This document shows, piece after piece, positions 1 through 64,000 of a stretch of DNA of 64,000 nucleotides. Origin of the DNA: Desulfovibrio sp. JY (GTDB lineage: Bacteria > Desulfobacterota > Desulfovibrionia > Desulfovibrionales > Desulfovibrionaceae); assembly GCA_021730285.1 (NCBI GenBank), contig CP082962.1, positions 1,798,001 through 1,862,000 on the forward strand, read 5' to 3'. The position numbers and the translations under genes are program-made. The notes under the pieces are model-generated. The model had not been told where the DNA came from. It saw only the letters and a program-made list of their open reading frames with translations, and searched no databases. Position 1 is the stretch's first letter. Every line of letters starts with the position of its first letter.

Positions 1-51
1 CAGATACGGGAAAAAAGCCCGTCAACGGCGGCAAGAGCCGGTGACATTTCA

Positions 52-79
52 TTGACAAATCCGTGTCGCCTGCGATGAT
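52..79 (+). promoter_or_regulatory. Candidate sigma-70 promoter of the PhnD-like gene
   Basis: A perfect TTGACA -35 box lies at 52-57. A GATGAT hexamer at 74-79 matches four of six -10 positions after a 16-base spacer. Transcription would begin near 86, about 24 bases before the ATG. The ribosome binding site is weak. The call rests on box matches only. Confidence 0.35.
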
Positions 80-109
80 CGACATTTTTTCGGATAGCCT
101 TTAAAAGTC

Positions 110-1123
110 ATGCGCAAAAAAAAGCCGCTCGCGGGCCTGCTGCTGGTCCTTTTTATCCTGCTGTCATGCCATGGGACTTTGGCCCTGGCCGGGGCGGGGG
201 GGCTTGGCTTCGGCCTCATTGCGACCTCCGCCCCCCAGACGGTGCTCGACGGCTGGCGGCCGCTTCTGGCCGACCTGTCCGCCTTTCTCGGCGAGCCCGT
301 CACGCCCAAGATCTACGAGGACTATGCCGGCGTGATCTGGGCCATGGGAACCGGCCGGGCCCAGGTGGCCTGGCTCGGCAACAAGTCGGCCATCGAGGCC
401 GTGGACCGGGCCGGGGGGGAGGTCGCCCTGCGCAGCATCGACCCGGCCGGGCATACCGAATATTTCTCCCATCTGCTCGTGCGCCGGGATTCCGGGCTCA
501 CCGACGTCGAGACCGTTTTCGCCCGGGCGGGCCGACTCACCTTCGGCGACGGCGACCCCAATTCCACCTCCGGCCATGCCGTGCCGGCCTACTATTTGTT
601 CGCTTCCCGGGGCGTTTCCCCGCGCGCCGTGTTCAAACGGGTGGTCTCGGGCAACCACGAGGAGAATTTTCTCGGTGTGGCCACGGGCCGCCTCGACGTG
701 GCCACCGGCAACAGCCTCGATCTTAAGCGCCATCGGCAGCGCTATCCCGAATTCGCCCGGGACGTCGTGGTCATCTGGACCTCGCCGCCCATACCCTCGG
801 ACCCCCTCGTCTGGCGGACCGATCTGCCCGCCGGGCTCAAGGACCGCATCCGGGCCTTTTTCCTGGACTACGGCCGGGCCGCCTCGGGCAAGTCCGAGGC
901 GCGACTGGCCCGGGAACGGGCGGTGCTGGCAACGCTTAGCCGGTCGGGCTTCGAGGCCTCCGACAACAGCCAGCTCGTGCCCATCCGCATCATCGAGCTG
1001 TATCGGGAAAAGCTCCGCCTTGCCGCCCAAAATGACCCGGGTGGGGAGACGAGACAAAAACGCCTCGAAACTATAGAGGCACAACTGCGCCAGCTGCGGG
1101 CGACGCAAGCGGCGCACATGTGA
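110..1123 (+). CDS. Orphan PhnD-type phosphate/phosphonate solute-binding protein
   Basis: This 337-residue protein has a lysine-rich start and a hydrophobic signal segment (about residues 8-27), so it is exported to the periplasm, possibly as a lipoprotein through Cys20. The rest fits the PhnD/SsuA periplasmic binding fold: a first lobe (GLIATSAPQTVLDGWRPLL), a central ligand-loop stretch with FGDGDPNSTSG and AVPAYYLF, and a C-terminal helix rich in Glu, Arg and Gln. No ABC permease or ATPase gene follows. The next gene is a membrane GGDEF-EAL protein with an extracytoplasmic domain, so this protein may be a ligand-sensing partner rather than a transporter subunit; that is inference. Family assignment is fairly secure, the ligand is not. 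Confidence 0.8.
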   Translation: MRKKKPLAGLLLVLFILLSCHGTLALAGAGGLGFGLIATSAPQTVLDGWRPLLADLSAFLGEPVTPKIYEDYAGVIWAMGTGRAQVAWLGNKSAIEAVDRAGGEVALRSIDPAGHTEYFSHLLVRRDSGLTDVETVFARAGRLTFGDGDPNSTSGHAVPAYYLFASRGVSPRAVFKRVVSGNHEENFLGVATGRLDVATGNSLDLKRHRQRYPEFARDVVVIWTSPPIPSDPLVWRTDLPAGLKDRIRAFFLDYGRAASGKSEARLARERAVLATLSRSGFEASDNSQLVPIRIIELYREKLRLAAQNDPGGETRQKRLETIEAQLRQLRATQAAHM

Positions 1124-1155
1124 ATCCACAGCCCGACGGATTTGTTCGTTGTTTG

Positions 1156-1178
1156 AAAAATAATTATACGAGTATGTT
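1156..1178 (+). repeat. AT-rich 23-base motif, copy 1
   Basis: The sequence AAAAATAATTAT, five variable bases, then TATGTT. A second copy with 19 of 23 identical bases is at 3751-3773, so the two copies flank the GGDEF-EAL gene. This copy sits 44 bases before that gene's ATG in a G+C-rich background and could be part of its promoter or an operator. Confidence 0.4.
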
Positions 1179-1221
1179 GCGCCAAAGGCACTTGCTCGAA
1201 CGTTGAGGATACGACACGCGC

Positions 1222-3675
1222 ATGGCGATTTTCGGCAACCATCCGCGCCTCGGATTGGCCACCCGGGTCCTGCTTCCGGCCCTGGCCGTGGCCTTGAGCG
1301 TGGCCGCGATCATGTACCTGATCTTTACGGCCCGGTTCGCTCGGCAGGCCCAGGAGGACCTCAAAATCCGCCTGGACAGTCTGCTCACCGCCCAGGCCGC
1401 CGAACTCGAGGCCCCGGTCTGGGAATTCGACCAGGCGACCATCGACCGCCTGTTCCGCAGTTACGCCCAGAACCCGGACCTGCAATGGATACGGCTCTAC
1501 GACGCCAAGGGGACGCTCGTGGCCCATTCGGGGAAAGACCCGGGGCCGGATGTGCGGCTCATCACGGCCAGGCGGGAGCTCATCCATCACGCCGGCGGCG
1601 AGACCTACGCCATCGGCCGGCTGGAGGCCGCCTACCACGACGGCCGCATCCGCCAGGGGCTGGCCAGCCGGCGGGACGCCGATCTGCCGACCGCCGCCGC
1701 CTTGATCGTCCTGCTTGCCGCCGGGCTCTTATGGGCCGTGCACTGGCGCATCGGCATACCGCTTAGGCGTCTTCGCGACGCCCTGACCCGCAGCCATGCC
1801 ACGGGTCGGCGTGAGCCCCTGCCCTGGACCAGCCGGGACGAGATCGGCCAGGTGGTCGCGGCCTACAACGCGCTTCTCGGCGAGATCAACCAGCATACGC
1901 GGCAGCTCGAGCGGGCCAACGAGGAGCTGGAAACGGAAAACGCCCAGCGCCGGCTGGCGGAAAAGCGCCTGCTGCTTTTCAGGATCGCGGTGGCGGCCAC
2001 GGACGCGGCCATGGTCATCACCGATCGCCGGCTGACGGTGCTGGAGGTCAATGCCGCCTGCCTGCGCATCACGGGGTTTTCCGCCGGCGAACTGCACGGC
2101 CGCTGCGCCCGGGAGACCTTTCTCGCCGCCCACGACGCCACGCTGCACCGGACCATTCTGGACGGCCTGACCCGGCGCTCCGCCTGGTCGGGCGAATGTC
2201 CGGGCGTTTCCCGTTCGGGCAAGACGTTGCCGCTTCGCCTGTCCATAAACGCCCTGCCCCTCGACGACGACGCCGGCAGCCATCTGGTGCTGGTCTTTTC
2301 CGACGTCACCAAGGACAAGGCCACGGAAAAACTGCTGCGCAATCTGGCCTATTCCGACGCCCTGACCGCGCTTCCCAACCGGGCCCTGTTCCTGGACCGG
2401 CTGGAGCGGGAAATCTCCATCGGCACGCGGCGCTCGCGCGGCTTTGCCCTGCTTTTCATCGACCTCGACAATTTCAAGTACATCAACGACAGCCTGAGCC
2501 ACTCCGTGGGCGATCAGGTGCTTTCGCTCATTGCCGGGCGCATGCGCGCCTGCCTGCGCGACGAGGACACCCTGGCCCGCATGGGCGGCGACGAATTCAC
2601 GGTGATCCTGCGCGAGACCACGGACCCCTCGGTGGCGGCGCGCCTGGGCGAGACGCTCGTGGCGGCGGCGTCGCGGCCGCTCGAGGTGGAGGGCGCGGCC
2701 CTCGAGGTCGGGGCCAGCGTGGGCGTGGCCCTTTTTCCGGCCGATGGCCGGGATTCGGATGCGCTCATGCGCAACGCCGACACGGCCATGTACCTGGCCA
2801 AGTCCGAGGGCGGCGGGCGGGTCCGCTTTTTCGAGCCCGCCATCGCCGAGGAGGCCAAGGCCCGGCTCGAGCTCAAAAACAACCTCAAGCGGGCCATCGA
2901 GGAGAAGGAATTCGTCCTGCGCTACCAGCCCATCGTGTCCATGGCCACGGGCGTTGCCGAGCATTTCGAGGCGCTTGTCCGCTGGATGCGCCCGGACGGC
3001 ATGGTCCCGCCGGATCGGTTCATCCCCCTGGCCGAGGAAACGGGGCTCATCATCCCCATCGGCCGGCTCGTCCTGGACATGGCCTTTGCCCGGCTGCGGC
3101 AGTGGCGCGAGGAAGGCCGGCCCATGCGCCTTTCCGTCAATGTGTCGCGCAACCAGTTCCAGGACGAGGATTTCGTGGACGACCTTATCGGCCGGGCCAG
3201 GGCGGCGGACGTCGATCCGGCCACGGTGGTGCTCGAGATCACCGAATCCATGATCATCGCCGACCCCGAGACGGCCAAGGTCATCCTGGGGCGGCTCATC
3301 GTCAGCGGCTTTCGCATCGCGGTGGACGACTTCGGCGTGGGCTATTCGTCTTTAAGCGTGCTGGTGGAATACCCGGTGCACATCGTCAAGCTCGACAAAT
3401 CGCTGATAAAAAGCCTGGAATACGACGTGCGGGCGAGGTCCATGGTCTCGGGGTTTATTGCGCTGTTCCAGCGCCTGGGCCTGGAAGTGGTGGCCGAAGG
3501 CGTGGAGACGGCCTTGCAGCACGAATTCCTGTCCCTGGCCGGTTGCGATCTGGCCCAGGGCTGGCTCTACGGCAAGCCGCTTCCCCCCGAGGCGGCAAGC
3601 GCCCTTGGGCCGGCCCCGGCGGTCCGGCACGGGGGCGCGTCCGGCCGGGAGGCCGCGCCGTCCCGCAAGCAGTAG
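1222..3675 (+). CDS. Membrane GGDEF-EAL cyclic-di-GMP enzyme with HAMP and PAS
   Basis: The 817-residue protein begins with a transmembrane helix (about 14-33), then an extracytoplasmic sensor region of about 115 residues, a second helix (about 155-172), a HAMP linker, a short coiled coil and a PAS domain (about 255-370). A GGDEF domain (about 380-540) has an intact GGDEF motif (RMGGDEFTVIL), so diguanylate cyclase activity is possible. The EAL domain (about 550-790) keeps FEALVRW, the VNVSRNQF Asn, LEITES, VDDFGVGYSS, VKLDKS, VAEGVE and the final QGWLYGKP, so phosphodiesterase activity is also possible. The net direction cannot be predicted from sequence. It follows a PhnD-like binding protein by 98 bases and may receive its signal through it (inference). 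Confidence 0.92.
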   Translation: MAIFGNHPRLGLATRVLLPALAVALSVAAIMYLIFTARFARQAQEDLKIRLDSLLTAQAAELEAPVWEFDQATIDRLFRSYAQNPDLQWIRLYDAKGTLVAHSGKDPGPDVRLITARRELIHHAGGETYAIGRLEAAYHDGRIRQGLASRRDADLPTAAALIVLLAAGLLWAVHWRIGIPLRRLRDALTRSHATGRREPLPWTSRDEIGQVVAAYNALLGEINQHTRQLERANEELETENAQRRLAEKRLLLFRIAVAATDAAMVITDRRLTVLEVNAACLRITGFSAGELHGRCARETFLAAHDATLHRTILDGLTRRSAWSGECPGVSRSGKTLPLRLSINALPLDDDAGSHLVLVFSDVTKDKATEKLLRNLAYSDALTALPNRALFLDRLEREISIGTRRSRGFALLFIDLDNFKYINDSLSHSVGDQVLSLIAGRMRACLRDEDTLARMGGDEFTVILRETTDPSVAARLGETLVAAASRPLEVEGAALEVGASVGVALFPADGRDSDALMRNADTAMYLAKSEGGGRVRFFEPAIAEEAKARLELKNNLKRAIEEKEFVLRYQPIVSMATGVAEHFEALVRWMRPDGMVPPDRFIPLAEETGLIIPIGRLVLDMAFARLRQWREEGRPMRLSVNVSRNQFQDEDFVDDLIGRARAADVDPATVVLEITESMIIADPETAKVILGRLIVSGFRIAVDDFGVGYSSLSVLVEYPVHIVKLDKSLIKSLEYDVRARSMVSGFIALFQRLGLEVVAEGVETALQHEFLSLAGCDLAQGWLYGKPLPPEAASALGPAPAVRHGGASGREAAPSRKQ

Positions 3676-3750
3676 CGCCCGGCTGCCTCCCGGTTCCCCC
3701 GAAGGCGTCCGGCCGGTTGGAAAGCGCTGCCGTTCGTGTGGCGTTCTCTA

Positions 3751-3773
3751 AAAAATAATTATCTAAATATGTT
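3751..3773 (+). repeat. AT-rich 23-base motif, copy 2
   Basis: Second copy of the AAAAATAATTAT(N5)TATGTT motif, downstream of the GGDEF-EAL gene and just before the palindrome at 3781-3800. It lies between two convergent genes, so it is not an obvious promoter here. Confidence 0.4.
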
Positions 3774-3780
3774 ATTCCCA

Positions 3781-3800
3781 AAATTCGTATGCACGAATTT
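3781..3800. terminator. Palindrome between convergent genes
   Basis: An 8-base arm AAATTCGT pairs perfectly with ACGAATTT across an ATGC loop. It lies between the ends of the rightward GGDEF-EAL gene and the leftward protease gene. It could act as a weak bidirectional terminator or a protein-binding site. There is no long T tract, so terminator function is uncertain. Confidence 0.35.
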
Positions 3801-3813
3801 CGAGACCGCGACA

Positions 3814-4554
3814 CTAGCCCGTCGCCAGCGTCGCGCCGAGGGCCGTGGCCGACGACGTCCCGGGCCAGGCCGCAACCGGAATCACCCCGAAGCTCACGAT
3901 CGAACCCGAGTCCGCGTACAGGTATTGCAGGGTCTGCATGTCCAGTACGCCGAACATGGATTTGTAGGTGTCGGTCTCGTTGTAGGACATGACCGTGTAG
4001 TCGGTGTTGTCCAGGATATCCGGCAGGGTCCGGGTATAGGCCGTGTCGTCGAGGCCCAGGGTGTGGCCGATCTCGTGCAGGATGGTCTCGTAGCCGAGGG
4101 TCCCCGGCCGGGCGTCGGTCAGCGTCTCGCCCCATTCGCCGTTGTCCAGGTAGACGTAGTCCTGACGGTCGATGGTGGTCGTGCCGTCGGCGGCGGTGCC
4201 GACGACCTCGTTGGTGCTGGTCACGGCCAGGGTCCTTGGATCGGCGATGTCCGCCGTGCCGAAGGCCACGTCGGCGTTGGAAACGTCGGTCGTTTCCACG
4301 AAATGGAGCCCGGTCAGCGGTTCGGACGTGGCATAGACCAGGCGCACGGCCGCCTGCTGCCCGAGGTCGAGGGGCGCGAAGTCGGCGACCGTTTCGCCCG
4401 CCGGCAGGGCCGTGGTCATGAAGCCGTAGGTCACGGTCAGCCCCGTGGAGGGCGATTCCTCGGTCCAGAGGGGCAGGCCTTCCCAGACCAGGGAATCGAT
4501 CAGGACATCGCCGCTTAAGCTGGCGTAGGCGTTGGACAGGTCTATCTGGGCCAT
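3814..4554 (-). CDS. Serralysin/matrixin-like zinc metalloprotease, signal-less
   Basis: The 246-residue protein has the metzincin zinc site HEIGHTLGLDD (about residues 161-171) and a Met-turn YTVMSYN about 25 residues later, followed by a serralysin-type DMQTLQYLY helix. The N-terminal part (LVWEGLPLW, LTVTYGF) also fits the serralysin catalytic domain. The third zinc ligand is Asp where M10 enzymes normally have His, resembling the HExxHxxGxxD pattern of snapalysins. There is no signal peptide and no RTX repeat array, unlike typical type-I-secreted serralysins, so the export route is unclear. An upstream GGAGGAGCGCC supports the ATG. It lies 82 bases after the TPR-methyltransferase gene in the same direction. 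Confidence 0.75.
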   Translation of the reverse strand: MAQIDLSNAYASLSGDVLIDSLVWEGLPLWTEESPSTGLTVTYGFMTTALPAGETVADFAPLDLGQQAAVRLVYATSEPLTGLHFVETTDVSNADVAFGTADIADPRTLAVTSTNEVVGTAADGTTTIDRQDYVYLDNGEWGETLTDARPGTLGYETILHEIGHTLGLDDTAYTRTLPDILDNTDYTVMSYNETDTYKSMFGVLDMQTLQYLYADSGSIVSFGVIPVAAWPGTSSATALGATLATG

Positions 4555-4636
4555 GGCGCTCCTCCGGCGGGGCTTTTAGCATGGTGATGCCGCGCACTCC
4601 CCCTAGCCGAGGTTGCGGATAAAATCCACGTTCTTG

Positions 4637-7000
4637 TCAGGCGGTGGCGCGTTTTTTCTTCTGTACCCAGAACTGGTACATCTCGAGGAACGTATCGGGA
4701 TACTGTTGCTCGAAAGTGTTCCAGTTGGACAGGTCCGTTGCCGGCTGGTCGGACGGATGGAGCTTGCGGTAGGCCTCCAGTGGGGCCGTGTCGATATCGA
4801 AGCCCAAAAGGCGCAGGCCGTTGTCGTGCAGAAACGACTTGAGCTCAAGCAGGTTGGTGGTGTGCTCGCAGACATGAAAAAGCATGTCGCGGCAGCCGCT
4901 GAGGCTAAAGAAGTCGCACAGGAGCACCTGTCGCAGGGGATCGTCCGGCGGCAGGCGCAGCAGTTCCTGGCGGCAGCGCCGCATGGACTCCGCCGTGGCC
5001 GTATAGCCCTTGGCCTGGAGAAAGATCCTGGCTCGCGCGATGCCGCGCCGGGCCAGCGCGCTGTAAAAGCCCAGGCGCATGCAGCCGCCGGGACGCAACA
5101 GGGTGAGCAACACGCGCCAGCCGGCGAACGGGTCGCCCAGATGGTGCAGCACGCCGGACGCCTCGATGACGTCGAAACTGCGGTCGAGCACGCCAAGGCG
5201 TAGGATGTCGGCCTGGGCGAAGGCGATGTTTTTCGCCCCGGCCTGGGCCGCCTTGCGTTTGGCGTAGCCAAGGCTGGCGAGGCTCAAATCCAGGGCCGTG
5301 ACGTCCGCGCCGCGAAAGCGCCGGGCCGTCTCCAGGGCGTGCTGGCCCGTGCCGCAGCCGGCCACCAGCACGTCGAGGCGGTCGTCGCGGCCAAGGGGTG
5401 TGTAGGCGGCCAGCGGAAAGCGGCGGCGCATGAAGGCGTCGAAGGCCACGGGCGCATCCACCGGCGCGACCCGCACCCAGCGCGGATAGGGGTTTTCCTC
5501 GTACTGCCGGCGCACCCGCAGCGACACCTCGTCGTCGATGGGCGTGAGCCGTTCCATGGATTCCCGAAGCTGTGCCTCGATGGCCGGCTGGCGCACCTGC
5601 TGGTCGATGACGGCGGCCAGGGGCTCGGGCCAGTCGCGGCCGGGCAGCCGGTCGGCTCCGGTAAGCGCGCCGAGCAGGCCGTAGGCCCCGACGGCCGCCA
5701 GCCACAGGGCCGGCACCGGCCGGTCGTCGGTGAGGGCCTCTTCCAGGGCCCGGCCGAGAGCCTCGGCTTGCTCCGCTTCCGCCGCCGACAGGGCGAAGGC
5801 GTATTCGTTGATGCAGCACTGCCGGGCCAGGGCGGCGTAAAAGGCCAGTCCGGCCGGCTCGGCGAGGTCGTCCGGCGGCGTCTGGGCCGCGGTGGCGAGC
5901 AGCGCTCCCCGGGCCAGGGTCAAAAAGCGCTCCATCTCCACGGTGGGCACGGGCGCGGCCGTCAGGAGCCGGGGCAGCAGCGGATGGGCGGCCAGCCCGG
6001 CAACACCGGCCGGGGCGAAGAGCGCGGCCGCGGGCACGGGATCGGGCCAGGCCGCGACCGCCCGGCGCAGGCATGGTCCGACTTCCGGATCGTGCTCCAG
6101 CACGCGCGCCGCCGGTCCGGCCAGCATCTCCGGCCGGTCCCAGGGCCCGGCCAGGGCCCGGCCCAGGATTTCCCGGCCGGCCGCGTCCAGCTTCCAGGGC
6201 GGCAGCCGGCGCAGGCAGGCGCAGAAAAGCCGCCTGGCTTCGAGGTCTTCTCCCACGGCCAGGGAGTGCATGACCAATTCCATGGCCTGGGCCGGATCGG
6301 CTCCCTGGGCGAGCAGACAGCCGGCGAGCAGGTCCAGGGCCTCGGGCTGGTCCGGGCGCAGGTGCAGGGCGGCCCTGGCGCAGGAGGCCGCTTCGCCGTG
6401 CAAGCCCAGATCGGCCAGGATCATGCCCCGGCTGATTTGGGCAAAGACGTACTGGGGATCGGCGGTCAGGGCCTGGTCGTAGCAGGCCAGAGCCTCCTCC
6501 AACCGGCCGCGCGCCTTGAGCGTGTTGCCGAGATTGTAGTGGGCCTTGGCATGGCCGGGATCGAGGGCTATGGCGCGACGGTAGTTTCGGGCCGCCTCCT
6601 CGTGGCGACCGGCGGCCTCCAGGGCGGCGCCCCGGTTGGTCAGGGCGGCGACCGAGTCGGGGGCCAGGGCCAGGGCCTCATCGTAGCAGGCAAGGGCGGC
6701 CTCGAGATCGCCGGTGTCGGCCAGGGCGACTCCGAGATTGGTCCGGATGTCCGCGACGTCGGGGGCCAGCGAGACGGCCCGGGTCAGGCGCGTCACGGCT
6801 CCGGCCGCGTCGCCCCGGGTCAGGCGCAGGGTGCCGGTGACGCTGAAACCGAAGACGTCGTGCGGCAGTTGCCGGGTCAGGGCGTCGGCGCGGCGTTCGG
6901 CGTCGGCGCGGCTGCCGGCGTGAATAAGCGCCACGATGGCCAGTTTTTCCTCGCGGACCGGATCCAGGCTTGCGGGGGGAGCCTCCTCGGACATGCGCAT
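4637..7000 (-). CDS. TPR-repeat protein with C-terminal SAM methyltransferase domain
   Basis: The 787-residue protein has an N-terminal TPR array (about residues 20-230, repeats such as AVSLAPDVADIRTNLGVAL and ALALAPDSVAALTNRGAAL), a long Ala/Leu-rich middle region, and a class I methyltransferase domain with motif I LVAGCGTGQHALE, acidic motif II TALDLS, and VIEASGVLHHLGDP. The substrate is unknown; proteins of this architecture are often linked to glycan or protein modification, but nothing here shows that. Two in-frame ATGs (7000 and 6994) follow GGAGG; 7000 has the better spacing. The longer upstream reading frame has no comparable ribosome site. Confidence 0.85.
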   Translation of the reverse strand: MRMSEEAPPASLDPVREEKLAIVALIHAGSRADAERRADALTRQLPHDVFGFSVTGTLRLTRGDAAGAVTRLTRAVSLAPDVADIRTNLGVALADTGDLEAALACYDEALALAPDSVAALTNRGAALEAAGRHEEAARNYRRAIALDPGHAKAHYNLGNTLKARGRLEEALACYDQALTADPQYVFAQISRGMILADLGLHGEAASCARAALHLRPDQPEALDLLAGCLLAQGADPAQAMELVMHSLAVGEDLEARRLFCACLRRLPPWKLDAAGREILGRALAGPWDRPEMLAGPAARVLEHDPEVGPCLRRAVAAWPDPVPAAALFAPAGVAGLAAHPLLPRLLTAAPVPTVEMERFLTLARGALLATAAQTPPDDLAEPAGLAFYAALARQCCINEYAFALSAAEAEQAEALGRALEEALTDDRPVPALWLAAVGAYGLLGALTGADRLPGRDWPEPLAAVIDQQVRQPAIEAQLRESMERLTPIDDEVSLRVRRQYEENPYPRWVRVAPVDAPVAFDAFMRRRFPLAAYTPLGRDDRLDVLVAGCGTGQHALETARRFRGADVTALDLSLASLGYAKRKAAQAGAKNIAFAQADILRLGVLDRSFDVIEASGVLHHLGDPFAGWRVLLTLLRPGGCMRLGFYSALARRGIARARIFLQAKGYTATAESMRRCRQELLRLPPDDPLRQVLLCDFFSLSGCRDMLFHVCEHTTNLLELKSFLHDNGLRLLGFDIDTAPLEAYRKLHPSDQPATDLSNWNTFEQQYPDTFLEMYQFWVQKKKRATA

Positions 7001-7205
7001 ACTGACCTCCGGGGTTAGGGAGTTCCGGTCACGATTATCAGAAATCGCGGTCGCCACCAAGGCGTTTTCGCGACCGGCCGGGTGGCGTGGGGCGCTTTAC
7101 GCTTCTTCCCGACTGCGATAGCTTGGGAAATGGCGGCGTGTCGGCCGGTGCCCCCACGGTGGGTTTCGGGGGGCGGCGGCCGGGCGTCCGGATTCCCCGG
7201 TGGAT

Positions 7206-7211
7206 TATAAT
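7206..7211 (+). promoter_or_regulatory. Candidate -10 box of glnA
   Basis: A perfect TATAAT at 7206-7211 would start transcription near 7218, giving a leader of about 20 bases before the glnA ATG. The -35 region (GGCGTC at 17-base spacing) is poor, so an activator may be needed. No sigma-54 site was seen in front of glnA. Confidence 0.4.
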
Positions 7212-7238
7212 TACCGGAAAACAAAGGAGGTATCGGGC

Positions 7239-8576
7239 ATGGCGGTATTTCACTGCAAAAACGCGGACGATGTGCTGCGGGCCGTGAAGGATTACAACGT
7301 TTCGTTTATCCAGTTCTGGTTCATCGATGTTCTGGGCGTGCTCAAAAGCTTCCAGATTACGCCCCGTGAACTTGAAAACGCCTTCGAGGAGGGCATGGGC
7401 TTCGACGGCTCCTCCATCACGGGGTTCACCAAAATCCAGGAATCGGACATGGTGGCCTTTCCCGATCCGGCCACCTTCCAGCTTGTCGCCTGGCGGCCCT
7501 CCGACCGTCCGGTGGCCAGGCTTTTTTGCGACGTGAAAAATCCTGACGGTACGCCCTTTGCCGCCGACTCCCGCTACGTGCTCAAGCGGATGGTCAAAAA
7601 AGCCGCCGACCTCGGCTTCACCTATTACGTGGGGCCGGAACTGGAATTTTTTCTGTTCGCCAATTCGACCCAGCCGCAGATCCTGGACTACGGCGGCTAT
7701 TTCGACGCCCCGCCGCGCGATCTGGCCAACGATGTGCGCCGCGACATCAATTTCGCCCTGGAATCCATGGGCGTGGCCGTGGAGTACAGCCACCACGAGG
7801 TGGCCCCGAGCCAGCACGAGATCGACCTGCGCTACCAGGAAGGCCTCCTCATGGCCGACTACGCCCAGACCTACCGGGTGGTGGTTAAGGAGATCGCCCG
7901 CAAGCACGGCTGCTACGCCACCTTCATGCCCAAACCGCTTTTCGGGGAAAACGGCTCGGGCATGCATTGCCACCAGTCGCTTTTCCGGGGCTCGAAAAAC
8001 GCCTTCTACGACGCCTCCGACGTCTACCACCTGTCGGCCGAGGCCAAGAGCTACATCGCGGGACTGCTGCGCCATGCCCCGGAATTCGCGCTTATCACCA
8101 ACCAGTGGGTCAACTCCTACAAGCGGCTGGTGCCGGGCTACGAAGCCCCGGTCTACATCGCCTGGGCCCGGCGCAACCGTTCGGCGCTCATCCGGGTGCC
8201 CATGTACAAGCCGGGCAAGGAAGCGGCCACGCGCATCGAGCTGCGAAGCCCGGACCCGGCCTGCAACCTCTACCTGTGCTTCGCGGCCATGCTCGGCGCG
8301 GGGCTCAAGGGTATCGAGGAAGGCTACGAGCTGGCTCCGCCCATCGAGGAGAACATCTTCAAGATGACCGAGGAGGAAATGGCGGCCAAGGGCATTTCCT
8401 CGTTGCCGGGCAGCCTGCGCGAGGCCGTGGACCATCTGGAAAAAAGCGAACTCATGCGCGAAGTGCTCGGCGACCACCTGCACGCGGCGCTGCTCGAAAA
8501 CAAGAAGGCCGAATGGGACGCCTACCGGACCCAGGTCACGGAATGGGAAATCGAGCGCTACCTGCCGATTTTGTAG
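7239..8576 (+). CDS. glnA: Type I glutamine synthetase
   Basis: Makes glutamine from glutamate, ammonia and ATP in the cytoplasm. The 445-residue length fits the GSI-alpha class. Family signatures are clear: MGFDGSSITGF near the N terminus, GPELEFFLF metal ligands, the ATP-binding NGSGMHCHQSLF, and NSYKRLVPGYEAP followed by RIELRSPDPACN. In GSI-beta enzymes the adenylylated Tyr lies in a NLY motif; here it is ENIFKM with Phe at about residue 374, so adenylylation by GlnE is not expected. The start was set at the ATG after AAAGGAGG; an upstream in-frame extension has no ribosome site. It is followed by a strong terminator, so it is separate from amtB. Confidence 0.96.
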   Translation: MAVFHCKNADDVLRAVKDYNVSFIQFWFIDVLGVLKSFQITPRELENAFEEGMGFDGSSITGFTKIQESDMVAFPDPATFQLVAWRPSDRPVARLFCDVKNPDGTPFAADSRYVLKRMVKKAADLGFTYYVGPELEFFLFANSTQPQILDYGGYFDAPPRDLANDVRRDINFALESMGVAVEYSHHEVAPSQHEIDLRYQEGLLMADYAQTYRVVVKEIARKHGCYATFMPKPLFGENGSGMHCHQSLFRGSKNAFYDASDVYHLSAEAKSYIAGLLRHAPEFALITNQWVNSYKRLVPGYEAPVYIAWARRNRSALIRVPMYKPGKEAATRIELRSPDPACNLYLCFAAMLGAGLKGIEEGYELAPPIEENIFKMTEEEMAAKGISSLPGSLREAVDHLEKSELMREVLGDHLHAALLENKKAEWDAYRTQVTEWEIERYLPIL

Positions 8577-8593
8577 CCGTGTCGCATGGCTTC

Positions 8594-8622
8594 AAGGCCG
8601 CCTTCGGGCGGCCTTTTTTTTT
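8594..8622 (+). terminator. Rho-independent terminator of glnA
   Basis: Stem AGGCCGCC/GGCGGCCT with a TTCG tetraloop is followed by an unbroken T tract, starting 18 bases after the glnA stop. This is a textbook intrinsic terminator. Confidence 0.93.
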
Positions 8623-8732
8623 GCCTTGGCGGCGGCCGGGGCGGGGTTTGGCGCGGATTGCGCGGCCTGTTATCCCGTTGGGACGCGCCGTTGGCGTCGT
8701 TTGCGGCAAAATGTCAAAATTGTGATTTTTTA

Positions 8733-8809
8733 CTTGCAAGGAAAGGCGCTCTATGCAAGATATTCCCTGTTTTTATTGGGAGTACGGAGCTCCATTGCGC
8801 GTAAGCAAT
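8733..8809 (+). promoter_or_regulatory. Two TTGC/GCAA dyads, candidate enhancer sites for amtB
   Basis: CTTGCA (8733-8738) pairs with TGCAAG (8754-8759), and ATTGC (8794-8798) pairs with GCAAT (8805-8809). Their centres are about 55 bases apart and lie roughly 110-165 bases upstream of the -24/-12 element. That position suits an upstream activating sequence for a sigma-54 activator. The sequence does not match the enteric NtrC box well, so the binding protein is unknown. Confidence 0.4.
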
Positions 8810-8910
8810 ATATTTCATTTTTGTGCGAAGAGGGACCGGATAGCGCCAAATCTGTAGGAAGGAAAAAAACCTGTTTTTTTAATTTCCTTAAATTCCAAGC
8901 TAGTACCGTG

Positions 8911-8926
8911 TGGCCTCGGATTTGCA
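8911..8926 (+). promoter_or_regulatory. Sigma-54 (-24/-12) promoter of amtB-glnK
   Basis: TGGCCTCGGATTTGCA matches the RpoN consensus TGGCayr-N4-TTGCw with the required 12-base step between the GG (8912) and GC (8924). Transcription would start near 8937, about 90 bases before the amtB ATG. Ammonium transporter genes are commonly RpoN-controlled, which supports the reading. Confidence 0.75.
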
Positions 8927-9028
8927 AATCGTGCTCGGGGCCGAGGAGAGCGGTCCCGGGCACGTCATTGGGTTTCGGCGGCTGGCAAGCCGAAAAAATT
9001 CATCAAACTTTTTGAAGAAGGGGGGTTT

Positions 9029-10387
9029 ATGGCACACAGACGGAATCTCTACAAAATGGGCGCGATCGCGGCTCTGGCCGTTTTGGCCCTGCCCGCGCTG
9101 GCCCTGGCCCAGGAAGAGGCCGCCAAGCCCGAGTTTCTGTCCATCATGAACGGCAACACCATGTGGACGCTCGTGGCCGCCACGCTGGTCATGTTCATGC
9201 AGGCCGGCTTCGCCATGGTCGAAACGGGCCTGACCCGGGCGAAAAACGCCGGCAACATTCTCATGAAGAACATGTTCGACTTCGCCGCCGGCTCCATCGC
9301 CTTTTTCCTGATCGGCTACGCCCTGATGTTCGGCGACGACATCGGCGGCTTCCTCGGCTTCTCCAACTTCGGCCTGTCCCACGCCAATACCGCCTCCGCC
9401 GACGGCCTGTGGAACTACACCTACTGGTTCTTCCAGTGCGTGTTCGCCGCCACCGCCGTCACCATCGTCTCCGGCGCCATTGCCGAACGTACCAAATTCA
9501 TGGCCTATCTGTTCGTCAGCGTCGTGGTCACCGCGCTGATCTACCCCATCTCCGGCCACTGGATCTGGGGCGGCGGCTGGCTGTCCAAGTTCGACGCGCC
9601 CATGATCGACTTCGCCGGCTCCACCGTGGTCCACTCCGTGGGCGGTTGGATCGCCCTGGCCGGCGCCATGCTCATGGGACCGCGCATCGGCAAATACACC
9701 GCCGACGGCGTCTCCCGGGCCATCCAGGGCCATAACCTGCCCCTGGTCGCCCTTGGCGTCTTCATCCTCTGGTTCGGCTGGTTCGGGTTCAACCCCGGCT
9801 CCACCACCGCCGCCACCGGCAACATCGGCCTCATCGCCGTGACCACCAACCTGGCCGCCTGCGCCGCTGCGCTGACCGCCATGATGACGTCCTGGATCCG
9901 CTACGGCAAACCCGACGTCTCCATGTCCCTTAACGGCGTCCTGGCCGGTCTGGTCGCCATCACCGCCGGCTGCGCCAACGTCTCGCCCATGGGCGCCATC
10001 ATCATCGGGCTTTGCGCCGGCATCCTGGTGGTCCTGTCCGTCGAATTCATCGACAAGGTCCTCAAGATCGACGACCCGGTCGGCGCCATCTCCGTGCACG
10101 GCGTGTGCGGCGCCTTCGGCACCCTGATGGTGGGCCTGCTCGCCAGCCCCGATTTCGGCGGCGTGGCCGGCCTGCTCTACGGCGGCGGCATGGCCCAGTT
10201 CATCACCCAGGTCATCGGCGTGGGCGCGGTGTTCATCTGGGCCTTTGGCACCGGTTTCATCACCTTCTCCCTGCTCAAGGCCACCATCGGCATCCGGGTC
10301 ACCGAGGAAGAAGAGCTCAAGGGGCTCGACATCACCGAGCACGGCTCCGAGGCCTACAGCGGCTTCCAGATCTTCATCACCGAGTAA
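9029..10387 (+). CDS. amtB: Ammonium transporter (Amt/MEP/Rh family)
   Basis: Moves ammonium across the inner membrane as a trimer. The 452-residue protein has a likely signal segment (about 10-27, ending ALALAQ) followed by eleven expected membrane helices. Family marks are TRAKNAGNI, AIAERTKF, SGHWIWGGGWL, and the pore twin histidines in STVVHSVGGW and SVHGVCGAFG. The C terminus ends with a cytoplasmic tail suitable for PII docking. GAAGAAGGGGGG precedes the ATG. The next gene, 24 bases downstream, encodes a PII protein, the usual Amt partner. Expression is probably sigma-54 dependent and therefore tied to nitrogen status. Confidence 0.96.
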   Translation: MAHRRNLYKMGAIAALAVLALPALALAQEEAAKPEFLSIMNGNTMWTLVAATLVMFMQAGFAMVETGLTRAKNAGNILMKNMFDFAAGSIAFFLIGYALMFGDDIGGFLGFSNFGLSHANTASADGLWNYTYWFFQCVFAATAVTIVSGAIAERTKFMAYLFVSVVVTALIYPISGHWIWGGGWLSKFDAPMIDFAGSTVVHSVGGWIALAGAMLMGPRIGKYTADGVSRAIQGHNLPLVALGVFILWFGWFGFNPGSTTAATGNIGLIAVTTNLAACAAALTAMMTSWIRYGKPDVSMSLNGVLAGLVAITAGCANVSPMGAIIIGLCAGILVVLSVEFIDKVLKIDDPVGAISVHGVCGAFGTLMVGLLASPDFGGVAGLLYGGGMAQFITQVIGVGAVFIWAFGTGFITFSLLKATIGIRVTEEEELKGLDITEHGSEAYSGFQIFITE

Positions 10388-10411
10388 GCACGGGACATTG
10401 GGAGATTATAT

Positions 10412-10753
10412 ATGAAACTCGTCATCGCCTATTTTCGGCCTGAAATACTCAATGCCGTCAAGCAGGCCCTGTACGCCAAGGGCATTCACGGCATGTCCGT
10501 CACCAACATTGCCGGCTGCGGCCGCCAGAAGGGCTACACCGAGCAGTATCGCGGCGTCATCGTCGAGGTGAACCTGCTTAAGAAAGTGCGCCTGGAAGTC
10601 GCCTGCGCCGATGGCAAGGTCACCGACGTCATGGACGCCATCTCCGCCGGAGCCAAGACCGGCAAGGAAGGCGACGGCATGATCTTCGTCCAGGACATCT
10701 GCGACGCCCGCCGCATCCGTACCGGCGAGACCGGCAACGGCATCCTGGGCTAG
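10412..10753 (+). CDS. glnK: PII-family nitrogen signal protein (GlnK/GlnB)
   Basis: A 113-residue trimeric regulator that binds ATP/ADP and 2-oxoglutarate and, when next to amtB, normally blocks the transporter under nitrogen excess. The fold is clear: MKLVIAYFRPE, GMSVTNIAGCGRQKGY, the T-loop EQYRG and the C-terminal ADGKVTDVMDAI and GEGDGMIFV-like segment followed by RIRTGE. Tyr46 and Arg47 are present, but position 51, the uridylylation Tyr of enteric PII, is Val. Uridylylation at the classical site is therefore impossible. The symbol follows from the amtB context. Co-transcribed with amtB and ended by a strong terminator. Confidence 0.93.
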   Translation: MKLVIAYFRPEILNAVKQALYAKGIHGMSVTNIAGCGRQKGYTEQYRGVIVEVNLLKKVRLEVACADGKVTDVMDAISAGAKTGKEGDGMIFVQDICDARRIRTGETGNGILG

Positions 10754-10787
10754 CTTCTTCCCGCCCGGTCGGGAACAACCCGGAAAC

Positions 10788-10819
10788 AAGGCCCCTGCCG
10801 CATGCGGCAGGGGCCTTTT
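10788..10819 (+). terminator. Rho-independent terminator of amtB-glnK
   Basis: AAGGCCCCTGCCGCA pairs perfectly with TGCGGCAGGGGCCTT and runs into a short T tract, 35 bases after the glnK stop. The near-symmetric A and T flanks would also allow it to work in the opposite direction. Confidence 0.9.
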
Positions 10820-10988
10820 GCGTGGCCGCGGACTGGAACGCCGCCGGCAACGGGCTGGCCCTGGCAGCATGGTGCGGGACCTTGCCCGGCGATGCCGCCC
10901 TGGCCGCTGTCGCAACGGGCCATGCCCCCCGCGCGCGTTGGTTTACGCCGCCATTGGAACCTGCTAATGCCTGCTCTGTAGGATTAGG

Positions 10989-11783
10989 TTGCGACAATTC
11001 TTCCTTTGGATGCAAGTCTCCTTGAAAAAGAAAAAACTTCTCGTGTTCTTGGCGTGCGGCGGCATCGTACTGCTGTCGGTGCTGGCCCTGTATTACAAGC
11101 AGGGCTGGAATGCCGCCGATGGGCAGTTGCGGGAAATCGCGCACAACGTCGATACCGTGAACTCGGTGATCAAGGACCTTCGCGGGTTGTATGCGCGCGG
11201 ACGGGCCGATGTCATATTACGGCAGATCCAGTCCCAGCACGGCGACCTGCTTATCGTGTTTGGCGACAGCATCGTCGAACAGATGTTTTTCCCGGAAATA
11301 TCCGGCTACAATGTCCTCAATGCCGGCATTTCCGGGGCCAGGGCGCTCGATGCCAAGCCGTTTCTGCAAAAACTCCTGGCCCTCTCCCATGGCCCCCTGG
11401 TCGTCCTGGCCATGGGCACCAACGACGCGCTCGACCAGCATGCGGCCAGCCCGGAGCAATTCGCCGCCGGATACGAGGATCTGGCCCGAACGATCCTGGC
11501 CAGCGGGCGCAAGCTCGTCCTGGTCACCGTGCCGCCCATGGAGCCGGGAAAGGCCGCATCCAGCCAGCTCAACGGCGACCGCCTCAAGGCCTACAATGCC
11601 GTCATCCGGGACGTCGGCCGGCGCACCGGAGCCGTGGTGGCCGACGTGGACGCCGCGCTGACCAAACGCCAGGCCGGCCGCACGGAATCGTTCACCCTGG
11701 ACGGCGTGCACCTCGACGCCGGAGCCGCCGCCGTCTGGCGCGACACCGTCTACGCCGCCATCCGCCGACAGCTCGGCGGCTGA
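10989..11783 (+). CDS. Membrane-anchored SGNH/GDSL hydrolase
   Basis: The 264-residue protein has a lysine-rich start and one membrane helix (about residues 18-35), placing the catalytic domain outside the cytoplasm. SGNH blocks are visible: VFGDSIVEQ (nucleophile Ser), NAGISGARA (oxyanion Gly), MGTNDAL (Asn) and LDGVHLD (Asp-His). It is likely an esterase acting on an acyl group of an envelope glycan or lipid; the substrate is unknown. The start is a TTG preceded by AGGA at good spacing; an ATG at 11010 lacks a ribosome site. It is one of four SGNH proteins in the window. Confidence 0.85.
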   Translation: MRQFFLWMQVSLKKKKLLVFLACGGIVLLSVLALYYKQGWNAADGQLREIAHNVDTVNSVIKDLRGLYARGRADVILRQIQSQHGDLLIVFGDSIVEQMFFPEISGYNVLNAGISGARALDAKPFLQKLLALSHGPLVVLAMGTNDALDQHAASPEQFAAGYEDLARTILASGRKLVLVTVPPMEPGKAASSQLNGDRLKAYNAVIRDVGRRTGAVVADVDAALTKRQAGRTESFTLDGVHLDAGAAAVWRDTVYAAIRRQLGG

Positions 11784-11889
11784 GGCCGGGCGCGTTCCCC
11801 TCCCCCATGAAAGGACGCGGGATGCGGACCTCTCCGGCTTGACAGTAGAGCCTGCCGGCGCGCATGTTGGCGAAACTGGAGGGGCTTCC

Positions 11890-14346
11890 ATGGATGCGCC
11901 CGGTCCTGGCGAGAAGCGGCATTTCCGACAATTTTGCGATGCGCTCCCCGAGGCGGCCATGCTCGTGGACGCCGCCGGCCGGGTTTGCCATGCCAATGCC
12001 GGGGCTCTGCGTCTTTTCGGCAACGTGTGCGGCCACTCCTGTCCCCTGCCCGGGCCGGCGGAGCCGGGGGCCGATTGGGAATGGGCCAACGGGACGCGCC
12101 TGTACCGCATCCGGCGCATCCGGCTGGTGGCTGCCGACGGCGGCCTTTTCTTCCTGGATTGGATACAGGACGCCTCCGAACTGGCGACGTTTCGGACCCA
12201 ACTCGCCCGCTGCCAGCGACAGTTCTCGGCCGTCGTCGACAACCTCATGGAAGGCGTGGTCATCGCGGTCAGGGGCAAGCTGGTCTACGTCAATCCCTTC
12301 ATGGAGCGGCTGACGGGCCACGATGCGGCCACCTTGTGTGCCCGCCCCTTCACCGAGTTCCTCCACGAAGAGGACCGTGCCGGTGTCCTCGGGAACCACA
12401 CGCGGCGGCTGGCCGGCCAGTCCGCGCCCCCGGGCCAGGTTTTCCGCATCGTGACGCGAAGCGGCGGCATCCGCTGGGTGCAGGCCGTTTCGGCCCGCAT
12501 CGAGTGGGAGGATGCGCCGGCCTCCGTCAGCCTGTTGTTCGACATCACCAGCCAACGCCAGGCCCAGTTGACCCTGGCCGACCTCGTCCGTGACCAGGAT
12601 TCCCGCATCGCCAGCCGCACCGCCAGCCTGCGCGAGGCCAACCGCACCCTGGAAGCCGCCAACGAAAGACTTTCCCGCGAGATCGAGGAGCACGAGCGCA
12701 CCGCCCGCAAACTCATCACCGCCCGCAGGAAGGCCAACCAGGCATCCAAGGCCAAGTCCATATTCCTGGCCAACATGAGCCACGAGATCAGAACGCCCTT
12801 AAACGTCATCCTGGGCATGGCCGATCTGGCCCTGAGGCCGGACAGCCAGGGGCAGGTGGACCACGTGCGGGCGCTCGAGATGATCCGCGAGGCCGGCGCG
12901 TCCCTGCGCACGCTCCTTGGCGACCTGCTCGACCTGTCCCGCATCGAGGCCGGCCGGCTCGATCTCGAGGCCATCCCCTTTTCCCCGGGCCGGGTCCTGG
13001 ACGCCGCTCTGGCGGGGCATGCGGTGTTGGCCGCGCGCCAGGGGCTGGCGCTTGCGGCCCATGTCGCCGCGGACGTGCCGGAAACCCTCATCGGCGATCC
13101 CGGCCGGCTCGGGCAGGTGCTCGGCAATCTGATCGGCAATGCCCTCAAATTCACGCCTTCGGGGCGCATCGACGTGTCCGTGCGTCGGGAAGACGCTTGC
13201 ACGGGGGACGCCTGCCGTGACCGGGAGTCGGTGAGCCTGCTCTTTTCCGTGCGCGACACCGGGGTGGGCATCGATCCGGAGAAGAAAGAGGCCATTTTTC
13301 AAAGCTTCCGCCAGGCCGACGAGTCCATCAACCGGCAGTACGGGGGCACGGGCCTGGGGCTGGCCATCTGCCGCCGCCTGGTCGGCCTGCTTGGCGGCCG
13401 CATCTGGGTCGGCAGCCAACCGGGGGAGGGCAGCGAGTTTTCCTTCACCGCCCGCTTCGCCCTGCCGCGCGCGGGGGAGGTCTCCGCGTCGGAGGATACG
13501 GCCGCGACGTGCCAGACCACGATGCCTCCGCAGCCGTTGCCGCCCCTGGACATCCTGCTGGCCGAGGATTCGGCGCTTTCCGCGGAAATGCTCATGGCGT
13601 TCCTTATCCCCCGGGGGCACCGCGTCACCCGGGTGGGCAATGGCCGGGAAGCCTTGGATGCCCTGGCCATGGGCCGCTTCGATCTCGTGCTCATGGATAT
13701 TCGCATGCCGGTCATGGACGGCCTGGCCGCCACCCGGGCCATCCGGGACGGGCAGGTGGAAGGGTGCGACCCGGGGTTGCCCATTCTGGCCCTGACCGCC
13801 CACGGAGCCATCGAGGACCGGGAGCGCATCCTGGCGGCCGGGGCCACGGATTATCTGTCCAAGCCCGTCAATCTGGACCGGCTGCTCGCGGTCATGGCCA
13901 AGGTGATGTCAGGGCAGGGCGGCTTGGCGCCGCAAGCGGCCGGGCTCGCGCCCCAGGCTGGGGAGGGGACGGGGGATGGCGAGGCCGGGGAGGTCCCGTT
14001 CGATGCCGGACGCGCCGAGGCCCTGGACAACCTCGGCGGCGACCGGGATCTCTACGAGCGGCTTGTCGCCGTTTTCTTGCGGGATACGCCGGACGACCTG
14101 GAGCGGTTGCGGGCGGCCCTCGACGGCGGCGACACGGAGACCACGGTCCTTGTCGCCCATGCGCTCAAGGGCAACGCCGCCGTGGTCGGGGCAAGCCCGG
14201 CCTCGGCCCGGGCCAGGGCGCTGGAGCATGCCGCCCGCCAGGGACAAACGGAAGCGTTGCCGGTCCTCTACGAGCCCTTGGCGGCGGCGTTCGGCCGGGC
14301 CCTCGACGGATTTGCCGCCGAGGGGATCGAGCCGGCGGCGTCCTAG
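11890..14346 (+). CDS. Hybrid sensor histidine kinase (PAS-HisKA-HATPase-REC-Hpt)
   Basis: An 818-residue soluble phosphorelay protein. Two PAS-like regions (about 15-105 and 115-235) precede a coiled coil, the H-box FLANMSHEIRTPLN (about 298), and an ATPase domain with NLIGNALKFT, RDTGVGI and GGTGLGLAI. A receiver domain (about 552-670) has LLAEDS and acceptor Asp in LVLMDIRMP. The C-terminal Hpt domain carries the phosphotransfer His in VAHALKGNAA. All steps of an internal relay are present; the output partner is not linked, although a CheY-like regulator ends convergently 21 bases away. There are no membrane helices, so the signal is cytoplasmic. The start was chosen at the ATG after GGAGGGG. 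Confidence 0.93.
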   Translation: MDAPGPGEKRHFRQFCDALPEAAMLVDAAGRVCHANAGALRLFGNVCGHSCPLPGPAEPGADWEWANGTRLYRIRRIRLVAADGGLFFLDWIQDASELATFRTQLARCQRQFSAVVDNLMEGVVIAVRGKLVYVNPFMERLTGHDAATLCARPFTEFLHEEDRAGVLGNHTRRLAGQSAPPGQVFRIVTRSGGIRWVQAVSARIEWEDAPASVSLLFDITSQRQAQLTLADLVRDQDSRIASRTASLREANRTLEAANERLSREIEEHERTARKLITARRKANQASKAKSIFLANMSHEIRTPLNVILGMADLALRPDSQGQVDHVRALEMIREAGASLRTLLGDLLDLSRIEAGRLDLEAIPFSPGRVLDAALAGHAVLAARQGLALAAHVAADVPETLIGDPGRLGQVLGNLIGNALKFTPSGRIDVSVRREDACTGDACRDRESVSLLFSVRDTGVGIDPEKKEAIFQSFRQADESINRQYGGTGLGLAICRRLVGLLGGRIWVGSQPGEGSEFSFTARFALPRAGEVSASEDTAATCQTTMPPQPLPPLDILLAEDSALSAEMLMAFLIPRGHRVTRVGNGREALDALAMGRFDLVLMDIRMPVMDGLAATRAIRDGQVEGCDPGLPILALTAHGAIEDRERILAAGATDYLSKPVNLDRLLAVMAKVMSGQGGLAPQAAGLAPQAGEGTGDGEAGEVPFDAGRAEALDNLGGDRDLYERLVAVFLRDTPDDLERLRAALDGGDTETTVLVAHALKGNAAVVGASPASARARALEHAARQGQTEALPVLYEPLAAAFGRALDGFAAEGIEPAAS

Positions 14347-14367
14347 GCCGGGGCGGCTGGTTCTCCT

Positions 14368-14736
14368 TTATCCGCCAAGGGCCTGGGCCACGGTTTCGAG
14401 CACCGTCTGGGCGCGAAGCGGCTTGGCCAGGGTGAATTTCGCGCCGTAGCTTCTGGCCCACCCCAGCGTCTCGGTATCGGTGAACGTACTGCCGGCGCTC
14501 ATGGCCACAAGCGGCAGCTGCGGGCGCATCTCCAGCAGTTCCTTGATGGTGGCGAGCCCTTCCTTGCCGGGCATGAAGATGTCCACAAAGGCCAGGTCGG
14601 CCGGGGTTTCCCGGAAGGCCGCCACGGCGACGTTGCCGTCGGCCGCCTCCGTGACCGTGTGCCCGGCTTTTTCCAGAATGTCGCGCAGCATGGTGCGCGT
14701 GATCGCCGCGTCGTCGACAACAAGTATCCGTGCCAC
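14368..14736 (-). CDS. Single-domain response regulator (CheY-like)
   Basis: A 122-residue receiver domain with the acidic pair VVDDAA, acceptor Asp in FVDIFMPG (about residue 52), a Ser/Ala switch position in LVAMSAGS and Lys in TLAKPL. There is no output domain. The start is GTG, supported by AAAGGAG upstream. It lies 30 bases after the chemoreceptor gene in the same direction and is probably co-transcribed with it, so it may carry the chemoreceptor signal or act in a relay with the convergent hybrid kinase. Confidence 0.9.
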   Translation of the reverse strand: MARILVVDDAAITRTMLRDILEKAGHTVTEAADGNVAVAAFRETPADLAFVDIFMPGKEGLATIKELLEMRPQLPLVAMSAGSTFTDTETLGWARSYGAKFTLAKPLRAQTVLETVAQALGG

Positions 14737-14766
14737 GGTGGTATCGCTCCTTTGGGCCGGACCGCG

Positions 14767-17415
14767 TCAGGCCGGCAGTTGTCCGGGGCCCGTGTCGCCG
14801 GAGCCTGTGGACTGCATCCGGACAATCAGTTCGTTTAGGTCCTCGGCTTCCTCATTGAGTCCGCGCACCGCCGTCACGGACGCCTCCATGCCCTCGCGGA
14901 TGTCCGAGGCCACGCGGCTGACTTCCTCCGTGGCCCGGCTGATTTCGTTGGCCGTGGCCGACTGCTGCTCGGCGGCCGTGGCGATGGCCCGGATCTGGTC
15001 GGCCGTGCCTTCGACCATGCCCACGATGGCGTCAAGGGCCGTGCCGGCCTGTTCGGCCAGCCCGGTGCTGCGGGTGACGGCCTCGGCCGCCTTGATCGTC
15101 TCCTCGTTGCCGCGCCGTGCGCCCTGCTGCACGTCCTCGATGGCCTGGCCCACCTCGCGGGTGGCGGCCATGGTTTTTTCGGCGAGCTTTCTGACCTCGT
15201 CGGCCACGACCGCGAATCCCCGTCCGGCATCGCCGGCCCTGGCCGCCTCGATGGCGGCATTTAAGGCCAGCAGGTTCGTCTGGTCGGCGATGTCGGAAAT
15301 GACGTCCAGCACCTTGCCGATGCCCTCGGCGCGTTGCCCGAGGTCGCCCATGTCGCCGCGGAGCTTCTCGGCCATGACCTTGACGTCTCCGATGGCCCGC
15401 ACCACCTCGCGCACCATGTCCGATCCCTGTCTGGCCCGGGATTGGGCCTCCTCGGCGCTGCCGGCCGCGGCCCCGGCGTTCTGGGCGACCTCCAGCACGG
15501 TGGCGTTCATCTCTTCCATGGCCGTGGCCGTCTCCTCGGTGCGCTGGCGCTGGTTGGCCACGCCCTCGCTGGTGCGGTCGATGAGCTCGGCCAGGGATTT
15601 GGCGTTGTCCGAAAGCCGGGCGGCGATGCCCTCGGCCGTGCCGGCGGCCTGGGCGATGAGATGGTTTTGCTCGGCCAGCGCTTCCTGCTGCAGCTTGACC
15701 CGGGTCAGGGTGGCCAGCATGGCGAACACGCCGAGCATGCGCCCGTCCTCGCCGCTGATCGGCGCGGCGTCGATCTTGACGAAGAACCGTTCGCCCCAGG
15801 CGTAGGTCCCGTCGTACTCCACGTTGGTGATGATCTCCCGATGGCCGAGCACCTCGCTTAACGTCTTCGACACCGGCGGGTGTGCCGCGAAAACGTCGCG
15901 CAGGTTGCGGCCGATGTAATGCTCCGGCTCCTTTTTCTCGCCCATGAAGTGGGCCAGCCAGCGGTTGACCAGAAGCACCGTGCCGTCCGGGGCGGCCACC
16001 ACGCAGGGCATGGTGATGGAGTCGAGGATGCCCCGGGCGAATTCCAGTTCTTCCTTGAGCTTGGCCACCATGGCCCGGATGGCCTCCGCGAGATGGGCCA
16101 TTTCGGCCGTCAGCTCCGCCCCGACCGAGGCGTCGAGGTCGCCGCCGGCCACCTGGTCGGCGTAGTCCACGATGGCCCGGATCGGACGGTTGACCAGGCG
16201 GCGCATGATGACAAAGGTCAGCGCCGCCATGAGCGCCAGAAAGATGGCGGAGGCGATGACGAGTTTGATCACGATGGCGCGCACGGCGTTGTCGAGCTGG
16301 GCCGATTCGTCGGCCACGGCCTGGTCGATGCCGTCGATGTAATCGCCCATGCCGATGATCCAGTGCCAGGGCCTAAACAGCATGACGTAGCTGAGTTTGG
16401 GATAGAGCTCCTTGGTCGCGCCCCCGTCCGGCAGCGGCTTGGACCAGTCGTAGGTCACGAAGCCGTCGCCGGTTTTCTCCACGGCCTCGAGCATGGCCTG
16501 GGCGATGTTCTTCGTGTCCGCCGGAAAATTCTCCATCGCGCCGTCGGCGCCGGATTGCAGGCTCCGCGCCCGGTTCTGGTCCGGCATGTCCATGACCTTG
16601 CCGTCATAATCCGGGCGGATGGGGTGCATGACCATGCGCGGAATGGGCCTGGTCGTGTCGTAGATGAAAAAGTAGTTGCCGTCGGGCAGGCGCATCTTGG
16701 ACACCTGCGCCTTGGCTTCCTCCTGAAGCCGGGCCGTGGAGTCCTCGATCCAGGCTCCGGAGCCGAAGATCCAGCCCAGTTCCGGCATGAGCCGCACATA
16801 GGAGACCTTGGGCTTGGGATCGCCCGGCGCGCCGGGCTTGTCCCACATGTAGGACACCATGCCCTCGCCGGACGCCTTGGCCACCTTGACCATGTCGTTG
16901 AAAAGCGCCACGCCCCTGGGATCGCGGTAGCCGGAGAGGTCCTTGCCGTCCAGGGCGGGCGCTATGGGATGCATGACCATGCGCGGGGTCAGGTCGTTGA
17001 TCCAGATGTAGTTGCCGCCGTCGAAGCGGGCGTCCCTGGCCATCTCCGTGATGCGGGCGAGAAGCTCCTCGCGGGGCATGGAGTCCTTGTTGGCGGCGTA
17101 GAAGGCCCTGGCCTGGCTGACCACGGCGTCGACCACGGCCTTGAGGCGGTCGTGGACGCGTTTTTTGAGCGCCTCCTCGTCCTTGGACACCCCGTAAAAG
17201 TAGTTGACGACCTCGTAGACTTGCTTGACCGTTTCCTTTTCGCGCGCCTTGGCCTGGGCGTAGAGCTTCTCGCGCAGCGCCCGGGCGTTGTCGTCGCGGT
17301 AGACGCGCAGTTCATAGATGAAAAAACCCACGGAAAGTACGGAAAGGGCCGTGAGCGTTACGATGCTGACAATGACGATCTTGAGGCTGATGGACCAGTC
17401 CTTGATGTTTGTCAT
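14767..17415 (-). CDS. Methyl-accepting chemotaxis protein with double Cache and PAS
   Basis: An 882-residue chemoreceptor. One membrane helix near the N terminus (about 10-32) is followed by a large periplasmic part with two similar Cache units, each carrying a (G/D)GNY(I/F) and PRMVMHPI motif, then a second helix (about 385-410), HAMP, a cytoplasmic PAS domain (about 470-590), and an MCP signalling domain whose hairpin tip reads [18 protein letters not shown]. There is no CheR-docking pentapeptide at the C terminus. The Cache pair suggests sensing of a small organic ligand. The ATG at 17415 was chosen because it leaves a normal short cytoplasmic N terminus; longer starts add a non-native stretch. 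Confidence 0.93.
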
Positions 17416-17489
17416 GGCGTCTTCCCAAGGGCTCCCGCGGGTTGTCATGTCCCGGACCGGCGGCAGGACCGGACGAAACAAGGTGTATG

Positions 17490-17504
17490 AGAATAAATTA
17501 TTCT
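17490..17504. promoter_or_regulatory. AT-rich palindrome between divergent genes
   Basis: AGAATAAATTATTCT is a perfect 7-base-arm dyad with one central base. It lies between the leftward chemoreceptor and the rightward membrane protein and probably overlaps a -10 region or an operator. Confidence 0.35.
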
Positions 17505-17596
17505 ATGAACGAAGAACACTCGAATGGCAAGGGCGCGCACGCGCAACATCTTCCCTTTTGGCCGGGCCTTTGGCATAAGGCTGGCGAGATGCGCTT

Positions 17597-18442
17597 ATGA
17601 TCACGTTCTACGAATTCGCAACCAATCTGTTCGACCCCATTCACGTCGTCTGGGAACACCCCAAAACACGCCGGGCCGTGGCCATAAGCCAGGTCCTCGC
17701 TTTTTGCGTCGGCCTCGTCGGCATCGAGCTCAATGTGCGGGGGCTCCTGCCGCCGTTTCTGGCCCGCATCACCCCGATGTCCCACTTCTACGCCATCAAC
17801 CTGGCCTTCACGCTGGTGCTCGTCCAGGAGGTGATGGACCTCATTTTCGTGCTGCCGTGTTCGGTGACCAAATCCCTGGGCAAGCAGTTCGAGGTGCTGT
17901 GCCTCATTTTGCTGCGCGACGCCTTCAAGGAGCTGGTGCATCTGCACGAACCCATCGCCAGCGCGGATTTCGGCCATGTGCTGTTGCCCATGCTGGCCGA
18001 CGGCGTCGGGGCGCTGCTCGTGTTTATAGGATTGGGATTTTATTACCGGCACTATCGGGCTCGGCCCCAGGGGCCAAGGGGACCGTGGCTCTACCCGTTC
18101 GTGGCCTACAAGAAATTCCTGGCTTTTTGCCTGCTGTTTTTCTTTTTGTCCTTCGGCCTGTGGGTGGGCTGGCAGGAAATCGTCTACGGACAGCATCACG
18201 ACTTTTTCCTGGTCTTTTACACGGTCCTCATTTTCAGCGACATCTTTCTCGTGCTCCTGTCCCACACCTATCTGCCGGCCTTCGAATCGATCTTCCGCAA
18301 TTCCGGTTTCGCCCTGTCCACGCTGCTGATACGCTTCGCCCTGGCCGCGCCGGCCTATTTCGCGCCCCTGCTCGGCGTCTGCGCCATGGTGCTCGCCTAC
18401 GGCGTGTTCGTGGCCAGCGACATTTTCGCCAAGGACGGCTGA
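17597..18442 (+). CDS. Polytopic inner-membrane protein of unknown function
   Basis: The 281-residue protein has six or seven hydrophobic segments (about residues 29-45, 62-88, 130-152, 172-190, 203-222 and a long C-terminal pair from 235). Histidines occur near several helices (TPMSHFYAIN, LVHLHEP, GQHHDFF, LSHTYLP), which could bind a metal or haem, but this is only a pattern. No family was recognised. The start ATG overlaps (ATGA) the stop of a short upstream frame starting at 17487 or 17505, suggesting translational coupling or a leader peptide. trmO follows 35 bases downstream. Confidence 0.75.
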   Translation: MITFYEFATNLFDPIHVVWEHPKTRRAVAISQVLAFCVGLVGIELNVRGLLPPFLARITPMSHFYAINLAFTLVLVQEVMDLIFVLPCSVTKSLGKQFEVLCLILLRDAFKELVHLHEPIASADFGHVLLPMLADGVGALLVFIGLGFYYRHYRARPQGPRGPWLYPFVAYKKFLAFCLLFFFLSFGLWVGWQEIVYGQHHDFFLVFYTVLIFSDIFLVLLSHTYLPAFESIFRNSGFALSTLLIRFALAAPAYFAPLLGVCAMVLAYGVFVASDIFAKDG

Positions 18443-18477
18443 CCCGGCTCGCGGACGCGGGCATACGGAGGTCCGGC

Positions 18478-18990
18478 ATGGAAACGACCTATTCCTTTAC
18501 GCCCATCGGCGTCATCCGCAGTCCCTTTTCCAGCCTGGCCGGCATGCCGGTCCAGCCCGGCGGGGCCCGCGAGGCCCTGGGCCGGCTGGAGCTCTTGCCC
18601 GAACTGGCTCCGGCCCTGGCCGACCTGGACGGCTTTTCCCACATCTATCTCCTCTATGTCTTTCATGCCTCCCAGGGCTTCGCCCCAACGGTGGTGCCCT
18701 ATCTCGACGACACGCCTCGCGGCCTTTTCGCCACGCGCGCGCCAAGACGCCCCAACCCCATCGGGCTGTCGGTGGTGGAAATCGCGTCGGTTGCGGGAAG
18801 TGTGGTGACCGTGCGCGGGGTCGATGTGCTGGACGGCACGCCGCTGCTCGACATCAAGCCCTATGCCCCGGGTTTCGACGCTCCGGGCGGGGTTGTGCGC
18901 AGCGGTTGGATGGAGGGCCGCGACGGGGTCGTGGCCTCGGTGCGGGCCGACGCCCGGTTCGCGCCGCGAGACGGCAAGGAGACGGGGTGA
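18478..18990 (+). CDS. trmO: tRNA N6-threonylcarbamoyladenosine37 methyltransferase TrmO
   Basis: This 170-residue protein methylates t6A37 of threonine tRNAs using S-adenosylmethionine. The TsaA/TrmO beta-barrel signatures are plain: FTPIGVIRSPF near the start, GFSHIYLLYVFH, the ARRPNPIGLSVVEI-like stretch (RAPRRPNPIGLS) and LDGTPLLDIKPYAP. GGAGG lies 5-6 bases before the ATG. It is probably co-transcribed with the preceding membrane gene, although no functional link is known, and it ends 24 bases from a convergent gene. Confidence 0.92.
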   Translation: METTYSFTPIGVIRSPFSSLAGMPVQPGGAREALGRLELLPELAPALADLDGFSHIYLLYVFHASQGFAPTVVPYLDDTPRGLFATRAPRRPNPIGLSVVEIASVAGSVVTVRGVDVLDGTPLLDIKPYAPGFDAPGGVVRSGWMEGRDGVVASVRADARFAPRDGKETG

Positions 18991-19014
18991 GGCCGGGGCG
19001 GTTCCGAAGCGGGA

Positions 19015-20133
19015 CTAATGGCAGCGCAGCCTGCCCGCCTGGGCCGCGTCCACGGCGAAAAGCAGCGGCCGCACCCCGGCGGCCCGGCCCACCTCGCCGC
19101 GCATCGTAAGCGCCGCCCGCTTGTCGCCATAGCGTCCGGCCAGCACCCGGTAGCGCCGGCCCTTTGCGCCGCTTTCCGCGACCACGCAGGCCGGAATGCC
19201 CCGGCCGCGAAGTTTGGCGGCCTGGGCGTCGGCATTGGTGGCATCGGCGAACAGCCCGGTCTGCAAGGCGTAAAATCCGGTTGCCGCAGTGGCGGCCGGT
19301 TTGGCGGCGACCTGTTTTGCCGGGATTCCCTTTGCGGTGGCGGCGGGTTTGCTTACGGCCGGCTGCGCCGGTTTGGGCCTCGCGGCCTCGGACGGTGCGG
19401 CCTTTGGTGCGGACTGTGGTCCGGGCGTCTCCGAAGCGGTGTCGGGGGCCGGCCTTGGCGCGGCCTCGCTTGCCGGGGCCGCTGACGTGGCGACGGGCGG
19501 GGCTGGCGTGTCCGTTGCCGGCCTGGACGGCGCCTGGGGCGTGGCCTCACTCGTCGGGACGGATCCGGCCGACGGGTCGGAAGGGGCGGCCTCTTGCGGC
19601 GCATCGGGCAGGGCTTCCTCGGATGCGGGAGGCTCGACGGAGCCCCGGACCGCCGCGCCGGTGACCGTGAAGGTCGTGGCGGCAAGCCTGGTCTCGCCGT
19701 CATAGACTTCGAGGGACCACTCCCCGGGCCTGGCCCGGCCCGGCGGATAAAAGGCGTAGACAATGGCCGCCGGTTCCCCTTTTCGCGCCGGCACGCGCCA
19801 GCGGTCCACGGCCGTGCCCACGCCCGAGGCCGTGGGCCGCGTCAGCCGCGCTTCCAAAAGGACGGGGCCGCTGCCCGGCTTGCCGGCCGGCGTGAAACGA
19901 CAGCCGAACCCCTTGTCCGTGTCCATGACCGTCTCGCCCGGCCGCACGCCCGCGTTGGCGGCGGGCCAGGCCTCGGTCAGGCCGGGGGCCGTGGCCAGCG
20001 CCCCGCAGATGTCGAAGCCGGAGGAGCCGGGTCCGGGCTGCGGCGGCCCGGCGTAAAGCCGGGCGGGCAAAAGGGCCAGGGCCAGCAGCAGGCAGGCCGC
20101 ACCGGGGCGGCGCATGGAAAAAAAGTCGGGCAT
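19015..20133 (-). CDS. Exported SPOR-domain protein with Pro/Ala linker
   Basis: The 372-residue protein has a signal peptide (about 7-28, ending LYAGP), a folded N-terminal part of about 140 residues with two conserved cysteines (FDICGAL and GFGCRF) and a beta-rich VYDGETRLAATTFTV, a long Pro/Ala/Ser-rich linker (about 165-295), and a C-terminal SPOR domain (GFYALQTGLFADATNADAQA through YRVLAGRYGDKRAA). SPOR domains bind denuded peptidoglycan, often at the septum. It starts 8 bases after the stop of the upstream TPR/pseudo-receiver gene, so it is the last gene of the seven-gene operon. The exact start is uncertain (20133 or 20115). Confidence 0.8.
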   Translation of the reverse strand: MPDFFSMRRPGAACLLLALALLPARLYAGPPQPGPGSSGFDICGALATAPGLTEAWPAANAGVRPGETVMDTDKGFGCRFTPAGKPGSGPVLLEARLTRPTASGVGTAVDRWRVPARKGEPAAIVYAFYPPGRARPGEWSLEVYDGETRLAATTFTVTGAAVRGSVEPPASEEALPDAPQEAAPSDPSAGSVPTSEATPQAPSRPATDTPAPPVATSAAPASEAAPRPAPDTASETPGPQSAPKAAPSEAARPKPAQPAVSKPAATAKGIPAKQVAAKPAATAATGFYALQTGLFADATNADAQAAKLRGRGIPACVVAESGAKGRRYRVLAGRYGDKRAALTMRGEVGRAAGVRPLLFAVDAAQAGRLRCH

Positions 20134-20141
20134 AGGCGGCG

Positions 20142-21509
20142 TTATTCGGCGAGGTGTTCGAGCAGGCGTTTGGCCGGGGCGTAGTCGGGATCGATGGCCA
20201 ATGCGGCGCGCAGGCAGTCGCGGGCCTGCCCCAGGTTGCGGCAACGGTGGTGGGCCGTGGCGATGTTGTAGCCGACCGAGGGAGCCTGGGTCATCAGGGT
20301 CGGATCGGCGGCCAGGGCCTTTTCAAAATAGTCGAGAGCCGTATCGTACTGCTTGCCGTCGGCGTGGGCAACGCCCATGTTGTAGAGCAGGCCGGCGTCC
20401 CCCGGGGCGATGCGCAGGGCCTTGGCGTAGTTCTCCACGGCCTGGGACCACAGCCCCTGGCGGCGAAGCAATATGCCCCGGTCGTTGAACATCCACAAAT
20501 CGGCCGAAGACAGCCGCTCGCCCTTGGCCTCGATGGCCTCGGTGACGAAGCGCAAGGCCATCTCCTGGTCCTTTTCGCCGATCTTGCGGGCAATCTCCAT
20601 CAGCGACTCGCTGACCATGTCCGAGGCCTCCCGGGTGACCACGCGTCGGGCTTCCTCGAAACAGCCTTTGGCCTTTTCGGTATCGCCCTTGGCCAGATAC
20701 GTCTCGCCGATTTCCACCTTGCGCTCGAAATTGAGCGGCGACAGGCTGTCCAGGCGCGTCAGGTAAGCCAGCCGCTTGTCCATCTCCCCGGACTCCCGGC
20801 TCAGCTCGACAAGCCTTTTGAGCGGCTCGATATAGAGCTTCTCCACCCGGGCGGCGGCCTGGTAATGCTTCTCCGCTGCCTCGTATTCCCCGCGCTTGCG
20901 GGCAACGTCCCCCAGGAGCAGATGGCACTTGAGGCTGTCGGGCTTGAGTTCCATGGCCTTGGTCGTGATGTGCTGCGCCTGTTCCAGATCCCCCGCCTCG
21001 ATCAGTTCCGCCGCCCGGTCGAGCAGCACGCCGAGCCGGTTGTTGGGGCGGATGGCAAAGGCGATCTTTTCGATGATGGCGTTGGCCGAGATGGGCTTGG
21101 TGATGAAGCTGTCGGCCCCGACCTCGTGGGTCAGCATCATCTCCTCCCGGGAGATTTCGGTGCTGGCCACGATCACCCGCACCCGGTCGGCATAGAAATT
21201 CTTGAGCACCTTGATGGTCTTGATGCAGGTGACCTTGCGCATGCGCCGTTCGAGAAAGAGCAGCAGCGGCACGGACAGACGTTCCACGGCCTTGTTGGTG
21301 AAGGTCACGGCCTCGTCGTACTCGACGGTCTCGCGGCACGACGCCCGGGCATCCACCCGGATGCCGGCCAGGGTCAGCTTGACCATGCGGGCGAAGCTCT
21401 CGTCGTCGGTGGCGATGACCGCCACGCCGCCCGCGGCGAAGTAGTCCAGGACGATGCGCTCGTATCGCCTGGCCGTCTGATCGGTCTTAACGCGCATGAT
21501 ATTGGGCAT
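20142..21509 (-). CDS. Pseudo-receiver domain fused to TPR repeats
   Basis: The first 135 residues of this 455-residue protein fit a response-regulator fold, including the C-terminal half (VRVIVASTEISREEMM, GADSFITKPISANAI), but the usual phospho-acceptor Asp position (strand LLLFLERRM) has no Asp, so it probably cannot be phosphorylated normally. Residues from about 165 onward form seven or more TPR-like helical pairs (AMELKPDSLKCHLLLGDVA, ALRIAPGDAGLLYNMGVAH and others). It likely works as a scaffold in the operon's signalling complex. It starts 13 bases after the upstream receiver/HD gene. Confidence 0.8.
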   Translation of the reverse strand: MPNIMRVKTDQTARRYERIVLDYFAAGGVAVIATDDESFARMVKLTLAGIRVDARASCRETVEYDEAVTFTNKAVERLSVPLLLFLERRMRKVTCIKTIKVLKNFYADRVRVIVASTEISREEMMLTHEVGADSFITKPISANAIIEKIAFAIRPNNRLGVLLDRAAELIEAGDLEQAQHITTKAMELKPDSLKCHLLLGDVARKRGEYEAAEKHYQAAARVEKLYIEPLKRLVELSRESGEMDKRLAYLTRLDSLSPLNFERKVEIGETYLAKGDTEKAKGCFEEARRVVTREASDMVSESLMEIARKIGEKDQEMALRFVTEAIEAKGERLSSADLWMFNDRGILLRRQGLWSQAVENYAKALRIAPGDAGLLYNMGVAHADGKQYDTALDYFEKALAADPTLMTQAPSVGYNIATAHHRCRNLGQARDCLRAALAIDPDYAPAKRLLEHLAE

Positions 21510-21522
21510 GGAAAACCTTTTT

Positions 21523-22737
21523 TTACGTGTCCGGCAGGGCGCTTCTGACCCGGCGCAAAAGGGCCAGCAGCGCCGGATCGGTCATGTCGGAAGCGGCGGT
21601 TTCGGTGGCGGGCGAAAGCACCTTGAGGGTCTGCTTGCGAAACGCGCCGAGGTCCTGCAAACGCTCGATCAGCCCCGGATCCACCACCTGCCCGGCCACG
21701 GCCGCCGTTTCGCCGGTGCCGAGACAGATGTCCTCTTCCAGAACCATGCCGGCCGTCAGGGACGTGACCGTGGCCTCGCCCCGGCTGTAGCCTTCGCGCG
21801 CGCCGGCCAGCACGCCGAGCAGTTCCAGGACACTGGGGTCGTAGAGTCCTTCGCGCCCGGCCATGGCGGCCAGGGCCACGTCGCGGCCGACGCCGGAGGT
21901 CAGCAGCCGGTCGTAGTCCAGGGCCGCCTTGAGCAGCCGCGAGCCGAGGGGGATTTGTTTGCCCGAGGGGCCGTCCTCCCCGCCCCCGGCAAAGGGGGTT
22001 TCCTGGTGGCGGATGATGTGGGCCACCTCGCCGAGCTTGGGGATGTTGTCCAGCAGGTCCGCGCCGATGGACGGATGGAGGGCGAAAAGCGCGGCCCGCT
22101 CGCCCTCCAGGGTTCCCCTGGCCCGCAGGCTGGCGAACATGGACTCGGGCATGACCATGGCCCCGAGCTGGGACAGCATGACGGCCAGTTCGATGCGCCA
22201 GACGTCCGGGGCGTCGCAGTAGCGGGCCATGGCCACGACCAGCCGCTTGACCCGGGCCGAGCGGGCCATGGCCTCGGGATTGAGCAGCCCGAGCAGGTCG
22301 GTGAGCACCTTGATGATGCCCCGCAGCGAGCTTTTGAGAAAGTCCTTTTCGCCCGTGACCTGGAGATACTGGGCCACGCCCGCGACAAGCGCCTCCTCCA
22401 GCTCCTCCTCGGGGCAGGGCTTGGCCAGAAAGCGGAACACGCCGCCCGTATTGACGGCGCGCATGGCCTCCTGCAGGTCGGCGTAGCCGGTGAGCATGAT
22501 GCGGATGGTGTCGGGACAGGTCTTTTTGAGCCGGGTGAGGAATTCCAGGCCGTCGATGCCCGGCATGCGCAGGTCCGAGACGACCACCGCGTAGGGGCCG
22601 TTTTCGGTGACGGCTTCCAAGGCGCGAAGCGGCCCCTCGGCCACGTCGACGGCGAACTTGCGCCGCAGCTTGCGCTTCAGCGATGCAATGAGTTCCGCGT
22701 CGTCGTCGACGAACAGTATCTTTTGTCTGACGCCCAT
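21523..22737 (-). CDS. Response regulator with degenerate HD-GYP domain, copy 1
   Basis: A 404-residue protein with a complete receiver domain (LFVDDDAEL, acceptor Asp in VVVSDLRMPG, Lys in LAKPC) followed by an HD-GYP-like helical domain. Residues that bind metal in cyclic-di-GMP phosphodiesterases are changed: the HD pair of LLHDIG reads LSQLG and the GYP loop reads GGG, though HPSIGADLLDNIP and SRLLKAALDYDRL keep the family framework. It is therefore probably not catalytic and may be a ligand sensor or scaffold. It is a close paralogue of the gene at 26080-27279. The start is ATG 22737; a TTG two codons earlier is nearly as good. Confidence 0.85.
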   Translation of the reverse strand: MGVRQKILFVDDDAELIASLKRKLRRKFAVDVAEGPLRALEAVTENGPYAVVVSDLRMPGIDGLEFLTRLKKTCPDTIRIMLTGYADLQEAMRAVNTGGVFRFLAKPCPEEELEEALVAGVAQYLQVTGEKDFLKSSLRGIIKVLTDLLGLLNPEAMARSARVKRLVVAMARYCDAPDVWRIELAVMLSQLGAMVMPESMFASLRARGTLEGERAALFALHPSIGADLLDNIPKLGEVAHIIRHQETPFAGGGEDGPSGKQIPLGSRLLKAALDYDRLLTSGVGRDVALAAMAGREGLYDPSVLELLGVLAGAREGYSRGEATVTSLTAGMVLEEDICLGTGETAAVAGQVVDPGLIERLQDLGAFRKQTLKVLSPATETAASDMTDPALLALLRRVRSALPDT

Positions 22738-22759
22738 GCCCAAGCGGCCTCCGCCGGCC

Positions 22760-24382
22760 TTACGCGGTCGCTCCGGCGCCTTCCGCCGGAAACCGCAGAA
22801 AAAACGTGGCTCCTTCCCCCGGTCGGTTCGTCACCTCGATGCCGCCGCCGTGGCGGGACATGATGGCCTGGCTTATGGCCAGCCCCTGCCCCGTGCCCTT
22901 GCCGACGGGCTTGGTGGTGAAAAAGGGGTCGAAGATGCGCCCTTCGTCGGCCGGATCGATGCCGGGGCCGTTGTCCGCGACGGCGACGGTCACGCCGTGC
23001 GGCCCGAGGCTGGTGGCGATGGCGATGCGGCCATGTTGCCAGGGTTCCCGGCTCACGCGCTCTTCCACCGCCTGGGCGGCGTTTATGACCACGTTGAGCA
23101 GCACCTGGGACACCTCGTGGGGTCGACCGTACACCAAAGGCAGCCCGTCAGCGAGTTCTAATTCCACCTCGGCCGCGTGTTTCCAAGCATTGCGGGTGAT
23201 GGTGACGATGTCGCGCACGGCGGCGTTGATGTCGAAAAAGAGCGATTCGCCCGTGCCCGGGTGGGACATCTGGCGCATGGCCGCGCTGATCTCGGACACC
23301 TGGTGCAGGCCTTTGCGGGAATTGGCGATGGCGGCCGGGATCTCCTGGCGCAGGTAGTCGAGGTCCGTCTCCTCGATCAGGGCGTCGAGTTCCCTGGCCG
23401 CGGCGGCGATGGCCTCGCTGCCGCCGGCGGCCGCCTCGGCCAGGCGCCGGCAGGCCGCAAGCAGGCGCAGGATGTCCGTGAAGGATTCCTCGAGAAAGCC
23501 GGCGTTGTAGGTCACGTACTGAAGGGGGGTGTTGATCTCGTGGGCGATGCCGGCGGCCAGACGGCCGATGGCCTGCATGCGCCGTTCCTGGATCGTCTTG
23601 AGCTCCCTGGCCTTGATCTCGGCCAGGTCCTGGCCGAGGAGGAGCACGCCGGCTTGGGAACCGGACGCCGCCGGCACAGGGTTGACGGTAAGCCCCAGCA
23701 CGCGTTCGCTGCCATCCGGGATGCGGCAGCGCACCTCGTCCACGCGCACCGGGGACAGCGTGTCGCGGCTGGCGGTCACGGCCTCGCGAAGCGCCCGCCC
23801 GTCCCAGGCAAGGGGCAGCGCGAAGAAATCCTTTCCCGTCGCCTGCCCGGCCGCAAGTCCGAAGGTCGCCTCGGCGCTGGCGTTGAAGCGGCGCACGCGG
23901 TCCTCGCCGTCCAGGCCCACCAGGATGGAGCGGATGGAGCCGAGCAGCATCTCGATATCCTGCCCGGCCATGGCCATCTCCCGCTCGGTCGAAACGCACC
24001 GGCTGACGTCGCGCACGATTTCGACCAGGCCGAACACCCGGCCGTCCGCGTCCCGTAGCGGATGGCAGGCGCTTTCCACCTGGCGTGTCGCGCCGTCCGG
24101 ACCGAGAACGTCGGCCACCCGGTTGGCCGGTTTTCCGGACGCAAGCGCCTCCTCGGCCAGGCAGGGCCGGCAGGCGTCCGCGTCGCCCGGACAGGGGCGG
24201 CCCGGGGCGAAGTCCCCGGGATAAAAATGGCGCAGGGCCTCGTTTACGGCCACCACCTTGCGGTTTGTGTCCAGAAAGCACAGCCCCATGTCCAGGGAGT
24301 CGAACAGGGCCTCGAAATACGGGGCGCGGGGATCGCATGGGCCTTTTGGGGCCTTGCGGCATCGCGGACGGTGGCGGTTCAC
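22760..24382 (-). CDS. PAS-domain sensor histidine kinase (cytoplasmic)
   Basis: A 540-residue soluble kinase. Two PAS domains (about 20-150 and 160-285) precede the H-box AAGIAHEINTPLQYV (about 305) and an ATPase domain with NVVINAAQAVEE, VADNGPGI and GTGQGLAI. The first PAS contains several cysteines (GRPCPGDADACRPC), a possible metal or redox site. The GTG start overlaps the TGA of the preceding gene (GTGA) and has GAGGAAAG upstream, which fixes the start although the frame is open further. It is the only kinase in the operon and is expected to phosphorylate the two receiver/HD proteins. Confidence 0.92.
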   Translation of the reverse strand: MNRHRPRCRKAPKGPCDPRAPYFEALFDSLDMGLCFLDTNRKVVAVNEALRHFYPGDFAPGRPCPGDADACRPCLAEEALASGKPANRVADVLGPDGATRQVESACHPLRDADGRVFGLVEIVRDVSRCVSTEREMAMAGQDIEMLLGSIRSILVGLDGEDRVRRFNASAEATFGLAAGQATGKDFFALPLAWDGRALREAVTASRDTLSPVRVDEVRCRIPDGSERVLGLTVNPVPAASGSQAGVLLLGQDLAEIKARELKTIQERRMQAIGRLAAGIAHEINTPLQYVTYNAGFLEESFTDILRLLAACRRLAEAAAGGSEAIAAAARELDALIEETDLDYLRQEIPAAIANSRKGLHQVSEISAAMRQMSHPGTGESLFFDINAAVRDIVTITRNAWKHAAEVELELADGLPLVYGRPHEVSQVLLNVVINAAQAVEERVSREPWQHGRIAIATSLGPHGVTVAVADNGPGIDPADEGRIFDPFFTTKPVGKGTGQGLAISQAIMSRHGGGIEVTNRPGEGATFFLRFPAEGAGATA

Positions 24383-25209
24383 GCGGGACTTTCCTCGATC
24401 CAGATGGCGAACGCCGCGTCTCCGGCCGGCGTGTCGCAGCGAATGCCGAGCGACTCCTCCCGGGGATGGGAAAACGTCCCGCCGCGGGTCAGGCGGGTTT
24501 CCCGGGCAAGCAGGGAGGCGTCCCGCAGCATGTCCTGGAAAAAAAGGAGCGTGGTGGTGAAAAACGCGTCCAGGGCCTTTTCGGCCGGCGCGGGGTCCGC
24601 TTCCCGGCACAGGCCGGCGGCGAGGGCGGCGCTTATGCCAATAGCCGCGCACAACCGCCTCGGCCCGGGGAGAAGGCCGGTCATGAGGCCTGTTTCGGGG
24701 AAGGCCGCCATGTCTTCGGGCTGGCCGAGGGCCGCCACCGCCAGCGCAAGTCCGGCGACCCGGCAAAAGGCCCGCCCCGCCGCCGCGACCAGCAGTTCGG
24801 CCACCGTGTTGTCGGCAAAAAAATCCTGGATATAGCGCAGGCTGATCTGTCCGGATTGGCGCAACGCGAAGTGGCGGCCCAAAAGCCGCTTGTACTGCTC
24901 CCGGTCGATGTGGCCGCGAAGGAGCAGGGCCTCGCCGAGGTAGGTGTGCTGGACCTTCTGGAAAAACAGCAGTTGGTCCAGGTCCTGCCGGGACAGCCGG
25001 CGCTCCTTCACGGCGATGTCGCCGAAAAGCCTGGGGTCGGTCTGTTGCCGGCGACAGATGCCGTCCACGTCGCCGGAGCTGAGCACGCCCCTGTCCACGG
25101 CCATTTCGCCGATGCGCCGGTTGTGTTCCTTCTGGAAGCGCAGGCCGTCGGCGAGCTGTTCCTCGGTGATGGCCCCCTGTTCCACGAGAAAGCGTCCAAG
25201 AAAGCTCAT
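24379..25209 (-). CDS. MshEN-like four-repeat protein with possible CheX-like C terminus
   Basis: In this 276-residue protein, residues 3-26, 32-55, 61-84 and 90-113 each match the 24-residue MshEN pattern (x-L/I/F-G-x-x-hydrophobic-hydrophobic-x-x-G, ending in Gln): FLGRFLVEQG, RIGEMAVDRG, LFGDIAVKER and YLGEALLLRG, at an exact 29-residue period. MshEN motifs bind cyclic-di-GMP in secretion ATPases; only repeat 2 keeps the leading Arg. The C-terminal half (about 130-276, NTVAELLVAAAGRAF to AAFAIWIEE) resembles CheX-type phosphatase/adhesion-regulator domains, with low certainty. GAGAGG precedes ATG 25209. It is translationally coupled to the kinase through a GTGA overlap. Confidence 0.7.
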   Translation of the reverse strand: MSFLGRFLVEQGAITEEQLADGLRFQKEHNRRIGEMAVDRGVLSSGDVDGICRRQQTDPRLFGDIAVKERRLSRQDLDQLLFFQKVQHTYLGEALLLRGHIDREQYKRLLGRHFALRQSGQISLRYIQDFFADNTVAELLVAAAGRAFCRVAGLALAVAALGQPEDMAAFPETGLMTGLLPGPRRLCAAIGISAALAAGLCREADPAPAEKALDAFFTTTLLFFQDMLRDASLLARETRLTRGGTFSHPREESLGIRCDTPAGDAAFAIWIEESPA

Positions 25210-25247
25210 GGCGATCCTCTCCCGATGCGACCGGCCGCCGCCAGCCG

Positions 25248-26066
25248 TCACCACGCGGCGCGTTCCCCGCCGCGCCCACGTCCCCCGAGGAGTATTTCCT
25301 CTTCTTCCTTCTTCGAGACGGCACGCAGAAGGCTTTGCCCTTCCTCGAAGGCGGGGTTCAGGGCCAGGGCCATGTCCAGGAATTTCCTGGCCAGCCTGGG
25401 CTTGTCCTTTTCATAATAGGTCCTGGCGATGTTGTAGAGCAGGTGCTCGTCTCTTTTCGCCAGGCGGTAGGCCTTGAAATAGTACCGCAGGGCCTGGGCG
25501 TACATCTTGTGCTTGCGCATCTTGATGCCGAATTCGTTGAAAAGGTGCTTGTGCTCCTCGCCGAAGGCCGCCTCCAGGGTGATGATGCGCCGGCACACCA
25601 GGTTGGCGTTGTCCACCTCGCCCCGGTCGAGGTAGGTGAGCCCCAGGCCGAAGGTGGCCCGGATGTGCTCCTCGTCCACGCGCAGGGCGTTTTTGTATTC
25701 GAATTCGGCGGACATGAATTCGGTCTGGGCCCGGTGCTCGTCGGCCGCGTCCACGGTCTCGCGCACCTGGCGCATCATGGGCACGACCTTGTTCATGTAC
25801 AGGTCGGGTTCCGGCAGGTAGTTCGAAAGCAGCTCCTCCTTGCTGAGGATCCGCGGCTTGCCCGAAGGGATGAAATTCTTGTTGAGGGCGCGCACGCGGT
25901 AGGAGCCGTCTTTTTGCTCCTCGGCAAAGACGTGGATGTTCTGCTTCACCTTGCGCTTGGTGGAGCCGAAGCCGATGGCGGAGTGGATCTGGGTCGAAAA
26001 GGCGCCCCGGAACAAGTCGTCCTTGTGTTGCCGCTGTGGCGAGGGGGGCGAAGGCATGGCTTCCAT
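25248..26066 (-). CDS. Cytoplasmic TPR protein
   Basis: The 272-residue protein lacks a signal peptide. Residues about 20-80 (IGFGSTKRKVKQNIHVFAE and SYRVRALNKNFIPSG) have no family I recognise; residues about 110-255 form TPR-type helical pairs (HIRATFGLGLTYLDRGEVD, AQALRYYFKAYRLAKRDEH, ARKFLDMALALNPAFEEG). It starts 13 bases after the stop of the upstream receiver/HD gene and probably scaffolds the signalling complex of this operon. Start 26066 has AAGGG about 10 bases upstream; 26057 is an alternative. Confidence 0.75.
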   Translation of the reverse strand: MEAMPSPPSPQRQHKDDLFRGAFSTQIHSAIGFGSTKRKVKQNIHVFAEEQKDGSYRVRALNKNFIPSGKPRILSKEELLSNYLPEPDLYMNKVVPMMRQVRETVDAADEHRAQTEFMSAEFEYKNALRVDEEHIRATFGLGLTYLDRGEVDNANLVCRRIITLEAAFGEEHKHLFNEFGIKMRKHKMYAQALRYYFKAYRLAKRDEHLLYNIARTYYEKDKPRLARKFLDMALALNPAFEEGQSLLRAVSKKEEEEILLGGRGRGGERAAW

Positions 26067-26079
26067 GGAGTAGTTGCCC

Positions 26080-27279
26080 TTAGCCGTCGAGGATTTTGGC
26101 AAAGGCCAGTTTTTCGGCCGGGGGGACCAGGACCCGCCAGCGCGGTTTTCTGCCAAGGTTCGCGCCAAGGTCGATCAGCCGGTGTATGGACATGGTATTG
26201 AGTTCGAGCCCCCGGCCAAGGACCAGTTCCCCCTTGAGGTCGAGCACGTCCTGGTCGAGCAGCATGCCCGGGGCAAGCTCCCCGTCCGCGACGAGCCGGG
26301 GCTCGAAACCGTCCGGCAGCGTGGCCAGGGATTCGAGGGCGTCGAGGACCTCCGGGTCGTACCAGCCGAGCCGGTCGCGCATGCGGGCCAGGGTCAGGGC
26401 CACGGCCTCGGCCTCCCGGCCCTTGTGCCGGTACATGGCCTCCAGGGTGTCGAAATCCAGGGCGACCTTGAGGATGCGCGCGCCGTAAGGAATGTTTTCC
26501 CCGCTGGTCGCGTCCGGGGGCAGTCCGCCGCCGTCGAAGCGCTTTTCCTGATAGGCGATGATCTCGGCCACCTCGCGCAGACGCGGGATATTGGAGATGA
26601 GGTCGGCCGCGATCCTGGGATGCATGGCGAATTCGTAGGCCTTGTCCCCGGGCAGCGGTTCTCCCCGGTAGGCCTTGCGCAAGGTGTCGGCCGGCATGGC
26701 GGCGCAGCCGATCTGGGACAGCATGGCGGCCAGTTCCAGCCGCCAGGATTCCTCCATGCCGAGGTAGGCGGCCAGGTCCACGGCCAGGCGCTTGACCCGG
26801 GAAGACTTGCCGAAGGCTTCCGGATTGACCATCTCGAGCAGGTTGGTGAGCAGCTTGATGGTGCCGCGCACCGTGCCCCGCAAAAGCTCCTTTTCCGAGG
26901 CCAGGAGCTGGTGCTGGCGCAGCGCCGCTGCCAAGGCTTCCTCCAGCTCCTCCTCGGGGCAGGGCTTGGTCAGGAAGCTGAACACCTTGCTTTTGTTGAC
27001 CGCGGCCATGGCCACGGCGATGTCGGCGAACCCGGTGAGGATCACCCGCACGGCATCGGGGCACAGTTCGCGCACCCGGCCCAGAAATTCCACGCCGTCC
27101 ATGTCGGGCATGCGCAGGTCGGAGACGACCACGGCCACCTCGAGGCCGCTTTCGAGCAGCGTCAGTCCGATCCCGGGCCCCGCCGCCGTTTCCACGGCAT
27201 ACTGCTTGCGGAAAGCGCGGGCGTACGCGGCCAGGATCTCCTGATCATCATCCACGAACAGGATGCGGGGTTTGTCCAT
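26080..27279 (-). CDS. Response regulator with degenerate HD-GYP domain, copy 2
   Basis: A 399-residue protein and the first gene of the operon. The receiver is complete (FVDDDQE, acceptor Asp54 in VVSDLRMPD, Lys in LTKPC). The C-terminal domain keeps HD-GYP framework motifs (SSRVKRL, MHPRIAADLISNIP, EKRFDGGGLP, GARILKVALDFDTL) but the catalytic HD pair is Ser188-Gln189 and GYP is GLP, so phosphodiesterase activity is doubtful. It shares a CPEEELEEALA linker with copy 1, which shows duplication. The kinase encoded between the two copies is the likely phosphodonor. Confidence 0.85.
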   Translation of the reverse strand: MDKPRILFVDDDQEILAAYARAFRKQYAVETAAGPGIGLTLLESGLEVAVVVSDLRMPDMDGVEFLGRVRELCPDAVRVILTGFADIAVAMAAVNKSKVFSFLTKPCPEEELEEALAAALRQHQLLASEKELLRGTVRGTIKLLTNLLEMVNPEAFGKSSRVKRLAVDLAAYLGMEESWRLELAAMLSQIGCAAMPADTLRKAYRGEPLPGDKAYEFAMHPRIAADLISNIPRLREVAEIIAYQEKRFDGGGLPPDATSGENIPYGARILKVALDFDTLEAMYRHKGREAEAVALTLARMRDRLGWYDPEVLDALESLATLPDGFEPRLVADGELAPGMLLDQDVLDLKGELVLGRGLELNTMSIHRLIDLGANLGRKPRWRVLVPPAEKLAFAKILDG

Positions 27280-27465
27280 GCGGGCTCCGGGGAGGGCCGG
27301 CTTGCCCAGGCAGCCAGCCCTTCCTGGATAGGGTATCTTCGACCGTTATTCAAGGCGCGCCGGTGGCGATCCGGCCCTTGCCCGCCGGAGGGAACGCCAG
27401 GGAAGTCCCCGGGCGGTGTCCCGGCCGACGCCCTGATCCTCTCGCTTCCTGCCCGTCTAGAGCGC

Positions 27466-27795
27466 CTACGCGCCCGTTCCCGTGGCCATGGCTCCGCTCG
27501 GGGCGAATTGCGGCAGGACGACGAGCAAGGCGGTTTTTCCACGGCCGGACCAATCGCCAAGGGTCAGGGACGCTTGCAGCCTGTACGCCCCGGGCTGGGC
27601 CAGGTCGCCGTGGCCGGTGGTATAGGCCAGAAAGCGTGTTTCCCCGTCTTCCGTCGTGATGTCCGCCGGCCATCTGGCCGTGGAGCCATCGGGCTTTCGC
27701 ACCATGAGCGCCGCGTTTGTCGCGGCCGTGATGTCCCGGCCGCAATCGAGGACGATTTGCAGGCCCGTATCGCCCTGATAGATCGTATCGGCCAT
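27466..27795 (-). CDS. Small beta-rich virion-cluster protein
   Basis: The 109-residue protein starts after GGAGGGATC and is the last gene of the cluster. It reads as a single beta-sandwich (LQIVLDCGRDI, AALMVRKPDGSTARW, TRFLAYTTGHGDL, GAYRLQASLTLGDWSGRGKTALLVV), similar in style to small phage baseplate or fibre accessory domains (BppU-N-like). No firm family assignment can be made. Confidence 0.6.
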   Translation of the reverse strand: MADTIYQGDTGLQIVLDCGRDITAATNAALMVRKPDGSTARWPADITTEDGETRFLAYTTGHGDLAQPGAYRLQASLTLGDWSGRGKTALLVVLPQFAPSGAMATGTGA

Positions 27796-27804
27796 GATCC
27801 CTCC

Positions 27805-28995
27805 TTATGCCTGCTCCGCTTCGATGGGCGACGCCAGGCGTATGGCGACGGCAACTGGCGATGCCCTTCGAACCGTTGTCGTGATGGGCGACGCCAGGCG
27901 CGCGACCTCGCGTACGGGTGTTTCCCCGGCAAGCGATCGCGCCAGCAGGCCCAGCACGGAAGCCGGCACCCCGGCCGCGCTTGCCGCCGTGGCGGCGGCC
28001 GCCCGGGTGACGATCGGGGTTTGGGCGGCGTCAGGGGCCACGATGGCCACTGACGTCCCCGTGTGTTTGCCCGGGGTTGCGCCGAAAAGGGCCGGCGGCG
28101 GATCGGCGCGGCCACGTCCGACCGGATGGGCCGCCATCGCGGCGGCGACGCAACGCGCCGCCGCGACCAGAACGTAAATCCCCTGGGTGACGGACGCCGC
28201 GACGGGCCGGGACGCAAGCATCGAGAGCGCCTTGGCGCATGTCGCCGAAGCCTCGGTCCATCCGGCGGCGACGCCAGTGGCGAACGACGACGTTTCGGTC
28301 TCCACGCCGGCGTCGACCCTGGCCGCGTCATTGGCCTCCCGGGCTGTGGGGCCCAACGTGGTGGACGGGACGGCCGCCTTGGCCTCGCCTCCCCCGGAAG
28401 CCGCGTTCGCCCCGAAATACCCGCGCGCGGAAGATGCCGCGACAAGCGTCGTCGGGACCTGCCATGCGACATGCAGCTCGGGATATCCCGTGCCGTTGCC
28501 AAAGCAGTAAAACGCGCGCTCGGCGCCGGAAGAGCTTCCGCTATCCAGCACAAAGATCTGCAGGGCGTTTCCCGCCGCCCATCCCGTCCTGTTCACGACC
28601 TCCTGGATGGCGGAAGCGATATCCGGGGAATCGTACGCCTGTGCCGTCCAGTCGCCGGGAGACCAGTTCACGCCGCTGGATTTCGTACGGCTGTTGGCGT
28701 CGGCAATGGATGTCGGCGCGTGTGGGGAGTCGGCCAGCTCGGCGCGAACGCTCCAGGCTATCGTTTTCGAGGTATGGTTGCCGTTGGAGGTGAGCCGCAA
28801 GATCGCGGACGTGATCGTCGCCCCCTGGGGAATGGCGACATTTTGGAACCGTGCCCAGGCGCTTTCGCTGTTGCCGCTGTAGTTGCCCGCGGCGGCTGTC
28901 CGGCCGTTGTAGCCGGATGAGGCAAACCAGCCGCCGTTACCAAACCAATAGCCGGTATCCGTGGATGTCGCGGGATAAAAGACGCTGCTCGCCAT
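27805..28995 (-). CDS. Fibre/adhesin-like protein, jelly-roll domain plus Ala-rich tail
   Basis: Residues 1-185 of the 396-residue protein read like a carbohydrate-binding jelly-roll domain (FYPATSTDTGYWFGNGGW, ITSAILRLTSNGN, DIASAIQEVVNRTGW, YPELHVAWQ), of the DNRLRE/CBM96 style. The remaining 200 residues are Ala-, Val- and Thr-rich and end in three decapeptide-like repeats (RLASPI, RRASPV, RLASPI) encoded by an 18-base exact direct repeat at 27823-27840 and 27883-27900. The low-complexity tail is unusual for a virion protein but contains no stop codon. It may bind a cell-surface glycan. Confidence 0.65.
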   Translation of the reverse strand: MASSVFYPATSTDTGYWFGNGGWFASSGYNGRTAAAGNYSGNSESAWARFQNVAIPQGATITSAILRLTSNGNHTSKTIAWSVRAELADSPHAPTSIADANSRTKSSGVNWSPGDWTAQAYDSPDIASAIQEVVNRTGWAAGNALQIFVLDSGSSSGAERAFYCFGNGTGYPELHVAWQVPTTLVAASSARGYFGANAASGGGEAKAAVPSTTLGPTAREANDAARVDAGVETETSSFATGVAAGWTEASATCAKALSMLASRPVAASVTQGIYVLVAAARCVAAAMAAHPVGRGRADPPPALFGATPGKHTGTSVAIVAPDAAQTPIVTRAAAATAASAAGVPASVLGLLARSLAGETPVREVARLASPITTTVRRASPVAVAIRLASPIEAEQA

Positions 28996-29004
28996 GGAAG
29001 GGCC

Positions 29005-29424
29005 CTAGCTCATCACCACGACGCCGCCGGCGTCGAACTGCACCGTGAACGTGCCGCTCGTGACGCCTTTTTCCTCGCCGAAGTCCAGCAGACACACCAG
29101 CGGACCGGTCAGCTCGCCCACGGTCTTGTCGGCGTAGACGGCGGCGTAACGGGCCGTGACCGTGGCCTCGGTCCAACTCGGGTCGTCGGCGTCGAGCACG
29201 GCCGAGTCGCTGGAAAGGGCCCAGGTCACCCCGGCGAGGGCCGCACCGCCGCTTGTGTAGCCCGTGCCGGACACTTCCTGTCCGGCCACGTCGGCATAGA
29301 CGGCATGGCCGGCGTTTGGCGTATGGGCGCTGGTGAGCAGGGCCAGGCGCAGGGTGTCGGAAGCCAGGTCGAAGACGCCGTTGCCCAGGGACCGCTTGAA
29401 CGCCGGATAGATCAGATTGGCCAT
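29005..29424 (-). CDS. Small virion-associated protein
   Basis: The 139-residue protein has a strong AAGGAGGAACAGTC before the ATG. The start, ANLIYPAFKRSLGNGVFDL, and the following DTLRLALLTSAHTPN match a type of small structural protein common in tailed-phage fibre regions; I do not recall a precise name. The rest is beta-rich and acidic (DDPSWTEATVTARYAAVYAD, LLDFGEEKGVTSGTFTVQF). It lies between the coiled-coil protein and the jelly-roll protein. Confidence 0.65.
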   Translation of the reverse strand: MANLIYPAFKRSLGNGVFDLASDTLRLALLTSAHTPNAGHAVYADVAGQEVSGTGYTSGGAALAGVTWALSSDSAVLDADDPSWTEATVTARYAAVYADKTVGELTGPLVCLLDFGEEKGVTSGTFTVQFDAGGVVVMS

Positions 29425-29440
29425 GACTGTTCCTCCTTGG

Positions 29441-31360
29441 TTAGACCTTGTAGTTGTAATTGTGGTTGTAGCTTTCCCGGAAACCGTTCGACTTGGAGGT
29501 CGATTCGCTGACGGAACGCTGGGTGGACTCGGTGGTGGAGGTGTTCGTGCGCTGGCCGATGGACTCGCTGTAGCCGATCTGGGCCGAGGCATTGACGGAA
29601 CTTAAGGCGCTGGCCGCCATCTGGGCCGAGACCTGGGCCCCGGAACGGATCTTTTCCGCTTCCAGGCGCAGTTCGCCGAGGGAATTTTGCAGCAGCATGT
29701 CCGCCTCCTTGATGGAGACCTCGGCCGCCTTGAGATAGGCGTCGATCTGCCCGGCGTGGTCCTTGGCGCGCAGGTCGGCGTCGGCCCGGCGCGCGGCAAG
29801 GAGCGACTCGTAGCCGCGAAGGGCCAGCTCCTTGTCCTTGAGCAGCGCCTCGGCCCGGGCCCGGGCCTGGGCCAGTTCGGCCTCGAAGCGGGACACGTCG
29901 GCCTTGTAGGCCTCGAGCCTGACCGTATTTGCCTCGGACGAAACGGCCAGCCGCGTATCCGCCACGGTTTTGGCCGCGGCCACGCGTTCGCCGTAGGCCC
30001 GCACCTGTTCGGCGTAGATGCGCGCCTTGGCCTCCTGTCCTGCCATGGCCGCGGCCTGGGCATTGTAGCGGGAGGTGTTGGCGTTGACGCCCGCCACGTA
30101 GGCCTGGATTTGGGCCTCGTAGGCGCTCAGGCGGTCGCGGCCCAGGGCCGACTTGGCCGCCGCGCCTTCCATGCGGGCCTTGTAGAGCCCGACCAGGGCG
30201 GAAACACCGGACAGTTCGGCCAGATACAGGTCGGCGGCGCGCTTTTGGGCCTCGCCGGAAAGCCGCGCGCCTTCCAGGCGCACCTTGTAGGCCTCGAGGT
30301 CGGACAGGGACGCCCGGATGCGGGCCTCGAACACCGCCGCGTCGGCCTGGTAGCGGGCGAGCTGGGCGTTGTGGACGGCCACCTCGGCGTTGAGCGCCTC
30401 GTAGCCGTACTGGGCCAGCGCTTTGGCCCCGTCGAAGGCCCGGGCGGCGCGCTGGTTGAAAAGCTCGATGTTTTGCGCTTCCAGGGCCAGCGCCTGTTCC
30501 ATCACGGCCTTGTCCGCCGCCGTGGCCAGGTCGGCCTGCTTGGCCAGGATATTGAGGTTCTCCTCGGCCATCCGGTCGGCATGGTCGGCGTAAATTTGGC
30601 GCATGAGTTCGGCCATGGGGCCGCTTAGGGCCGAGGCTCCCCGGGCGGCGAAGCTGTCGCCGAGTTCGGTCAGCCGTTTGGCCAGCTCGTCCTCGGCCCG
30701 CCTTTGCGCCCGCTGCCAGAGCCTTTCCTCCAGCTCGGCCCCCTGGCCCGCGCCGCCCGCGACAAGGGCTTTCGTGATCTTGTCCGTGACCGCCGCGCGC
30801 ACCGGCGAATCATAGGTTTCCTCTCCCGGCAGGACGAAGAGGTTTCCCGGCGCGACAAGCTCGGGCATGGGCGGCCGTTCCCCCTCGAAGGTCGGGGTGA
30901 TGGGGCCGGGCAGCTCGGGGATGGTGATGGCGTCGAAAACCGGCGGATCGGGCAGGACGATGGCCGGATCGGCCGGGAACTCGATATCCGGCACGCCCGG
31001 CGCGTCGCCCGGAGCCTCGGGCCAGGTAAGGTCCGGATCGTCCGGCAGGCTGATCTCCGGCGGGGCGACGGTGAAGTCCGGCGTTTCGATGCCGTCGAGG
31101 CTGGTGGTGGACAGTTGCGGGGCGGCGGGCGCGGCGACCTCGCCGAGGCGCACGGCGTCGAGGTCCGGAACATCGGGCAGGCCGGCGTATTCCGGCGCGT
31201 CCGGCATGGCGGGCAGGTCCACGGACGGGTAGGTGAGCCTGGCCACGCCGCCGAGCTGGTTTAAAAACGAGATGGCGGAAAGCCAGGCGTCGTTGGCGTA
31301 GTTCTGGGCCGTGTCGAACTTGTTGCGGACGATGCCGGCCGCGCCGGTGGAATCGCTCAT
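29441..31360 (-). CDS. Long coiled-coil virion protein with Pro/Asp-rich N terminus
   Basis: The 639-residue protein has three parts: a helical start (about 1-40); an extended stretch to about residue 165 with regular Pro-Asp/Pro-Glu dipeptides (DAPEYAGLPDVPDLD, DPDLTWPEAPGDAP); and about 430 residues of Ala/Glu/Arg-rich heptads predicted to form long coiled coils (ALALEAQNIELFNQRAARA). The last 40 residues are Ser/Thr/Asn-rich and end in HNYNYKV. It could be an internal ejection protein, stalk or tape-measure substitute. Its ATG overlaps the previous stop (ATGA), so translation is coupled. Confidence 0.7.
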   Translation of the reverse strand: MSDSTGAAGIVRNKFDTAQNYANDAWLSAISFLNQLGGVARLTYPSVDLPAMPDAPEYAGLPDVPDLDAVRLGEVAAPAAPQLSTTSLDGIETPDFTVAPPEISLPDDPDLTWPEAPGDAPGVPDIEFPADPAIVLPDPPVFDAITIPELPGPITPTFEGERPPMPELVAPGNLFVLPGEETYDSPVRAAVTDKITKALVAGGAGQGAELEERLWQRAQRRAEDELAKRLTELGDSFAARGASALSGPMAELMRQIYADHADRMAEENLNILAKQADLATAADKAVMEQALALEAQNIELFNQRAARAFDGAKALAQYGYEALNAEVAVHNAQLARYQADAAVFEARIRASLSDLEAYKVRLEGARLSGEAQKRAADLYLAELSGVSALVGLYKARMEGAAAKSALGRDRLSAYEAQIQAYVAGVNANTSRYNAQAAAMAGQEAKARIYAEQVRAYGERVAAAKTVADTRLAVSSEANTVRLEAYKADVSRFEAELAQARARAEALLKDKELALRGYESLLAARRADADLRAKDHAGQIDAYLKAAEVSIKEADMLLQNSLGELRLEAEKIRSGAQVSAQMAASALSSVNASAQIGYSESIGQRTNTSTTESTQRSVSESTSKSNGFRESYNHNYNYKV

Positions 31361-32775
31361 GACGCCTCCTTGGGGATGATGATCGGGGTGAGCCCGGCGG
31401 CGGCCGCCTGGCCGAGCTCCTGGTCGTCGGCCACGAACAGGCCGGTGAGCCCTTCGAGCTGGAGCAGGTAGGCCTGGTCGGCGGACAGGGCGTAGTGGAA
31501 GAAGCGGGGCAGGGCCACGTCCATGACGGGGTTCATGCGGTAGGCCCCGATGGCCGCGCCGGTACGGCCGTTATGGAGCGTCCAGGCGTTGACGCCGCTG
31601 GCCTGGTAGACGCAGGCGTCGTCCATGGCGCAAAGGGGCTGGTTTCCGGTCCAGACCGAAGCTTCGGCGTCGTCTTCCCGGGCCACGTAGACGCGCACCG
31701 TGCCGTCCGCGTCGTGGGTCATGACCACGTGGTGCCACAGCCCGTATTCCAGGGGATCGGTCAGGGCCGGGGCGAAGCCGAACTGGCTTTCGAAGTTGGA
31801 CAGCCGCGCCCCGAGCAGCCGGTTGCCGTTGTAGACAAAGAGCCCGGCCGCCTGGAGGCCGAGGATGAAGCCGTGGGGATAGGGGTAGGCGTGGCCCGCC
31901 GCGTCGCGGTATACGTCGCCGGTTAGAGGCGGCGCGTCCGGGCAGGCCGTGGCCGAGCGTTTGGCCCCGGCGAGTTCCTCGGTCTGGCTGGTGAAGTCCG
32001 AGTTCCAGGGCGACCAGGGATAGGTGACGATTTCCGACCAGCCGGGGTGCAGATGCGGCGAACAAAACCCCAACACCGGGGAAATGCTGCCCGGGCAGTC
32101 CCAGGTGAAGTCCGAGCCGTCCCCGCTTTGCAGGAAATAAGCGCGGAAGGGGTTGCGCACGCCCCTGTCGTCGTAGGTGTAGTCGTACTCCAGGGGCTCG
32201 CGTAAGCGCATCAGGCAGCTGACGGAAAACGGCACGTTGTCGGGAATGTGGCCCCGGCCGAAAAGCAGGCCCGAGGCCGCGCCGCCGGGGAGCGCGAACA
32301 CGCCCGGATCGCGCGCGATGCCGGCTTGTGGCAGGCCCTCGGGCGCGGCCAGCCCGGCTTGCGCGGGCGCGAGGACGGTGACGTCGTTGCCGAGCCCCAG
32401 GGACCAGCCGGCCAGGTCGCCGTCGGTGACGGCATTTTGCAGGCTGGTCATCCCCTCGTAGCGGGCCAGGCAGTCCGGGATGGCGAAAAATTCGCCTTCC
32501 CTCTCCGGGCGCGGCCGGAGCGGGGGGCGTTCGCCCGCCCGGGAGATTCTGTGGCGCGGGGCCACGATGTCCACCCGGTCGAGGCTCCCGGTGCGGCCGC
32601 ACACGATGGTTTCGCCGCCGGGGAGGCGCAGGACGCGGGAATAGACCGGCAGGTCGAACACGTTTTCCCGGTCCATGACCGCAAGCTCCCGGAGCGCCTG
32701 GCCACGCAGCCCGGCCAGCGTTGCGGCGTCGCCGTCGTAGCGCAGGCGCGCCGTGGGACGGAAATCGCGGTTCAC
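31357..32775 (-). CDS. Virion protein with laminin-G/concanavalin-like domain
   Basis: A 472-residue protein. Its GTG start overlaps the previous stop (GTGA), although the frame is open far upstream. Beta-rich modules dominate: an N-terminal region with FDLPVYSRVLRLPGGETIVCG, a central section with NPFRAYFLQSGDGSDFTWD, and a LamG-like sandwich around residues 255-420 (FILGLQAAGLFVYNGNRLLG, GLWHHVVMTHDADGTVRVYV). Such domains bind glycans or proteins at the host surface. It is most likely a fibre or adhesion component of the particle. Confidence 0.65.
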   Translation of the reverse strand: MNRDFRPTARLRYDGDAATLAGLRGQALRELAVMDRENVFDLPVYSRVLRLPGGETIVCGRTGSLDRVDIVAPRHRISRAGERPPLRPRPEREGEFFAIPDCLARYEGMTSLQNAVTDGDLAGWSLGLGNDVTVLAPAQAGLAAPEGLPQAGIARDPGVFALPGGAASGLLFGRGHIPDNVPFSVSCLMRLREPLEYDYTYDDRGVRNPFRAYFLQSGDGSDFTWDCPGSISPVLGFCSPHLHPGWSEIVTYPWSPWNSDFTSQTEELAGAKRSATACPDAPPLTGDVYRDAAGHAYPYPHGFILGLQAAGLFVYNGNRLLGARLSNFESQFGFAPALTDPLEYGLWHHVVMTHDADGTVRVYVAREDDAEASVWTGNQPLCAMDDACVYQASGVNAWTLHNGRTGAAIGAYRMNPVMDVALPRFFHYALSADQAYLLQLEGLTGLFVADDQELGQAAAAGLTPIIIPKEAS

Positions 32776-33239
32776 GCCAGCCTCCGGTCCAAGGGCAGGG
32801 CGACGAGGGTGACGGCCCCGAGATCGAACGCGCCCCGGGCGCGGCTTGCGATCTCCGCCTGCCAGTGCTCGCCGCGTCCCCGGCCGAGCCGGGCCACCGT
32901 ACGGCCGGGGAGCCCCCCGCTTCCGGCCGGTCCGGCCACGCCTTCCAGCTTCGAGCCGTCCGAGCTGGCGGCGGAAACGACGGTCTCGCCGTCGATACGC
33001 CCTTCGAGGACAAGGCCGAGCAGCCGCTTGGGGCCGGGCTGGCCGCAGTCGGTTGCCGGCAGAGTCAGGCGCGCGGCAATGGGCGCGCCGTCGTCGGTGT
33101 CGCCGCCGATCCGGCAGAGTCGCTTGCCGTCGGAGAACACGACCGCTTCGCCGTGGCGGCAGGCGGCAACGACCGGCAGGCCGGCCAGGCTCGTTATCGC
33201 GCCGCTGTCCAGTTCCAGGGAAAAACCGATGGTCGTCAT
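32772..33239 (-). CDS. Small beta-rich virion-cluster protein
   Basis: The 155-residue protein has its ATG fused to the preceding stop (TGATG), which fixes the start at 33239. It contains repeated beta strands (TIGFSLELDSGAITSLAGLP, VVFSDGKRLCRIGGDTDD, ETVVSAASSDGSKLEGVAG). No family was recognised. Its position between the transglutaminase-like protein and the LamG-like protein places it in the fibre unit. Confidence 0.65.
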   Translation of the reverse strand: MTTIGFSLELDSGAITSLAGLPVVAACRHGEAVVFSDGKRLCRIGGDTDDGAPIAARLTLPATDCGQPGPKRLLGLVLEGRIDGETVVSAASSDGSKLEGVAGPAGSGGLPGRTVARLGRGRGEHWQAEIASRARGAFDLGAVTLVALPLDRRLA

Positions 33240-34891
33240 CACCACTCCTCGCCGACGGCGGCGTCACAGGGACAGGTAACAAGGGCTGCGTTGCCGGGCC
33301 TGGCCAGGCCGCGCGCGCCAAGGGCCGCCGCCTGGAGCATGGCCTGCACGATGGCGATTTCCCGGCCCTCGGCCGAAGCGTCCGGCACGGGCAGGGACAA
33401 TCCGCCCGGGGCCAGGGAACCGGGCGTGCCGTCGGCGGCGCAGCGCGGCCGGGGCAGCAGGCAAAGAGCCCTGGCGACGCGTCCCGCCTCGCCACGGCCC
33501 AGGTTGCGCCACAGGGGCATGGTGACATGCCCCGCGACCAGCACGCCCGCCTTGGCCGCACCCGTGCTTCGTGTCCGGCCAAGACGCATGGCCGCCGTCG
33601 CGCCGCCGCCCGCCTGGGCGGCAATTTCGGGAACCTGCGGGACAAGACGGGCCCTGCCGCCGCAAGCCGCTTCAAGGATGGCGTCCGGGAAGGTCATGGC
33701 GGCCAGGACCGAACCGGCCGAGCCGGATGCGGTTGGATGCGGGATGCGGCAGGAACCGCCTGCGCCCGCGCGTCCCTGGCAACGTGCCCAGCCGGACGGG
33801 ACGTGAAGGGACGCCTGGCCGCCAAGCGCGCCCGAAGCGTCCAGGACGGCGGCCGGAAGCGCCACCGCGTCGGCCATGGCCCGGGCGAAAAAGACCGCCG
33901 CGTCCTGGCGCACCGTGAAAAAGGAGCCGGCCGTCAAGGCGTAGTCCACCACGGCGTAGTAGGCCGACACGCCAAGCACGGGCAGGCCGGCGACCGCGCC
34001 CTGGGCCGCGCCGCAGGTCCAGTCGAGGGCCACCCAGCGGCCGTCGGACACCCGGCGGTAGCCCACCCAGCTGTGCCCCTCGCGGTCGATGCCCACCCGG
34101 CCGAAGGCCGTGACCAGCCGGTCGGCCGGTGCGCCGGCGGCCAGCAGCAGGGCATGGAGCAGGATGGCCCCGTCCTCGCAGTCGCCGCAGCCCCGGAAGT
34201 AGGTGCCCAGGGCGCAGTTCCAGATATCCGTGTCGTCGTCGCCATCGGCCGCGTAGGTGATGCGCCGGGCCACGGCCGCGAGCATGGCCCCGGCCAGGGC
34301 GTCCCAGCCCACCGACGCATCCGCCAGCGACGCGGCCACGGCGGCCAGTTCGGGATCGTTTCGGCAGAGCAGGGCGACCACGGCGGCGGACCCGGCCTGG
34401 CTGGTCACGGGGCTGTCCAGGCCGCACAGGTAGGCGTGGACGGCGAGGACCGGCAGTGTCGTCGCGCCGGAACCCGTGCGCGCGGAAGCGCCGTCCAGGC
34501 CGTAGGCGGCTATGGCCGGAAGCGCTGTCTCCCCGCAGGCTCCGGCAAGGCCCAGGCCGAAAAGGGCGGTGAGCGTCGCCTGGGCCTTGCGGGCCAGGCT
34601 GGCTTGTCCGGCGATTTCCGGGATCGGCAGGGCACTTTGCCCCCAGGCCGGACGCCAGCCGTCGGTCGTCGCCAGGGCGGCCAGTCCGGTCAGGGACACT
34701 CCTGCGGCCGGCAGCCAGTCGCCCGAGGCGGCGATTTCCGGGATCGGCAGGGGGATGCCGTCGGCGGCGGTGACCACGCCGCAGGTGCCGGTCCCCGCAA
34801 CATCCCACTGAAGGGCGGCCAGTCCCGAGGCGGTGAGGTGTTCTTCCTCCACGGCCTCCATGGTCAGCAGGTACTGTTCAAGAGAGGGCAT
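33239..34891 (-). CDS. Virion-cluster protein with transglutaminase-like domain
   Basis: The 550-residue protein follows GGGGAGG. Residues about 205-295 form a transglutaminase-like fold with a possible triad Cys238 (GCGDCEDGAILLHALL), His273 (REGHSWVGYR) and Asp290 (WVALDWT). Such domains act as cysteine peptidases, amidases or cross-linkers. The flanks are Ala/Gly-rich with recurring short motifs (PIPEIAA near 50, PIPEIAG near 90, PEIAAQA near 435), suggesting internally repeated domains. In a virion it could process a structural protein or attack a cell-wall peptide. Its stop overlaps the next start by one base. Confidence 0.75.
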   Translation of the reverse strand: MPSLEQYLLTMEAVEEEHLTASGLAALQWDVAGTGTCGVVTAADGIPLPIPEIAASGDWLPAAGVSLTGLAALATTDGWRPAWGQSALPIPEIAGQASLARKAQATLTALFGLGLAGACGETALPAIAAYGLDGASARTGSGATTLPVLAVHAYLCGLDSPVTSQAGSAAVVALLCRNDPELAAVAASLADASVGWDALAGAMLAAVARRITYAADGDDDTDIWNCALGTYFRGCGDCEDGAILLHALLLAAGAPADRLVTAFGRVGIDREGHSWVGYRRVSDGRWVALDWTCGAAQGAVAGLPVLGVSAYYAVVDYALTAGSFFTVRQDAAVFFARAMADAVALPAAVLDASGALGGQASLHVPSGWARCQGRAGAGGSCRIPHPTASGSAGSVLAAMTFPDAILEAACGGRARLVPQVPEIAAQAGGGATAAMRLGRTRSTGAAKAGVLVAGHVTMPLWRNLGRGEAGRVARALCLLPRPRCAADGTPGSLAPGGLSLPVPDASAEGREIAIVQAMLQAAALGARGLARPGNAALVTCPCDAAVGEEW

Positions 34892-35090
34892 GGCGCCTCC
34901 CCGGCAGTTCGAGCCGCACACGCACTCCGGCAAAGGGGTTGTGCCGCGCGCTTTGCTCCGGCGCGCAGCCGGCGGAGGACGATTCCGCGTCGCGCAGGTC
35001 CTGGAAGGGCCGGGGAAGCAGGGGCGGCACGGGCCTGCTTGTCGCGCCGGCATCCGGTGCTTCCGGTATCTCCGGTAGAGGGGTCAGCAT
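34878..35090 (-). CDS. Short proline-rich protein, doubtful to probable
   Basis: A 70-residue frame fills the space between two cluster genes and overlaps the next start by 14 bases. GAAGGTGA lies five bases before the ATG at 35090; an upstream GTG at 35099 is an alternative. The product is Pro/Ala/Arg-rich (LTPLPEIPEAPDAG, PVPPLLPRPFQDLR) with no recognised domain. It fits the packing of this gene set, but composition alone could also produce such a frame. Confidence 0.45.
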   Translation of the reverse strand: MLTPLPEIPEAPDAGATSRPVPPLLPRPFQDLRDAESSSAGCAPEQSARHNPFAGVRVRLELPGRRHALS

Positions 35091-35126
35091 GGGCGTCACC
35101 TTCGGGAAAAAAGATTGTCGGCGGAC

Positions 35127-35795
35127 TTAGAACGTGCCGTAGAGCACGAGTTCGGACACGAGGTAGGTGCCGTAGATGTCCGGCTTGAAGTCCGAAATCA
35201 CCATGCGGTAGGCCAGGAAATAGTGGCTGTCGGGGATGTCCATGCGGTCGGACAGGAACACGGCCGGGTCCCACCAGGAGCAGTCCTCGTCGTCGTAGGG
35301 GCTATCGTAGACCATGCGCATTCCGGTGAAGTCCTTCATGTCCAGAAGCGTGGTCCAGTTGGCCTCGTCGTTGGAGCCTTCCAGGGTGAAGCTGGTGGGA
35401 TTGGCGCAGGGCCCGGAGCCGCAGGGGCAGTAGATGCGTTCGTCGGACACGCTGCAGGCGAATTGGAAGCCCGTGACTCTGAGCGGCTCGGTGAAGCGCG
35501 CGCCGACGTATTCGGGCACGGCGTTTTTCGGGTTGGGCCGCCAGCAGCCGTTGATCATATCGCCCTGGCCGATCATCTGGTTGCGCACGGACCAGGGCTC
35601 GTACGCGCCGTTGGTGGAGTAGAAGACTTCGCCCGAGGTGCGCACCACGCGGTCCTCGTCGGCCGGGACGTGGCCGAAGACGTCGTTGAAACGGCGCACG
35701 AAAAGCAGGTCCCGGTAAAGCTCCGGCGCGGTGGCGTCGGGCGCGACCATGGTGACGGCATCGCCCGAGCGGCTGTAGATGGAGACGGATTCCAT
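35127..35795 (-). CDS. Virion protein with discoidin (F5/8C)-like features
   Basis: The 222-residue protein starts after AGGAAAACGCC. It has the feel of a coagulation-factor 5/8 type C domain: TGFQFACSVSDERI, SFTLEGSNDEANWTTLLDMKDF, YFLAYRMVISDFK and a closing VSELVLYGTF. Such beta-barrels bind sugars or lipids. A cysteine cluster (IYCPCGSGPCANP) inside it may bind metal. It probably helps the particle recognise a cell surface. Confidence 0.7.
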   Translation of the reverse strand: MESVSIYSRSGDAVTMVAPDATAPELYRDLLFVRRFNDVFGHVPADEDRVVRTSGEVFYSTNGAYEPWSVRNQMIGQGDMINGCWRPNPKNAVPEYVGARFTEPLRVTGFQFACSVSDERIYCPCGSGPCANPTSFTLEGSNDEANWTTLLDMKDFTGMRMVYDSPYDDEDCSWWDPAVFLSDRMDIPDSHYFLAYRMVISDFKPDIYGTYLVSELVLYGTF

Positions 35796-35804
35796 GGCGT
35801 TTTC

Positions 35805-36368
35805 CTACAGTTGGAGGGCGACGTCGCCGCCGAGTTGCAAGGTGCCGGTCACCACGATGCCGCCTGCCGGCATGTCGCCGCGATACCAGACCACGCTGGT
35901 CCGGCCCGTGCCGTCGTCGTCCTGGAGATAGACGGCGTCCGGCGCGGCAAGAGGTTCCGACAGGTCGGTCGCCGCCGGGATCAGCGTGTCCCAGACGTCC
36001 ACGGTTTCGAAGGAGCGGTACACGCCCGTGGCCTCGATCCGGATGCCCTTGACCAGGGCCAGGGCGTAGCGGGTGGCGTCCGCGTCCGGCAGGTAGAACC
36101 GGCCGTAGCCGTAATGGGCCAGCTTGAGCGAGAAATCGTCGTCGTCGCCGGTGTCGGAATAGATGGTTTCCAGCGTCGGCAGGGGCTCGCCGGGGGTGAG
36201 GCTCCCGGAGAGCACGCCGCTCCGAGGCGTCCGGGACAGGGTGACCCGGCTGCCGTAGGAATAGGGCGTGGCCCGGGCCGTGTCGAAGGCCTGGCCGCAG
36301 GTCACGCGGATGCGGGCGGGGAAGCCTTCGAAGCGGCAGTGCATGGAGAGCGGATAGATGTCGGACAT
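35805..36368 (-). CDS. Virion-cluster protein of unknown function
   Basis: The 187-residue protein is the first gene of the fibre unit and is preceded by GGGGAAGGG. It reads as mixed beta structure with an acidic loop (TIYSDTGDDDDFSLKLAHYG) and strands FYLPDADATRYALALVKGIRIEAT and GGIVVTGTLQLGGDVALQL. No family was recognised. The upstream 524 bases are non-coding and may hold its promoter. Confidence 0.65.
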   Translation of the reverse strand: MSDIYPLSMHCRFEGFPARIRVTCGQAFDTARATPYSYGSRVTLSRTPRSGVLSGSLTPGEPLPTLETIYSDTGDDDDFSLKLAHYGYGRFYLPDADATRYALALVKGIRIEATGVYRSFETVDVWDTLIPAATDLSEPLAAPDAVYLQDDDGTGRTSVVWYRGDMPAGGIVVTGTLQLGGDVALQL

Positions 36369-36435
36369 GATCCCTTCCCCGCCGGCATGGTGCCGGGTTT
36401 CATCTTCTTTGGTTTGATTCGGTCATCTGGTGGTT

Positions 36436-36519
36436 GGCCGGGGGGCGGGGTGTGGCGGCCGCGTGCGGCGCATATTTGAAGAATACGCCTTCGCGCCCGC
36501 TCCACCCCGCCCCCCGGCC
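36436..36519. repeat. Large inverted repeat with 50-base loop
   Basis: GGCCGGGGGGCGGGGTG at 36436-36452 pairs perfectly with CACCCCGCCCCCCGGCC at 36503-36519. It lies upstream of the fibre-unit start codon and could form a stable RNA stem or cruciform. Confidence 0.6.
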
Positions 36520-36531
36520 CAGGCCACAAGT

Positions 36532-36643
36532 CCCATGATCGGGAGCGGTTCCCGGCCTGGTCACCTTCCACTGACACTGGCCCTCCGCCCCATGTTCGGG
36601 AGCGATTTCCGGCCGGATCACCTCTCACCGGCAATCGGCCTTG
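36532..36643. repeat. Two imperfect 56-base direct repeats
   Basis: Unit 1 begins at 36532 and unit 2 at 36588. Both begin CCCATG(A/T)TCGGGAGCG and continue with C(C/G)GGCC(T/G)G(G/A)TCACCT. Divergence grows toward the end of each unit. They may be paired protein-binding sites. Confidence 0.5.
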
Positions 36644-36833
36644 CAATCCACGCCTCGAAGCAATCCTTGTCCGGTCATCACGGGCGCGAAGACGAGACTT
36701 CCCGCGCATACGGGTGGACAGCGGCTTGGGTCTCTCGTTTTGTCCCTCCCGGTCGGGAGCCCTATGGCTTCTCTCCGACTTCGAGGCCGTGAAGTTATGG
36801 AATCTCCTCTGAAAGTTTTTGAGGGTAGGGGGT

Positions 36834-36875
36834 CCGGGGGGAGGGAACTTTTTTCAAAAAGTTCCCTCCCCCCGG
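36834..36875. terminator. 20-base-arm hairpin after the head unit (repeat family copy A)
   Basis: CCGGGGGGAGGGAACTTTTT pairs perfectly with its complement across a two-base TC loop. It begins 17 bases after the last head-unit gene on the minus strand, so it probably ends that transcript. Its flank (GAAAGTTTTTGAGGG, GGGGGTCCGGGGGG) resembles the elements at 52.4 and 57.1 kb. Confidence 0.75.
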
Positions 36876-36892
36876 TTCCTCCCTCCACCTCC

Positions 36893-37351
36893 CTACGAGG
36901 CCGGCATGGTGACGACGAAGCTGTCGATGGTGGTGGTGGCGCCTGCGGTGATGGCGGTGCTCGACATGTTGAGCTGGGCTCCGGAGGTGGAGACCGAGCC
37001 GTCGAAGCGGGCGTGGCTGGTATCCGATCCGGTGGTCATGTCGTTGGCGTAGAAGCGGAACCAGCCGGCGGTGCCGGTGGACGCGGCCGCGCCGGACCAG
37101 ACTTCGGAGGAGGCCTTGGCGCAGGAGCCGCCGGAGGGGGCGGCGAAGTTGAGGCCGTTTGTGGCCGTGCCGGCGGTGAAGGTTCCGGAGGAGACGGTGA
37201 TCTCCAGGAGAGGGGAAACGCTTTCGCCGTCGTCGGCGCTGGAGGGCTGCACGCCCGGGAAGATGCGGATCACGCCGTTTTGCATGATGGTCTTGAAACC
37301 TTCGGTGCCGAGCAGCTTGTTGCGAAGACCGGTGGAGAGACGCAGGGCCAT
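36893..37351 (-). CDS. Virion structural protein, beta-rich
   Basis: The 152-residue protein follows AAGGAGCGCCACCT. It starts MALRLSTGLRNKLLG then TIMQNGVIRIFPGVQP, a beginning found in small tail or head-associated phage proteins. The rest is Ser/Thr/Gly/Ala-rich beta structure (ITVSSGTFTAGTATNG, TTTIDSFVVTMPAS). It is the last gene of the head unit and is followed by a strong hairpin. Confidence 0.65.
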   Translation of the reverse strand: MALRLSTGLRNKLLGTEGFKTIMQNGVIRIFPGVQPSSADDGESVSPLLEITVSSGTFTAGTATNGLNFAAPSGGSCAKASSEVWSGAAASTGTAGWFRFYANDMTTGSDTSHARFDGSVSTSGAQLNMSSTAITAGATTTIDSFVVTMPAS

Positions 37352-37375
37352 AGGTGGCGCTCCTTTGTGTTGTTG

Positions 37376-38287
37376 CTAGGCGTTGATGAAGAGGCGGTAG
37401 CGGCGGTTTGTGGCCACGGCGCAGGCCTTGCCCGGCGGGATGGCGGCCGCGGCCAGGCGCGTGACCCGGCCGTCGGCGTCGCCCCGGTAGACGCCGTCCG
37501 TCCCGGCCCAAAGGGCCGCGTCGCCGGAGAGCGTCTGCCCGGCCACGGTTTCGTTGTGGCCGGATTCCAGGGCGACGTCGCTGCCGGGCAGGGGCGGCGT
37601 GGGGCAGACCCGCTTGAAGAACATGGCCTTTTTCGGGTCGTGCCCGGCGGCGAAAGCCACGCCGGCGTCGTCGCCGATGTAGAGCCCGCCGCCGACGGCG
37701 CGCAGGAACCGCACATGGCCGGTGGCCGGGGGCAGGAATCCGGCCGCGCCGTCCACCCAGTCGAAGAGTCCGGCTCCTTCGGTAAAGCGCACCAGATTGC
37801 CGGAGGCGATCCAGATGCGGCCGGCAAAGTGGGCCAGATGCTCGCCGGGCGGCGGCGGGACGAAGCGGCCGGAGCGGTCCGGGCCGGGATAGGTCCCCCC
37901 GCCCCAGGGCAGGGCTGTGCCGTCGCGGAGGCGGCCGGTTTCGAAGCCGTTGGTGAAGTAGACCGTGTCGCCGACGACGAGGAAGACGACGCGGCCTTCG
38001 GGGGTGAGGCCGCCGCGCAAAAGGCGTGGCTCGCCCTGGCCCGGGATCAGCCAGATGCCGCCGTCGCGCGCGCCGTAGAGGTTCGCGCCGTCGGAGAAAA
38101 GCGTCGCGAACCCCGCTTCCCCGATGGCCGCGTAGCCTGGACGGCGGCGGATGCGGCCGGCGGCGACCTCGACGTTGACGGCCCGGGCCAGTTCGAAGCG
38201 GCCGGTGTCCGGTTCGCAGACCAGGGACAAGGGCGAGCCCGACTGGCCAAGGCCCAGGCAACGGGTGAGCCGCATGTCCTTGCTCAC
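37376..38287 (-). CDS. Predicted propeller-like virion protein
   Basis: The 303-residue protein has a GTG start overlapping the previous stop (GTGA). It contains repeated short strands with Gly-Asp turns (ATLFSDGANLYGARDGGIWL, VVFLVVGDTVYFTNGFETG, GGGLYIGDDAGVAFAAG, AALWAGTDGVYRGDADGRV) that suggest a beta-propeller. Short-tailed phages often encode a propeller-like stabilisation or tail-tube protein at this map position, just after the adaptor, so that role is plausible. Confidence 0.6.
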   Translation of the reverse strand: MSKDMRLTRCLGLGQSGSPLSLVCEPDTGRFELARAVNVEVAAGRIRRRPGYAAIGEAGFATLFSDGANLYGARDGGIWLIPGQGEPRLLRGGLTPEGRVVFLVVGDTVYFTNGFETGRLRDGTALPWGGGTYPGPDRSGRFVPPPPGEHLAHFAGRIWIASGNLVRFTEGAGLFDWVDGAAGFLPPATGHVRFLRAVGGGLYIGDDAGVAFAAGHDPKKAMFFKRVCPTPPLPGSDVALESGHNETVAGQTLSGDAALWAGTDGVYRGDADGRVTRLAAAAIPPGKACAVATNRRYRLFINA

Positions 38288-39018
38288 GGCCAATCCTCCC
38301 CGAAGACCGGCAGACCGCCGTCCCAGGGGCCGGGAATATCGGCCGGCTCGTCCTGGATGACGGCCGGGCCGGTCAGGGCGACCAGTTCCGCCAGGGCCGC
38401 CTCGAAGCGCCGGGCATAGGCCGTGGCCTGGGGCTTTTTGCCGTCGGCCCCTTCCTCCAGGCGTTCGAAGATCTCCCGGCAGGCGAAGCTGACCAGAAGC
38501 GGTCCGGCCAGATGCGGCGGGAGACAATCCGGCTTGTCGGACAGGGCGACCAGTGGATCGGGCAGGCGGTAGTAGCCGACGGTCAGCTCCGCGTCGGCGG
38601 TCGGCGCGGGCCGGGCGTAGAGTCTTCCGGCTCCGGCGGCCACGCAGCGGATGTGCCCGTGCGCGCCGAAGCGGATCTCCCGCCGAAGCGAAGCCAGGTC
38701 CGGCGCCACCCGGACCCGGCCACGCCCGGGGAGGAGGAAGGCATAAACGGGACCGTGCTGCATATCCGCCGGCAGCGCGGCATGCCCCTGTCCCGCCGGG
38801 AAGGGGAGTTGCGCCTCGGCGGCGAGCCCCGGCAGACGGGCGGCTGCGGCGGCGGCCATAAGCCCGCGCCCGAGTGCCCGCAGGATTTCGCTCTCGCCGA
38901 CCGCCGGATCACCGACGATGCTGGCCACCTCGGCCATAAGCCCGGCCACGGTGTCGGGGCAGGCGTTTTTTTGTGCTTCGGCCGCGGCCCGGGGCAGGGA
39001 GAGTTGCGCTTGCGCCAT
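38284..39018 (-). CDS. Head-tail adaptor-like protein
   Basis: The 244-residue, mostly helical protein has GGAGG five bases before ATG 39018. Features common to phage adaptors include an N-terminal helical bundle (AGLMAEVASIVGDPAVGESEILRALGRGL), a beta section with AELTVGYYRLPDPLVALSD, and a closing helix YARRFEAALAELVALTG. Its position after the capsid and decoration genes supports a portal-ring adaptor. The exact family is not certain. Confidence 0.6.
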   Translation of the reverse strand: MAQAQLSLPRAAAEAQKNACPDTVAGLMAEVASIVGDPAVGESEILRALGRGLMAAAAAARLPGLAAEAQLPFPAGQGHAALPADMQHGPVYAFLLPGRGRVRVAPDLASLRREIRFGAHGHIRCVAAGAGRLYARPAPTADAELTVGYYRLPDPLVALSDKPDCLPPHLAGPLLVSFACREIFERLEEGADGKKPQATAYARRFEAALAELVALTGPAVIQDEPADIPGPWDGGLPVFGEDWP

Positions 39019-39052
39019 CACATCCTCCAGAGTCGTCTCTTGCGCGCGGGGG

Positions 39053-39772
39053 CTAGTCCAGGGTCAGAAAGCAGGGCTGGCACAGCCCGGCGGTGAAGGC
39101 CGCGCCAAAGGCCACGCCGGCCACGGGCTGGTCGGTGTCCAGGGTGGCGTTCATGGCGGTGAGGCTGCCGGCCGTGGCCCCGGGCACCAGCATGCTGCCC
39201 ACTTCGGCCGTGCCGCCGGCCAGGCAGCAGCCCACGCCGCCGGTCTGGGCGAAGTAGTAGTGCCCGGCCGGAACGTCGCAGGGCGTGACCCCCGCCGGCA
39301 GGTTCTCCTCGGTGGCCGAGGCCGTGACCCCGGCCCAGGGCGAAGGCACGAGGGACACCTTGGATGCGGCGGTGAGCGCGCCGCGCACGGGCTCGGCCAG
39401 GGTGAGGATCACCGTGCCCGAGGCGGGGCAGGCGGTGTTGGAGAGGATGCGGTACTGCCGGCCCTGGCCGGAGGCGTCGGCTACCTGGAGGAAGCCGTCC
39501 TCGTAGGCGTTTTCAGCCACGGCCGCCGTCCCCACGGTCAGGGAGACGACCCGGTCGCCGACGGCGGCTTCGGTTGCGGCAAGGTTTTGGTGGGCGGCCA
39601 CGGCGGCCGGGGCCATGCCGAGGCTGCCGGCGGCCAGGGCCGACGCGCCGGCCTTGGCGTAGCGGAATTTGCGGCCGTCGGCGGTGATGCGCAGCGCGCC
39701 GACGGTCTCGCGCTTGGCCGGCGAGGTCTCGGCCACGTCCTGGGTGAAGGAGAGCTTCATGGGTTGGGCCAT
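39053..39772 (-). CDS. Probable capsid decoration protein
   Basis: The 239-residue protein lies directly after the major capsid gene, where decoration or head-fibre proteins usually sit. It starts after AGGAGG with the ATG at 39772. Residues 1-60 (MKLSFTQDVAETSPAKRETVGALRI; DGRKFRYAKAGASALAAGS) are typical of such proteins; the remainder is a compact beta domain (DRVVSLTVGTAAVAENAY, GTVILTLAEPVRGALTAAS). It has five cysteines in its second half, unusual for a capsid protein. Confidence 0.65.
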   Translation of the reverse strand: MAQPMKLSFTQDVAETSPAKRETVGALRITADGRKFRYAKAGASALAAGSLGMAPAAVAAHQNLAATEAAVGDRVVSLTVGTAAVAENAYEDGFLQVADASGQGRQYRILSNTACPASGTVILTLAEPVRGALTAASKVSLVPSPWAGVTASATEENLPAGVTPCDVPAGHYYFAQTGGVGCCLAGGTAEVGSMLVPGATAGSLTAMNATLDTDQPVAGVAFGAAFTAGLCQPCFLTLD

Positions 39773-39804
39773 CATTTCCTCCTGAAGAATTGGGGTGCGG
39801 GCGC

Positions 39805-40776
39805 CTAGGACAGGTTGGAGTGGCAGGCGTGGGCCTTGCGGTTGGAACAGATCAGGTTGCCGTGCCAGAGGATCTTCATGGAGCGCCCGGCCGGGCCGGC
39901 CAGGTCGACCCAGGGCTGGCGGGCGAAAAAGCCGTTCTGGTGGATGGCGAAGCCGAGGTAGTTGGTGTTGACGGCGAAACAGTGTCCGGCCGGACAGTAG
40001 TCGTCGGCGGCCAGGACCATGCCCTCGTAGACGAGGTGGGCGAAGCCGGCGCTGGCCACGCCGTCGTCGGTGACGAAGCGCTGCTGCACCTGGAGGATGC
40101 GGGAAACCTTGTTGTAGAGCGACTCGGTGGTCACGGCCACGTTGGGCTTGCCGTCGCGGCCGTCGGAGACCTTGGCCGCGCTGCGCAGTTCCTGGAGCGC
40201 TTCGAGGCTCATGGCCTCGGCCGCGTCGTTGGTCACGCCCTTCCACGGGGTGGTGCCGTCGGCGGCCACGAGGTCGGCTTCGGCGATGCCGCCGTAGGCC
40301 TTGTCCGCGTCGGTGCTGGTCAGCGCCCGCAGGCCCGTCAGCGTCGGAGCCTCGTCGCCGGCGGCGGAATAGAGCGTCGAGGCCAGCCAACTGGAGCAGG
40401 TGCGCTGGGCGGTCTCGATTTTCTGGGTCACGAACTGCACGGCCGCGTAGTCGCCGCTGGCCGCCACCTCGTCGGTCAGATAGACCGTGGCGTTGCCGTA
40501 GGCGTGCTTCCAGTGGAAGGCGGCGGCGTTGACCGACACCCGGTCGTCGCTGGAAAGGGTGTCGGAGCGGGTGAAAAATCCGCCCTCGGCGTCGGAGTAG
40601 TTGAGCGGCACGCGGATTTTTTCGCCCCCGGCCGGCCGCTCGAAGAGCCCCGCCTGCCTATTCATGAGCAGGTCGAGGAGGAAGGAATTGCGGAAGTAGA
40701 TGTCCACGGCCCGACCGCCGGCGGCCGCGAAATAGTCGCTGGTGATGGCTTCGATTTCGGTCATGGAAAGCGACAT
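39805..40776 (-). CDS. Major capsid protein
   Basis: The 323-residue protein fits an HK97-fold coat protein as found in short-tailed phages: N-terminal helix TEIEAITSDYFAAAGGRAVD, E-loop region GGEKIRVPLNYSDAEGGFF, spine helix and strands AVTTESLYNKVSRILQVQQ, and a C-terminal beta segment ending ILWHGNLICSNRKAHACHSNL. GGGAGG precedes the ATG. The gene lies between a scaffold-like gene and a decoration gene, the classical order. No N-terminal protease prosequence is evident, so maturation by cleavage is not expected. Confidence 0.8.
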   Translation of the reverse strand: MSLSMTEIEAITSDYFAAAGGRAVDIYFRNSFLLDLLMNRQAGLFERPAGGEKIRVPLNYSDAEGGFFTRSDTLSSDDRVSVNAAAFHWKHAYGNATVYLTDEVAASGDYAAVQFVTQKIETAQRTCSSWLASTLYSAAGDEAPTLTGLRALTSTDADKAYGGIAEADLVAADGTTPWKGVTNDAAEAMSLEALQELRSAAKVSDGRDGKPNVAVTTESLYNKVSRILQVQQRFVTDDGVASAGFAHLVYEGMVLAADDYCPAGHCFAVNTNYLGFAIHQNGFFARQPWVDLAGPAGRSMKILWHGNLICSNRKAHACHSNLS

Positions 40777-40797
40777 GAGGCGTCCTCCCTGGTTGGG

Positions 40798-41346
40798 TTA
40801 GATGTCGCCGGACTGGCGACGGGCTAAAAGGCGGGCGGCCAGCACGGCGTTGATGCCGCCGAACTTTTCGGGCGCGGCCAGATCGGGGTCGGTCCCTTCG
40901 CCGCGACCGGCTCCGGACGGGGTGCGGTTTAGGGTTCGGGCCAGGCGCTTGGTCCGGATGCGCTCCAGGGCCTTGGCCTCGGCCTGGGCGGTCGCTTCCT
41001 GGCGGGTCTTTTCCAGGTCGGCTTCGTGGGCCTGGCCTTCGGTTTCGAGCCTGGCGGCGAAGTAGGCGCCCACGTCGTCCAGCAGCGGATTGGCGCGTTT
41101 CCGGGCCTCCAACGCGCCGGAGGCGGCCAGTTCCCGGTAATCCGGATGCTCGGCCACGAAGCGGGCCATGAGCGTGTCGCGCTCGTCCTGGCGGCGCTTG
41201 TCCTCCAGGGCGTCGAGGCGCGAGGCGAGCAGCGCTTCGAGGCGGTTTTCCAGGGCCGAGAGAAACGACTGCGGGTCGGCGGCAGACGCGTCGGCGGTTG
41301 GCGCGACCGGGGGCGTCTGCGGCAAGGTGCGGGGTTCGGCGTCCAT
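40798..41346 (-). CDS. Scaffolding protein
   Basis: The 182-residue protein is highly charged and almost entirely helical in the middle (FLSALENRLEALLASRLDALEDKRR, EADLEKTRQEATAQAEAKALER), with a Pro/Ala-rich start and a basic C-terminal region (RTKRLARTLNRTPSG). That composition and the position just before the major capsid gene are typical of phage scaffolds. AAGGGGAGAT precedes the ATG. Confidence 0.75.
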   Translation of the reverse strand: MDAEPRTLPQTPPVAPTADASAADPQSFLSALENRLEALLASRLDALEDKRRQDERDTLMARFVAEHPDYRELAASGALEARKRANPLLDDVGAYFAARLETEGQAHEADLEKTRQEATAQAEAKALERIRTKRLARTLNRTPSGAGRGEGTDPDLAAPEKFGGINAVLAARLLARRQSGDI

Positions 41347-41417
41347 ATCTCCCCTTGCGGGTTAAAGGGTTGTCGGGAGCCGGCCGAAGCCGGGCCGTCG
41401 GCGTATGGAAGCGGCCG

Positions 41418-41780
41418 CTAGAGGCCGTTTCTGGCGATGAAGCGTTCCCTGACTTCCCGGCGCACCACGTCGTTTCGGGCCGCAGGATGACGGAATTCGC
41501 CTTCCTCCATGGGGCGGATCTTTTCGCCGCGCAGAAAAAGCCGGTAGTTGGCGCGGCTGGGGTCGGCCAGAAAGGCACGCACATGGGGGCTTGGCGAGTC
41601 CTTGTCCACGACGTCGGTCACCGAATCGAGCCAGTCGGCGTCGGCGCGGTAGGCCCGGCCCACGGACACGAGCCGTGTCGCCGCGCCGCCGCAGACGCAC
41701 ACCCCCTCACCCGCATCCATGGGGGCCATGGCTTCAAAGACCCTGCCGCACACCCGGCAGCGGAAGTCATACAGCGGCAT
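41418..41780 (-). CDS. FmdB-type zinc-ribbon protein
   Basis: The 120-residue protein has an N-terminal zinc ribbon, MPLYDFRCRVCGRVFE followed by GVCVCGGAA, matching the FmdB regulatory-protein pattern. The second half is helical and charged (HVRAFLADPSRANYRLFLRG, HPAARNDVVRREVRERF) and may contact other virion or packaging proteins. It starts inside the end of the portal gene (14-base overlap) after GGAGG, which supports co-translation. Confidence 0.75.
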   Translation of the reverse strand: MPLYDFRCRVCGRVFEAMAPMDAGEGVCVCGGAATRLVSVGRAYRADADWLDSVTDVVDKDSPSPHVRAFLADPSRANYRLFLRGEKIRPMEEGEFRHPAARNDVVRREVRERFIARNGL

Positions 41781-43569
41781 GTCCACCCTCCTTCCCGGCC
41801 TTTCCGGTAAAGAGGGCCCGGGGGGAATTAGTCCCCCCGGTGGTGGGGGCCAGGGGTGGCAAATCCTCCCCTGGGTCTTCCCTCCGCTCCATCCTCTCCA
41901 ACACGCCGGCGCGGCTGGACCAGTCGAGCTTTTCGAGCAGGTCGCGGCGGTCGATGGCCCCCATCTGGTAGAGGGCCAGGGCTTCCTCGCGCTGTTGGAC
42001 GCGGGAGACGGGCATGGTGGAGCCGGAGACGACGGTCAGGCGGGCCGGGATGCGGCATTTGGCCCCGTGGATGGGGGCGGCCATGGCGCGACCGTTTTCG
42101 GTGAAGCTGATCCAGCGTTCCTCGGTGTACCAATTCTGCATGTGGCTTAAAAACATGCGGCCGCGTTCGCGGATCAGCCGGGAGTAGTTGCGGATCTTGC
42201 CGCGCAGGAGCGTGGCCGCCTGTTCGATCAGGGCGGCGATGGCCTTGTAGGCGATGACGGGATGGTCGGGGGCCGTGGCGCGCTCGATCTCGCCGATGCC
42301 GGAAATCTGGCTGAACAGTTCCCGGTAGATGCCGAGCACCGACTCGATGTCCTTGGTGTTGTTGGTGAATTCCAGGTAGCGGATGCCCTGGGCGGCGGCC
42401 ATGGAGGCCGGGTTGACGATGCCCTGGCGGTTGGTGAAGGCGGCGTTGGCTACGCCCGAGTCGCGGGGGTTGATGATTTTGGGCCGGGCGCAGCGGTCCT
42501 TGTGGTAGGTGAGCTGGGACAGGCACTTGTTGACTTCGAGCTGGAGCTCGGCGAGCTGCTCGAAATCCGATGCGCCCCAGAGGCTGGCCGGATCGGTCAG
42601 CGAATTGGCCAGGGTGAAGGGAAAGCGGTCGTACAGGTAGCTGGCCATGGCCTCGGCTTCCGGCAGATCCGGGTTGACCGAAGGGTTGCCCTGGTCGGAC
42701 AGCACCACCGCGCCGGCCCCGGCCACGGTGACGCAGCGAATAAACCCGGGATAGCGCGGCGCGTCGCCGTCCATGGTGTAGTCGCGCACCCAGCATTCGC
42801 ACACCAGGGTCGCGTCGTCGCTGGGGCCGTCGCCGCCGCTTGCGCCGACGATGGCCCGCACCACCTCGCCGAAGCGGCCGAAAAGCCCCTGGCGCGAGCC
42901 GTCGCCCGTGATCGCCTCGCGGCGGCCGTCGCCGAGCTGGGCCAGAAGGGCTGCGTCGCTGGTCAGCTTGTCCGCCGCCTTGGGCCAGCGGCGTCTGGCT
43001 TCGCGCAGGCTCATGGGGGTGAAGTGGAGCACGGCCTCGGCGTCCTGGATGTCCAGGCAGGAGGTGGGGTAGACGCCGAAGGCGAAGGGGTCGACCACCA
43101 CGGTGCGGACCTCGCCGAGGCCGTATTCCAGGTCCGGGTCGAACACGACCTTTTCCACGGCCACGCCGTAGGTCTCGCCGTTTATGACCGAACGCTCGAA
43201 GATGGCCTGCTGTTCCTGCTCGGTCCACCACCAGGCGGCGGCGCGCTCGAGGGCCCGAAAAAGCTCCTCGTCGCCGGCCGGCCCCACCCGGTTGACGTTG
43301 AAGGTGGGGTTGTTGTCGGTGAGCATGTTGACGGTGCGCTGGCGGTGCAGGTGGAGCAGGTTGGCGCTGACCAGCGGCACCCCGGGATGGACGCCGCCCC
43401 GCCAGGCCCGGTTGCGGCCCAGCCGGTAGTTGCTGGTCCATTTGTCGGCCAGGCCCAGCCGGACCTTGTCCGTGACCACGGCGTGGAGCAGCTCGAAGAC
43501 GCGCCGGCCGACCAGCTCCGGCCGATCGACCGGGGGCAGCAGCTCGTGGGCATGCGTGGGTTCGGTCAT
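41767..43569 (-). CDS. Portal protein
   Basis: A 600-residue protein with portal features: an N-terminal helical region (ADKWTSNYRLGRNRAWRG, LVSANLLHLHRQRTVNML), a central wing (VVDPFAFGVYPTSCLDIQDAE, SLREARRRWPKAADKL), a stem helix region (FEQLAELQLEVNKCLSQLTYH) and clip/crown segments (FSQISGIGEIERATAPDH, LIEQAATLLRGKIRNYSRLI). The length suits portals of short-tailed phages. Its ATG is fused to the preceding stop (TAATG). In intact phages the terminase genes normally sit just before it; here only a 96-residue zinc protein does. Confidence 0.82.
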   Translation of the reverse strand: MTEPTHAHELLPPVDRPELVGRRVFELLHAVVTDKVRLGLADKWTSNYRLGRNRAWRGGVHPGVPLVSANLLHLHRQRTVNMLTDNNPTFNVNRVGPAGDEELFRALERAAAWWWTEQEQQAIFERSVINGETYGVAVEKVVFDPDLEYGLGEVRTVVVDPFAFGVYPTSCLDIQDAEAVLHFTPMSLREARRRWPKAADKLTSDAALLAQLGDGRREAITGDGSRQGLFGRFGEVVRAIVGASGGDGPSDDATLVCECWVRDYTMDGDAPRYPGFIRCVTVAGAGAVVLSDQGNPSVNPDLPEAEAMASYLYDRFPFTLANSLTDPASLWGASDFEQLAELQLEVNKCLSQLTYHKDRCARPKIINPRDSGVANAAFTNRQGIVNPASMAAAQGIRYLEFTNNTKDIESVLGIYRELFSQISGIGEIERATAPDHPVIAYKAIAALIEQAATLLRGKIRNYSRLIRERGRMFLSHMQNWYTEERWISFTENGRAMAAPIHGAKCRIPARLTVVSGSTMPVSRVQQREEALALYQMGAIDRRDLLEKLDWSSRAGVLERMERREDPGEDLPPLAPTTGGTNSPRALFTGKAGKEGGHAAV

Positions 43570-43859
43570 TATTTGCCTCCCTTGCGGGCGCGTTTCCTGG
43601 CTTCCCGGCGGATGGCGGGCTGCCCGATGGCCAGGGTTCCCTGGTCGGTTTCGAGGCTGTCGCGACCGTCCGGGGCGTAGCCCTGGGGATGGTGGCGGCA
43701 GTAGGGACAGCGGGCGTCGTCAAAGGACGCCTCGGGATCAAAGGGCGGTGGGAAGCCGGGCTCCAGGGGGCCGAACACGGCGCCGGTCAGCGGCGGGGTG
43801 AGGTCGGTGGGGTCAAAGGCGGCGATGGCGGCGTGGCAGAGTCGGCAGCGCAGGATCAT
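43569..43859 (-). CDS. Small zinc-finger protein, first gene of the virion cluster
   Basis: The 96-residue protein follows GGGAGG. It has two Cys pairs, LRCRLCHAAI and ARCPYCRHHP, spaced about 45 residues apart, which could bind one zinc ion, and a basic tail (IRREARKRARKGGK). It could be a DNA-binding remnant of packaging or regulatory function. An earlier in-frame start exists but has no ribosome site. Confidence 0.65.
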   Translation of the reverse strand: MILRCRLCHAAIAAFDPTDLTPPLTGAVFGPLEPGFPPPFDPEASFDDARCPYCRHHPQGYAPDGRDSLETDQGTLAIGQPAIRREARKRARKGGK

Positions 43860-43986
43860 GTTTGGGCCTCCCTTTTGGCGGCGGCTTCCCGTGCCGCCCG
43901 CAACCCCCATCAGTCCATGGGAGCCGGCCCAAAACCAGTCAGTTCGCGTCAATTTTTCGGGGGAGGCCCGTTTGGGGCGGAATCGA

Positions 43987-43998
43987 CTGAGCGCTCAG
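43987..43998. promoter_or_regulatory. Perfect 12-base palindrome upstream of the virion cluster
   Basis: CTGAGCGCTCAG lies in the 271-base divergent region between the virion cluster (leftward) and a small membrane protein (rightward). It is a plausible operator. Nothing else firm was seen in this interval beyond a weak rightward promoter near 44064-44092. Confidence 0.35.
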
Positions 43999-44130
43999 GG
44001 GAGAAATGCGGTTGAAAATGAGAAAAAAATCCCAAGGGCACGGCAGGTTGGGGGCCATTTGCATTGTACCCCGCCGGGCTTTGCGGTAGATTAAGACGCA
44101 ACAAAATTTTTCCCAGGGAAGGAGACGCCT

Positions 44131-44556
44131 ATGCTTGGTACGGAAAAGAAAGTCCGGGCTCTGTACGGCGACGTCATGGGAAGCCAGGCCGACAGCCCGG
44201 CCAGCGAAGCCAAGGAAACCGCCACCTCGGCCCGGGCCGGGCTTTTTGTCGCCCTGCTGGCCGTGATTTTGGCCATTGGGGTCTATGTGGCGCTTAGCGC
44301 CAAATTGTCGTCGGTCGCCGATGTGACGACCCAGATGGCGGCGCTCGACGCCAAGGTGGCGGCGCTTGACGCCAAGGTGGCGACGTTCGACACGTTGCCG
44401 GCCCAGATCCACAAGCAGATGCAGGCCGACCGCCTGGCCGCCTTTGCCGCCGCGGCCCAGGGCATGGCCGCAACCCTTGACACCGACGCCCAGAAAGCCG
44501 CCATGGCCAAGATCGCGGAGGCGGCCAAGGCGCTGCAGGCCGAAGTGGCCAAGTAG
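44131..44556 (+). CDS. Small membrane protein with coiled coil
   Basis: The 141-residue protein has a charged N terminus, one membrane helix (about 36-55, AGLFVALLAVILAIGVYVAL) and a heptad region (MAALDAKVAALDAKVATFD) with an exact repeat, followed by an Ala-rich helix. AAGGAG lies before the ATG. It may anchor a partner at the inner membrane. No family was recognised, and its relation to the adjacent virion cluster is unknown. Confidence 0.7.
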   Translation: MLGTEKKVRALYGDVMGSQADSPASEAKETATSARAGLFVALLAVILAIGVYVALSAKLSSVADVTTQMAALDAKVAALDAKVATFDTLPAQIHKQMQADRLAAFAAAAQGMAATLDTDAQKAAMAKIAEAAKALQAEVAK

Positions 44557-44653
44557 GATCGCGGCACGGTTTCAAACGGCCGCCTGCCCGCAAGGGCGAC
44601 GGCGGCAACGGTTTCTTTGTAAGGAACGCAGCGCTGGTTGCGGGGAGGATGTT

Positions 44654-44848
44654 ATGACGGACTTTGTTGTCGGCCGTTCCGACGGCTACCACTCCGTCGC
44701 CTTTGCCGATGGCCTTGAGCCGGCCGACCGGAGGCCGTTTTCCATTGCCGCGCCGGTCAGCCTGCCGAGCCTGCCGCGAGAGGCGACGATCCGGACGGAC
44801 GCCTTGGCGGAAATCCCCCGTGGCGCGCTCACGGACCGCAACGCGTAA
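44654..44848 (+). CDS. Short hypothetical protein
   Basis: A 64-residue frame with GGGGAGG five bases before the ATG and a Rho-independent terminator 18 bases after the stop. The product (TDFVVGRSDGYHSVAFADGL and a C-terminal EIPRGALTDRNA) has no membrane segment or known domain. The good ribosome site and terminator argue that it is real. Confidence 0.55.
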   Translation: MTDFVVGRSDGYHSVAFADGLEPADRRPFSIAAPVSLPSLPREATIRTDALAEIPRGALTDRNA

Positions 44849-44865
44849 ACTCCACTGTACGAGCA

Positions 44866-44899
44866 AAAGGCCGCATCCCCTGGGACGCGGCCTTTTTTT
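44866..44899 (+). terminator. Rho-independent terminator
   Basis: AAAGGCCGC pairs with GCGGCCTTT, the stem continues with TCCC/GGGA, and a T tract follows. It separates the 64-residue gene from a convergent gene. Confidence 0.88.
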
Positions 44900-44924
44900 A
44901 TGGTGCCGGATGCGTGGCTGGCGG

Positions 44925-45491
44925 CTATTTCTGGAAATGGGCCAGGGATTTGTTGAGCTCGTAGAGCAGGGTGGTCAGCCGCACCAGATAGGTCTCGTAG
45001 AGCTTTTGCACATCGGAAGCGGCGGGAAGCTCGATCTCCTGGTTCCGGGCCGTCAGGAAATACACCATGTTGTTGAGGAAGGTGATGATGTTTTTGCTGC
45101 GGCCGTAGATGTACTGGTTGACCTCGGCATCGTCCGTGCGGCCGAGCTTGAGGGAGATGTAGAGAATGTCGATGAGGTTGTTGAGGCTGGTCGTGACCTT
45201 CTGATGGGTATCGAAGAGGAAGCGGAGCTTTTTGTATTCCGCGCTGTCCTTGTCTTTTTCATGGGCCTGGAGCAGGCCCACGATGCGGCCGTCGGACGGA
45301 CGCGCCTCGTCGTAATACTTGATGACGTCGTCCATCATGACGACAAGGGTCGCCTCGTCAGGTTGCCGGGCCTGCTCCGGGGGCTGGGCCACGGCGGGCA
45401 CGGCCGTCAGGGCAAGCAGGCAGGCAAGCGCCGCCAGGCAGGCAAGACGGGGGAAAAAAGCAGCCCTGCGGGCGTGGTGTTCCTGGTTCAT
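44925..45491 (-). CDS. Exported helical protein of unknown function
   Basis: The 188-residue protein has a signal peptide (about 12-36, ending AVPAVAQ) and a mature part of about 150 residues that is predicted helical (VVMMDDVIKYYDEA, LIDILYISLKLGRTDDAEVN, IITFLNNMVYFLTARN). It contains no cysteine pair or metal motif. It lies 12 bases after the DsbA-like gene and is probably in its operon, so it may be a periplasmic partner or substrate. Confidence 0.7.
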   Translation of the reverse strand: MNQEHHARRAAFFPRLACLAALACLLALTAVPAVAQPPEQARQPDEATLVVMMDDVIKYYDEARPSDGRIVGLLQAHEKDKDSAEYKKLRFLFDTHQKVTTSLNNLIDILYISLKLGRTDDAEVNQYIYGRSKNIITFLNNMVYFLTARNQEIELPAASDVQKLYETYLVRLTTLLYELNKSLAHFQK

Positions 45492-45503
45492 GCGCGCGAA
45501 GGG

Positions 45504-46304
45504 TTACGACTTTTTCTTTTTGTTGCAGGTGTCGCAGGGGGCTTCCTGGCCGCCCTTGGGAGCCACCTTGCGCAGCACGTTTTCAAAATCATCCAGCGGA
45601 GCCGCGCCGCGCACCGAAACGCCGTTGATCACGAAGGTGGGCGTGCTTTCGATGTCAAAGCGCCGTGCCTCGGCCACATCGTCGTCGATGCGCTTGGCCA
45701 GGGCGGGATTTTTCAGATCGCGCTTGAGCCTGGAGACATCCGCGCCGACTTTGACGGCCAGGGCGTACAGGGCCGGCTCGCCGGCCTGCTCGATCTCGGG
45801 CTGGGCGGCGAAGACCGCGTCGTGGAAGGCAAAGGCCAGCTTCGGGTCCTGGGCGGCCAGGGCCTCGTAGAGCAGCGCCGCCTGCCGGGACAGGTCGTCC
45901 GTGGCGTAATGTTTGAAAAGCACCCGCACCGAGTCCGGATGGCGCTCCATGAATTTTTTGAGCGTCACGGCGCCCTGGGCGCAGTAGGGGCACAGGAAAT
46001 CGGAATAGACCACCACCGTGATCGGGGCATTGGCCGGGCCGCGCATGGCCCGGGCCGGGTCGATGGCCGGCGACAGGGGCTTTTTGAGCTCCTCGGCCAG
46101 CTGGGCCTGGCGCGATGCGTCCTGGTTTTCCTGCTGACCGGCCAGGACAAGGGCGTAAAGCTCCTGCTTCTGCTTGGCCAGGGCGTCGAGAACCATGTCG
46201 GGATGCTCGTTTAAGGTCTGGCGCACGGCGTTGTCCGAGGCGGCCGGCGAGCAGGCGAAAAGGGCCAGGGTGGCGAGCATGACAAAAATGGTGCGCGCAA
46301 ACAT
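45504..46304 (-). CDS. DsbA-family thiol oxidoreductase lipoprotein
   Basis: The 266-residue protein has a lipobox (TLALFAC, lipid on Cys18), so it is anchored at the periplasmic face. After a helical spacer it carries a thioredoxin/DsbA fold: strand ITVVVYSDFLCPYCAQGA with active site CPYC, a helical insertion, and the cis-Pro loop IESTPTFVING. The last residues are PCDTCNKKKKS, an extra CxxC pair followed by a lysine tail. It likely forms or isomerises disulfides of exported proteins, perhaps including cytochromes; a small cytochrome gene is divergent to it. AAAGGA precedes the ATG. Confidence 0.88.
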   Translation of the reverse strand: MFARTIFVMLATLALFACSPAASDNAVRQTLNEHPDMVLDALAKQKQELYALVLAGQQENQDASRQAQLAEELKKPLSPAIDPARAMRGPANAPITVVVYSDFLCPYCAQGAVTLKKFMERHPDSVRVLFKHYATDDLSRQAALLYEALAAQDPKLAFAFHDAVFAAQPEIEQAGEPALYALAVKVGADVSRLKRDLKNPALAKRIDDDVAEARRFDIESTPTFVINGVSVRGAAPLDDFENVLRKVAPKGGQEAPCDTCNKKKKS

Positions 46305-46497
46305 TGGCGGTTCCTTTGAAAACGGATGAGCTCGACTGAAGAGCCTACCTTGGGATGAGGGAATTGCAACAATTATTTGCGAAGTGCAAGGGAAACAGGC
46401 GGCAACGATTGCTTTTTTTTTGCGTTGGGATATGCATGGCAATGGCCCCTGTCCAAACTGGGAGGGCAGGGACGCATACGGATGCCAAGGAGGCAGC

Positions 46498-46785
46498 ATG
46501 AAACGGATCGCGGTGTTTTTTTTCGCGTTGGTGCTGTGCGGCGCGGCAGCGGCGGCGCTGGCCGCCGGGGATGCCGCCAAGGGGGAGCAGCTGGCCAAGG
46601 GCTGCGCCTGCCATAAGAGCAAGGGCGACCTCAACGGCAAGGATGTGGCCACGTTGACCGCGGCGATGCAGGCCTTCAAGGAAGGCAAGGGCGCCAACAA
46701 GGCCATGATTCTCATCATGAAAAAACAGTCGGACGAGAATATCGCCGATCTGGCCGCCTACTACGCCGCGCAGCCCAAGAAGTAG
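46498..46785 (+). CDS. Class I cytochrome c, c553-like, with CXCH haem site
   Basis: A 95-residue exported protein. The signal peptide spans about 1-22 (ALAAGD). The mature part resembles cytochrome c553 of sulfate reducers: haem-site region LAKGCACHKSKGD, a methionine region (AMILIMKKQS) that could supply the sixth ligand, and a closing helix ENIADLAAYYAAQ. The haem motif is C36-A-C38-H39, with a single residue between the cysteines instead of the normal two. The DNA reads TGC GCC TGC CAT, so this is not a translation slip. Function is probably electron transfer in the periplasm. AAGGAGG precedes the ATG. Confidence 0.82.
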   Translation: MKRIAVFFFALVLCGAAAAALAAGDAAKGEQLAKGCACHKSKGDLNGKDVATLTAAMQAFKEGKGANKAMILIMKKQSDENIADLAAYYAAQPKK

Positions 46786-46809
46786 TCGTACGGCTTGCTT
46801 CGTCCGCCC

Positions 46810-46848
46810 AAAAAGGCCATGGGAACGCGTCGCTCCCATGGCCTTTTT
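46810..46848 (+). terminator. Rho-independent terminator of the cytochrome gene
   Basis: AAAAAGGCCATGGGA pairs perfectly with TCCCATGGCCTTTTT over a nine-base loop. The A/T tracts on both sides make it potentially bidirectional. It ends 14 bases before the next start. Confidence 0.88.
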
Positions 46849-46861
46849 CAAGGTGGCTTTC

Positions 46862-47824
46862 ATGAAACGCATTCTTTCCCTGACGCTGCGCATCGCCCTT
46901 GTGGCGGGCTGTTTTATCTGGGCCCTGTGGGGCGTCGACCTGCGCGGCCTGGGGCGCACCCTGGCGGCCTTTCCCCTGTGGGCGGTGGCCCTGTACGCCG
47001 TCATGCCCTTGGCCGGGGTCGTGCTGCCGGGGCTTCGGCTGCGTTTCCTCATGGCCGACCGCATCGGGCCGGCGACCGGCGTGCGGGCCTGCCTCATGAG
47101 CGTGGCGCTCAACAACGTGCTGCCGGCCAGACTCGGGGAAATGGCCAAGGCGCTGTATCTGCGCCGCGAGGCGAAGGTCTCCCTGGGCCGTTCGCTGGAG
47201 GCCGTGTTCTGGGAACGGTTTTTCGATCTCAACGCCTTGCTGGTTCTGGGCGCGGCCGTGGCGGCGCTGCTCGGCCAGGGGGTGGTCCTGTATCCGCTGC
47301 TGGCCATCGTGGGGGGGGGATGGGGGTTTCTTGCCCTGCTGCGGCTGCGTCCCGGCGCGGCTCATGCCCTGACGCGGCTGCTCCCGGGTGAGGGGCTGCG
47401 GCTTTTCGCGGCCGAGATCCTGGGCTTTTTGTCCGGCAACCTGCGGCTCGGATTCCTGGCGCGACTGGCGCTTTGGACCTTGGGCACCTGGGTCGGCTAC
47501 CTGATCATGTACGCCGTGGGGCTTTGCCTGATGGCCGGGCTGCCGGCCGATCCGGTGCTGGTGCTGACGGTCTTCGCCGTGGCCACCCTCGGCTTCGCCA
47601 TCCCCGGCGCGCCCGGAGGCATGGGCGTGTACGAGGCCTCGGTGGTGCTGGCTCTCGGCTGGTTCGGCGTGGACCGGGACCGGGCCTTTGCCGTGGGGCT
47701 GGCCATGCATTTGTTGCAGTACCTGCCGGTGACCCTGGCGGGGCTGTGGAGTCTGGCCGCAAGCGGCATGAGCCTTCGCGACCTGCGCGGCCAGGCGCGG
47801 CAGGCCCGGGAGGAAGCCGTCTGA
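46862..47824 (+). CDS. Flippase-like / lysylphosphatidylglycerol synthase TM family protein
   Basis: The 320-residue inner-membrane protein has about eight hydrophobic helices. It matches the UPF0104/AglD family: ALNNVLPARLGEMAKALYL after the second helix, LEAVFWERFFDLNAL, and a late GAPGGMGVYEASVVLAL motif. Such proteins often work with glycosyltransferases or move lipid-linked substrates. No aminoacyl-transfer domain is present. The ATG at 46862 follows AAGGTGG; an earlier ATG at 46838 lies inside the terminator stem. Confidence 0.85.
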   Translation: MKRILSLTLRIALVAGCFIWALWGVDLRGLGRTLAAFPLWAVALYAVMPLAGVVLPGLRLRFLMADRIGPATGVRACLMSVALNNVLPARLGEMAKALYLRREAKVSLGRSLEAVFWERFFDLNALLVLGAAVAALLGQGVVLYPLLAIVGGGWGFLALLRLRPGAAHALTRLLPGEGLRLFAAEILGFLSGNLRLGFLARLALWTLGTWVGYLIMYAVGLCLMAGLPADPVLVLTVFAVATLGFAIPGAPGGMGVYEASVVLALGWFGVDRDRAFAVGLAMHLLQYLPVTLAGLWSLAASGMSLRDLRGQARQAREEAV

Positions 47825-47868
47825 GGCCGGGCGCGCGGGGACCGGCCGCCTCCGCGCGATGCGTGCGT

Positions 47869-48720
47869 CTATTTCACGGGCACGGCGTTCCCGCCGATTT
47901 TTTCCCGATGCTGGTCCAGGTGCCACTGGTAGAAGATGTCGGTCAGGCCGGTGATCACGTGGTCCTTGACCGGCAGCCAGCGGAGCTTGCCGGCCTTGGC
48001 GTCGATCGTGCCGTCGGCCAGAAATTCCAGGCCCAACAACTGGTCGTGGCTGACCCTGTCCACGGCCACATGGCGGATGCGAGCCACCATCCAGAATTCG
48101 TGCGATCCCGTCACGCGCGGTTCGTTGAACTGGAGATGTACCACCACCCGGTCGCCCGTGCCCATGTCCAGCTCCCGCTCCCGGATCAGCGGCGCGCGCA
48201 GGGCCAGGCGCATGCCCCCGGCCGAGATGTCGGCCAGCCGGGCCAGGCCGCTTTGGAAATCGCTTCCCTTGACGGCCGGAGCGTCCAGGGCAAAGCCCTG
48301 GCATTTGTCGTAGCGCCATAAAAAGGCCTTGTGCAGCCGCGACAGCTCCGGCTCCACCCGCAGGCTCTTACGCCGCTGGCCGAAGACGAACTTTTCCGGT
48401 TCGACGAGGCACAGTTTGGCCTGGCCGGTCCTTCCTGTTGCCGCCGCCCGGATGCGGCTATCGAAGGTGTAGAAATCTTCGTCCAGGCTGCCGTTGCGCA
48501 GTACCACCCGGAAATAGCCTTTCACGTCCAGGCCCACCCAATGGGGACCGGTCGCGGCCTTGCCGACGCTTTCGAGAACGAGTCCGCGCGGCGAGGAATC
48601 CAGGATGGCGCAGTTAAGCTCCGCAAGGCCCGTGACGGCCTGGGGGAGAGACAGAAAACAACGGGAGCGTTGCGTGATGGCTTCTTCCATGAGACGGCGG
48701 GACTGCTTGTGCGCGATCAT
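47869..48720 (-). CDS. PilZ-domain cyclic-di-GMP receptor
   Basis: The 283-residue protein has an N-terminal beta domain of the YcgR type (LAELNCAILDSSPRGLVLES, GYFRVVLRNGS) and a PilZ domain with RRKSLRVEP as the arginine motif (about 120) and DISAGGMRL as the second binding motif (about 163). It likely regulates motility or secretion when cyclic-di-GMP rises, and would respond to enzymes such as the GGDEF-EAL protein at 1.2 kb. The start is uncertain: ATG 48720, GTG 48732 or ATG 48690, none with a clear ribosome site. Confidence 0.85.
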   Translation of the reverse strand: MIAHKQSRRLMEEAITQRSRCFLSLPQAVTGLAELNCAILDSSPRGLVLESVGKAATGPHWVGLDVKGYFRVVLRNGSLDEDFYTFDSRIRAAATGRTGQAKLCLVEPEKFVFGQRRKSLRVEPELSRLHKAFLWRYDKCQGFALDAPAVKGSDFQSGLARLADISAGGMRLALRAPLIRERELDMGTGDRVVVHLQFNEPRVTGSHEFWMVARIRHVAVDRVSHDQLLGLEFLADGTIDAKAGKLRWLPVKDHVITGLTDIFYQWHLDQHREKIGGNAVPVK

Positions 48721-48825
48721 GGCGGGGCTCACGACGATGCGATCCGTTGCTGTCCAGAGAAAAAAACGGACGCGCTTCGGTTATGGATTGGTACGACATG
48801 CCGGATGCGGGACCCGGTGGGATTT

Positions 48826-48834
48826 TGCTACAAT
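48826..48834 (+). promoter_or_regulatory. Extended -10 promoter of the SGNH gene
   Basis: TGCTACAAT at 48826-48834 matches the TGnTATAAT extended -10. No -35 box is evident. The predicted start, about 48841, coincides with the first base of the structured element that follows. Confidence 0.45.
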
Positions 48835-48841
48835 AGAAATC

Positions 48842-48889
48842 GCGGCAAGGGCAATGCCCGTTTGCGACGAGGATTTCCTCGCTTGCCGC
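48842..48889 (+). ncRNA. Predicted three-way-junction leader RNA
   Basis: GCGGCAA (48842-48848) pairs with TTGCCGC (48883-48889) and encloses two hairpins: GGGC/GCCC (48849-48859) and CGAGGA/TCCTCG (48868-48881). All three stems are perfect. It occupies the start of a 150-base leader ahead of the SGNH gene. It does not match a riboswitch class known to me. It could equally be only a transcript-stabilising structure. Confidence 0.4.
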
Positions 48890-48991
48890 AGGTCCCCGGA
48901 CTCTTTTCAATTTTCCCGGCCCATGCTACCTGGCCGGCCGTGTTCGTGTTGCACGGACGGGGGAATTCTTATGGGCAAGGAGAGGGGAGAA

Positions 48992-49633
48992 ATGGTTGCG
49001 GCATGGTTCCGGATCAGCGTCGTTTTCACGGCGCTTCTTTTTTTCGGCGCATCCGAGGCGTTGGCCAAGACGGTTTTTCTGGGCGGGAGCCAGACGGCCG
49101 GCTGGAACTACGTGGACGGGTTTGAAGGCGTGATCAACAAGGGCCTGGTGAGCAACACCACGGCCAGGATTCTCAAGAGCCTTGCGCCGGTGGTGCGGAT
49201 GCGGCCGGAAAAGGTCTTCATCCTGGAAGGCATAAACGAGTTGTGGAGCCCCAACGCCAGCATCCTGGCCAGGTACCGGGAAATCCTGCGCCGCATCGGC
49301 CAGGGTTCACCCAAGACGCTCATCTTCGTGCAAAGCGTTTTGCCGGTGGTCAACCGGCCGGACCTGTCCAACGACAAGATCGTGGAACTCAACGCCGGGC
49401 TCAAGGCGCTTTGCGCCGAGATGCCCCACTGCATCTACATCGACCTGCACAGCCATTTCGCCGTCAACGGCGCGCTCAATGCGGGGCTCACTTCCGATGG
49501 CGTGCACCTGCGCCCGGAAGGCTACGCGTTGTGGCGGTCGGTGATCGACAAGTACGTCACGCTCTCGAACGAGGAGCTTACCCGGCCCGAAACCTTGGCC
49601 GGACTTGGCGTTGCGCCGCCGACGGCCAACTGA
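48992..49633 (+). CDS. Exported SGNH-family protein
   Basis: The 213-residue protein has a signal peptide (about 5-25, ending SEALAKT). SGNH blocks are FLGGSQTAGWN (nucleophile Ser in an atypical GGSQ), EGINELW in place of GxND, and LTSDGVHLRPEGY with the catalytic Asp and His. It is likely an acyl esterase of the periplasm, but the changed blocks leave activity open. The ATG at 48992 follows AGGGGAGA; one seven codons earlier lacks such a site. It has its own promoter, structured leader and terminator, so it is monocistronic. Confidence 0.8.
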   Translation: MVAAWFRISVVFTALLFFGASEALAKTVFLGGSQTAGWNYVDGFEGVINKGLVSNTTARILKSLAPVVRMRPEKVFILEGINELWSPNASILARYREILRRIGQGSPKTLIFVQSVLPVVNRPDLSNDKIVELNAGLKALCAEMPHCIYIDLHSHFAVNGALNAGLTSDGVHLRPEGYALWRSVIDKYVTLSNEELTRPETLAGLGVAPPTAN

Positions 49634-49654
49634 CGGCGCAAGGGCGAATGGATC

Positions 49655-49681
49655 AAGGCGGGTCATGCCCGCCTTTTTTTA
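49655..49681 (+). terminator. Rho-independent terminator
   Basis: AAGGCGGG pairs with CCCGCCTT over a short TCATG loop and runs into a T tract. Confidence 0.9.
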
Positions 49682-49764
49682 TGCCTTGTCGTAAAACGCC
49701 TGCACAAAACCGCCGTTTCATGTAATGGGAAAGCTGGACCCGAAACAGCAAGGAGGATCGTCCC

Positions 49765-50337
49765 ATGAAGCGTGCGCTTGCGGTGCTTGTTGCGTTCTTT
49801 GTGCTGTGTTTGGCCGATGCGGCCATGGCCTGGAAGAAGCCGCCCTTTGAAAATGTGGATAAAAACAAGGACGGTTTCATTGTTTACGAAGAAATGGTGG
49901 TCTTCAACTCGGGATTGACGCTGGTGCGCTACGGCGTCATCGACCTCAACAAGGACGGCAAGATCGACCGGGCGGAATATGCGGCCATGGGCGGGCGCAC
50001 GGTCGGCCGGGCGGCCCGGGGCAAGCACTCCAAGAAGGTTTGGTGGCGCTGCTCGGGCCGGGAAGGCATGGACCTTTTCATGCGCGGCACGGACCTGCTC
50101 GTTGCCGGCGACAACGCGGCCGCGGCCGCGATGCTTGCCCAGGCCGTGACCAAGCCGCTTTGCGTGGATTACCTAAGCTACGCCTACTACAATCTGGGCA
50201 TCGCCTGCATGCGTCTTGGCGATGACGGCTGCGCCAAGGCGAATCTGGAAAAGGCCCGGGCGCTCAATGTCAACAATACGGTGCCGCCGAACGATTTCGG
50301 CCTTTCCGGCACGCCACGGGCGGGCGGCCAGCCGTAG
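49765..50337 (+). CDS. Exported EF-hand protein with TPR-like C terminus
   Basis: The 190-residue protein has a signal peptide (about 1-22, ending AAMAW) and two EF-hand calcium loops, DKNKDGFIVYEE (32-43) and DLNKDGKIDRAE (60-71), each with all expected acidic ligands. Residues from about 105 form helical pairs of the TPR type (LVAGDNAAAAAMLAQAV, YLSYAYYNLGIACMRLGDD). It is probably a periplasmic calcium-binding adaptor. GGAGG precedes the ATG. An NtrC-type gene follows 160 bases downstream with no evident link. Confidence 0.82.
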   Translation: MKRALAVLVAFFVLCLADAAMAWKKPPFENVDKNKDGFIVYEEMVVFNSGLTLVRYGVIDLNKDGKIDRAEYAAMGGRTVGRAARGKHSKKVWWRCSGREGMDLFMRGTDLLVAGDNAAAAAMLAQAVTKPLCVDYLSYAYYNLGIACMRLGDDGCAKANLEKARALNVNNTVPPNDFGLSGTPRAGGQP

Positions 50338-50498
50338 CCTCGGGCGGGCCGGCCTTCTGAAAACGCTGCGGGGGGGACGTCGGGTCGGCCGTTTCCCCCC
50401 GCGACGCGGGGCCGGTGCCCTTGACAGGCCGGGGCGGGATGTTCAACCAAGGGCGCAAGGTGACTGCCGGCATTGCGGCGGTCTCGCGGAGGCAGCTC

Positions 50499-51914
50499 TT
50501 GGGCAACGTGCTCATCATCGACGACGATCAGACCATACGCGACGCTCTGGCCAGGGTGGTGACACGGCTTGGCCACGCGCCCCAGATGGCGGCCACCCTG
50601 TCCGAAGGCCTTCGCCGGGCTGGCGACAAGGATGTGGACGTGGTCTTTCTCGACGTGCGCATGCCCGATGGCAACGGCCTCGACGCCATCAGCGACATCC
50701 GCCGCACGCCCTCGAATCCCGAAGTCATCGTCATTACCGGCTGGGGCGACCCGGACGGCGCGGAACGGGCCATGCGCCAGGGCGCCTGGGACTATATCGA
50801 GAAGCCGCCGTCGGTCAAAACCATGACCGCGCCCCTGGTCAGCGCCATGGAACACCGATGCCGGGGCCGGGATGCGGCCAAGCCGGTGTCGAGTTTCCAT
50901 TTTACAGGCATCGTCGGCGACAACGCCAAGCGGGCCCAGTGCCTGGATCAGGCCGCCAAGGCCGCGCCGAGCGACGTCAACGTGCTGCTGACCGGTCCCA
51001 CCGGCGCCGGCAAGGAGCTTTTCGCCCGGGCCATTCACGACGGGAGTCCCCGCCGGGACGGGGCCTTCGTGGTGGTGGACTGCGCGGCCCTGCCGGCGGG
51101 CATTGTGGAAAGCGTGCTGTTCGGCTCGGAAAAGGGCGTGTACACCGGCGCGGATCGGCGTCGGGAGGGGGTGCTGTTGCGGGCCCATGGCGGCACGCTG
51201 TTTCTGGACGAAGTGGCGGAGATGCCGCTTTCGGTGCAAAAGGCGTTTTTGCGCGTGCTCCAGGAACGCCGGGTGCGCTCCGTAGGCGGGCTCGAAGAGG
51301 CGCCCTGCGATTTCCGGCTGGTGGCCGCCACCAACCAGGACCTGCCGGAGATGGTGCGCCAGGGAATGTTCCGGGAGGACCTGCTGTTCCGGTTGCAGGG
51401 CGTGAGCATCGAGCTGCCACCCCTGGCCGGGCATCCCGAGGACATCCTGGAATTCGCCGATCATTTCGTCGTCGAGGCGGCGGACAGGCTGGGGGTCGCC
51501 CCCCGGGTCTTTTCCGAGGACTTTTCCCGGGCCCTGCTCGCCTACCCCTGGCCCGGCAATGTGCGGGAACTCAAAAACACCATGGACGGCGCGTTGGCTT
51601 TGGCCGGCGGCGACAAGGTGCTGCTGCCCGTGCATCTGCCCCTGCACATCCGGGTCTGCGTCGCCCGCAACCGGGTTTCCGCCCGGGCTGCCGCCGCGAC
51701 CGCCGCGCCCTGGCCCATGGCCGGAGGACTGCCCCTGGCCGCAAGCCTGCCGCCTTTCCGTGAATTCCGCGACAAGGGCGAGGCCGAGTACCTGCGCGTC
51801 CTGACCGGACGTTTCTCCGGCGACATTTCCCGCATGCTCGACGTCTCGGGCCTGTCGCGCTCCAGGCTCTACGCCCTGCTCAAAAAGCACGGCCTGTCGG
51901 CCACAGGGACGTAA
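50499..51914 (+). CDS. Sigma-54-dependent response regulator (NtrC family)
   Basis: The 471-residue activator has a receiver domain (LIIDDDQTI, acceptor Asp in VFLDVRMPDG, Lys in IEKPP), an AAA+ domain with Walker A GPTGAGKE and Walker B LFLDEVAEM, and a C-terminal Fis-type helix-turn-helix (GDISRMLDVSGLSRSRLYALL). The sigma-54 contact loop reads GVYTGA rather than GAFTGA. No kinase is adjacent. The start was placed at a TTG six bases after GGAGG, giving a normal receiver N terminus; ATG 50439 and GTG 50415 extend it by an unconserved stretch. Its target may be elsewhere. Confidence 0.9.
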   Translation: MGNVLIIDDDQTIRDALARVVTRLGHAPQMAATLSEGLRRAGDKDVDVVFLDVRMPDGNGLDAISDIRRTPSNPEVIVITGWGDPDGAERAMRQGAWDYIEKPPSVKTMTAPLVSAMEHRCRGRDAAKPVSSFHFTGIVGDNAKRAQCLDQAAKAAPSDVNVLLTGPTGAGKELFARAIHDGSPRRDGAFVVVDCAALPAGIVESVLFGSEKGVYTGADRRREGVLLRAHGGTLFLDEVAEMPLSVQKAFLRVLQERRVRSVGGLEEAPCDFRLVAATNQDLPEMVRQGMFREDLLFRLQGVSIELPPLAGHPEDILEFADHFVVEAADRLGVAPRVFSEDFSRALLAYPWPGNVRELKNTMDGALALAGGDKVLLPVHLPLHIRVCVARNRVSARAAAATAAPWPMAGGLPLAASLPPFREFRDKGEAEYLRVLTGRFSGDISRMLDVSGLSRSRLYALLKKHGLSATGT

Positions 51915-52062
51915 GGGCCGTCATTTCCCGAGCGTCCGCGCGGGCTTTTTTCACCGCCGGCTAAAGATGCCCCTCCCCCCCGTCGAAAGGAACACCAAGG
52001 GACGACACGCGTAACCGACACGGGGTCGGCTGCGTCGTCGCGCCGTCCCGGACGGTGTCCAG

Positions 52063-52398
52063 GTGAAATACATCGTGATCCTCATCGGCATCATCGGTCT
52101 CGTGACCTACATCTTCGTGGGCGGCCCCAGTGCCGTCACCGGGAGAGAGGAGACGTACACCGATCGCCGCCAGGCCGTCTGGGAAGCCATCTCCGGACTC
52201 GAGGCCAGACGCCGCGACATGCTCATCCGGGCCAGCATGGACATGGGCACGGCCTATTCCCCGGTGTCCAAGCTGTCCCGGGGCGGCGCCTACGCCGCCG
52301 GCTACCGCGCAGGATTCGGCCAGGGCTACTTCGAAGGCAGCTTCCTGTCCGAACGCCGCCGCCCCAACCCACTTTTTTTCGCTATTCCAAATCCTTAG
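52063..52398 (+). CDS. Small membrane-anchored hypothetical protein
   Basis: The 111-residue frame begins with GTG and has one N-terminal membrane helix (about 3-20, IVILIGIIGLVTYIFVGG), then a charged region (ETYTDRRQAVWEAISGLEARRRD) and Gly/Tyr-rich GAYAAGYRAGFGQGYFEGSF. No family was recognised and the ribosome site is weak. A repeat hairpin follows its stop. Confidence 0.55.
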   Translation: MKYIVILIGIIGLVTYIFVGGPSAVTGREETYTDRRQAVWEAISGLEARRRDMLIRASMDMGTAYSPVSKLSRGGAYAAGYRAGFGQGYFEGSFLSERRRPNPLFFAIPNP

Positions 52399-52412
52399 AA
52401 AGGGAAGAAGGG

Positions 52413-52577
52413 GAAGAGGATGCGAGAGGGGAAACCCTTTAAAAAGGGTTCTCCCCTCTCGCATCCTCTTCCTAAAGTTTTTACCGTTACGGATGCCGTA
52501 CGGCTAACACTTTATTATTATTAAAAGTCTTTGGAAGGGGGCTTGGGGGAAACCTTTCTTCAGAAAGGTTTCCCCCA
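52413..52577. repeat. Double-hairpin intergenic element, copy B
   Basis: Hairpin 1 (52413-52471) pairs GAAGAGGATGCGAGAGGGG with its complement; hairpin 2 (52544-52577) pairs TGGGGGAAACCTTTCT with AGAAAGGTTTCCCCCA. They are joined by AAAGTTTTTACCGTTAC and TTAAAAGTCTTTGGAAGGGG. The same layout is found at 57125-57273. It sits between convergent genes and is probably a bidirectional terminator. Confidence 0.8.
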
Positions 52578-52596
52578 GTCCTTCTCTTCATCACCG

Positions 52597-53697
52597 CTAT
52601 CGCAAGCGTGCCCCGATGCGGTCGGCCACGGTCATGACGGCGAGCACGTACAGGTCGCTGTGGTTGTAGGCGTAGACCACGGCCTTGGTCTGGTCCTCGG
52701 TCATGCCGGGTTTCCAGCCGTGGCCGCGCAGGTAGCTGGCCACGCTGACGATGGCGTCGCTCGGGCAGAAGAGGTCGATGACCCCGTCGCCGTCGGCGTC
52801 CACGCCGTAGCGCAGGGCATTGGAGGGCATGAACTGGCAGATGCCGATGGCTCCGTAGATGGAGCCCGGGATGGCGGCCGGGGATTGTTTCTTGGCGGCG
52901 GCGTAGCGCAGGAGTGCCACGAGCTCCCGATAGGCCCACTCGGACCGGTCCTTGGCGGCATCGGCGGCGAAGGCGCTAAGGTCCGGGTCGCCGTGCAGGG
53001 TCTTCATGTAGGGGGCGATCTGATCGAGTTGCGAACTGCGGGCCAGACTGGCCAGGACGCTTAGGGCGTCGCGGTTGCCGAGGAAGGAGCCGAGGTTGGT
53101 CTCAACCACCAGGAAGGCGGCGATCAGCTCCGGCGGCGGGCCGTAGTCGCGTCTGGCCTTGTCGAAGGCGGCCTTGTGCTCACCCACGAACAGCGCGGCC
53201 GCGTCGATGACGGCCGGGGACAGAAAATGGCGGTAATTGCTTTGGGCCAGGGTCTTGTGGCTGGGCTTTGGCCGGGGCTCGAATTTTTTCCTGACCATGG
53301 CGTCGACCTTGCGGGCCATGATCTCGGGCGAATACTGGACTCCGCCCCCGGCGAACGTCCGGGCCAGGGTCGCCTTGTCCAGCCCATCGGCGGCCAGCCT
53401 GCTGACGAGCGGCGTCCAGGCTCCCGCATTGACCACGGCTGGCGCGGCGACCGGAGCGGCTACGGCCGTGGACGACGGTGCGGGCGTGGCGGCCGGGCCG
53501 GGTATGGCTGTGGCATCCGGCGCGGCGGTCGTGTCGCCCGTGGCCACCGTGGGCGTCGGGGCGGCGTCGGCTGCGGCGTGGGCCGGACCGGGCGCGTGCG
53601 CCGGGGCGCAGGACGCCAGCAGGGTCAGCACGGCCAGACAGGCGGCCAGCCGCAGAAGGAGTCTGCCTGGGGCGTTGGCGCGACGATGCGATGCCAT
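52597..53697 (-). CDS. Lytic murein transglycosylase (MltB type) lipoprotein
   Basis: The 366-residue protein cleaves peptidoglycan glycan strands. It has a lipobox (LTLLASC, lipid on about Cys29), a Thr/Ala/Pro linker, and an SLT_2 domain: ELIAAFLVVETNLGSFLG with the catalytic Glu, IYGAIGICQFMPSNALRYGVD, and DAIVSVASYLRGHGWKPG. The family match is strong. It is two bases from the stop of the preceding coiled-coil gene and lies in the envelope-modification group, where it may remodel the wall or work with a secretion apparatus. Confidence 0.92.
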   Translation of the reverse strand: MASHRRANAPGRLLLRLAACLAVLTLLASCAPAHAPGPAHAAADAAPTPTVATGDTTAAPDATAIPGPAATPAPSSTAVAAPVAAPAVVNAGAWTPLVSRLAADGLDKATLARTFAGGGVQYSPEIMARKVDAMVRKKFEPRPKPSHKTLAQSNYRHFLSPAVIDAAALFVGEHKAAFDKARRDYGPPPELIAAFLVVETNLGSFLGNRDALSVLASLARSSQLDQIAPYMKTLHGDPDLSAFAADAAKDRSEWAYRELVALLRYAAAKKQSPAAIPGSIYGAIGICQFMPSNALRYGVDADGDGVIDLFCPSDAIVSVASYLRGHGWKPGMTEDQTKAVVYAYNHSDLYVLAVMTVADRIGARLR

Positions 53698-53699
53698 GG

Positions 53700-54197
53700 T
53701 CAGCGTCCGCGCTCGAATTTGTCGAATTCCGCGAAAGCGCCGCGTTTGGCCCGGTTTTTGGCCTTGATGTCGCGCAACAGGTCCGCCGCCTCCACCGGGG
53801 CCACCTTTGTCCCCCGGGACATTTGACCGGGCTCCAGGAACTGCCCGCCGAGATCGGTCAGTTCGTCGAGGGTGAGCATGGACCCGGTCGGCTGGGAAGG
53901 GTGGGGCGGTTGCACCTGTGCCTGCGGCGCGGCGGTCGCGGCCGGTTGGGCCGGCACTGCTGTCGTGGGCATCGGGTGAACGGCTTCGGCTTGCGGAGCT
54001 GCCGGGGCCGGCTCGGACGGCGGGATTGGGGCGGCCGCCCCGGGGGCGATCAGCGTCGCGGTCGCGACGATAGGCGTCTTAAGGGTCGGCCCGGCCGCCT
54101 TGGCTGACTGCGGGGCGAGGGCCTGGCGCATAAGGCGCAGTTCGGCCAGGATTTCTTTTTGGACCGCGAGGATCTCGCGCAGGATCGATTCTTCCAT
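53700..54197 (-). CDS. Coiled-coil protein with Pro/Ala-rich middle
   Basis: The 165-residue protein has a short N-terminal coiled coil (ILREILAVQKEILAELRLMRQ), a low-complexity Pro/Ala/Gln section (about 30-105), and a conserved-looking C terminus (MLTLDELTDLGGQFLEPGQ and LRDIKAKNRAKRGAFAEFDKF). No signal peptide is present. Its stop is two bases before the MltB start, so the two are co-translated. The function is unknown. Confidence 0.7.
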   Translation of the reverse strand: MEESILREILAVQKEILAELRLMRQALAPQSAKAAGPTLKTPIVATATLIAPGAAAPIPPSEPAPAAPQAEAVHPMPTTAVPAQPAATAAPQAQVQPPHPSQPTGSMLTLDELTDLGGQFLEPGQMSRGTKVAPVEAADLLRDIKAKNRAKRGAFAEFDKFERGR

Positions 54198-54236
54198 GAC
54201 CGGGGTCTAGCATGCGTCCAAAAGGGGGTAAAGCCG

Positions 54237-55406
54237 TCAGCGGCGGTCCAGCTGGGCCAGGGTCGGGCTCATGGAGGTCAGGGCGGCATTGGCGAGGAGC
54301 TTCGCGCCGTAGGGCGTCAGATGCACGCCGTCCGGGGTGCGGGCCGTGCGCGGACCGCCCGGGGCGGGCAGGACCCTGGCGTAATGCCCGGAAGCGTCGG
54401 CCAGGGTGCGCCAGACATCCACGAAATGGCAGTCGGGCAGGGCGGCGATCTCCTTGGCGATCACGGTGTTGATGGCGGCCACGTCGGCATTGAGCCGGTG
54501 ATCGGCCATGACCGGGGAGCCCACCCAGTAGATGCGGGCGGCCGGGTTGTGGCTTCTGGCCAGCGTGACCAGCCGCCGCACCCGCCGGGCGTATTCCGCG
54601 TTCCAGCCCGGACGGCCAAAGGCCACCTTCTTTCCGTCCGGCCGGGTCATGGTCTTGTTGTCGTTGGCGGCGATCATGATGACCACGGTATCGGGTTTGG
54701 CGGCGGCCAGGGCGGCCATCTCGCGTTCCCAGTCGAAGAAATCGGGTCGGGCCAGGCCGCTCGAGACCTTGCCCCGGGCGGCAAAGGTGGTGCCCGGCCG
54801 TCCGGCCAGCATGGGACGCAGGGCGTTGGCCAGGAAAATGGACAACGAATCCCCGGCCACGAGCACCGAACGCCCCGGGGCGATTCCCAGGGACGGACGC
54901 GGCGCGGCGGCCTTGGCCGGACGTGCGGCCGGGGCGGCTGGCGTCGTCTTCTTGACGGCGACCTGGGTTGGCGTCGGGGCCGGGGTGGCCGGGACAACGC
55001 GCTTTGCCGGTGCGGGCGCGGGGGGATCGAGGGCGGCCAGCGTGACCAGCCGCAACTGCCGGCCGGGGCCGCCGAGGTGATGGTCGTCGCTTACGGCCAC
55101 CGGTCCGGAAAGGGGATGCGTGGCCGTTTTGTCCACGGCCAGACGGACCCGGTAGGGCGCAACGGCTTCCCGCATGGCGTGCAGATCGGGGCTGGCGGCG
55201 GCTTGCGGGGCCCTGGCCTCGAGGTCGAGGGACGCCACCAGGACGCGCAGGGAATCATCGGCCAGGGGCTGTGGCGTGGGCGTCAGGTCGCAGTAAAGAA
55301 TCCTGGGCGCGCCGCCAAGCATGGCCAGAAGCGCGGCCAAAAAAAACAGGATCTTGCCGGTGCGGGAACGTGTCGGAAGCATGGCGTCTGTCGTGGCATC
55401 TGGCAT
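54237..55406 (-). CDS. SGNH hydrolase of the DUF459 type, membrane anchored
   Basis: The 389-residue protein has an N-terminal membrane segment (about 18-34), a low-complexity Pro/Ala linker (about 125-175), and a C-terminal SGNH domain: VLVAGDSLSIFLANAL, GKVSSGLARPDFFDWE (oxyanion), MIAANDNK (block III) and RTPDGVHLTPYGA (Asp-His). It shares the unusual KVSSGLAxPxFFDWxxxM block with the protein at 57.6-59.7 kb, so the two are paralogues. The next gene, divergent, is an MBOAT acyltransferase. Together they suggest O-acetylation of an envelope polymer. The start is uncertain (55406 or 55382). Confidence 0.85.
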   Translation of the reverse strand: MPDATTDAMLPTRSRTGKILFFLAALLAMLGGAPRILYCDLTPTPQPLADDSLRVLVASLDLEARAPQAAASPDLHAMREAVAPYRVRLAVDKTATHPLSGPVAVSDDHHLGGPGRQLRLVTLAALDPPAPAPAKRVVPATPAPTPTQVAVKKTTPAAPAARPAKAAAPRPSLGIAPGRSVLVAGDSLSIFLANALRPMLAGRPGTTFAARGKVSSGLARPDFFDWEREMAALAAAKPDTVVIMIAANDNKTMTRPDGKKVAFGRPGWNAEYARRVRRLVTLARSHNPAARIYWVGSPVMADHRLNADVAAINTVIAKEIAALPDCHFVDVWRTLADASGHYARVLPAPGGPRTARTPDGVHLTPYGAKLLANAALTSMSPTLAQLDRR

Positions 55407-55653
55407 GGCGGTGAGGGTGGTTTGCCGCCGTCCGGATCATCCGGTCGGGGCTTTGCCGGAGGAATTGCAAGGCGCGGGCCGAAAATGTCTTTTGGGTATG
55501 GCCTTGGATTCTTGGCTTTTCTTGAAATAAAGCGGCGTCACTCCTCTGACGCCGAACGGCGGGATCGGTCAATCCGGTTGCCTTTTGGCGGCGGCGACGC
55601 TAGCGTGCGCCACGCTTTGAGCCTATTTTCCCGGAGAATGAGCAGACCCCGCG

Positions 55654-57111
55654 ATGAACATCACCAGCTTTGAATTCGCCTTGTTTTTCGCGGCGATACT
55701 GCCGCTCAACTGGATCCTGCGCCGGTGGGCCGCCCCCTACAGGGTGTTTTTGCTCCTGACGTCCTATGTCTTTTACGCCTCGTTTAACGCCAAGTTTCTG
55801 CTGATCCTTCTGGTCTTCAGCTTCCTGACCTGGTTTTTCGCCGTCGTTTTCGCCGAGACCTCCGACCTTCGGTTCCGGCGATTCTGCATGATCCTCTACG
55901 TGGCCTTTTCCCTGGGCATGCTCGTTTTCTTCAAATATTACGAGATGCTCTACATTTCATCCGACTGGCTGTTCCGCAGCATCTCGGTTGCCAACCCCGT
56001 GCCGCTGCTCGACGTCATCATGCCCATCGGCATCTCCTTTTTCACCTTCCAGGGCATGTCCTACGCCATCGACGTCTACAGGGACCCGGCCAAGGTGGAG
56101 CGCAGCCTGATCGAGGTGTTCTGCTACATCGCCTTTTTCCCGACCATCCTGTCCGGGCCCATCCTGCGGGCCGGCAATTTTCTGCCCCAGCTGAAAAACA
56201 GCAAAGTGGAGCCGGCGGATTTCACCCGGGCCTTTTACCTGCTCACCCGGGGGCTCATCAAAAAGATCATCATTTCGAGCTACCTGTCCGAGCACATCGT
56301 GCGCGCGACCTTCGGTGCGCCCGAGGGGTTTTCCTCGGCCGCCGTGCTGGTCGGGGTGCTGTCCTATTCCGCCCAGATATACTGCGACTTTTCGGGCTAT
56401 TCCGATCTGGCCCAGGGCATCGCCCTGCTCATGGGCTTTGACGTGCCGGACAACTTCAACGCGCCCTACATCTCCCAGTCCCTGCGCGATTTCTGGCGGC
56501 GCTGGCACATCACCTTCTCCCTTTGGTTGCGCGATTACCTCTACATCTCCCTCGGCGGCAACCGGAAGGGACGCACGCGCAAGTTCGTCAACCTGATCGC
56601 CACCATGGGCCTTGGCGGCCTGTGGCACGGCGCGGCCTACAATTTCCTGGTATGGGGGTTCATCCACGGCTTCGGGCTGGTGGGCAACCACCTGATCATG
56701 GAGTACCGCAAGACCCGGGCCGCGGCCCGGGTGGCGGCGGGCGTCGCGCTGCCGGAGGGGCTGACTTTTTCGGGGGCGGCCTGGGCGACGCTTTGCTGGC
56801 TGACGACGTTTACCTACGTCACGGTGGCCTGGGTCTTTTTCGGGGCCGAGGATGCGGGCAAGGCCATGGACATCCTGAGCCGCATCGCGGCCTGGGACCC
56901 GTCGGGCGCGGGTTTTCGGCCCACCTGCCTGGTCCTGGTGGGGCTCGTTTTGGCCGTGCAGCTCCTAAACTGGTCGGGCCGGGACGTGTTTCGCCGTGGC
57001 TTCGAATGGCTGCCCATGCCGGTGCAGGGCCTGGCCCTCGGCCTCGCGGCGACGCTGATCCTCAAGCTCGGCCCAGATGGCGTGCTGCCGTTTATTTATT
57101 TCCAGTTTTAG
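55654..57111 (+). CDS. MBOAT-family membrane O-acyltransferase (AlgI/PatA/DltB-like)
   Basis: The 485-residue multi-pass inner-membrane protein carries acyl groups across the membrane for addition to an extracytoplasmic glycan. Family motifs are clear: MPIGISFFTFQGMSYAID, YCDFSGYSDLAQGIALLMG, FWRRWHITFSLWLRDYLYISLGGN and the invariant His in GLGGLWHGAAYNF. About ten to twelve helices are present. Flanking SGNH proteins, one with LysM repeats, would be the periplasmic transferase or esterase partners, as in peptidoglycan O-acetylation (PatA/PatB) and alginate acetylation (AlgI with AlgJ/AlgX); the substrate itself cannot be read from the sequence. Confidence 0.93.
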   Translation: MNITSFEFALFFAAILPLNWILRRWAAPYRVFLLLTSYVFYASFNAKFLLILLVFSFLTWFFAVVFAETSDLRFRRFCMILYVAFSLGMLVFFKYYEMLYISSDWLFRSISVANPVPLLDVIMPIGISFFTFQGMSYAIDVYRDPAKVERSLIEVFCYIAFFPTILSGPILRAGNFLPQLKNSKVEPADFTRAFYLLTRGLIKKIIISSYLSEHIVRATFGAPEGFSSAAVLVGVLSYSAQIYCDFSGYSDLAQGIALLMGFDVPDNFNAPYISQSLRDFWRRWHITFSLWLRDYLYISLGGNRKGRTRKFVNLIATMGLGGLWHGAAYNFLVWGFIHGFGLVGNHLIMEYRKTRAAARVAAGVALPEGLTFSGAAWATLCWLTTFTYVTVAWVFFGAEDAGKAMDILSRIAAWDPSGAGFRPTCLVLVGLVLAVQLLNWSGRDVFRRGFEWLPMPVQGLALGLAATLILKLGPDGVLPFIYFQF

Positions 57112-57124
57112 AGACGAGGAAGAT

Positions 57125-57273
57125 GCGAGAGGGGGACCCTTTTTGGAAAAAGGGTCCCCCTCTCGCGCTCTCCCCTCCCAAAAACTTTTAACGGTGACAG
57201 GATGTTATCGTTAAAAGTCTTTGGAAAGGGGGCCTGGGGGGAGAACCTTTCTGCAAGAAAGGTTTCCCCCCGG
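57125..57273. repeat. Double-hairpin intergenic element, copy C
   Basis: Hairpin 1 pairs GCGAGAGGGGGACCCTTTTT (57125-57144) with its complement (57147-57166); hairpin 2 spans about 57233-57273 with AACCTTTCT and AGAAAGGTT cores. The linker reads AAAACTTTTAACGGT and TTAAAAGTCTTTGGAAAGGGGG, nearly as in copy B. It starts 13 bases after the MBOAT stop. The remaining 325 bases up to the LysM gene show no credible gene or RNA. Confidence 0.8.
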
Positions 57274-57598
57274 TCTCTTTTTTCCCCTGTTTTTTCGCCT
57301 CATTCCATAAATCTGGTATTTTTCTTGTAAGCAAGTCCCCGTTCTGGTAAGGTGACCCTCCAGGATGGGATACAGCCATGGCGGCTGTGCCATATCGCAA
57401 GCACCTCGAATTGTTGGGGAAGATGAAGCTCAGGAGGCTTTGGTGCTTGTCGTGGCGCGGCGTCAGGGACGCCGGCTGTTTGAGTTTCTTATACCATCCC
57501 GGGTCGCGTTTCTTACATTATCATGCCGCTGCCGGGGCTTGTCGGACGCGATGGGGGTCGCGGAAGGAAGTCGCGAAAGAGGCGATGAGGTGTTTTTC

Positions 57599-59740
57599 AT
57601 GCGAAGCCCGAGTCAGGCCCTCCTCCTGGCCGTACTGATGGCGTCCCTGATCCTGCCTCCGGTGTTGCCGGCGGCCAAGGCGGCAACGGCCGGTCCTGCC
57701 CATAAAACACGGACGCGCATCCTGCTTGTGGGTGACTCTCTTTCCATTGGTCTTGGCAAGCAGCTGGAAATGATTTTCGCCGGGCAACCCGGCGTGCGTT
57801 TCGGACATTTGGGCAAGGTCTCGAGCGGGTTGGCCAACCCGGCCTTTTTCGACTGGGACGCCCATTTGACCTCCCTGGTCGCGGCCGACCATCCCGACAT
57901 GGTGCTCATCATGGTGGGCGCCAACGACGACAAGCCCCTGCCCGGTCCGGGCGGCAAATCGCTTCCTTTCGGCACCAAGGCCTGGGACGCGGCGTATGCC
58001 GCGCGCCTGTCCAGGCTGCATGGCATCATCCGGGCGGCCAACCCCGGCGCTTCCGTTTATTTCCTCGGCGTGCCGGTCATGGCCGATGCCGCCTTTGATA
58101 AAAAGATGATTCATATGAGCGGGGTCATCGCGGCCACGGCACGCCGTTTGCCCGACAGCCATTATATCGACGTTCGTGACGTGTTGGCCGACGCCAACGG
58201 CGCGTTCGCTCCGGTGGCCAAGACCCCGGACGGCGGCCTGACCAAGTTGCGGGCCGACGACGGCGTGCATATTTCCGGAACCGGCTCCCGGCTTCTGGCC
58301 GCGCGTTGTCTGGAGGCCGTTGCCGATGCGGCCGGTTTGCCCAAGGCGCGGCTCTTGGCTTCCATAGAGGACAGGGACGCGCGCCCGGTCGCCGGGACCG
58401 CCGCCGTGCCCGTCAAGATGGTGGCAGCCGCCAAGCTTGATGTTGCCAGGCCGCAGACGGCCAAGCCCCAGGCCGCCAGGCCCGAAGCCGTCAAGGCGCA
58501 GGCCCAGCCGGCCAAGACGCCCGAAGTGGCGGTCGCTGTGGCCAAGCCCGTTTCTCCGGCTCCTTCCGCCGCCGCTTACACCGTGGCTGACGGTGACACG
58601 CTGTGGTCCGTGGCCAAGCGTCTCGGCGTCTCGGCCGATGCCCTGGCCCAGGCCAATCCGGGTGTGGACCCGCGCCGCCTGTCCATCGGCCAGTCCCTGG
58701 CCGTGCCGGCCGGCGGCACCATGGTGGCTGCGGCCACCCCGACGATCCAGTCCGCCGCCGCGACCGGGCACGGGCATATCGTGGCCGAGGGTGACAACTA
58801 CTGGTCCGTGGCCCGTCGGTACGACGTGAGTGTGGCCGCCCTGACCGCCGCCAACCCCGGCGTCGATCCGACCCGGCTGCGCATCGGCCAGGAACTGGCC
58901 ATTCCCGCCGGGGCCGCTCACGGCGCGCCGGTCCACGTCGCGGACAAGGGGCGTTACGTGGTTACCGACGGCGACAATTTCTGGCTCATCGCCCATCGCC
59001 TCGGCATCGACGTGGCCGCGCTCACCCAGGCCAATGCCGCCGTGGACCCGCAAAAGCTCCAGCCCGGCCAGGTGCTGTCCCTGCCCGGCGTGGCCAAGGC
59101 CGAAAGCGGTGATCAGGCCCCGGCCCGGGATTCCCGGACCGTCGGCGACACCGCCCTCTACCCGGTGGCCAAGGGCGATACCCTGTGGGCGCTTTCCCGC
59201 CGCTTCGGCGTGGACCTCGATACCCTGCTCACGGTCAACGGCGAGGTCGATCCGTCCCGCTTGCAGGTCGGCCAGCTTGTGACCATCCCCGGCGGCCAGC
59301 CCGTGGCTTCGGCCGAGACCCTGGCCTTCCCGGTGTCCGAGGGCGACACCCTGGCCGGCATTGCCAAGCGTTTCGACGTGAGCGTCGTCGATCTTCTGGC
59401 CGCCAACCCCGGCGTCGATCCGCTCCGCCTGCAGGTGGGCCAGGTGCTGCGGGTGCCGTCGTCCCTGGCCGCCGTGGCCGCCTCGGGCTCGGGCCGGCCG
59501 ACTCCGGCCAAGGCTTCCGTGCCCACGGCCAATCCCGCCGATGCGACGCCGGCTGTGGGCGCGGCGGCGCGTGCGCACACTGTGTCGCTTGGCGATACGG
59601 TCTGGGACATCGCCCGTCGCTACGGCATCAGCGTGGAGCGCATCCTGTCGGAAAACAGCGGCCTGGACCCCATGCATCTGCGCATCGGCCAGACCGTGCA
59701 TCTGCCCGACACCGTCGTGACCATGGCGGCGGTGCGCTGA
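57599..59740 (+). CDS. SGNH (DUF459-type) hydrolase with six LysM repeats
   Basis: The 713-residue exported protein has a signal peptide (about 4-29, ending AAKAAT). Residues 40-245 form an SGNH domain: LLVGDSLSIGLGKQL, GKVSSGLANPAFFDWD, MVGANDDK and LRADDGVHISGTG. Six LysM domains follow a Pro/Ala/Lys linker, each of the YTVADGDTLWSVAKRLGVS type and ending in IGQSLAVPA-like turns (about 322, 396, 460, 520, 578 and 660). LysM binds peptidoglycan. The protein is therefore a good candidate for the acetyl-transfer or deacetylation partner of the upstream MBOAT protein. Start ATG follows GAGG. Confidence 0.9.
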   Translation: MRSPSQALLLAVLMASLILPPVLPAAKAATAGPAHKTRTRILLVGDSLSIGLGKQLEMIFAGQPGVRFGHLGKVSSGLANPAFFDWDAHLTSLVAADHPDMVLIMVGANDDKPLPGPGGKSLPFGTKAWDAAYAARLSRLHGIIRAANPGASVYFLGVPVMADAAFDKKMIHMSGVIAATARRLPDSHYIDVRDVLADANGAFAPVAKTPDGGLTKLRADDGVHISGTGSRLLAARCLEAVADAAGLPKARLLASIEDRDARPVAGTAAVPVKMVAAAKLDVARPQTAKPQAARPEAVKAQAQPAKTPEVAVAVAKPVSPAPSAAAYTVADGDTLWSVAKRLGVSADALAQANPGVDPRRLSIGQSLAVPAGGTMVAAATPTIQSAAATGHGHIVAEGDNYWSVARRYDVSVAALTAANPGVDPTRLRIGQELAIPAGAAHGAPVHVADKGRYVVTDGDNFWLIAHRLGIDVAALTQANAAVDPQKLQPGQVLSLPGVAKAESGDQAPARDSRTVGDTALYPVAKGDTLWALSRRFGVDLDTLLTVNGEVDPSRLQVGQLVTIPGGQPVASAETLAFPVSEGDTLAGIAKRFDVSVVDLLAANPGVDPLRLQVGQVLRVPSSLAAVAASGSGRPTPAKASVPTANPADATPAVGAAARAHTVSLGDTVWDIARRYGISVERILSENSGLDPMHLRIGQTVHLPDTVVTMAAVR

Positions 59741-59897
59741 TCGGCTGGGAGGCGGCAAAAAGGCCGGGGGAAAACTCCGGTGGCCAACAGGCCGTCGCCT
59801 TCTGGCTCCCCATATTCGCGATTTTCGAAAGACAGCTTGTGACGTGAGCGGCCTGAAGCCCGGTTTCGGGCGATCGGCTGGCCGCAGCGGACAGCAA

Positions 59898-59957
59898 GGG
59901 CCACGAAAGCCCTGACCTTGCCCTTCCAAAGGGCCTGTGTCGGGGCTTTCGCGGCCC
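59898..59957. terminator. Hairpin between convergent genes
   Basis: GGGCCACGAAAGCCC pairs with GGGCTTTCGCGGCCC with one mismatch, and an inner GCCCTT/AAGGGC hairpin lies in its loop. It separates the LysM gene from nhaB. No T tract follows, so Rho-independent termination is uncertain. Confidence 0.45.
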
Positions 59958-60050
59958 GTTGCCTTGTGGTTTGGAGGAATGCTGGCGGGGGTTGTTCCCG
60001 GCGGCGTGCGGGAGTGCTTCCCCCACACGCGTTGCCGGGGACAGGGGCTC

Positions 60051-61661
60051 TTACAGCAACACCCAGACGGCGACGAGGCCGGTTGCGGTCATGGTGATGG
60101 TGTAGGGCAGGGCCAGGCGCACCATCTGGCCGTAGGACAGGCGGATGAGCGGCGCCAAGGCCGAGGTCAGCAGGAACAGGAACGCGGCCTGGCCGTTGGG
60201 CGTGGCCACGCTCGGGATGTTGGTGCCGGTGTTGATGGCCACGGCCAGCCGGTCGAACTGTTCTATGGTCGCCGTGACCTGAGGCACCACTTCCTTGGGC
60301 AGCGCGGCCAGGACGTCGACCCGGTTGAGGTGGGCGTCGGTCAGCCTGGCCAGCAGGTCGGTCCCGCTCATGCCAAGCCCCTGCATCTCGGAGAAGAGCT
60401 TGATGAAATGCGCCTTGGTTTCGGTGATGTAGACCGTGGCCACGAAGACGTTGTCGCTGATCATGGAAAGCAGGCCGTTGGCCAGATAGTAGGCTGCGGT
60501 CTGGCTTTTGCCGGAAAGCGACAGCACGAACTCGATGATGGGCGCGAAGAGGTGCTGGTCGTGGATGACGGCCACCACCGCGAAAAAGACCACGAGTAGG
60601 GCGGTAAACGGCAGGGCCTCGGTGAAGGCGTTGCCGATCTGATGTTCCTCGGTGCGGCCGCAAAAGGCGGTGAGCAAAATGATGATGGACAGGCCGATCA
60701 GCCCCACCTCGGCCAGATGCAGGGCCAGGGCGATGACCAGGTAGATGGCCGCCGCCGCCTGGACGTAGAGCGCGGCCCGGGCCTTGTTGGTCAGTGCGGC
60801 TTCGCGCCGGGCGTCCTCGTCGGCCAGAATACGGCGTACGGCGGTGGGCAGGGCGTGGCCGTAGCCGGAAAGATGGAAGCGTTCGACCGTGACGCAGGTT
60901 AAAAGCCCTATGGCCAGCACCGGCATGGAAACCGGGGCCACCTTGATGAAGAATTCCATGAAGTGCCAGCCCATCTCGTGGGCCACCAGCAGGTTCTGGG
61001 GCTCGCCAACCAGCGTGCACACGCCGCCAAGGGCCGTGCCCACCGCGCCGTGCATCATGAGGTTGCGCAGAAATCCCCGAAATTCCTTGAGATCGCGTTT
61101 GCAGATGTCGTCGAGCGCCGATTCGTCGCCGAGTCTGCATTGTCCGGACGAGACGAAGCGGTGGTAGACCTCGTAAAAGCCCAGGGCCACGGCGATGATG
61201 ACTGCGGTGACGGTCAGGGCGTCGAGGAAGGCCGACAGAAAGGCTCCGGCAAAGCAGAACAGGAGCGACAGCAGGATTTTCGAGCGCACCTTTATGAGCA
61301 GCTTGGTGAAGGAATACTGGAGCATGTCCTTCATGAAATAGATGCCGGCCACCATGAAGATGAGCAGCAAAATGACGGGAAAGTTGTGCAGGGCCTCGTC
61401 GTAGAGGGTTTCCGGCGAGGTCATGCCCAGGATGACGGCTTCCAGGGCGAGCAGGCCGCCGGCCGGCAGCGGATAACAGGAAAGGGCCATGGCCAGGGTG
61501 AAGATGAACTCGGCGATGAGCACCCAGCCGGTGACGAACGGACCGGCCAGTTGCAGCAAAATGGGATTGAGAATGAGAAAGGCGGCGATGGTCAGTTTGT
61601 ACCAGTCGGGCGAGGCGCCGAGCAGGTTGGAGAGGAAAGCCTGGGGTAACGTCTTGGTCAT
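60051..61661 (-). CDS. nhaB: Na+/H+ antiporter NhaB
   Basis: The 536-residue inner-membrane protein exchanges sodium for protons. Length and sequence fit NhaB closely: [76 protein letters not shown] and the late [18 protein letters not shown] and [26 protein letters not shown] precedes the ATG. Sodium export would help pH and salt balance in a marine or brackish sulfate reducer. The gene is alone, with an AT-rich upstream region. Confidence 0.95.
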
Positions 61662-61703
61662 GCGGATGCTCCTTGGGCGCGCGTGATCGGGACCTATCGG
61701 TCA

Positions 61704-61734
61704 AACGACAATAGTATTACAATATAGTAATTGT
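61704..61734 (-). promoter_or_regulatory. AT-rich region upstream of nhaB
   Basis: The stretch holds an ATTAC-(N6)-GTAAT dyad and several TATA-like hexamers on the minus strand, about 45-70 bases before the nhaB start. It is a plausible promoter with operator, standing out in a G+C-rich setting. Boxes cannot be assigned with confidence. Confidence 0.35.
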
Positions 61735-61784
61735 GCCGTCGGGCCAAGGACTTCCGGCGACCGGGCGCGCGGGAAAGGGCCGGA

Positions 61785-62402
61785 TCAGGCGTCGGCCCAG
61801 ACGATGCGGATGCTGCCCGGGAGTATGTCCAGGCGCGCGCCCAGACTCTCGGCCAGGGCGCGCCCGTCGCCGCCATCCGGGGCGGGGGCATCGGGATCGA
61901 GCCCAGACACGGCCAGGGCGGGACCGTCGGCATCGGCCCGGGAGGCGACGGTTATGGCCCGCTCCGGGCCGGGGCGTTCCAGGGCGACGTCCAGGCACCA
62001 AGCGAGCAGGCGGCACAGCAGAAAGGGATCGACGGTGACCGTGGCGGCCTCGCCGGGCAGGGCCGAGAGTTCCACCTTGCCCATGCCGGCCTGCCGGCAG
62101 GCCAGCGCCACGGCCAGGTTGGCGGCCTCGGGCAGGGAGACGGCGCGCTCGGCCGCGTCCGGGGTATGGGCGAAGCGGTTGAAATGGGTGAGCAGCGCAT
62201 CGCCCCGGCGCACTTGCCGCAGCAGGCAGGCGGCCGTCGCGGCCAACCGCTCGGGGTCGAGGGGCATGCCTTTCCCGGCCATGCAGGCCAGGTCCTCGAG
62301 CAGACCGGCCTGCTCGTTCATCACGGCCAGGACGTTTTTGAGTTCGTGGGAAAGCGAGGCGCTGATGCGGCCGAAAAAGAGCAGGTCGTCGCGTTGCGGC
62401 AT
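61785..62402 (-). CDS. Histidine phosphotransfer-like pseudo-kinase
   Basis: The 205-residue protein has a dimerisation/H-box helix (FFGRISASLSHELKNVLAVMN, His about 19) followed by a shrunken ATPase-like domain in which the N box lacks Asn (PFLLCRLLAWCLDVAL) and the DxGxG loop is absent (VSGLDPDAP). It probably cannot bind ATP and may act as a phosphotransferase like Spo0B or ChpT, though this is inference. It lies 43 bases after a single receiver gene and downstream of a full kinase. GAGGAGG precedes the ATG. Confidence 0.7.
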   Translation of the reverse strand: MPQRDDLLFFGRISASLSHELKNVLAVMNEQAGLLEDLACMAGKGMPLDPERLAATAACLLRQVRRGDALLTHFNRFAHTPDAAERAVSLPEAANLAVALACRQAGMGKVELSALPGEAATVTVDPFLLCRLLAWCLDVALERPGPERAITVASRADADGPALAVSGLDPDAPAPDGGDGRALAESLGARLDILPGSIRIVWADA

Positions 62403-62445
62403 GGGCGTATCCTCCTCATGCGTCCTTGCGATCGGGGAAGTCTCG

Positions 62446-62785
62446 TTAACCCTGGCCGCCGGCCAGGGCCGTGCCCACGGCGGCGATGAGGTCGTCGATG
62501 CGCACGGGCTTGACCAGATAGCCGGCGGCTTCGGCCGAACCGGCCCGGAAATCTTCCTCCGAGCCGTGGCCGGTCATGAAAATGAACCGCATGCCGGGGC
62601 GCAGGCGCTGGAGCTTTTTTTTGAGGTCCAGGCCGCTTAAGCCCGGCATCTTCATGTCCAGCACGGCCAGGTCGTAGGCCCCGGCCCGGACCTTGTCCGA
62701 GGCTTCGTCGCCGTCCGTGGCGTATTCGGCCTCGATGCCCCGCAGATTGAGTCGCTCGGCCAGGGCCGAGACGAGTTCCTTTTCG

Positions 62786-62808
<23 letters not shown>
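62446..62808 (-). CDS. Single-domain response regulator
   Basis: A 120-residue receiver with LLVDDEKEL, acceptor Asp in LAVLDMKMPGLSG (about 52), Thr switch in IFMTGHGSEED and Lys in YLVKPV. There is no output domain. Its start overlaps the end of the upstream kinase by 23 bases (AAAGGAG lies inside the kinase frame), so the two are translated together. The next gene is a pseudo-kinase that could take the phosphoryl group. Confidence 0.9.

Positions 62809-64000
<1,192 letters not shown>

Follow-up and report, generated by a model that had tools for sequence, protein, structure and literature searches.

A candidate gene transfer agent of short-tailed phage type, divided between two operons, in Desulfovibrio sp. 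JY

What does a bacterium keep phage head, portal and fibre genes for when no packaging genes stand beside them? Such genes lie at positions 27466-43859 of the window (the whole 64,000-nucleotide stretch of DNA analysed here), and the original prediction read them as an intact locus, proposing either a domesticated particle or a capsid with a non-DNA cargo. We assessed the block's genes, looked for its packaging motor elsewhere in the genome, and compared the system with relatives and with known gene transfer agents (GTAs).

Gene content of the structural operon

We found the leftward virion block with the ends first proposed and assigned to it 18 well-supported genes, all on the minus strand, as are the other features of the window given below; the nineteenth predicted gene would be a 73-aa open reading frame (34878-35099) that is only weakly conserved (88% in congener G011, weak in others). 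Frequent translational coupling had also been claimed, and several adjacent genes do overlap (g4/g5, g6/g7, zinc ribbon/portal, portal/g18). The right-hand neighbours of the block are host-like genes.

The operon begins with the Cys-rich g18 (43569-43859, 96 aa), present in all congeners, followed by the portal protein (41767-43569, 600 aa; phrog_156, E 9e-24, with Pfam P22_portal and SU10_portal matches), a zinc-ribbon protein (41418-41786, 122 aa; Zn_ribbon_8, PF09723, E 6e-10) and, in the interval between portal and coat, a protein without a family match that is scaffold-like by position (40798-41346, 182 aa). The major coat protein (39805-40776, 323 aa; phrog_9953, E 9e-27) has an HK97 fold, its structural model (pLDDT 82.6) matching PDB capsids with a probability of 1.00 and its sequence giving only chance matches against PDB sequences. 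Beside it lies the conserved head protein g13 (39053-39781, 242 aa), 77-98% identical genus-wide and without a family match, then the head-tail adaptor g12 (38284-39021, 245 aa; Pfam SU10_adaptor, PF24175, E 3e-15). A beta-propeller resembling a short-tail nozzle comes next, g11 (37376-38299, 307 aa; phrog_8040, 'head closure Hc3'), whose model (pLDDT 73.7) found its best fold matches in the podovirus tail complexes of Pa223 and Pan3; that of GP4 ranked 6th. The virion structural protein g10 (36893-37351, 152 aa; phrog_3758, E 8e-22) is 82-97% identical among congeners and 86% identical to its counterpart in prophage 2 of the same genome. Among the predicted names, portal, coat and adaptor are therefore borne out by family matches, and scaffold and decoration (g13) are names by position only.

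The remainder of the operon is less readily named. It comprises g9 (35805-36368, 187 aa), a virion-module protein without an assigned function that is present genus-wide; g8 (35127-35795, 222 aa), with similarity to F5/8-type-C (discoidin-like) domains at E 0.007 and to the tail family phrog_17517 at E 0.02; the fast-evolving g7 (33239-34891, 550 aa; dN/dS 0.34-0.50), with a cysteine peptidase-like Transglut_core domain (PF01841, E 5e-7); g6 (32772-33245, 157 aa), delimited by its reading frame and congener comparison and without an assigned function; and g5 (31357-32763, 468 aa), kept genus-wide, with LamG/ConA-like similarity at E 0.002. The rich set of adhesin-like modules once seen here is thus weak, as g5 and g8 fall under Pfam cut-offs and g7 passes its own as a Transglut_core protein. 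Further left are g4 (29441-31360, 639 aa), a conserved helical virion or tail protein (phrog_10969, E 3.5e-82; 65-94% identity in congeners, 56% in the related genus g44), and g3 (29005-29427, 140 aa) of the virion protein family phrog_644 (E 1.5e-30). Variability within the block is highest in g2 (27805-28995, 396 aa), which has no family match and is matched in congeners other than G011 by C-terminal fragments only; it is a candidate receptor-binding protein. The last gene, g1 (27466-27795, 109 aa; phrog_17896, unknown function, E 0.003), occurs in every congener whose contig extends there and is probably a tail or receptor-binding accessory.

The packaging motor and a shared upstream motif

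PHROG and Pfam profile searches gave no match to terminase, integrase or lysis families among the 18 block proteins, as predicted. The packaging genes, however, are not missing: a stand-alone TerS-TerL operon lies 413 kb away in the same genome (G000:C1:1408351-1412573, outside the window), encoding a zinc ribbon, TerS and TerL along with three small membrane proteins, one of them a possible holin. The block's packaging motor is at this second locus, and the terminase has not been lost from the system. Searching the genome for terminases, as had been suggested, also returned two others, which were rejected as the block's partner: that at 719966 is part of prophage 2, and that at 2311974 lies in what is, by gene content, apparently a Mu-like prophage.

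Both operons carry the same 37-bp motif upstream, at 43915-43951 for the block and at G000:C1:1408286-1408322, outside the window, for the terminase. Scanning ten congeners, we found one site per locus in all ten, with three extra matches, each with 3 mismatches, in three genomes; five outgroups had none, and a reversed-pattern control gave 0. Using a scoring matrix built from structural-operon sites only, the terminase-operon sites scored 17-36 bits against a background of -62 +/- 14. Another candidate for a shared regulatory element, a palindrome repeated upstream of terS and g9, was dropped, being present in 50 copies genome-wide.

The ATPase and nuclease motif residues of TerL are invariant in an alignment of 17 sequences, and TerL is 70% identical to that of prophage 2, which also carries a homologous head module. 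TerS has 181 aa, with PF03592 across residues 10-149 and an N-terminus that aligns with phage TerS. Reported GTA small terminases lack the N-terminal region or DNA-binding domain (PMC6854486, PMC11841831), and, judged by its sequence, this TerS does not appear to be of that short type.

These observations bear on the proposed non-DNA cargo, in which the capsid would be put to encapsulin-like use. Encapsulins also have the HK97 fold and the block itself is without a terminase, as that reading expects, but an encapsulin-type compartment is a shell without portal or terminase, and here portal, adaptor and nozzle are kept and a TerS-TerL pair with an upstream motif in common is conserved in the same genomes. 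Given the second-operon terminase and its invariant motif residues, we regard such a cargo as highly improbable.

Genes for release were sought as well. The phage lysozyme PF00959 was rejected as the lysis gene, since it occurs in 3 of 13 genus genomes searched and, in this genome, within prophage 2. A candidate third locus is a stand-alone endolysin-like gene (C1:974168-974731), found in 12/14 genus genomes, 3/3 of g44 and 1 other of the 288 family genomes, with its neighbours kept in several congeners. Because family searches gave it no match and the 37-bp motif stands at it in two genomes only (G004 and G008), we keep it as a lead.

Inheritance and phage relatives

Evaluating 288 genomes of the family, we found the portal in 14/14 of Solidesulfovibrio (the host genus), in 3/3 of g44 and in one other, an ordinary prophage; no portal homologue was detected outside three genera, and 270 of the 288 genomes gave none. 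TerL has the same phyletic pattern (59 relatives searched; 3/3 g44 genomes). Block gene order and host neighbours are kept across the genus wherever contigs permit, conserved host genes flank the structural and terminase loci alike in Solidesulfovibrio, and in a sister-genus genome (G087) the two operons adjoin, head to tail. Frames are open throughout except for two breaks in draft MAGs (TerL in G006, portal in G002), and dN/dS of the block genes (0.02-0.53; coat 0.02-0.09) is comparable to that of flanking host genes, with TerL at 0.06-0.23.

The block is real and not a remnant. Decay of a prophage whose head genes were retained by chance would fit the finding that integrase, replication and repressor families have no match at either locus in family searches, but the shared position and order, the open frames, dN/dS well under 1, and a terminase and promoter motif co-conserved with the block make it extremely unlikely. 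Had the block been decaying, relatives were expected to show frameshifts or a terminase-linked prophage; frames proved open outside the two MAGs, and terminase-linked relatives of the block are only distinct prophages (prophage 2 and one in G029) at ~50-75% identity. Domestication rather than simple decay, as originally suggested, is thus strongly supported by genus-wide synteny, purifying selection, host-congruent trees and a single phage-derived clade.

Trees from structural and terminase concatenates had 6/7 splits in common with each other and 5/7 in common with rpoB (label-shuffle mean 0.4, maximum 4), with distances correlating at r 0.92-0.93. In both coat and TerL trees the Solidesulfovibrio and g44 loci were monophyletic (support 98 and 100) and formed two genus clades, and their sister group was the same three phages, namely prophage 2 and IMG/VR contigs L087 and L088, the closest relatives in either tree. 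A single domestication before the two genera split, followed by vertical descent, would explain the distribution, a history that trees and synteny support. Compared with phage homologues, those of prophage 2 among them, the candidate's coat and TerL cost less to make and contain less carbon; this bias could in part stem from the block's higher GC (0.695 vs 0.642 in prophage 2).

Portal, coat, g13 and TerL have homologues in prophage 2 (C1:705000-724000), L087, L088 and the G029 prophage, and g10-g12 in the first three but not in the G029 prophage; prophage 2 and L087 also have homologous lysozymes. These phages keep terminase and portal on one element, whereas the present system has two loci; their portal is sporadic rather than genus-wide, and their tail genes differ. 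A helper-dependent element, with the particle made by or for a resident phage supplying terminase and lysis, could draw on prophage 2, whose homologous head genes, terminase and lysozyme sit in the same genome, but the block system owns a genus-wide terminase and a prophage-2-like portal occurs in no congener, so we consider this very unlikely.

A candidate gene transfer agent and its known counterparts

To summarize the biology, we interpret the block as the head-tail operon of a host-kept, domesticated short-tailed (P22/SU10-type) phage particle of the GTA type with its packaging genes in a second operon, and put the probability of this sequence-based reading at roughly 0.8. A host-controlled activator would turn on both operons through the 37-bp element observed at each, and coat, scaffold and portal would, by homology, assemble a procapsid. 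TerS-TerL, whose motor residues are conserved, would then dock on the portal and fill the procapsid with DNA, presumably of the host; as family searches matched neither replication nor integration genes at the two loci, the host chromosome would be the sole available template. Adaptor g12 and nozzle g11 would seal the head and form a short tail, and recipients may be bound by the variable end made up of g1 and g2. In the weakest step, a holin-like gene and the separately encoded endolysin-like protein would perhaps lyse the cell, and DNA would be injected into relatives.

Its main competitor is a PBSX-like killer particle, which would package host DNA without delivering it and kill competing strains. 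Such a particle likewise predicts a terminase-dependent, host-maintained system without replication genes, and the high variability of g2 among species and fast evolution of g7 are expected of receptor-binding or killing parts; yet we saw no sequence feature specific to killing or immunity, and a short-tail nozzle fits DNA delivery as well as killing, which leaves this alternative unlikely.

We therefore return to the GTA-type particle and to the six features that define GTAs (PMC9662315). Portal, coat, adaptor, nozzle, TerS and TerL belong to tailed-phage families or folds and have phage relatives; the genome appears fully endogenized, its two operons lying 413 kb apart among conserved host genes genus-wide; and splits, distances relative to rpoB and genus clades indicate mostly vertical inheritance and codiversification with the host. 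A complete active prophage would hold its terminase together with integrase and replication genes on a single element; here the family searches matched none of these among the block proteins, and the terminase is 413 kb off, between host genes. The further features are encapsidation of mostly random host DNA, a head too small for the whole GTA genome, and delivery of packaged DNA to cells (PMC9662315). Packaging and delivery of host DNA are predicted by our best reading, that of a candidate new GTA lineage across at least two loci. As to the head, the phage relatives lie on contigs of ~40-61 kb and the two loci together make ~21 kb, so the particle head may not be small; the two-locus arrangement would bar packaging as a single piece, whatever the head size. 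Tentatively, the small terminase may still recognise DNA, so that defined parts of the host chromosome would be packaged (directed, not random) under one dedicated switch for two separate operons, a version we think possible but doubtful.

If the reading is true, this is a domesticated phage particle that is filled with DNA of the bacterium and could carry genes from one cell to another. Recent literature lists five genetically distinct GTA types (PMC11409702), and this would be a sixth, the second in Desulfovibrionaceae, from a phage type unlike that of the best-studied (siphovirus-like) agent and in culturable sulfate reducers. Its two operons have a common switch sequence, the separate terminase is cleanly deletable, and, with the N-terminal region of TerS retained, random versus directed packaging becomes directly testable. 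GTAs outside the well-studied group were discovered by chance (PMC6854486); here, co-inheritance and a shared promoter motif led to a terminase that the capsid block seemed to lack, which offers a route to overlooked GTAs.

Among known systems, Dd1 of Desulfovibrio desulfuricans ATCC 27774 is a GTA from the same bacterial family, and the original prediction had pointed to the GTA-like particle known from Desulfovibrio. A link to Dd1 is unsupported: portal homologues were detected in three genera only, with none in 270 of the 288 family genomes, among which ATCC 27774 may not be included, and the predicted Dd1 TerS, Ddes_0720, has 125 aa (PMC6854486) versus 181 aa with PF03592 here. RcGTA particles are siphovirus-like (PMC11409702), in contrast to the P22/SU10-type portal, adaptor and nozzle known here from genes, and, unlike in RcGTA, TerS-TerL forms a separate operon and TerS still has its N-terminal region. 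By their features, RcGTA and RcGTA-like agents (Rhodogtaviriformidae) are nevertheless alike in phage-derived structural genes, several chromosomal loci free of replication and integration genes, vertical inheritance, and an amino-acid composition cheaper than that of viral homologues. In hosts different from the present one, BaGTA of Bartonella resembles our system in its genus-wide presence, conserved position and codiversification (PMC6899734), and VSH-1 of Brachyspira does so in its divided genome, as the title of the work cited for it states.

Particle genes and who carries them

The block lies on the minus strand at 27466-43859 of the window (bases 1798001-1862000 of a single-contig, 4.69-Mb genome) and comprises 18 supported genes, here g18 (first) to g1 (last); a doubtful 73-aa ORF may be the last of the nineteen originally counted. 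The portal, coat, adaptor and a tail nozzle-like propeller are each backed by a family or fold match, which bears out the earlier naming of portal, coat and adaptor, while the scaffold and decoration genes are assigned from position. Modelling of the nozzle-like protein reached moderate confidence (pLDDT 73.7), but its two top PDB matches are the podovirus tail complexes of Pa223 and Pan3. Because this match is accompanied by a P22/SU10-like portal and an SU10-like adaptor, the predicted proteins point to a short-tailed particle. A dispersed palindromic element, GAAGGCGTATTCTTCAAATATGCGCC, occurs in 50 copies genome-wide, including one between g9 and g10 at window 36467-36492 and another upstream of terS.

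The block portal was found in its own genome, in 13/13 further genus genomes and in 1/45 other relatives, and a portal profile search of 288 family genomes matched 18, namely 14 from the genus, all three genomes of the sister genus (g44) in that set, and G029, which carries a prophage. Gene order from g1 to g18 (g2 aside) is the same in every congener with a long enough contig, a divergent host gene at 44131 flanks the portal side in 14/14 genomes, and a response regulator-TPR-kinase cluster forms the other flank wherever the contig extends that far. The synteny comparison proposed with the original prediction therefore finds order and host flanks kept genus-wide where contigs allow, the view being partial for four draft congeners (G002, G009, G006, G013) whose contigs stop within the block. 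Variation sits at the g1 end, where g2 (at the 27466-28995 end) diverges strongly between species and is barely recognisable except in G011, and where the other congeners checked carry 1.6-2.3 kb of additional, unassigned sequence between g1 and the response regulator (loci L028, L030, L032, L035, L038) that is absent from our genome and G011. For the g4 tail protein the searches turned up a single viral homologue, which is 31% identical and encoded on the 40.5-kb viral contig L184 (IMG/VR 3300048578_000440).

A second operon encoding the terminase

The original prediction held that the locus lacks terminase, and it is absent at the block, yet a genome search recovered a TerS-TerL pair at 1.41 Mb, flanked by host genes. 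This pair is one of three Terminase_6N matches, the others lying inside prophage 2 and in L026 (G000:C1:2302000-2321999, outside the window), an element that by gene content looks like a Mu-like prophage. Prophage 2 itself (L023, G000:C1:705000-724999, also outside the window) is a second, phage-like relative of the block, resembling it in coat (74% identity), portal (59%) and g10 (86%) but differing in having TerS-TerL near its portal, a GH24 lysozyme and different tail genes. The 1.41-Mb TerL shares 70% identity with its prophage 2 counterpart. It occurs in 14/14 genus genomes, G029 and 3/3 sister-genus genomes, and was not found at comparable similarity in the other 44 relatives.

The terminase operon runs zinc ribbon, two small membrane-type proteins (the first with a weak holin-family match, phrog_4712, E 0.003), a ~40-aa protein, TerS and TerL, and ends with one more small protein. 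Kinase, lipoprotein, Spy-like and TPR genes flank it, and the gene order of the operon is conserved in congeners; in G004 and G008 a 2.6-3.2 kb insertion parts TerS from TerL (L068, L069).

A shared upstream motif, linkage and inheritance

Upstream alignments of both operons revealed a common 37-bp element at fixed spacing. When ten Solidesulfovibrio genomes were scanned with as many as 3 mismatches allowed, each genome yielded one match per locus. Three additional matches turned up, one in G009 and two 5' of an endolysin-like gene in G004 and G008; five outgroup genomes and a reversed-pattern control gave none. A matrix derived solely from the structural operon's sites gave the terminase sites 17-36 bits, against a background averaging -62 (sd 14). 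The stand-alone endolysin-like gene (G000:C1:974168-974731, L292; also L286, L288) is present in 12/14 genus genomes, 3/3 of the sister genus and one other among 288, nearly the distribution of the particle loci; the motif precedes it only in G004, where the gene is interrupted, and G008, and we regard it as a lead to a possible third locus.

In the sister-genus genome G087 the operons are neighbours in the same orientation, the order being kinase, lipoprotein, the terminase operon from zinc ribbon to TerL, Spy, TPR, an IS element and the structural operon from g18 and portal on to g1. Their counterparts in G086 are separated by about 70-90 kb and point in opposite directions, and one inversion would therefore interconvert these layouts. 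An IS transposase gene (L172:989-2200) sits at the G087 junction, the breakpoint expected for that inversion. Coat and TerL trees are alike in shape: these loci form one clade (support 98 and 100), with prophage 2 and the IMG/VR contigs L087 and L088 as its sister group, and the simplest reading is one domestication preceding the split between the two genera.

Structural and terminase trees each have 5/7 splits in common with rpoB, where label shuffling gave 0.4 on average and never more than 4. Their distances correlate with those of rpoB at 0.92-0.93, and the conflicts concern short internal branches with weak support in one or both of the trees compared. Frames are open genus-wide, as was earlier argued from this genome, save for TerL in G006 and the portal in G002, both fragmentary draft MAGs. 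The dN/dS comparison likewise proposed at the outset gave pairwise values of 0.02-0.09 for coat, 0.11-0.36 for portal, 0.06-0.23 for TerL and, at the highest, about 0.5 for g6, g7 and g18, within the range of flanking host genes, demonstrating purifying selection on the particle genes.

Comparison with gene transfer agents

At the level of sequence, these comparisons establish the parts list, co-inheritance, shared upstream motif and conserved motor residues. An activator would act on both operons, the particle would package host DNA, and lysis and delivery would complete the process. No replication or integration families were matched at either locus, which makes host DNA the most likely template for packaging.

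RcGTA proteins are biased toward a cheaper, carbon-poorer composition. Coat and TerL here have lower cost per residue and fewer carbons than phage homologues, prophage 2 included (coat 22.33 vs 23.20; TerL 24.06 vs 24.85), a difference that the block's higher GC may partly explain. Amino-acid composition is reported to allow GTA proteins to be distinguished from viral homologues (PMC9662315). The TerS differs from what is expected of GTA small terminases, since it retains its N-terminal region with a full PF03592 match (PMC6854486, PMC11841831). Our literature search found no paper pairing Solidesulfovibrio with gene transfer agents. Of the six GTA features of PMC9662315, sequence shows three, head size not being among them, and that this system works like a GTA is therefore better supported than that it is one.
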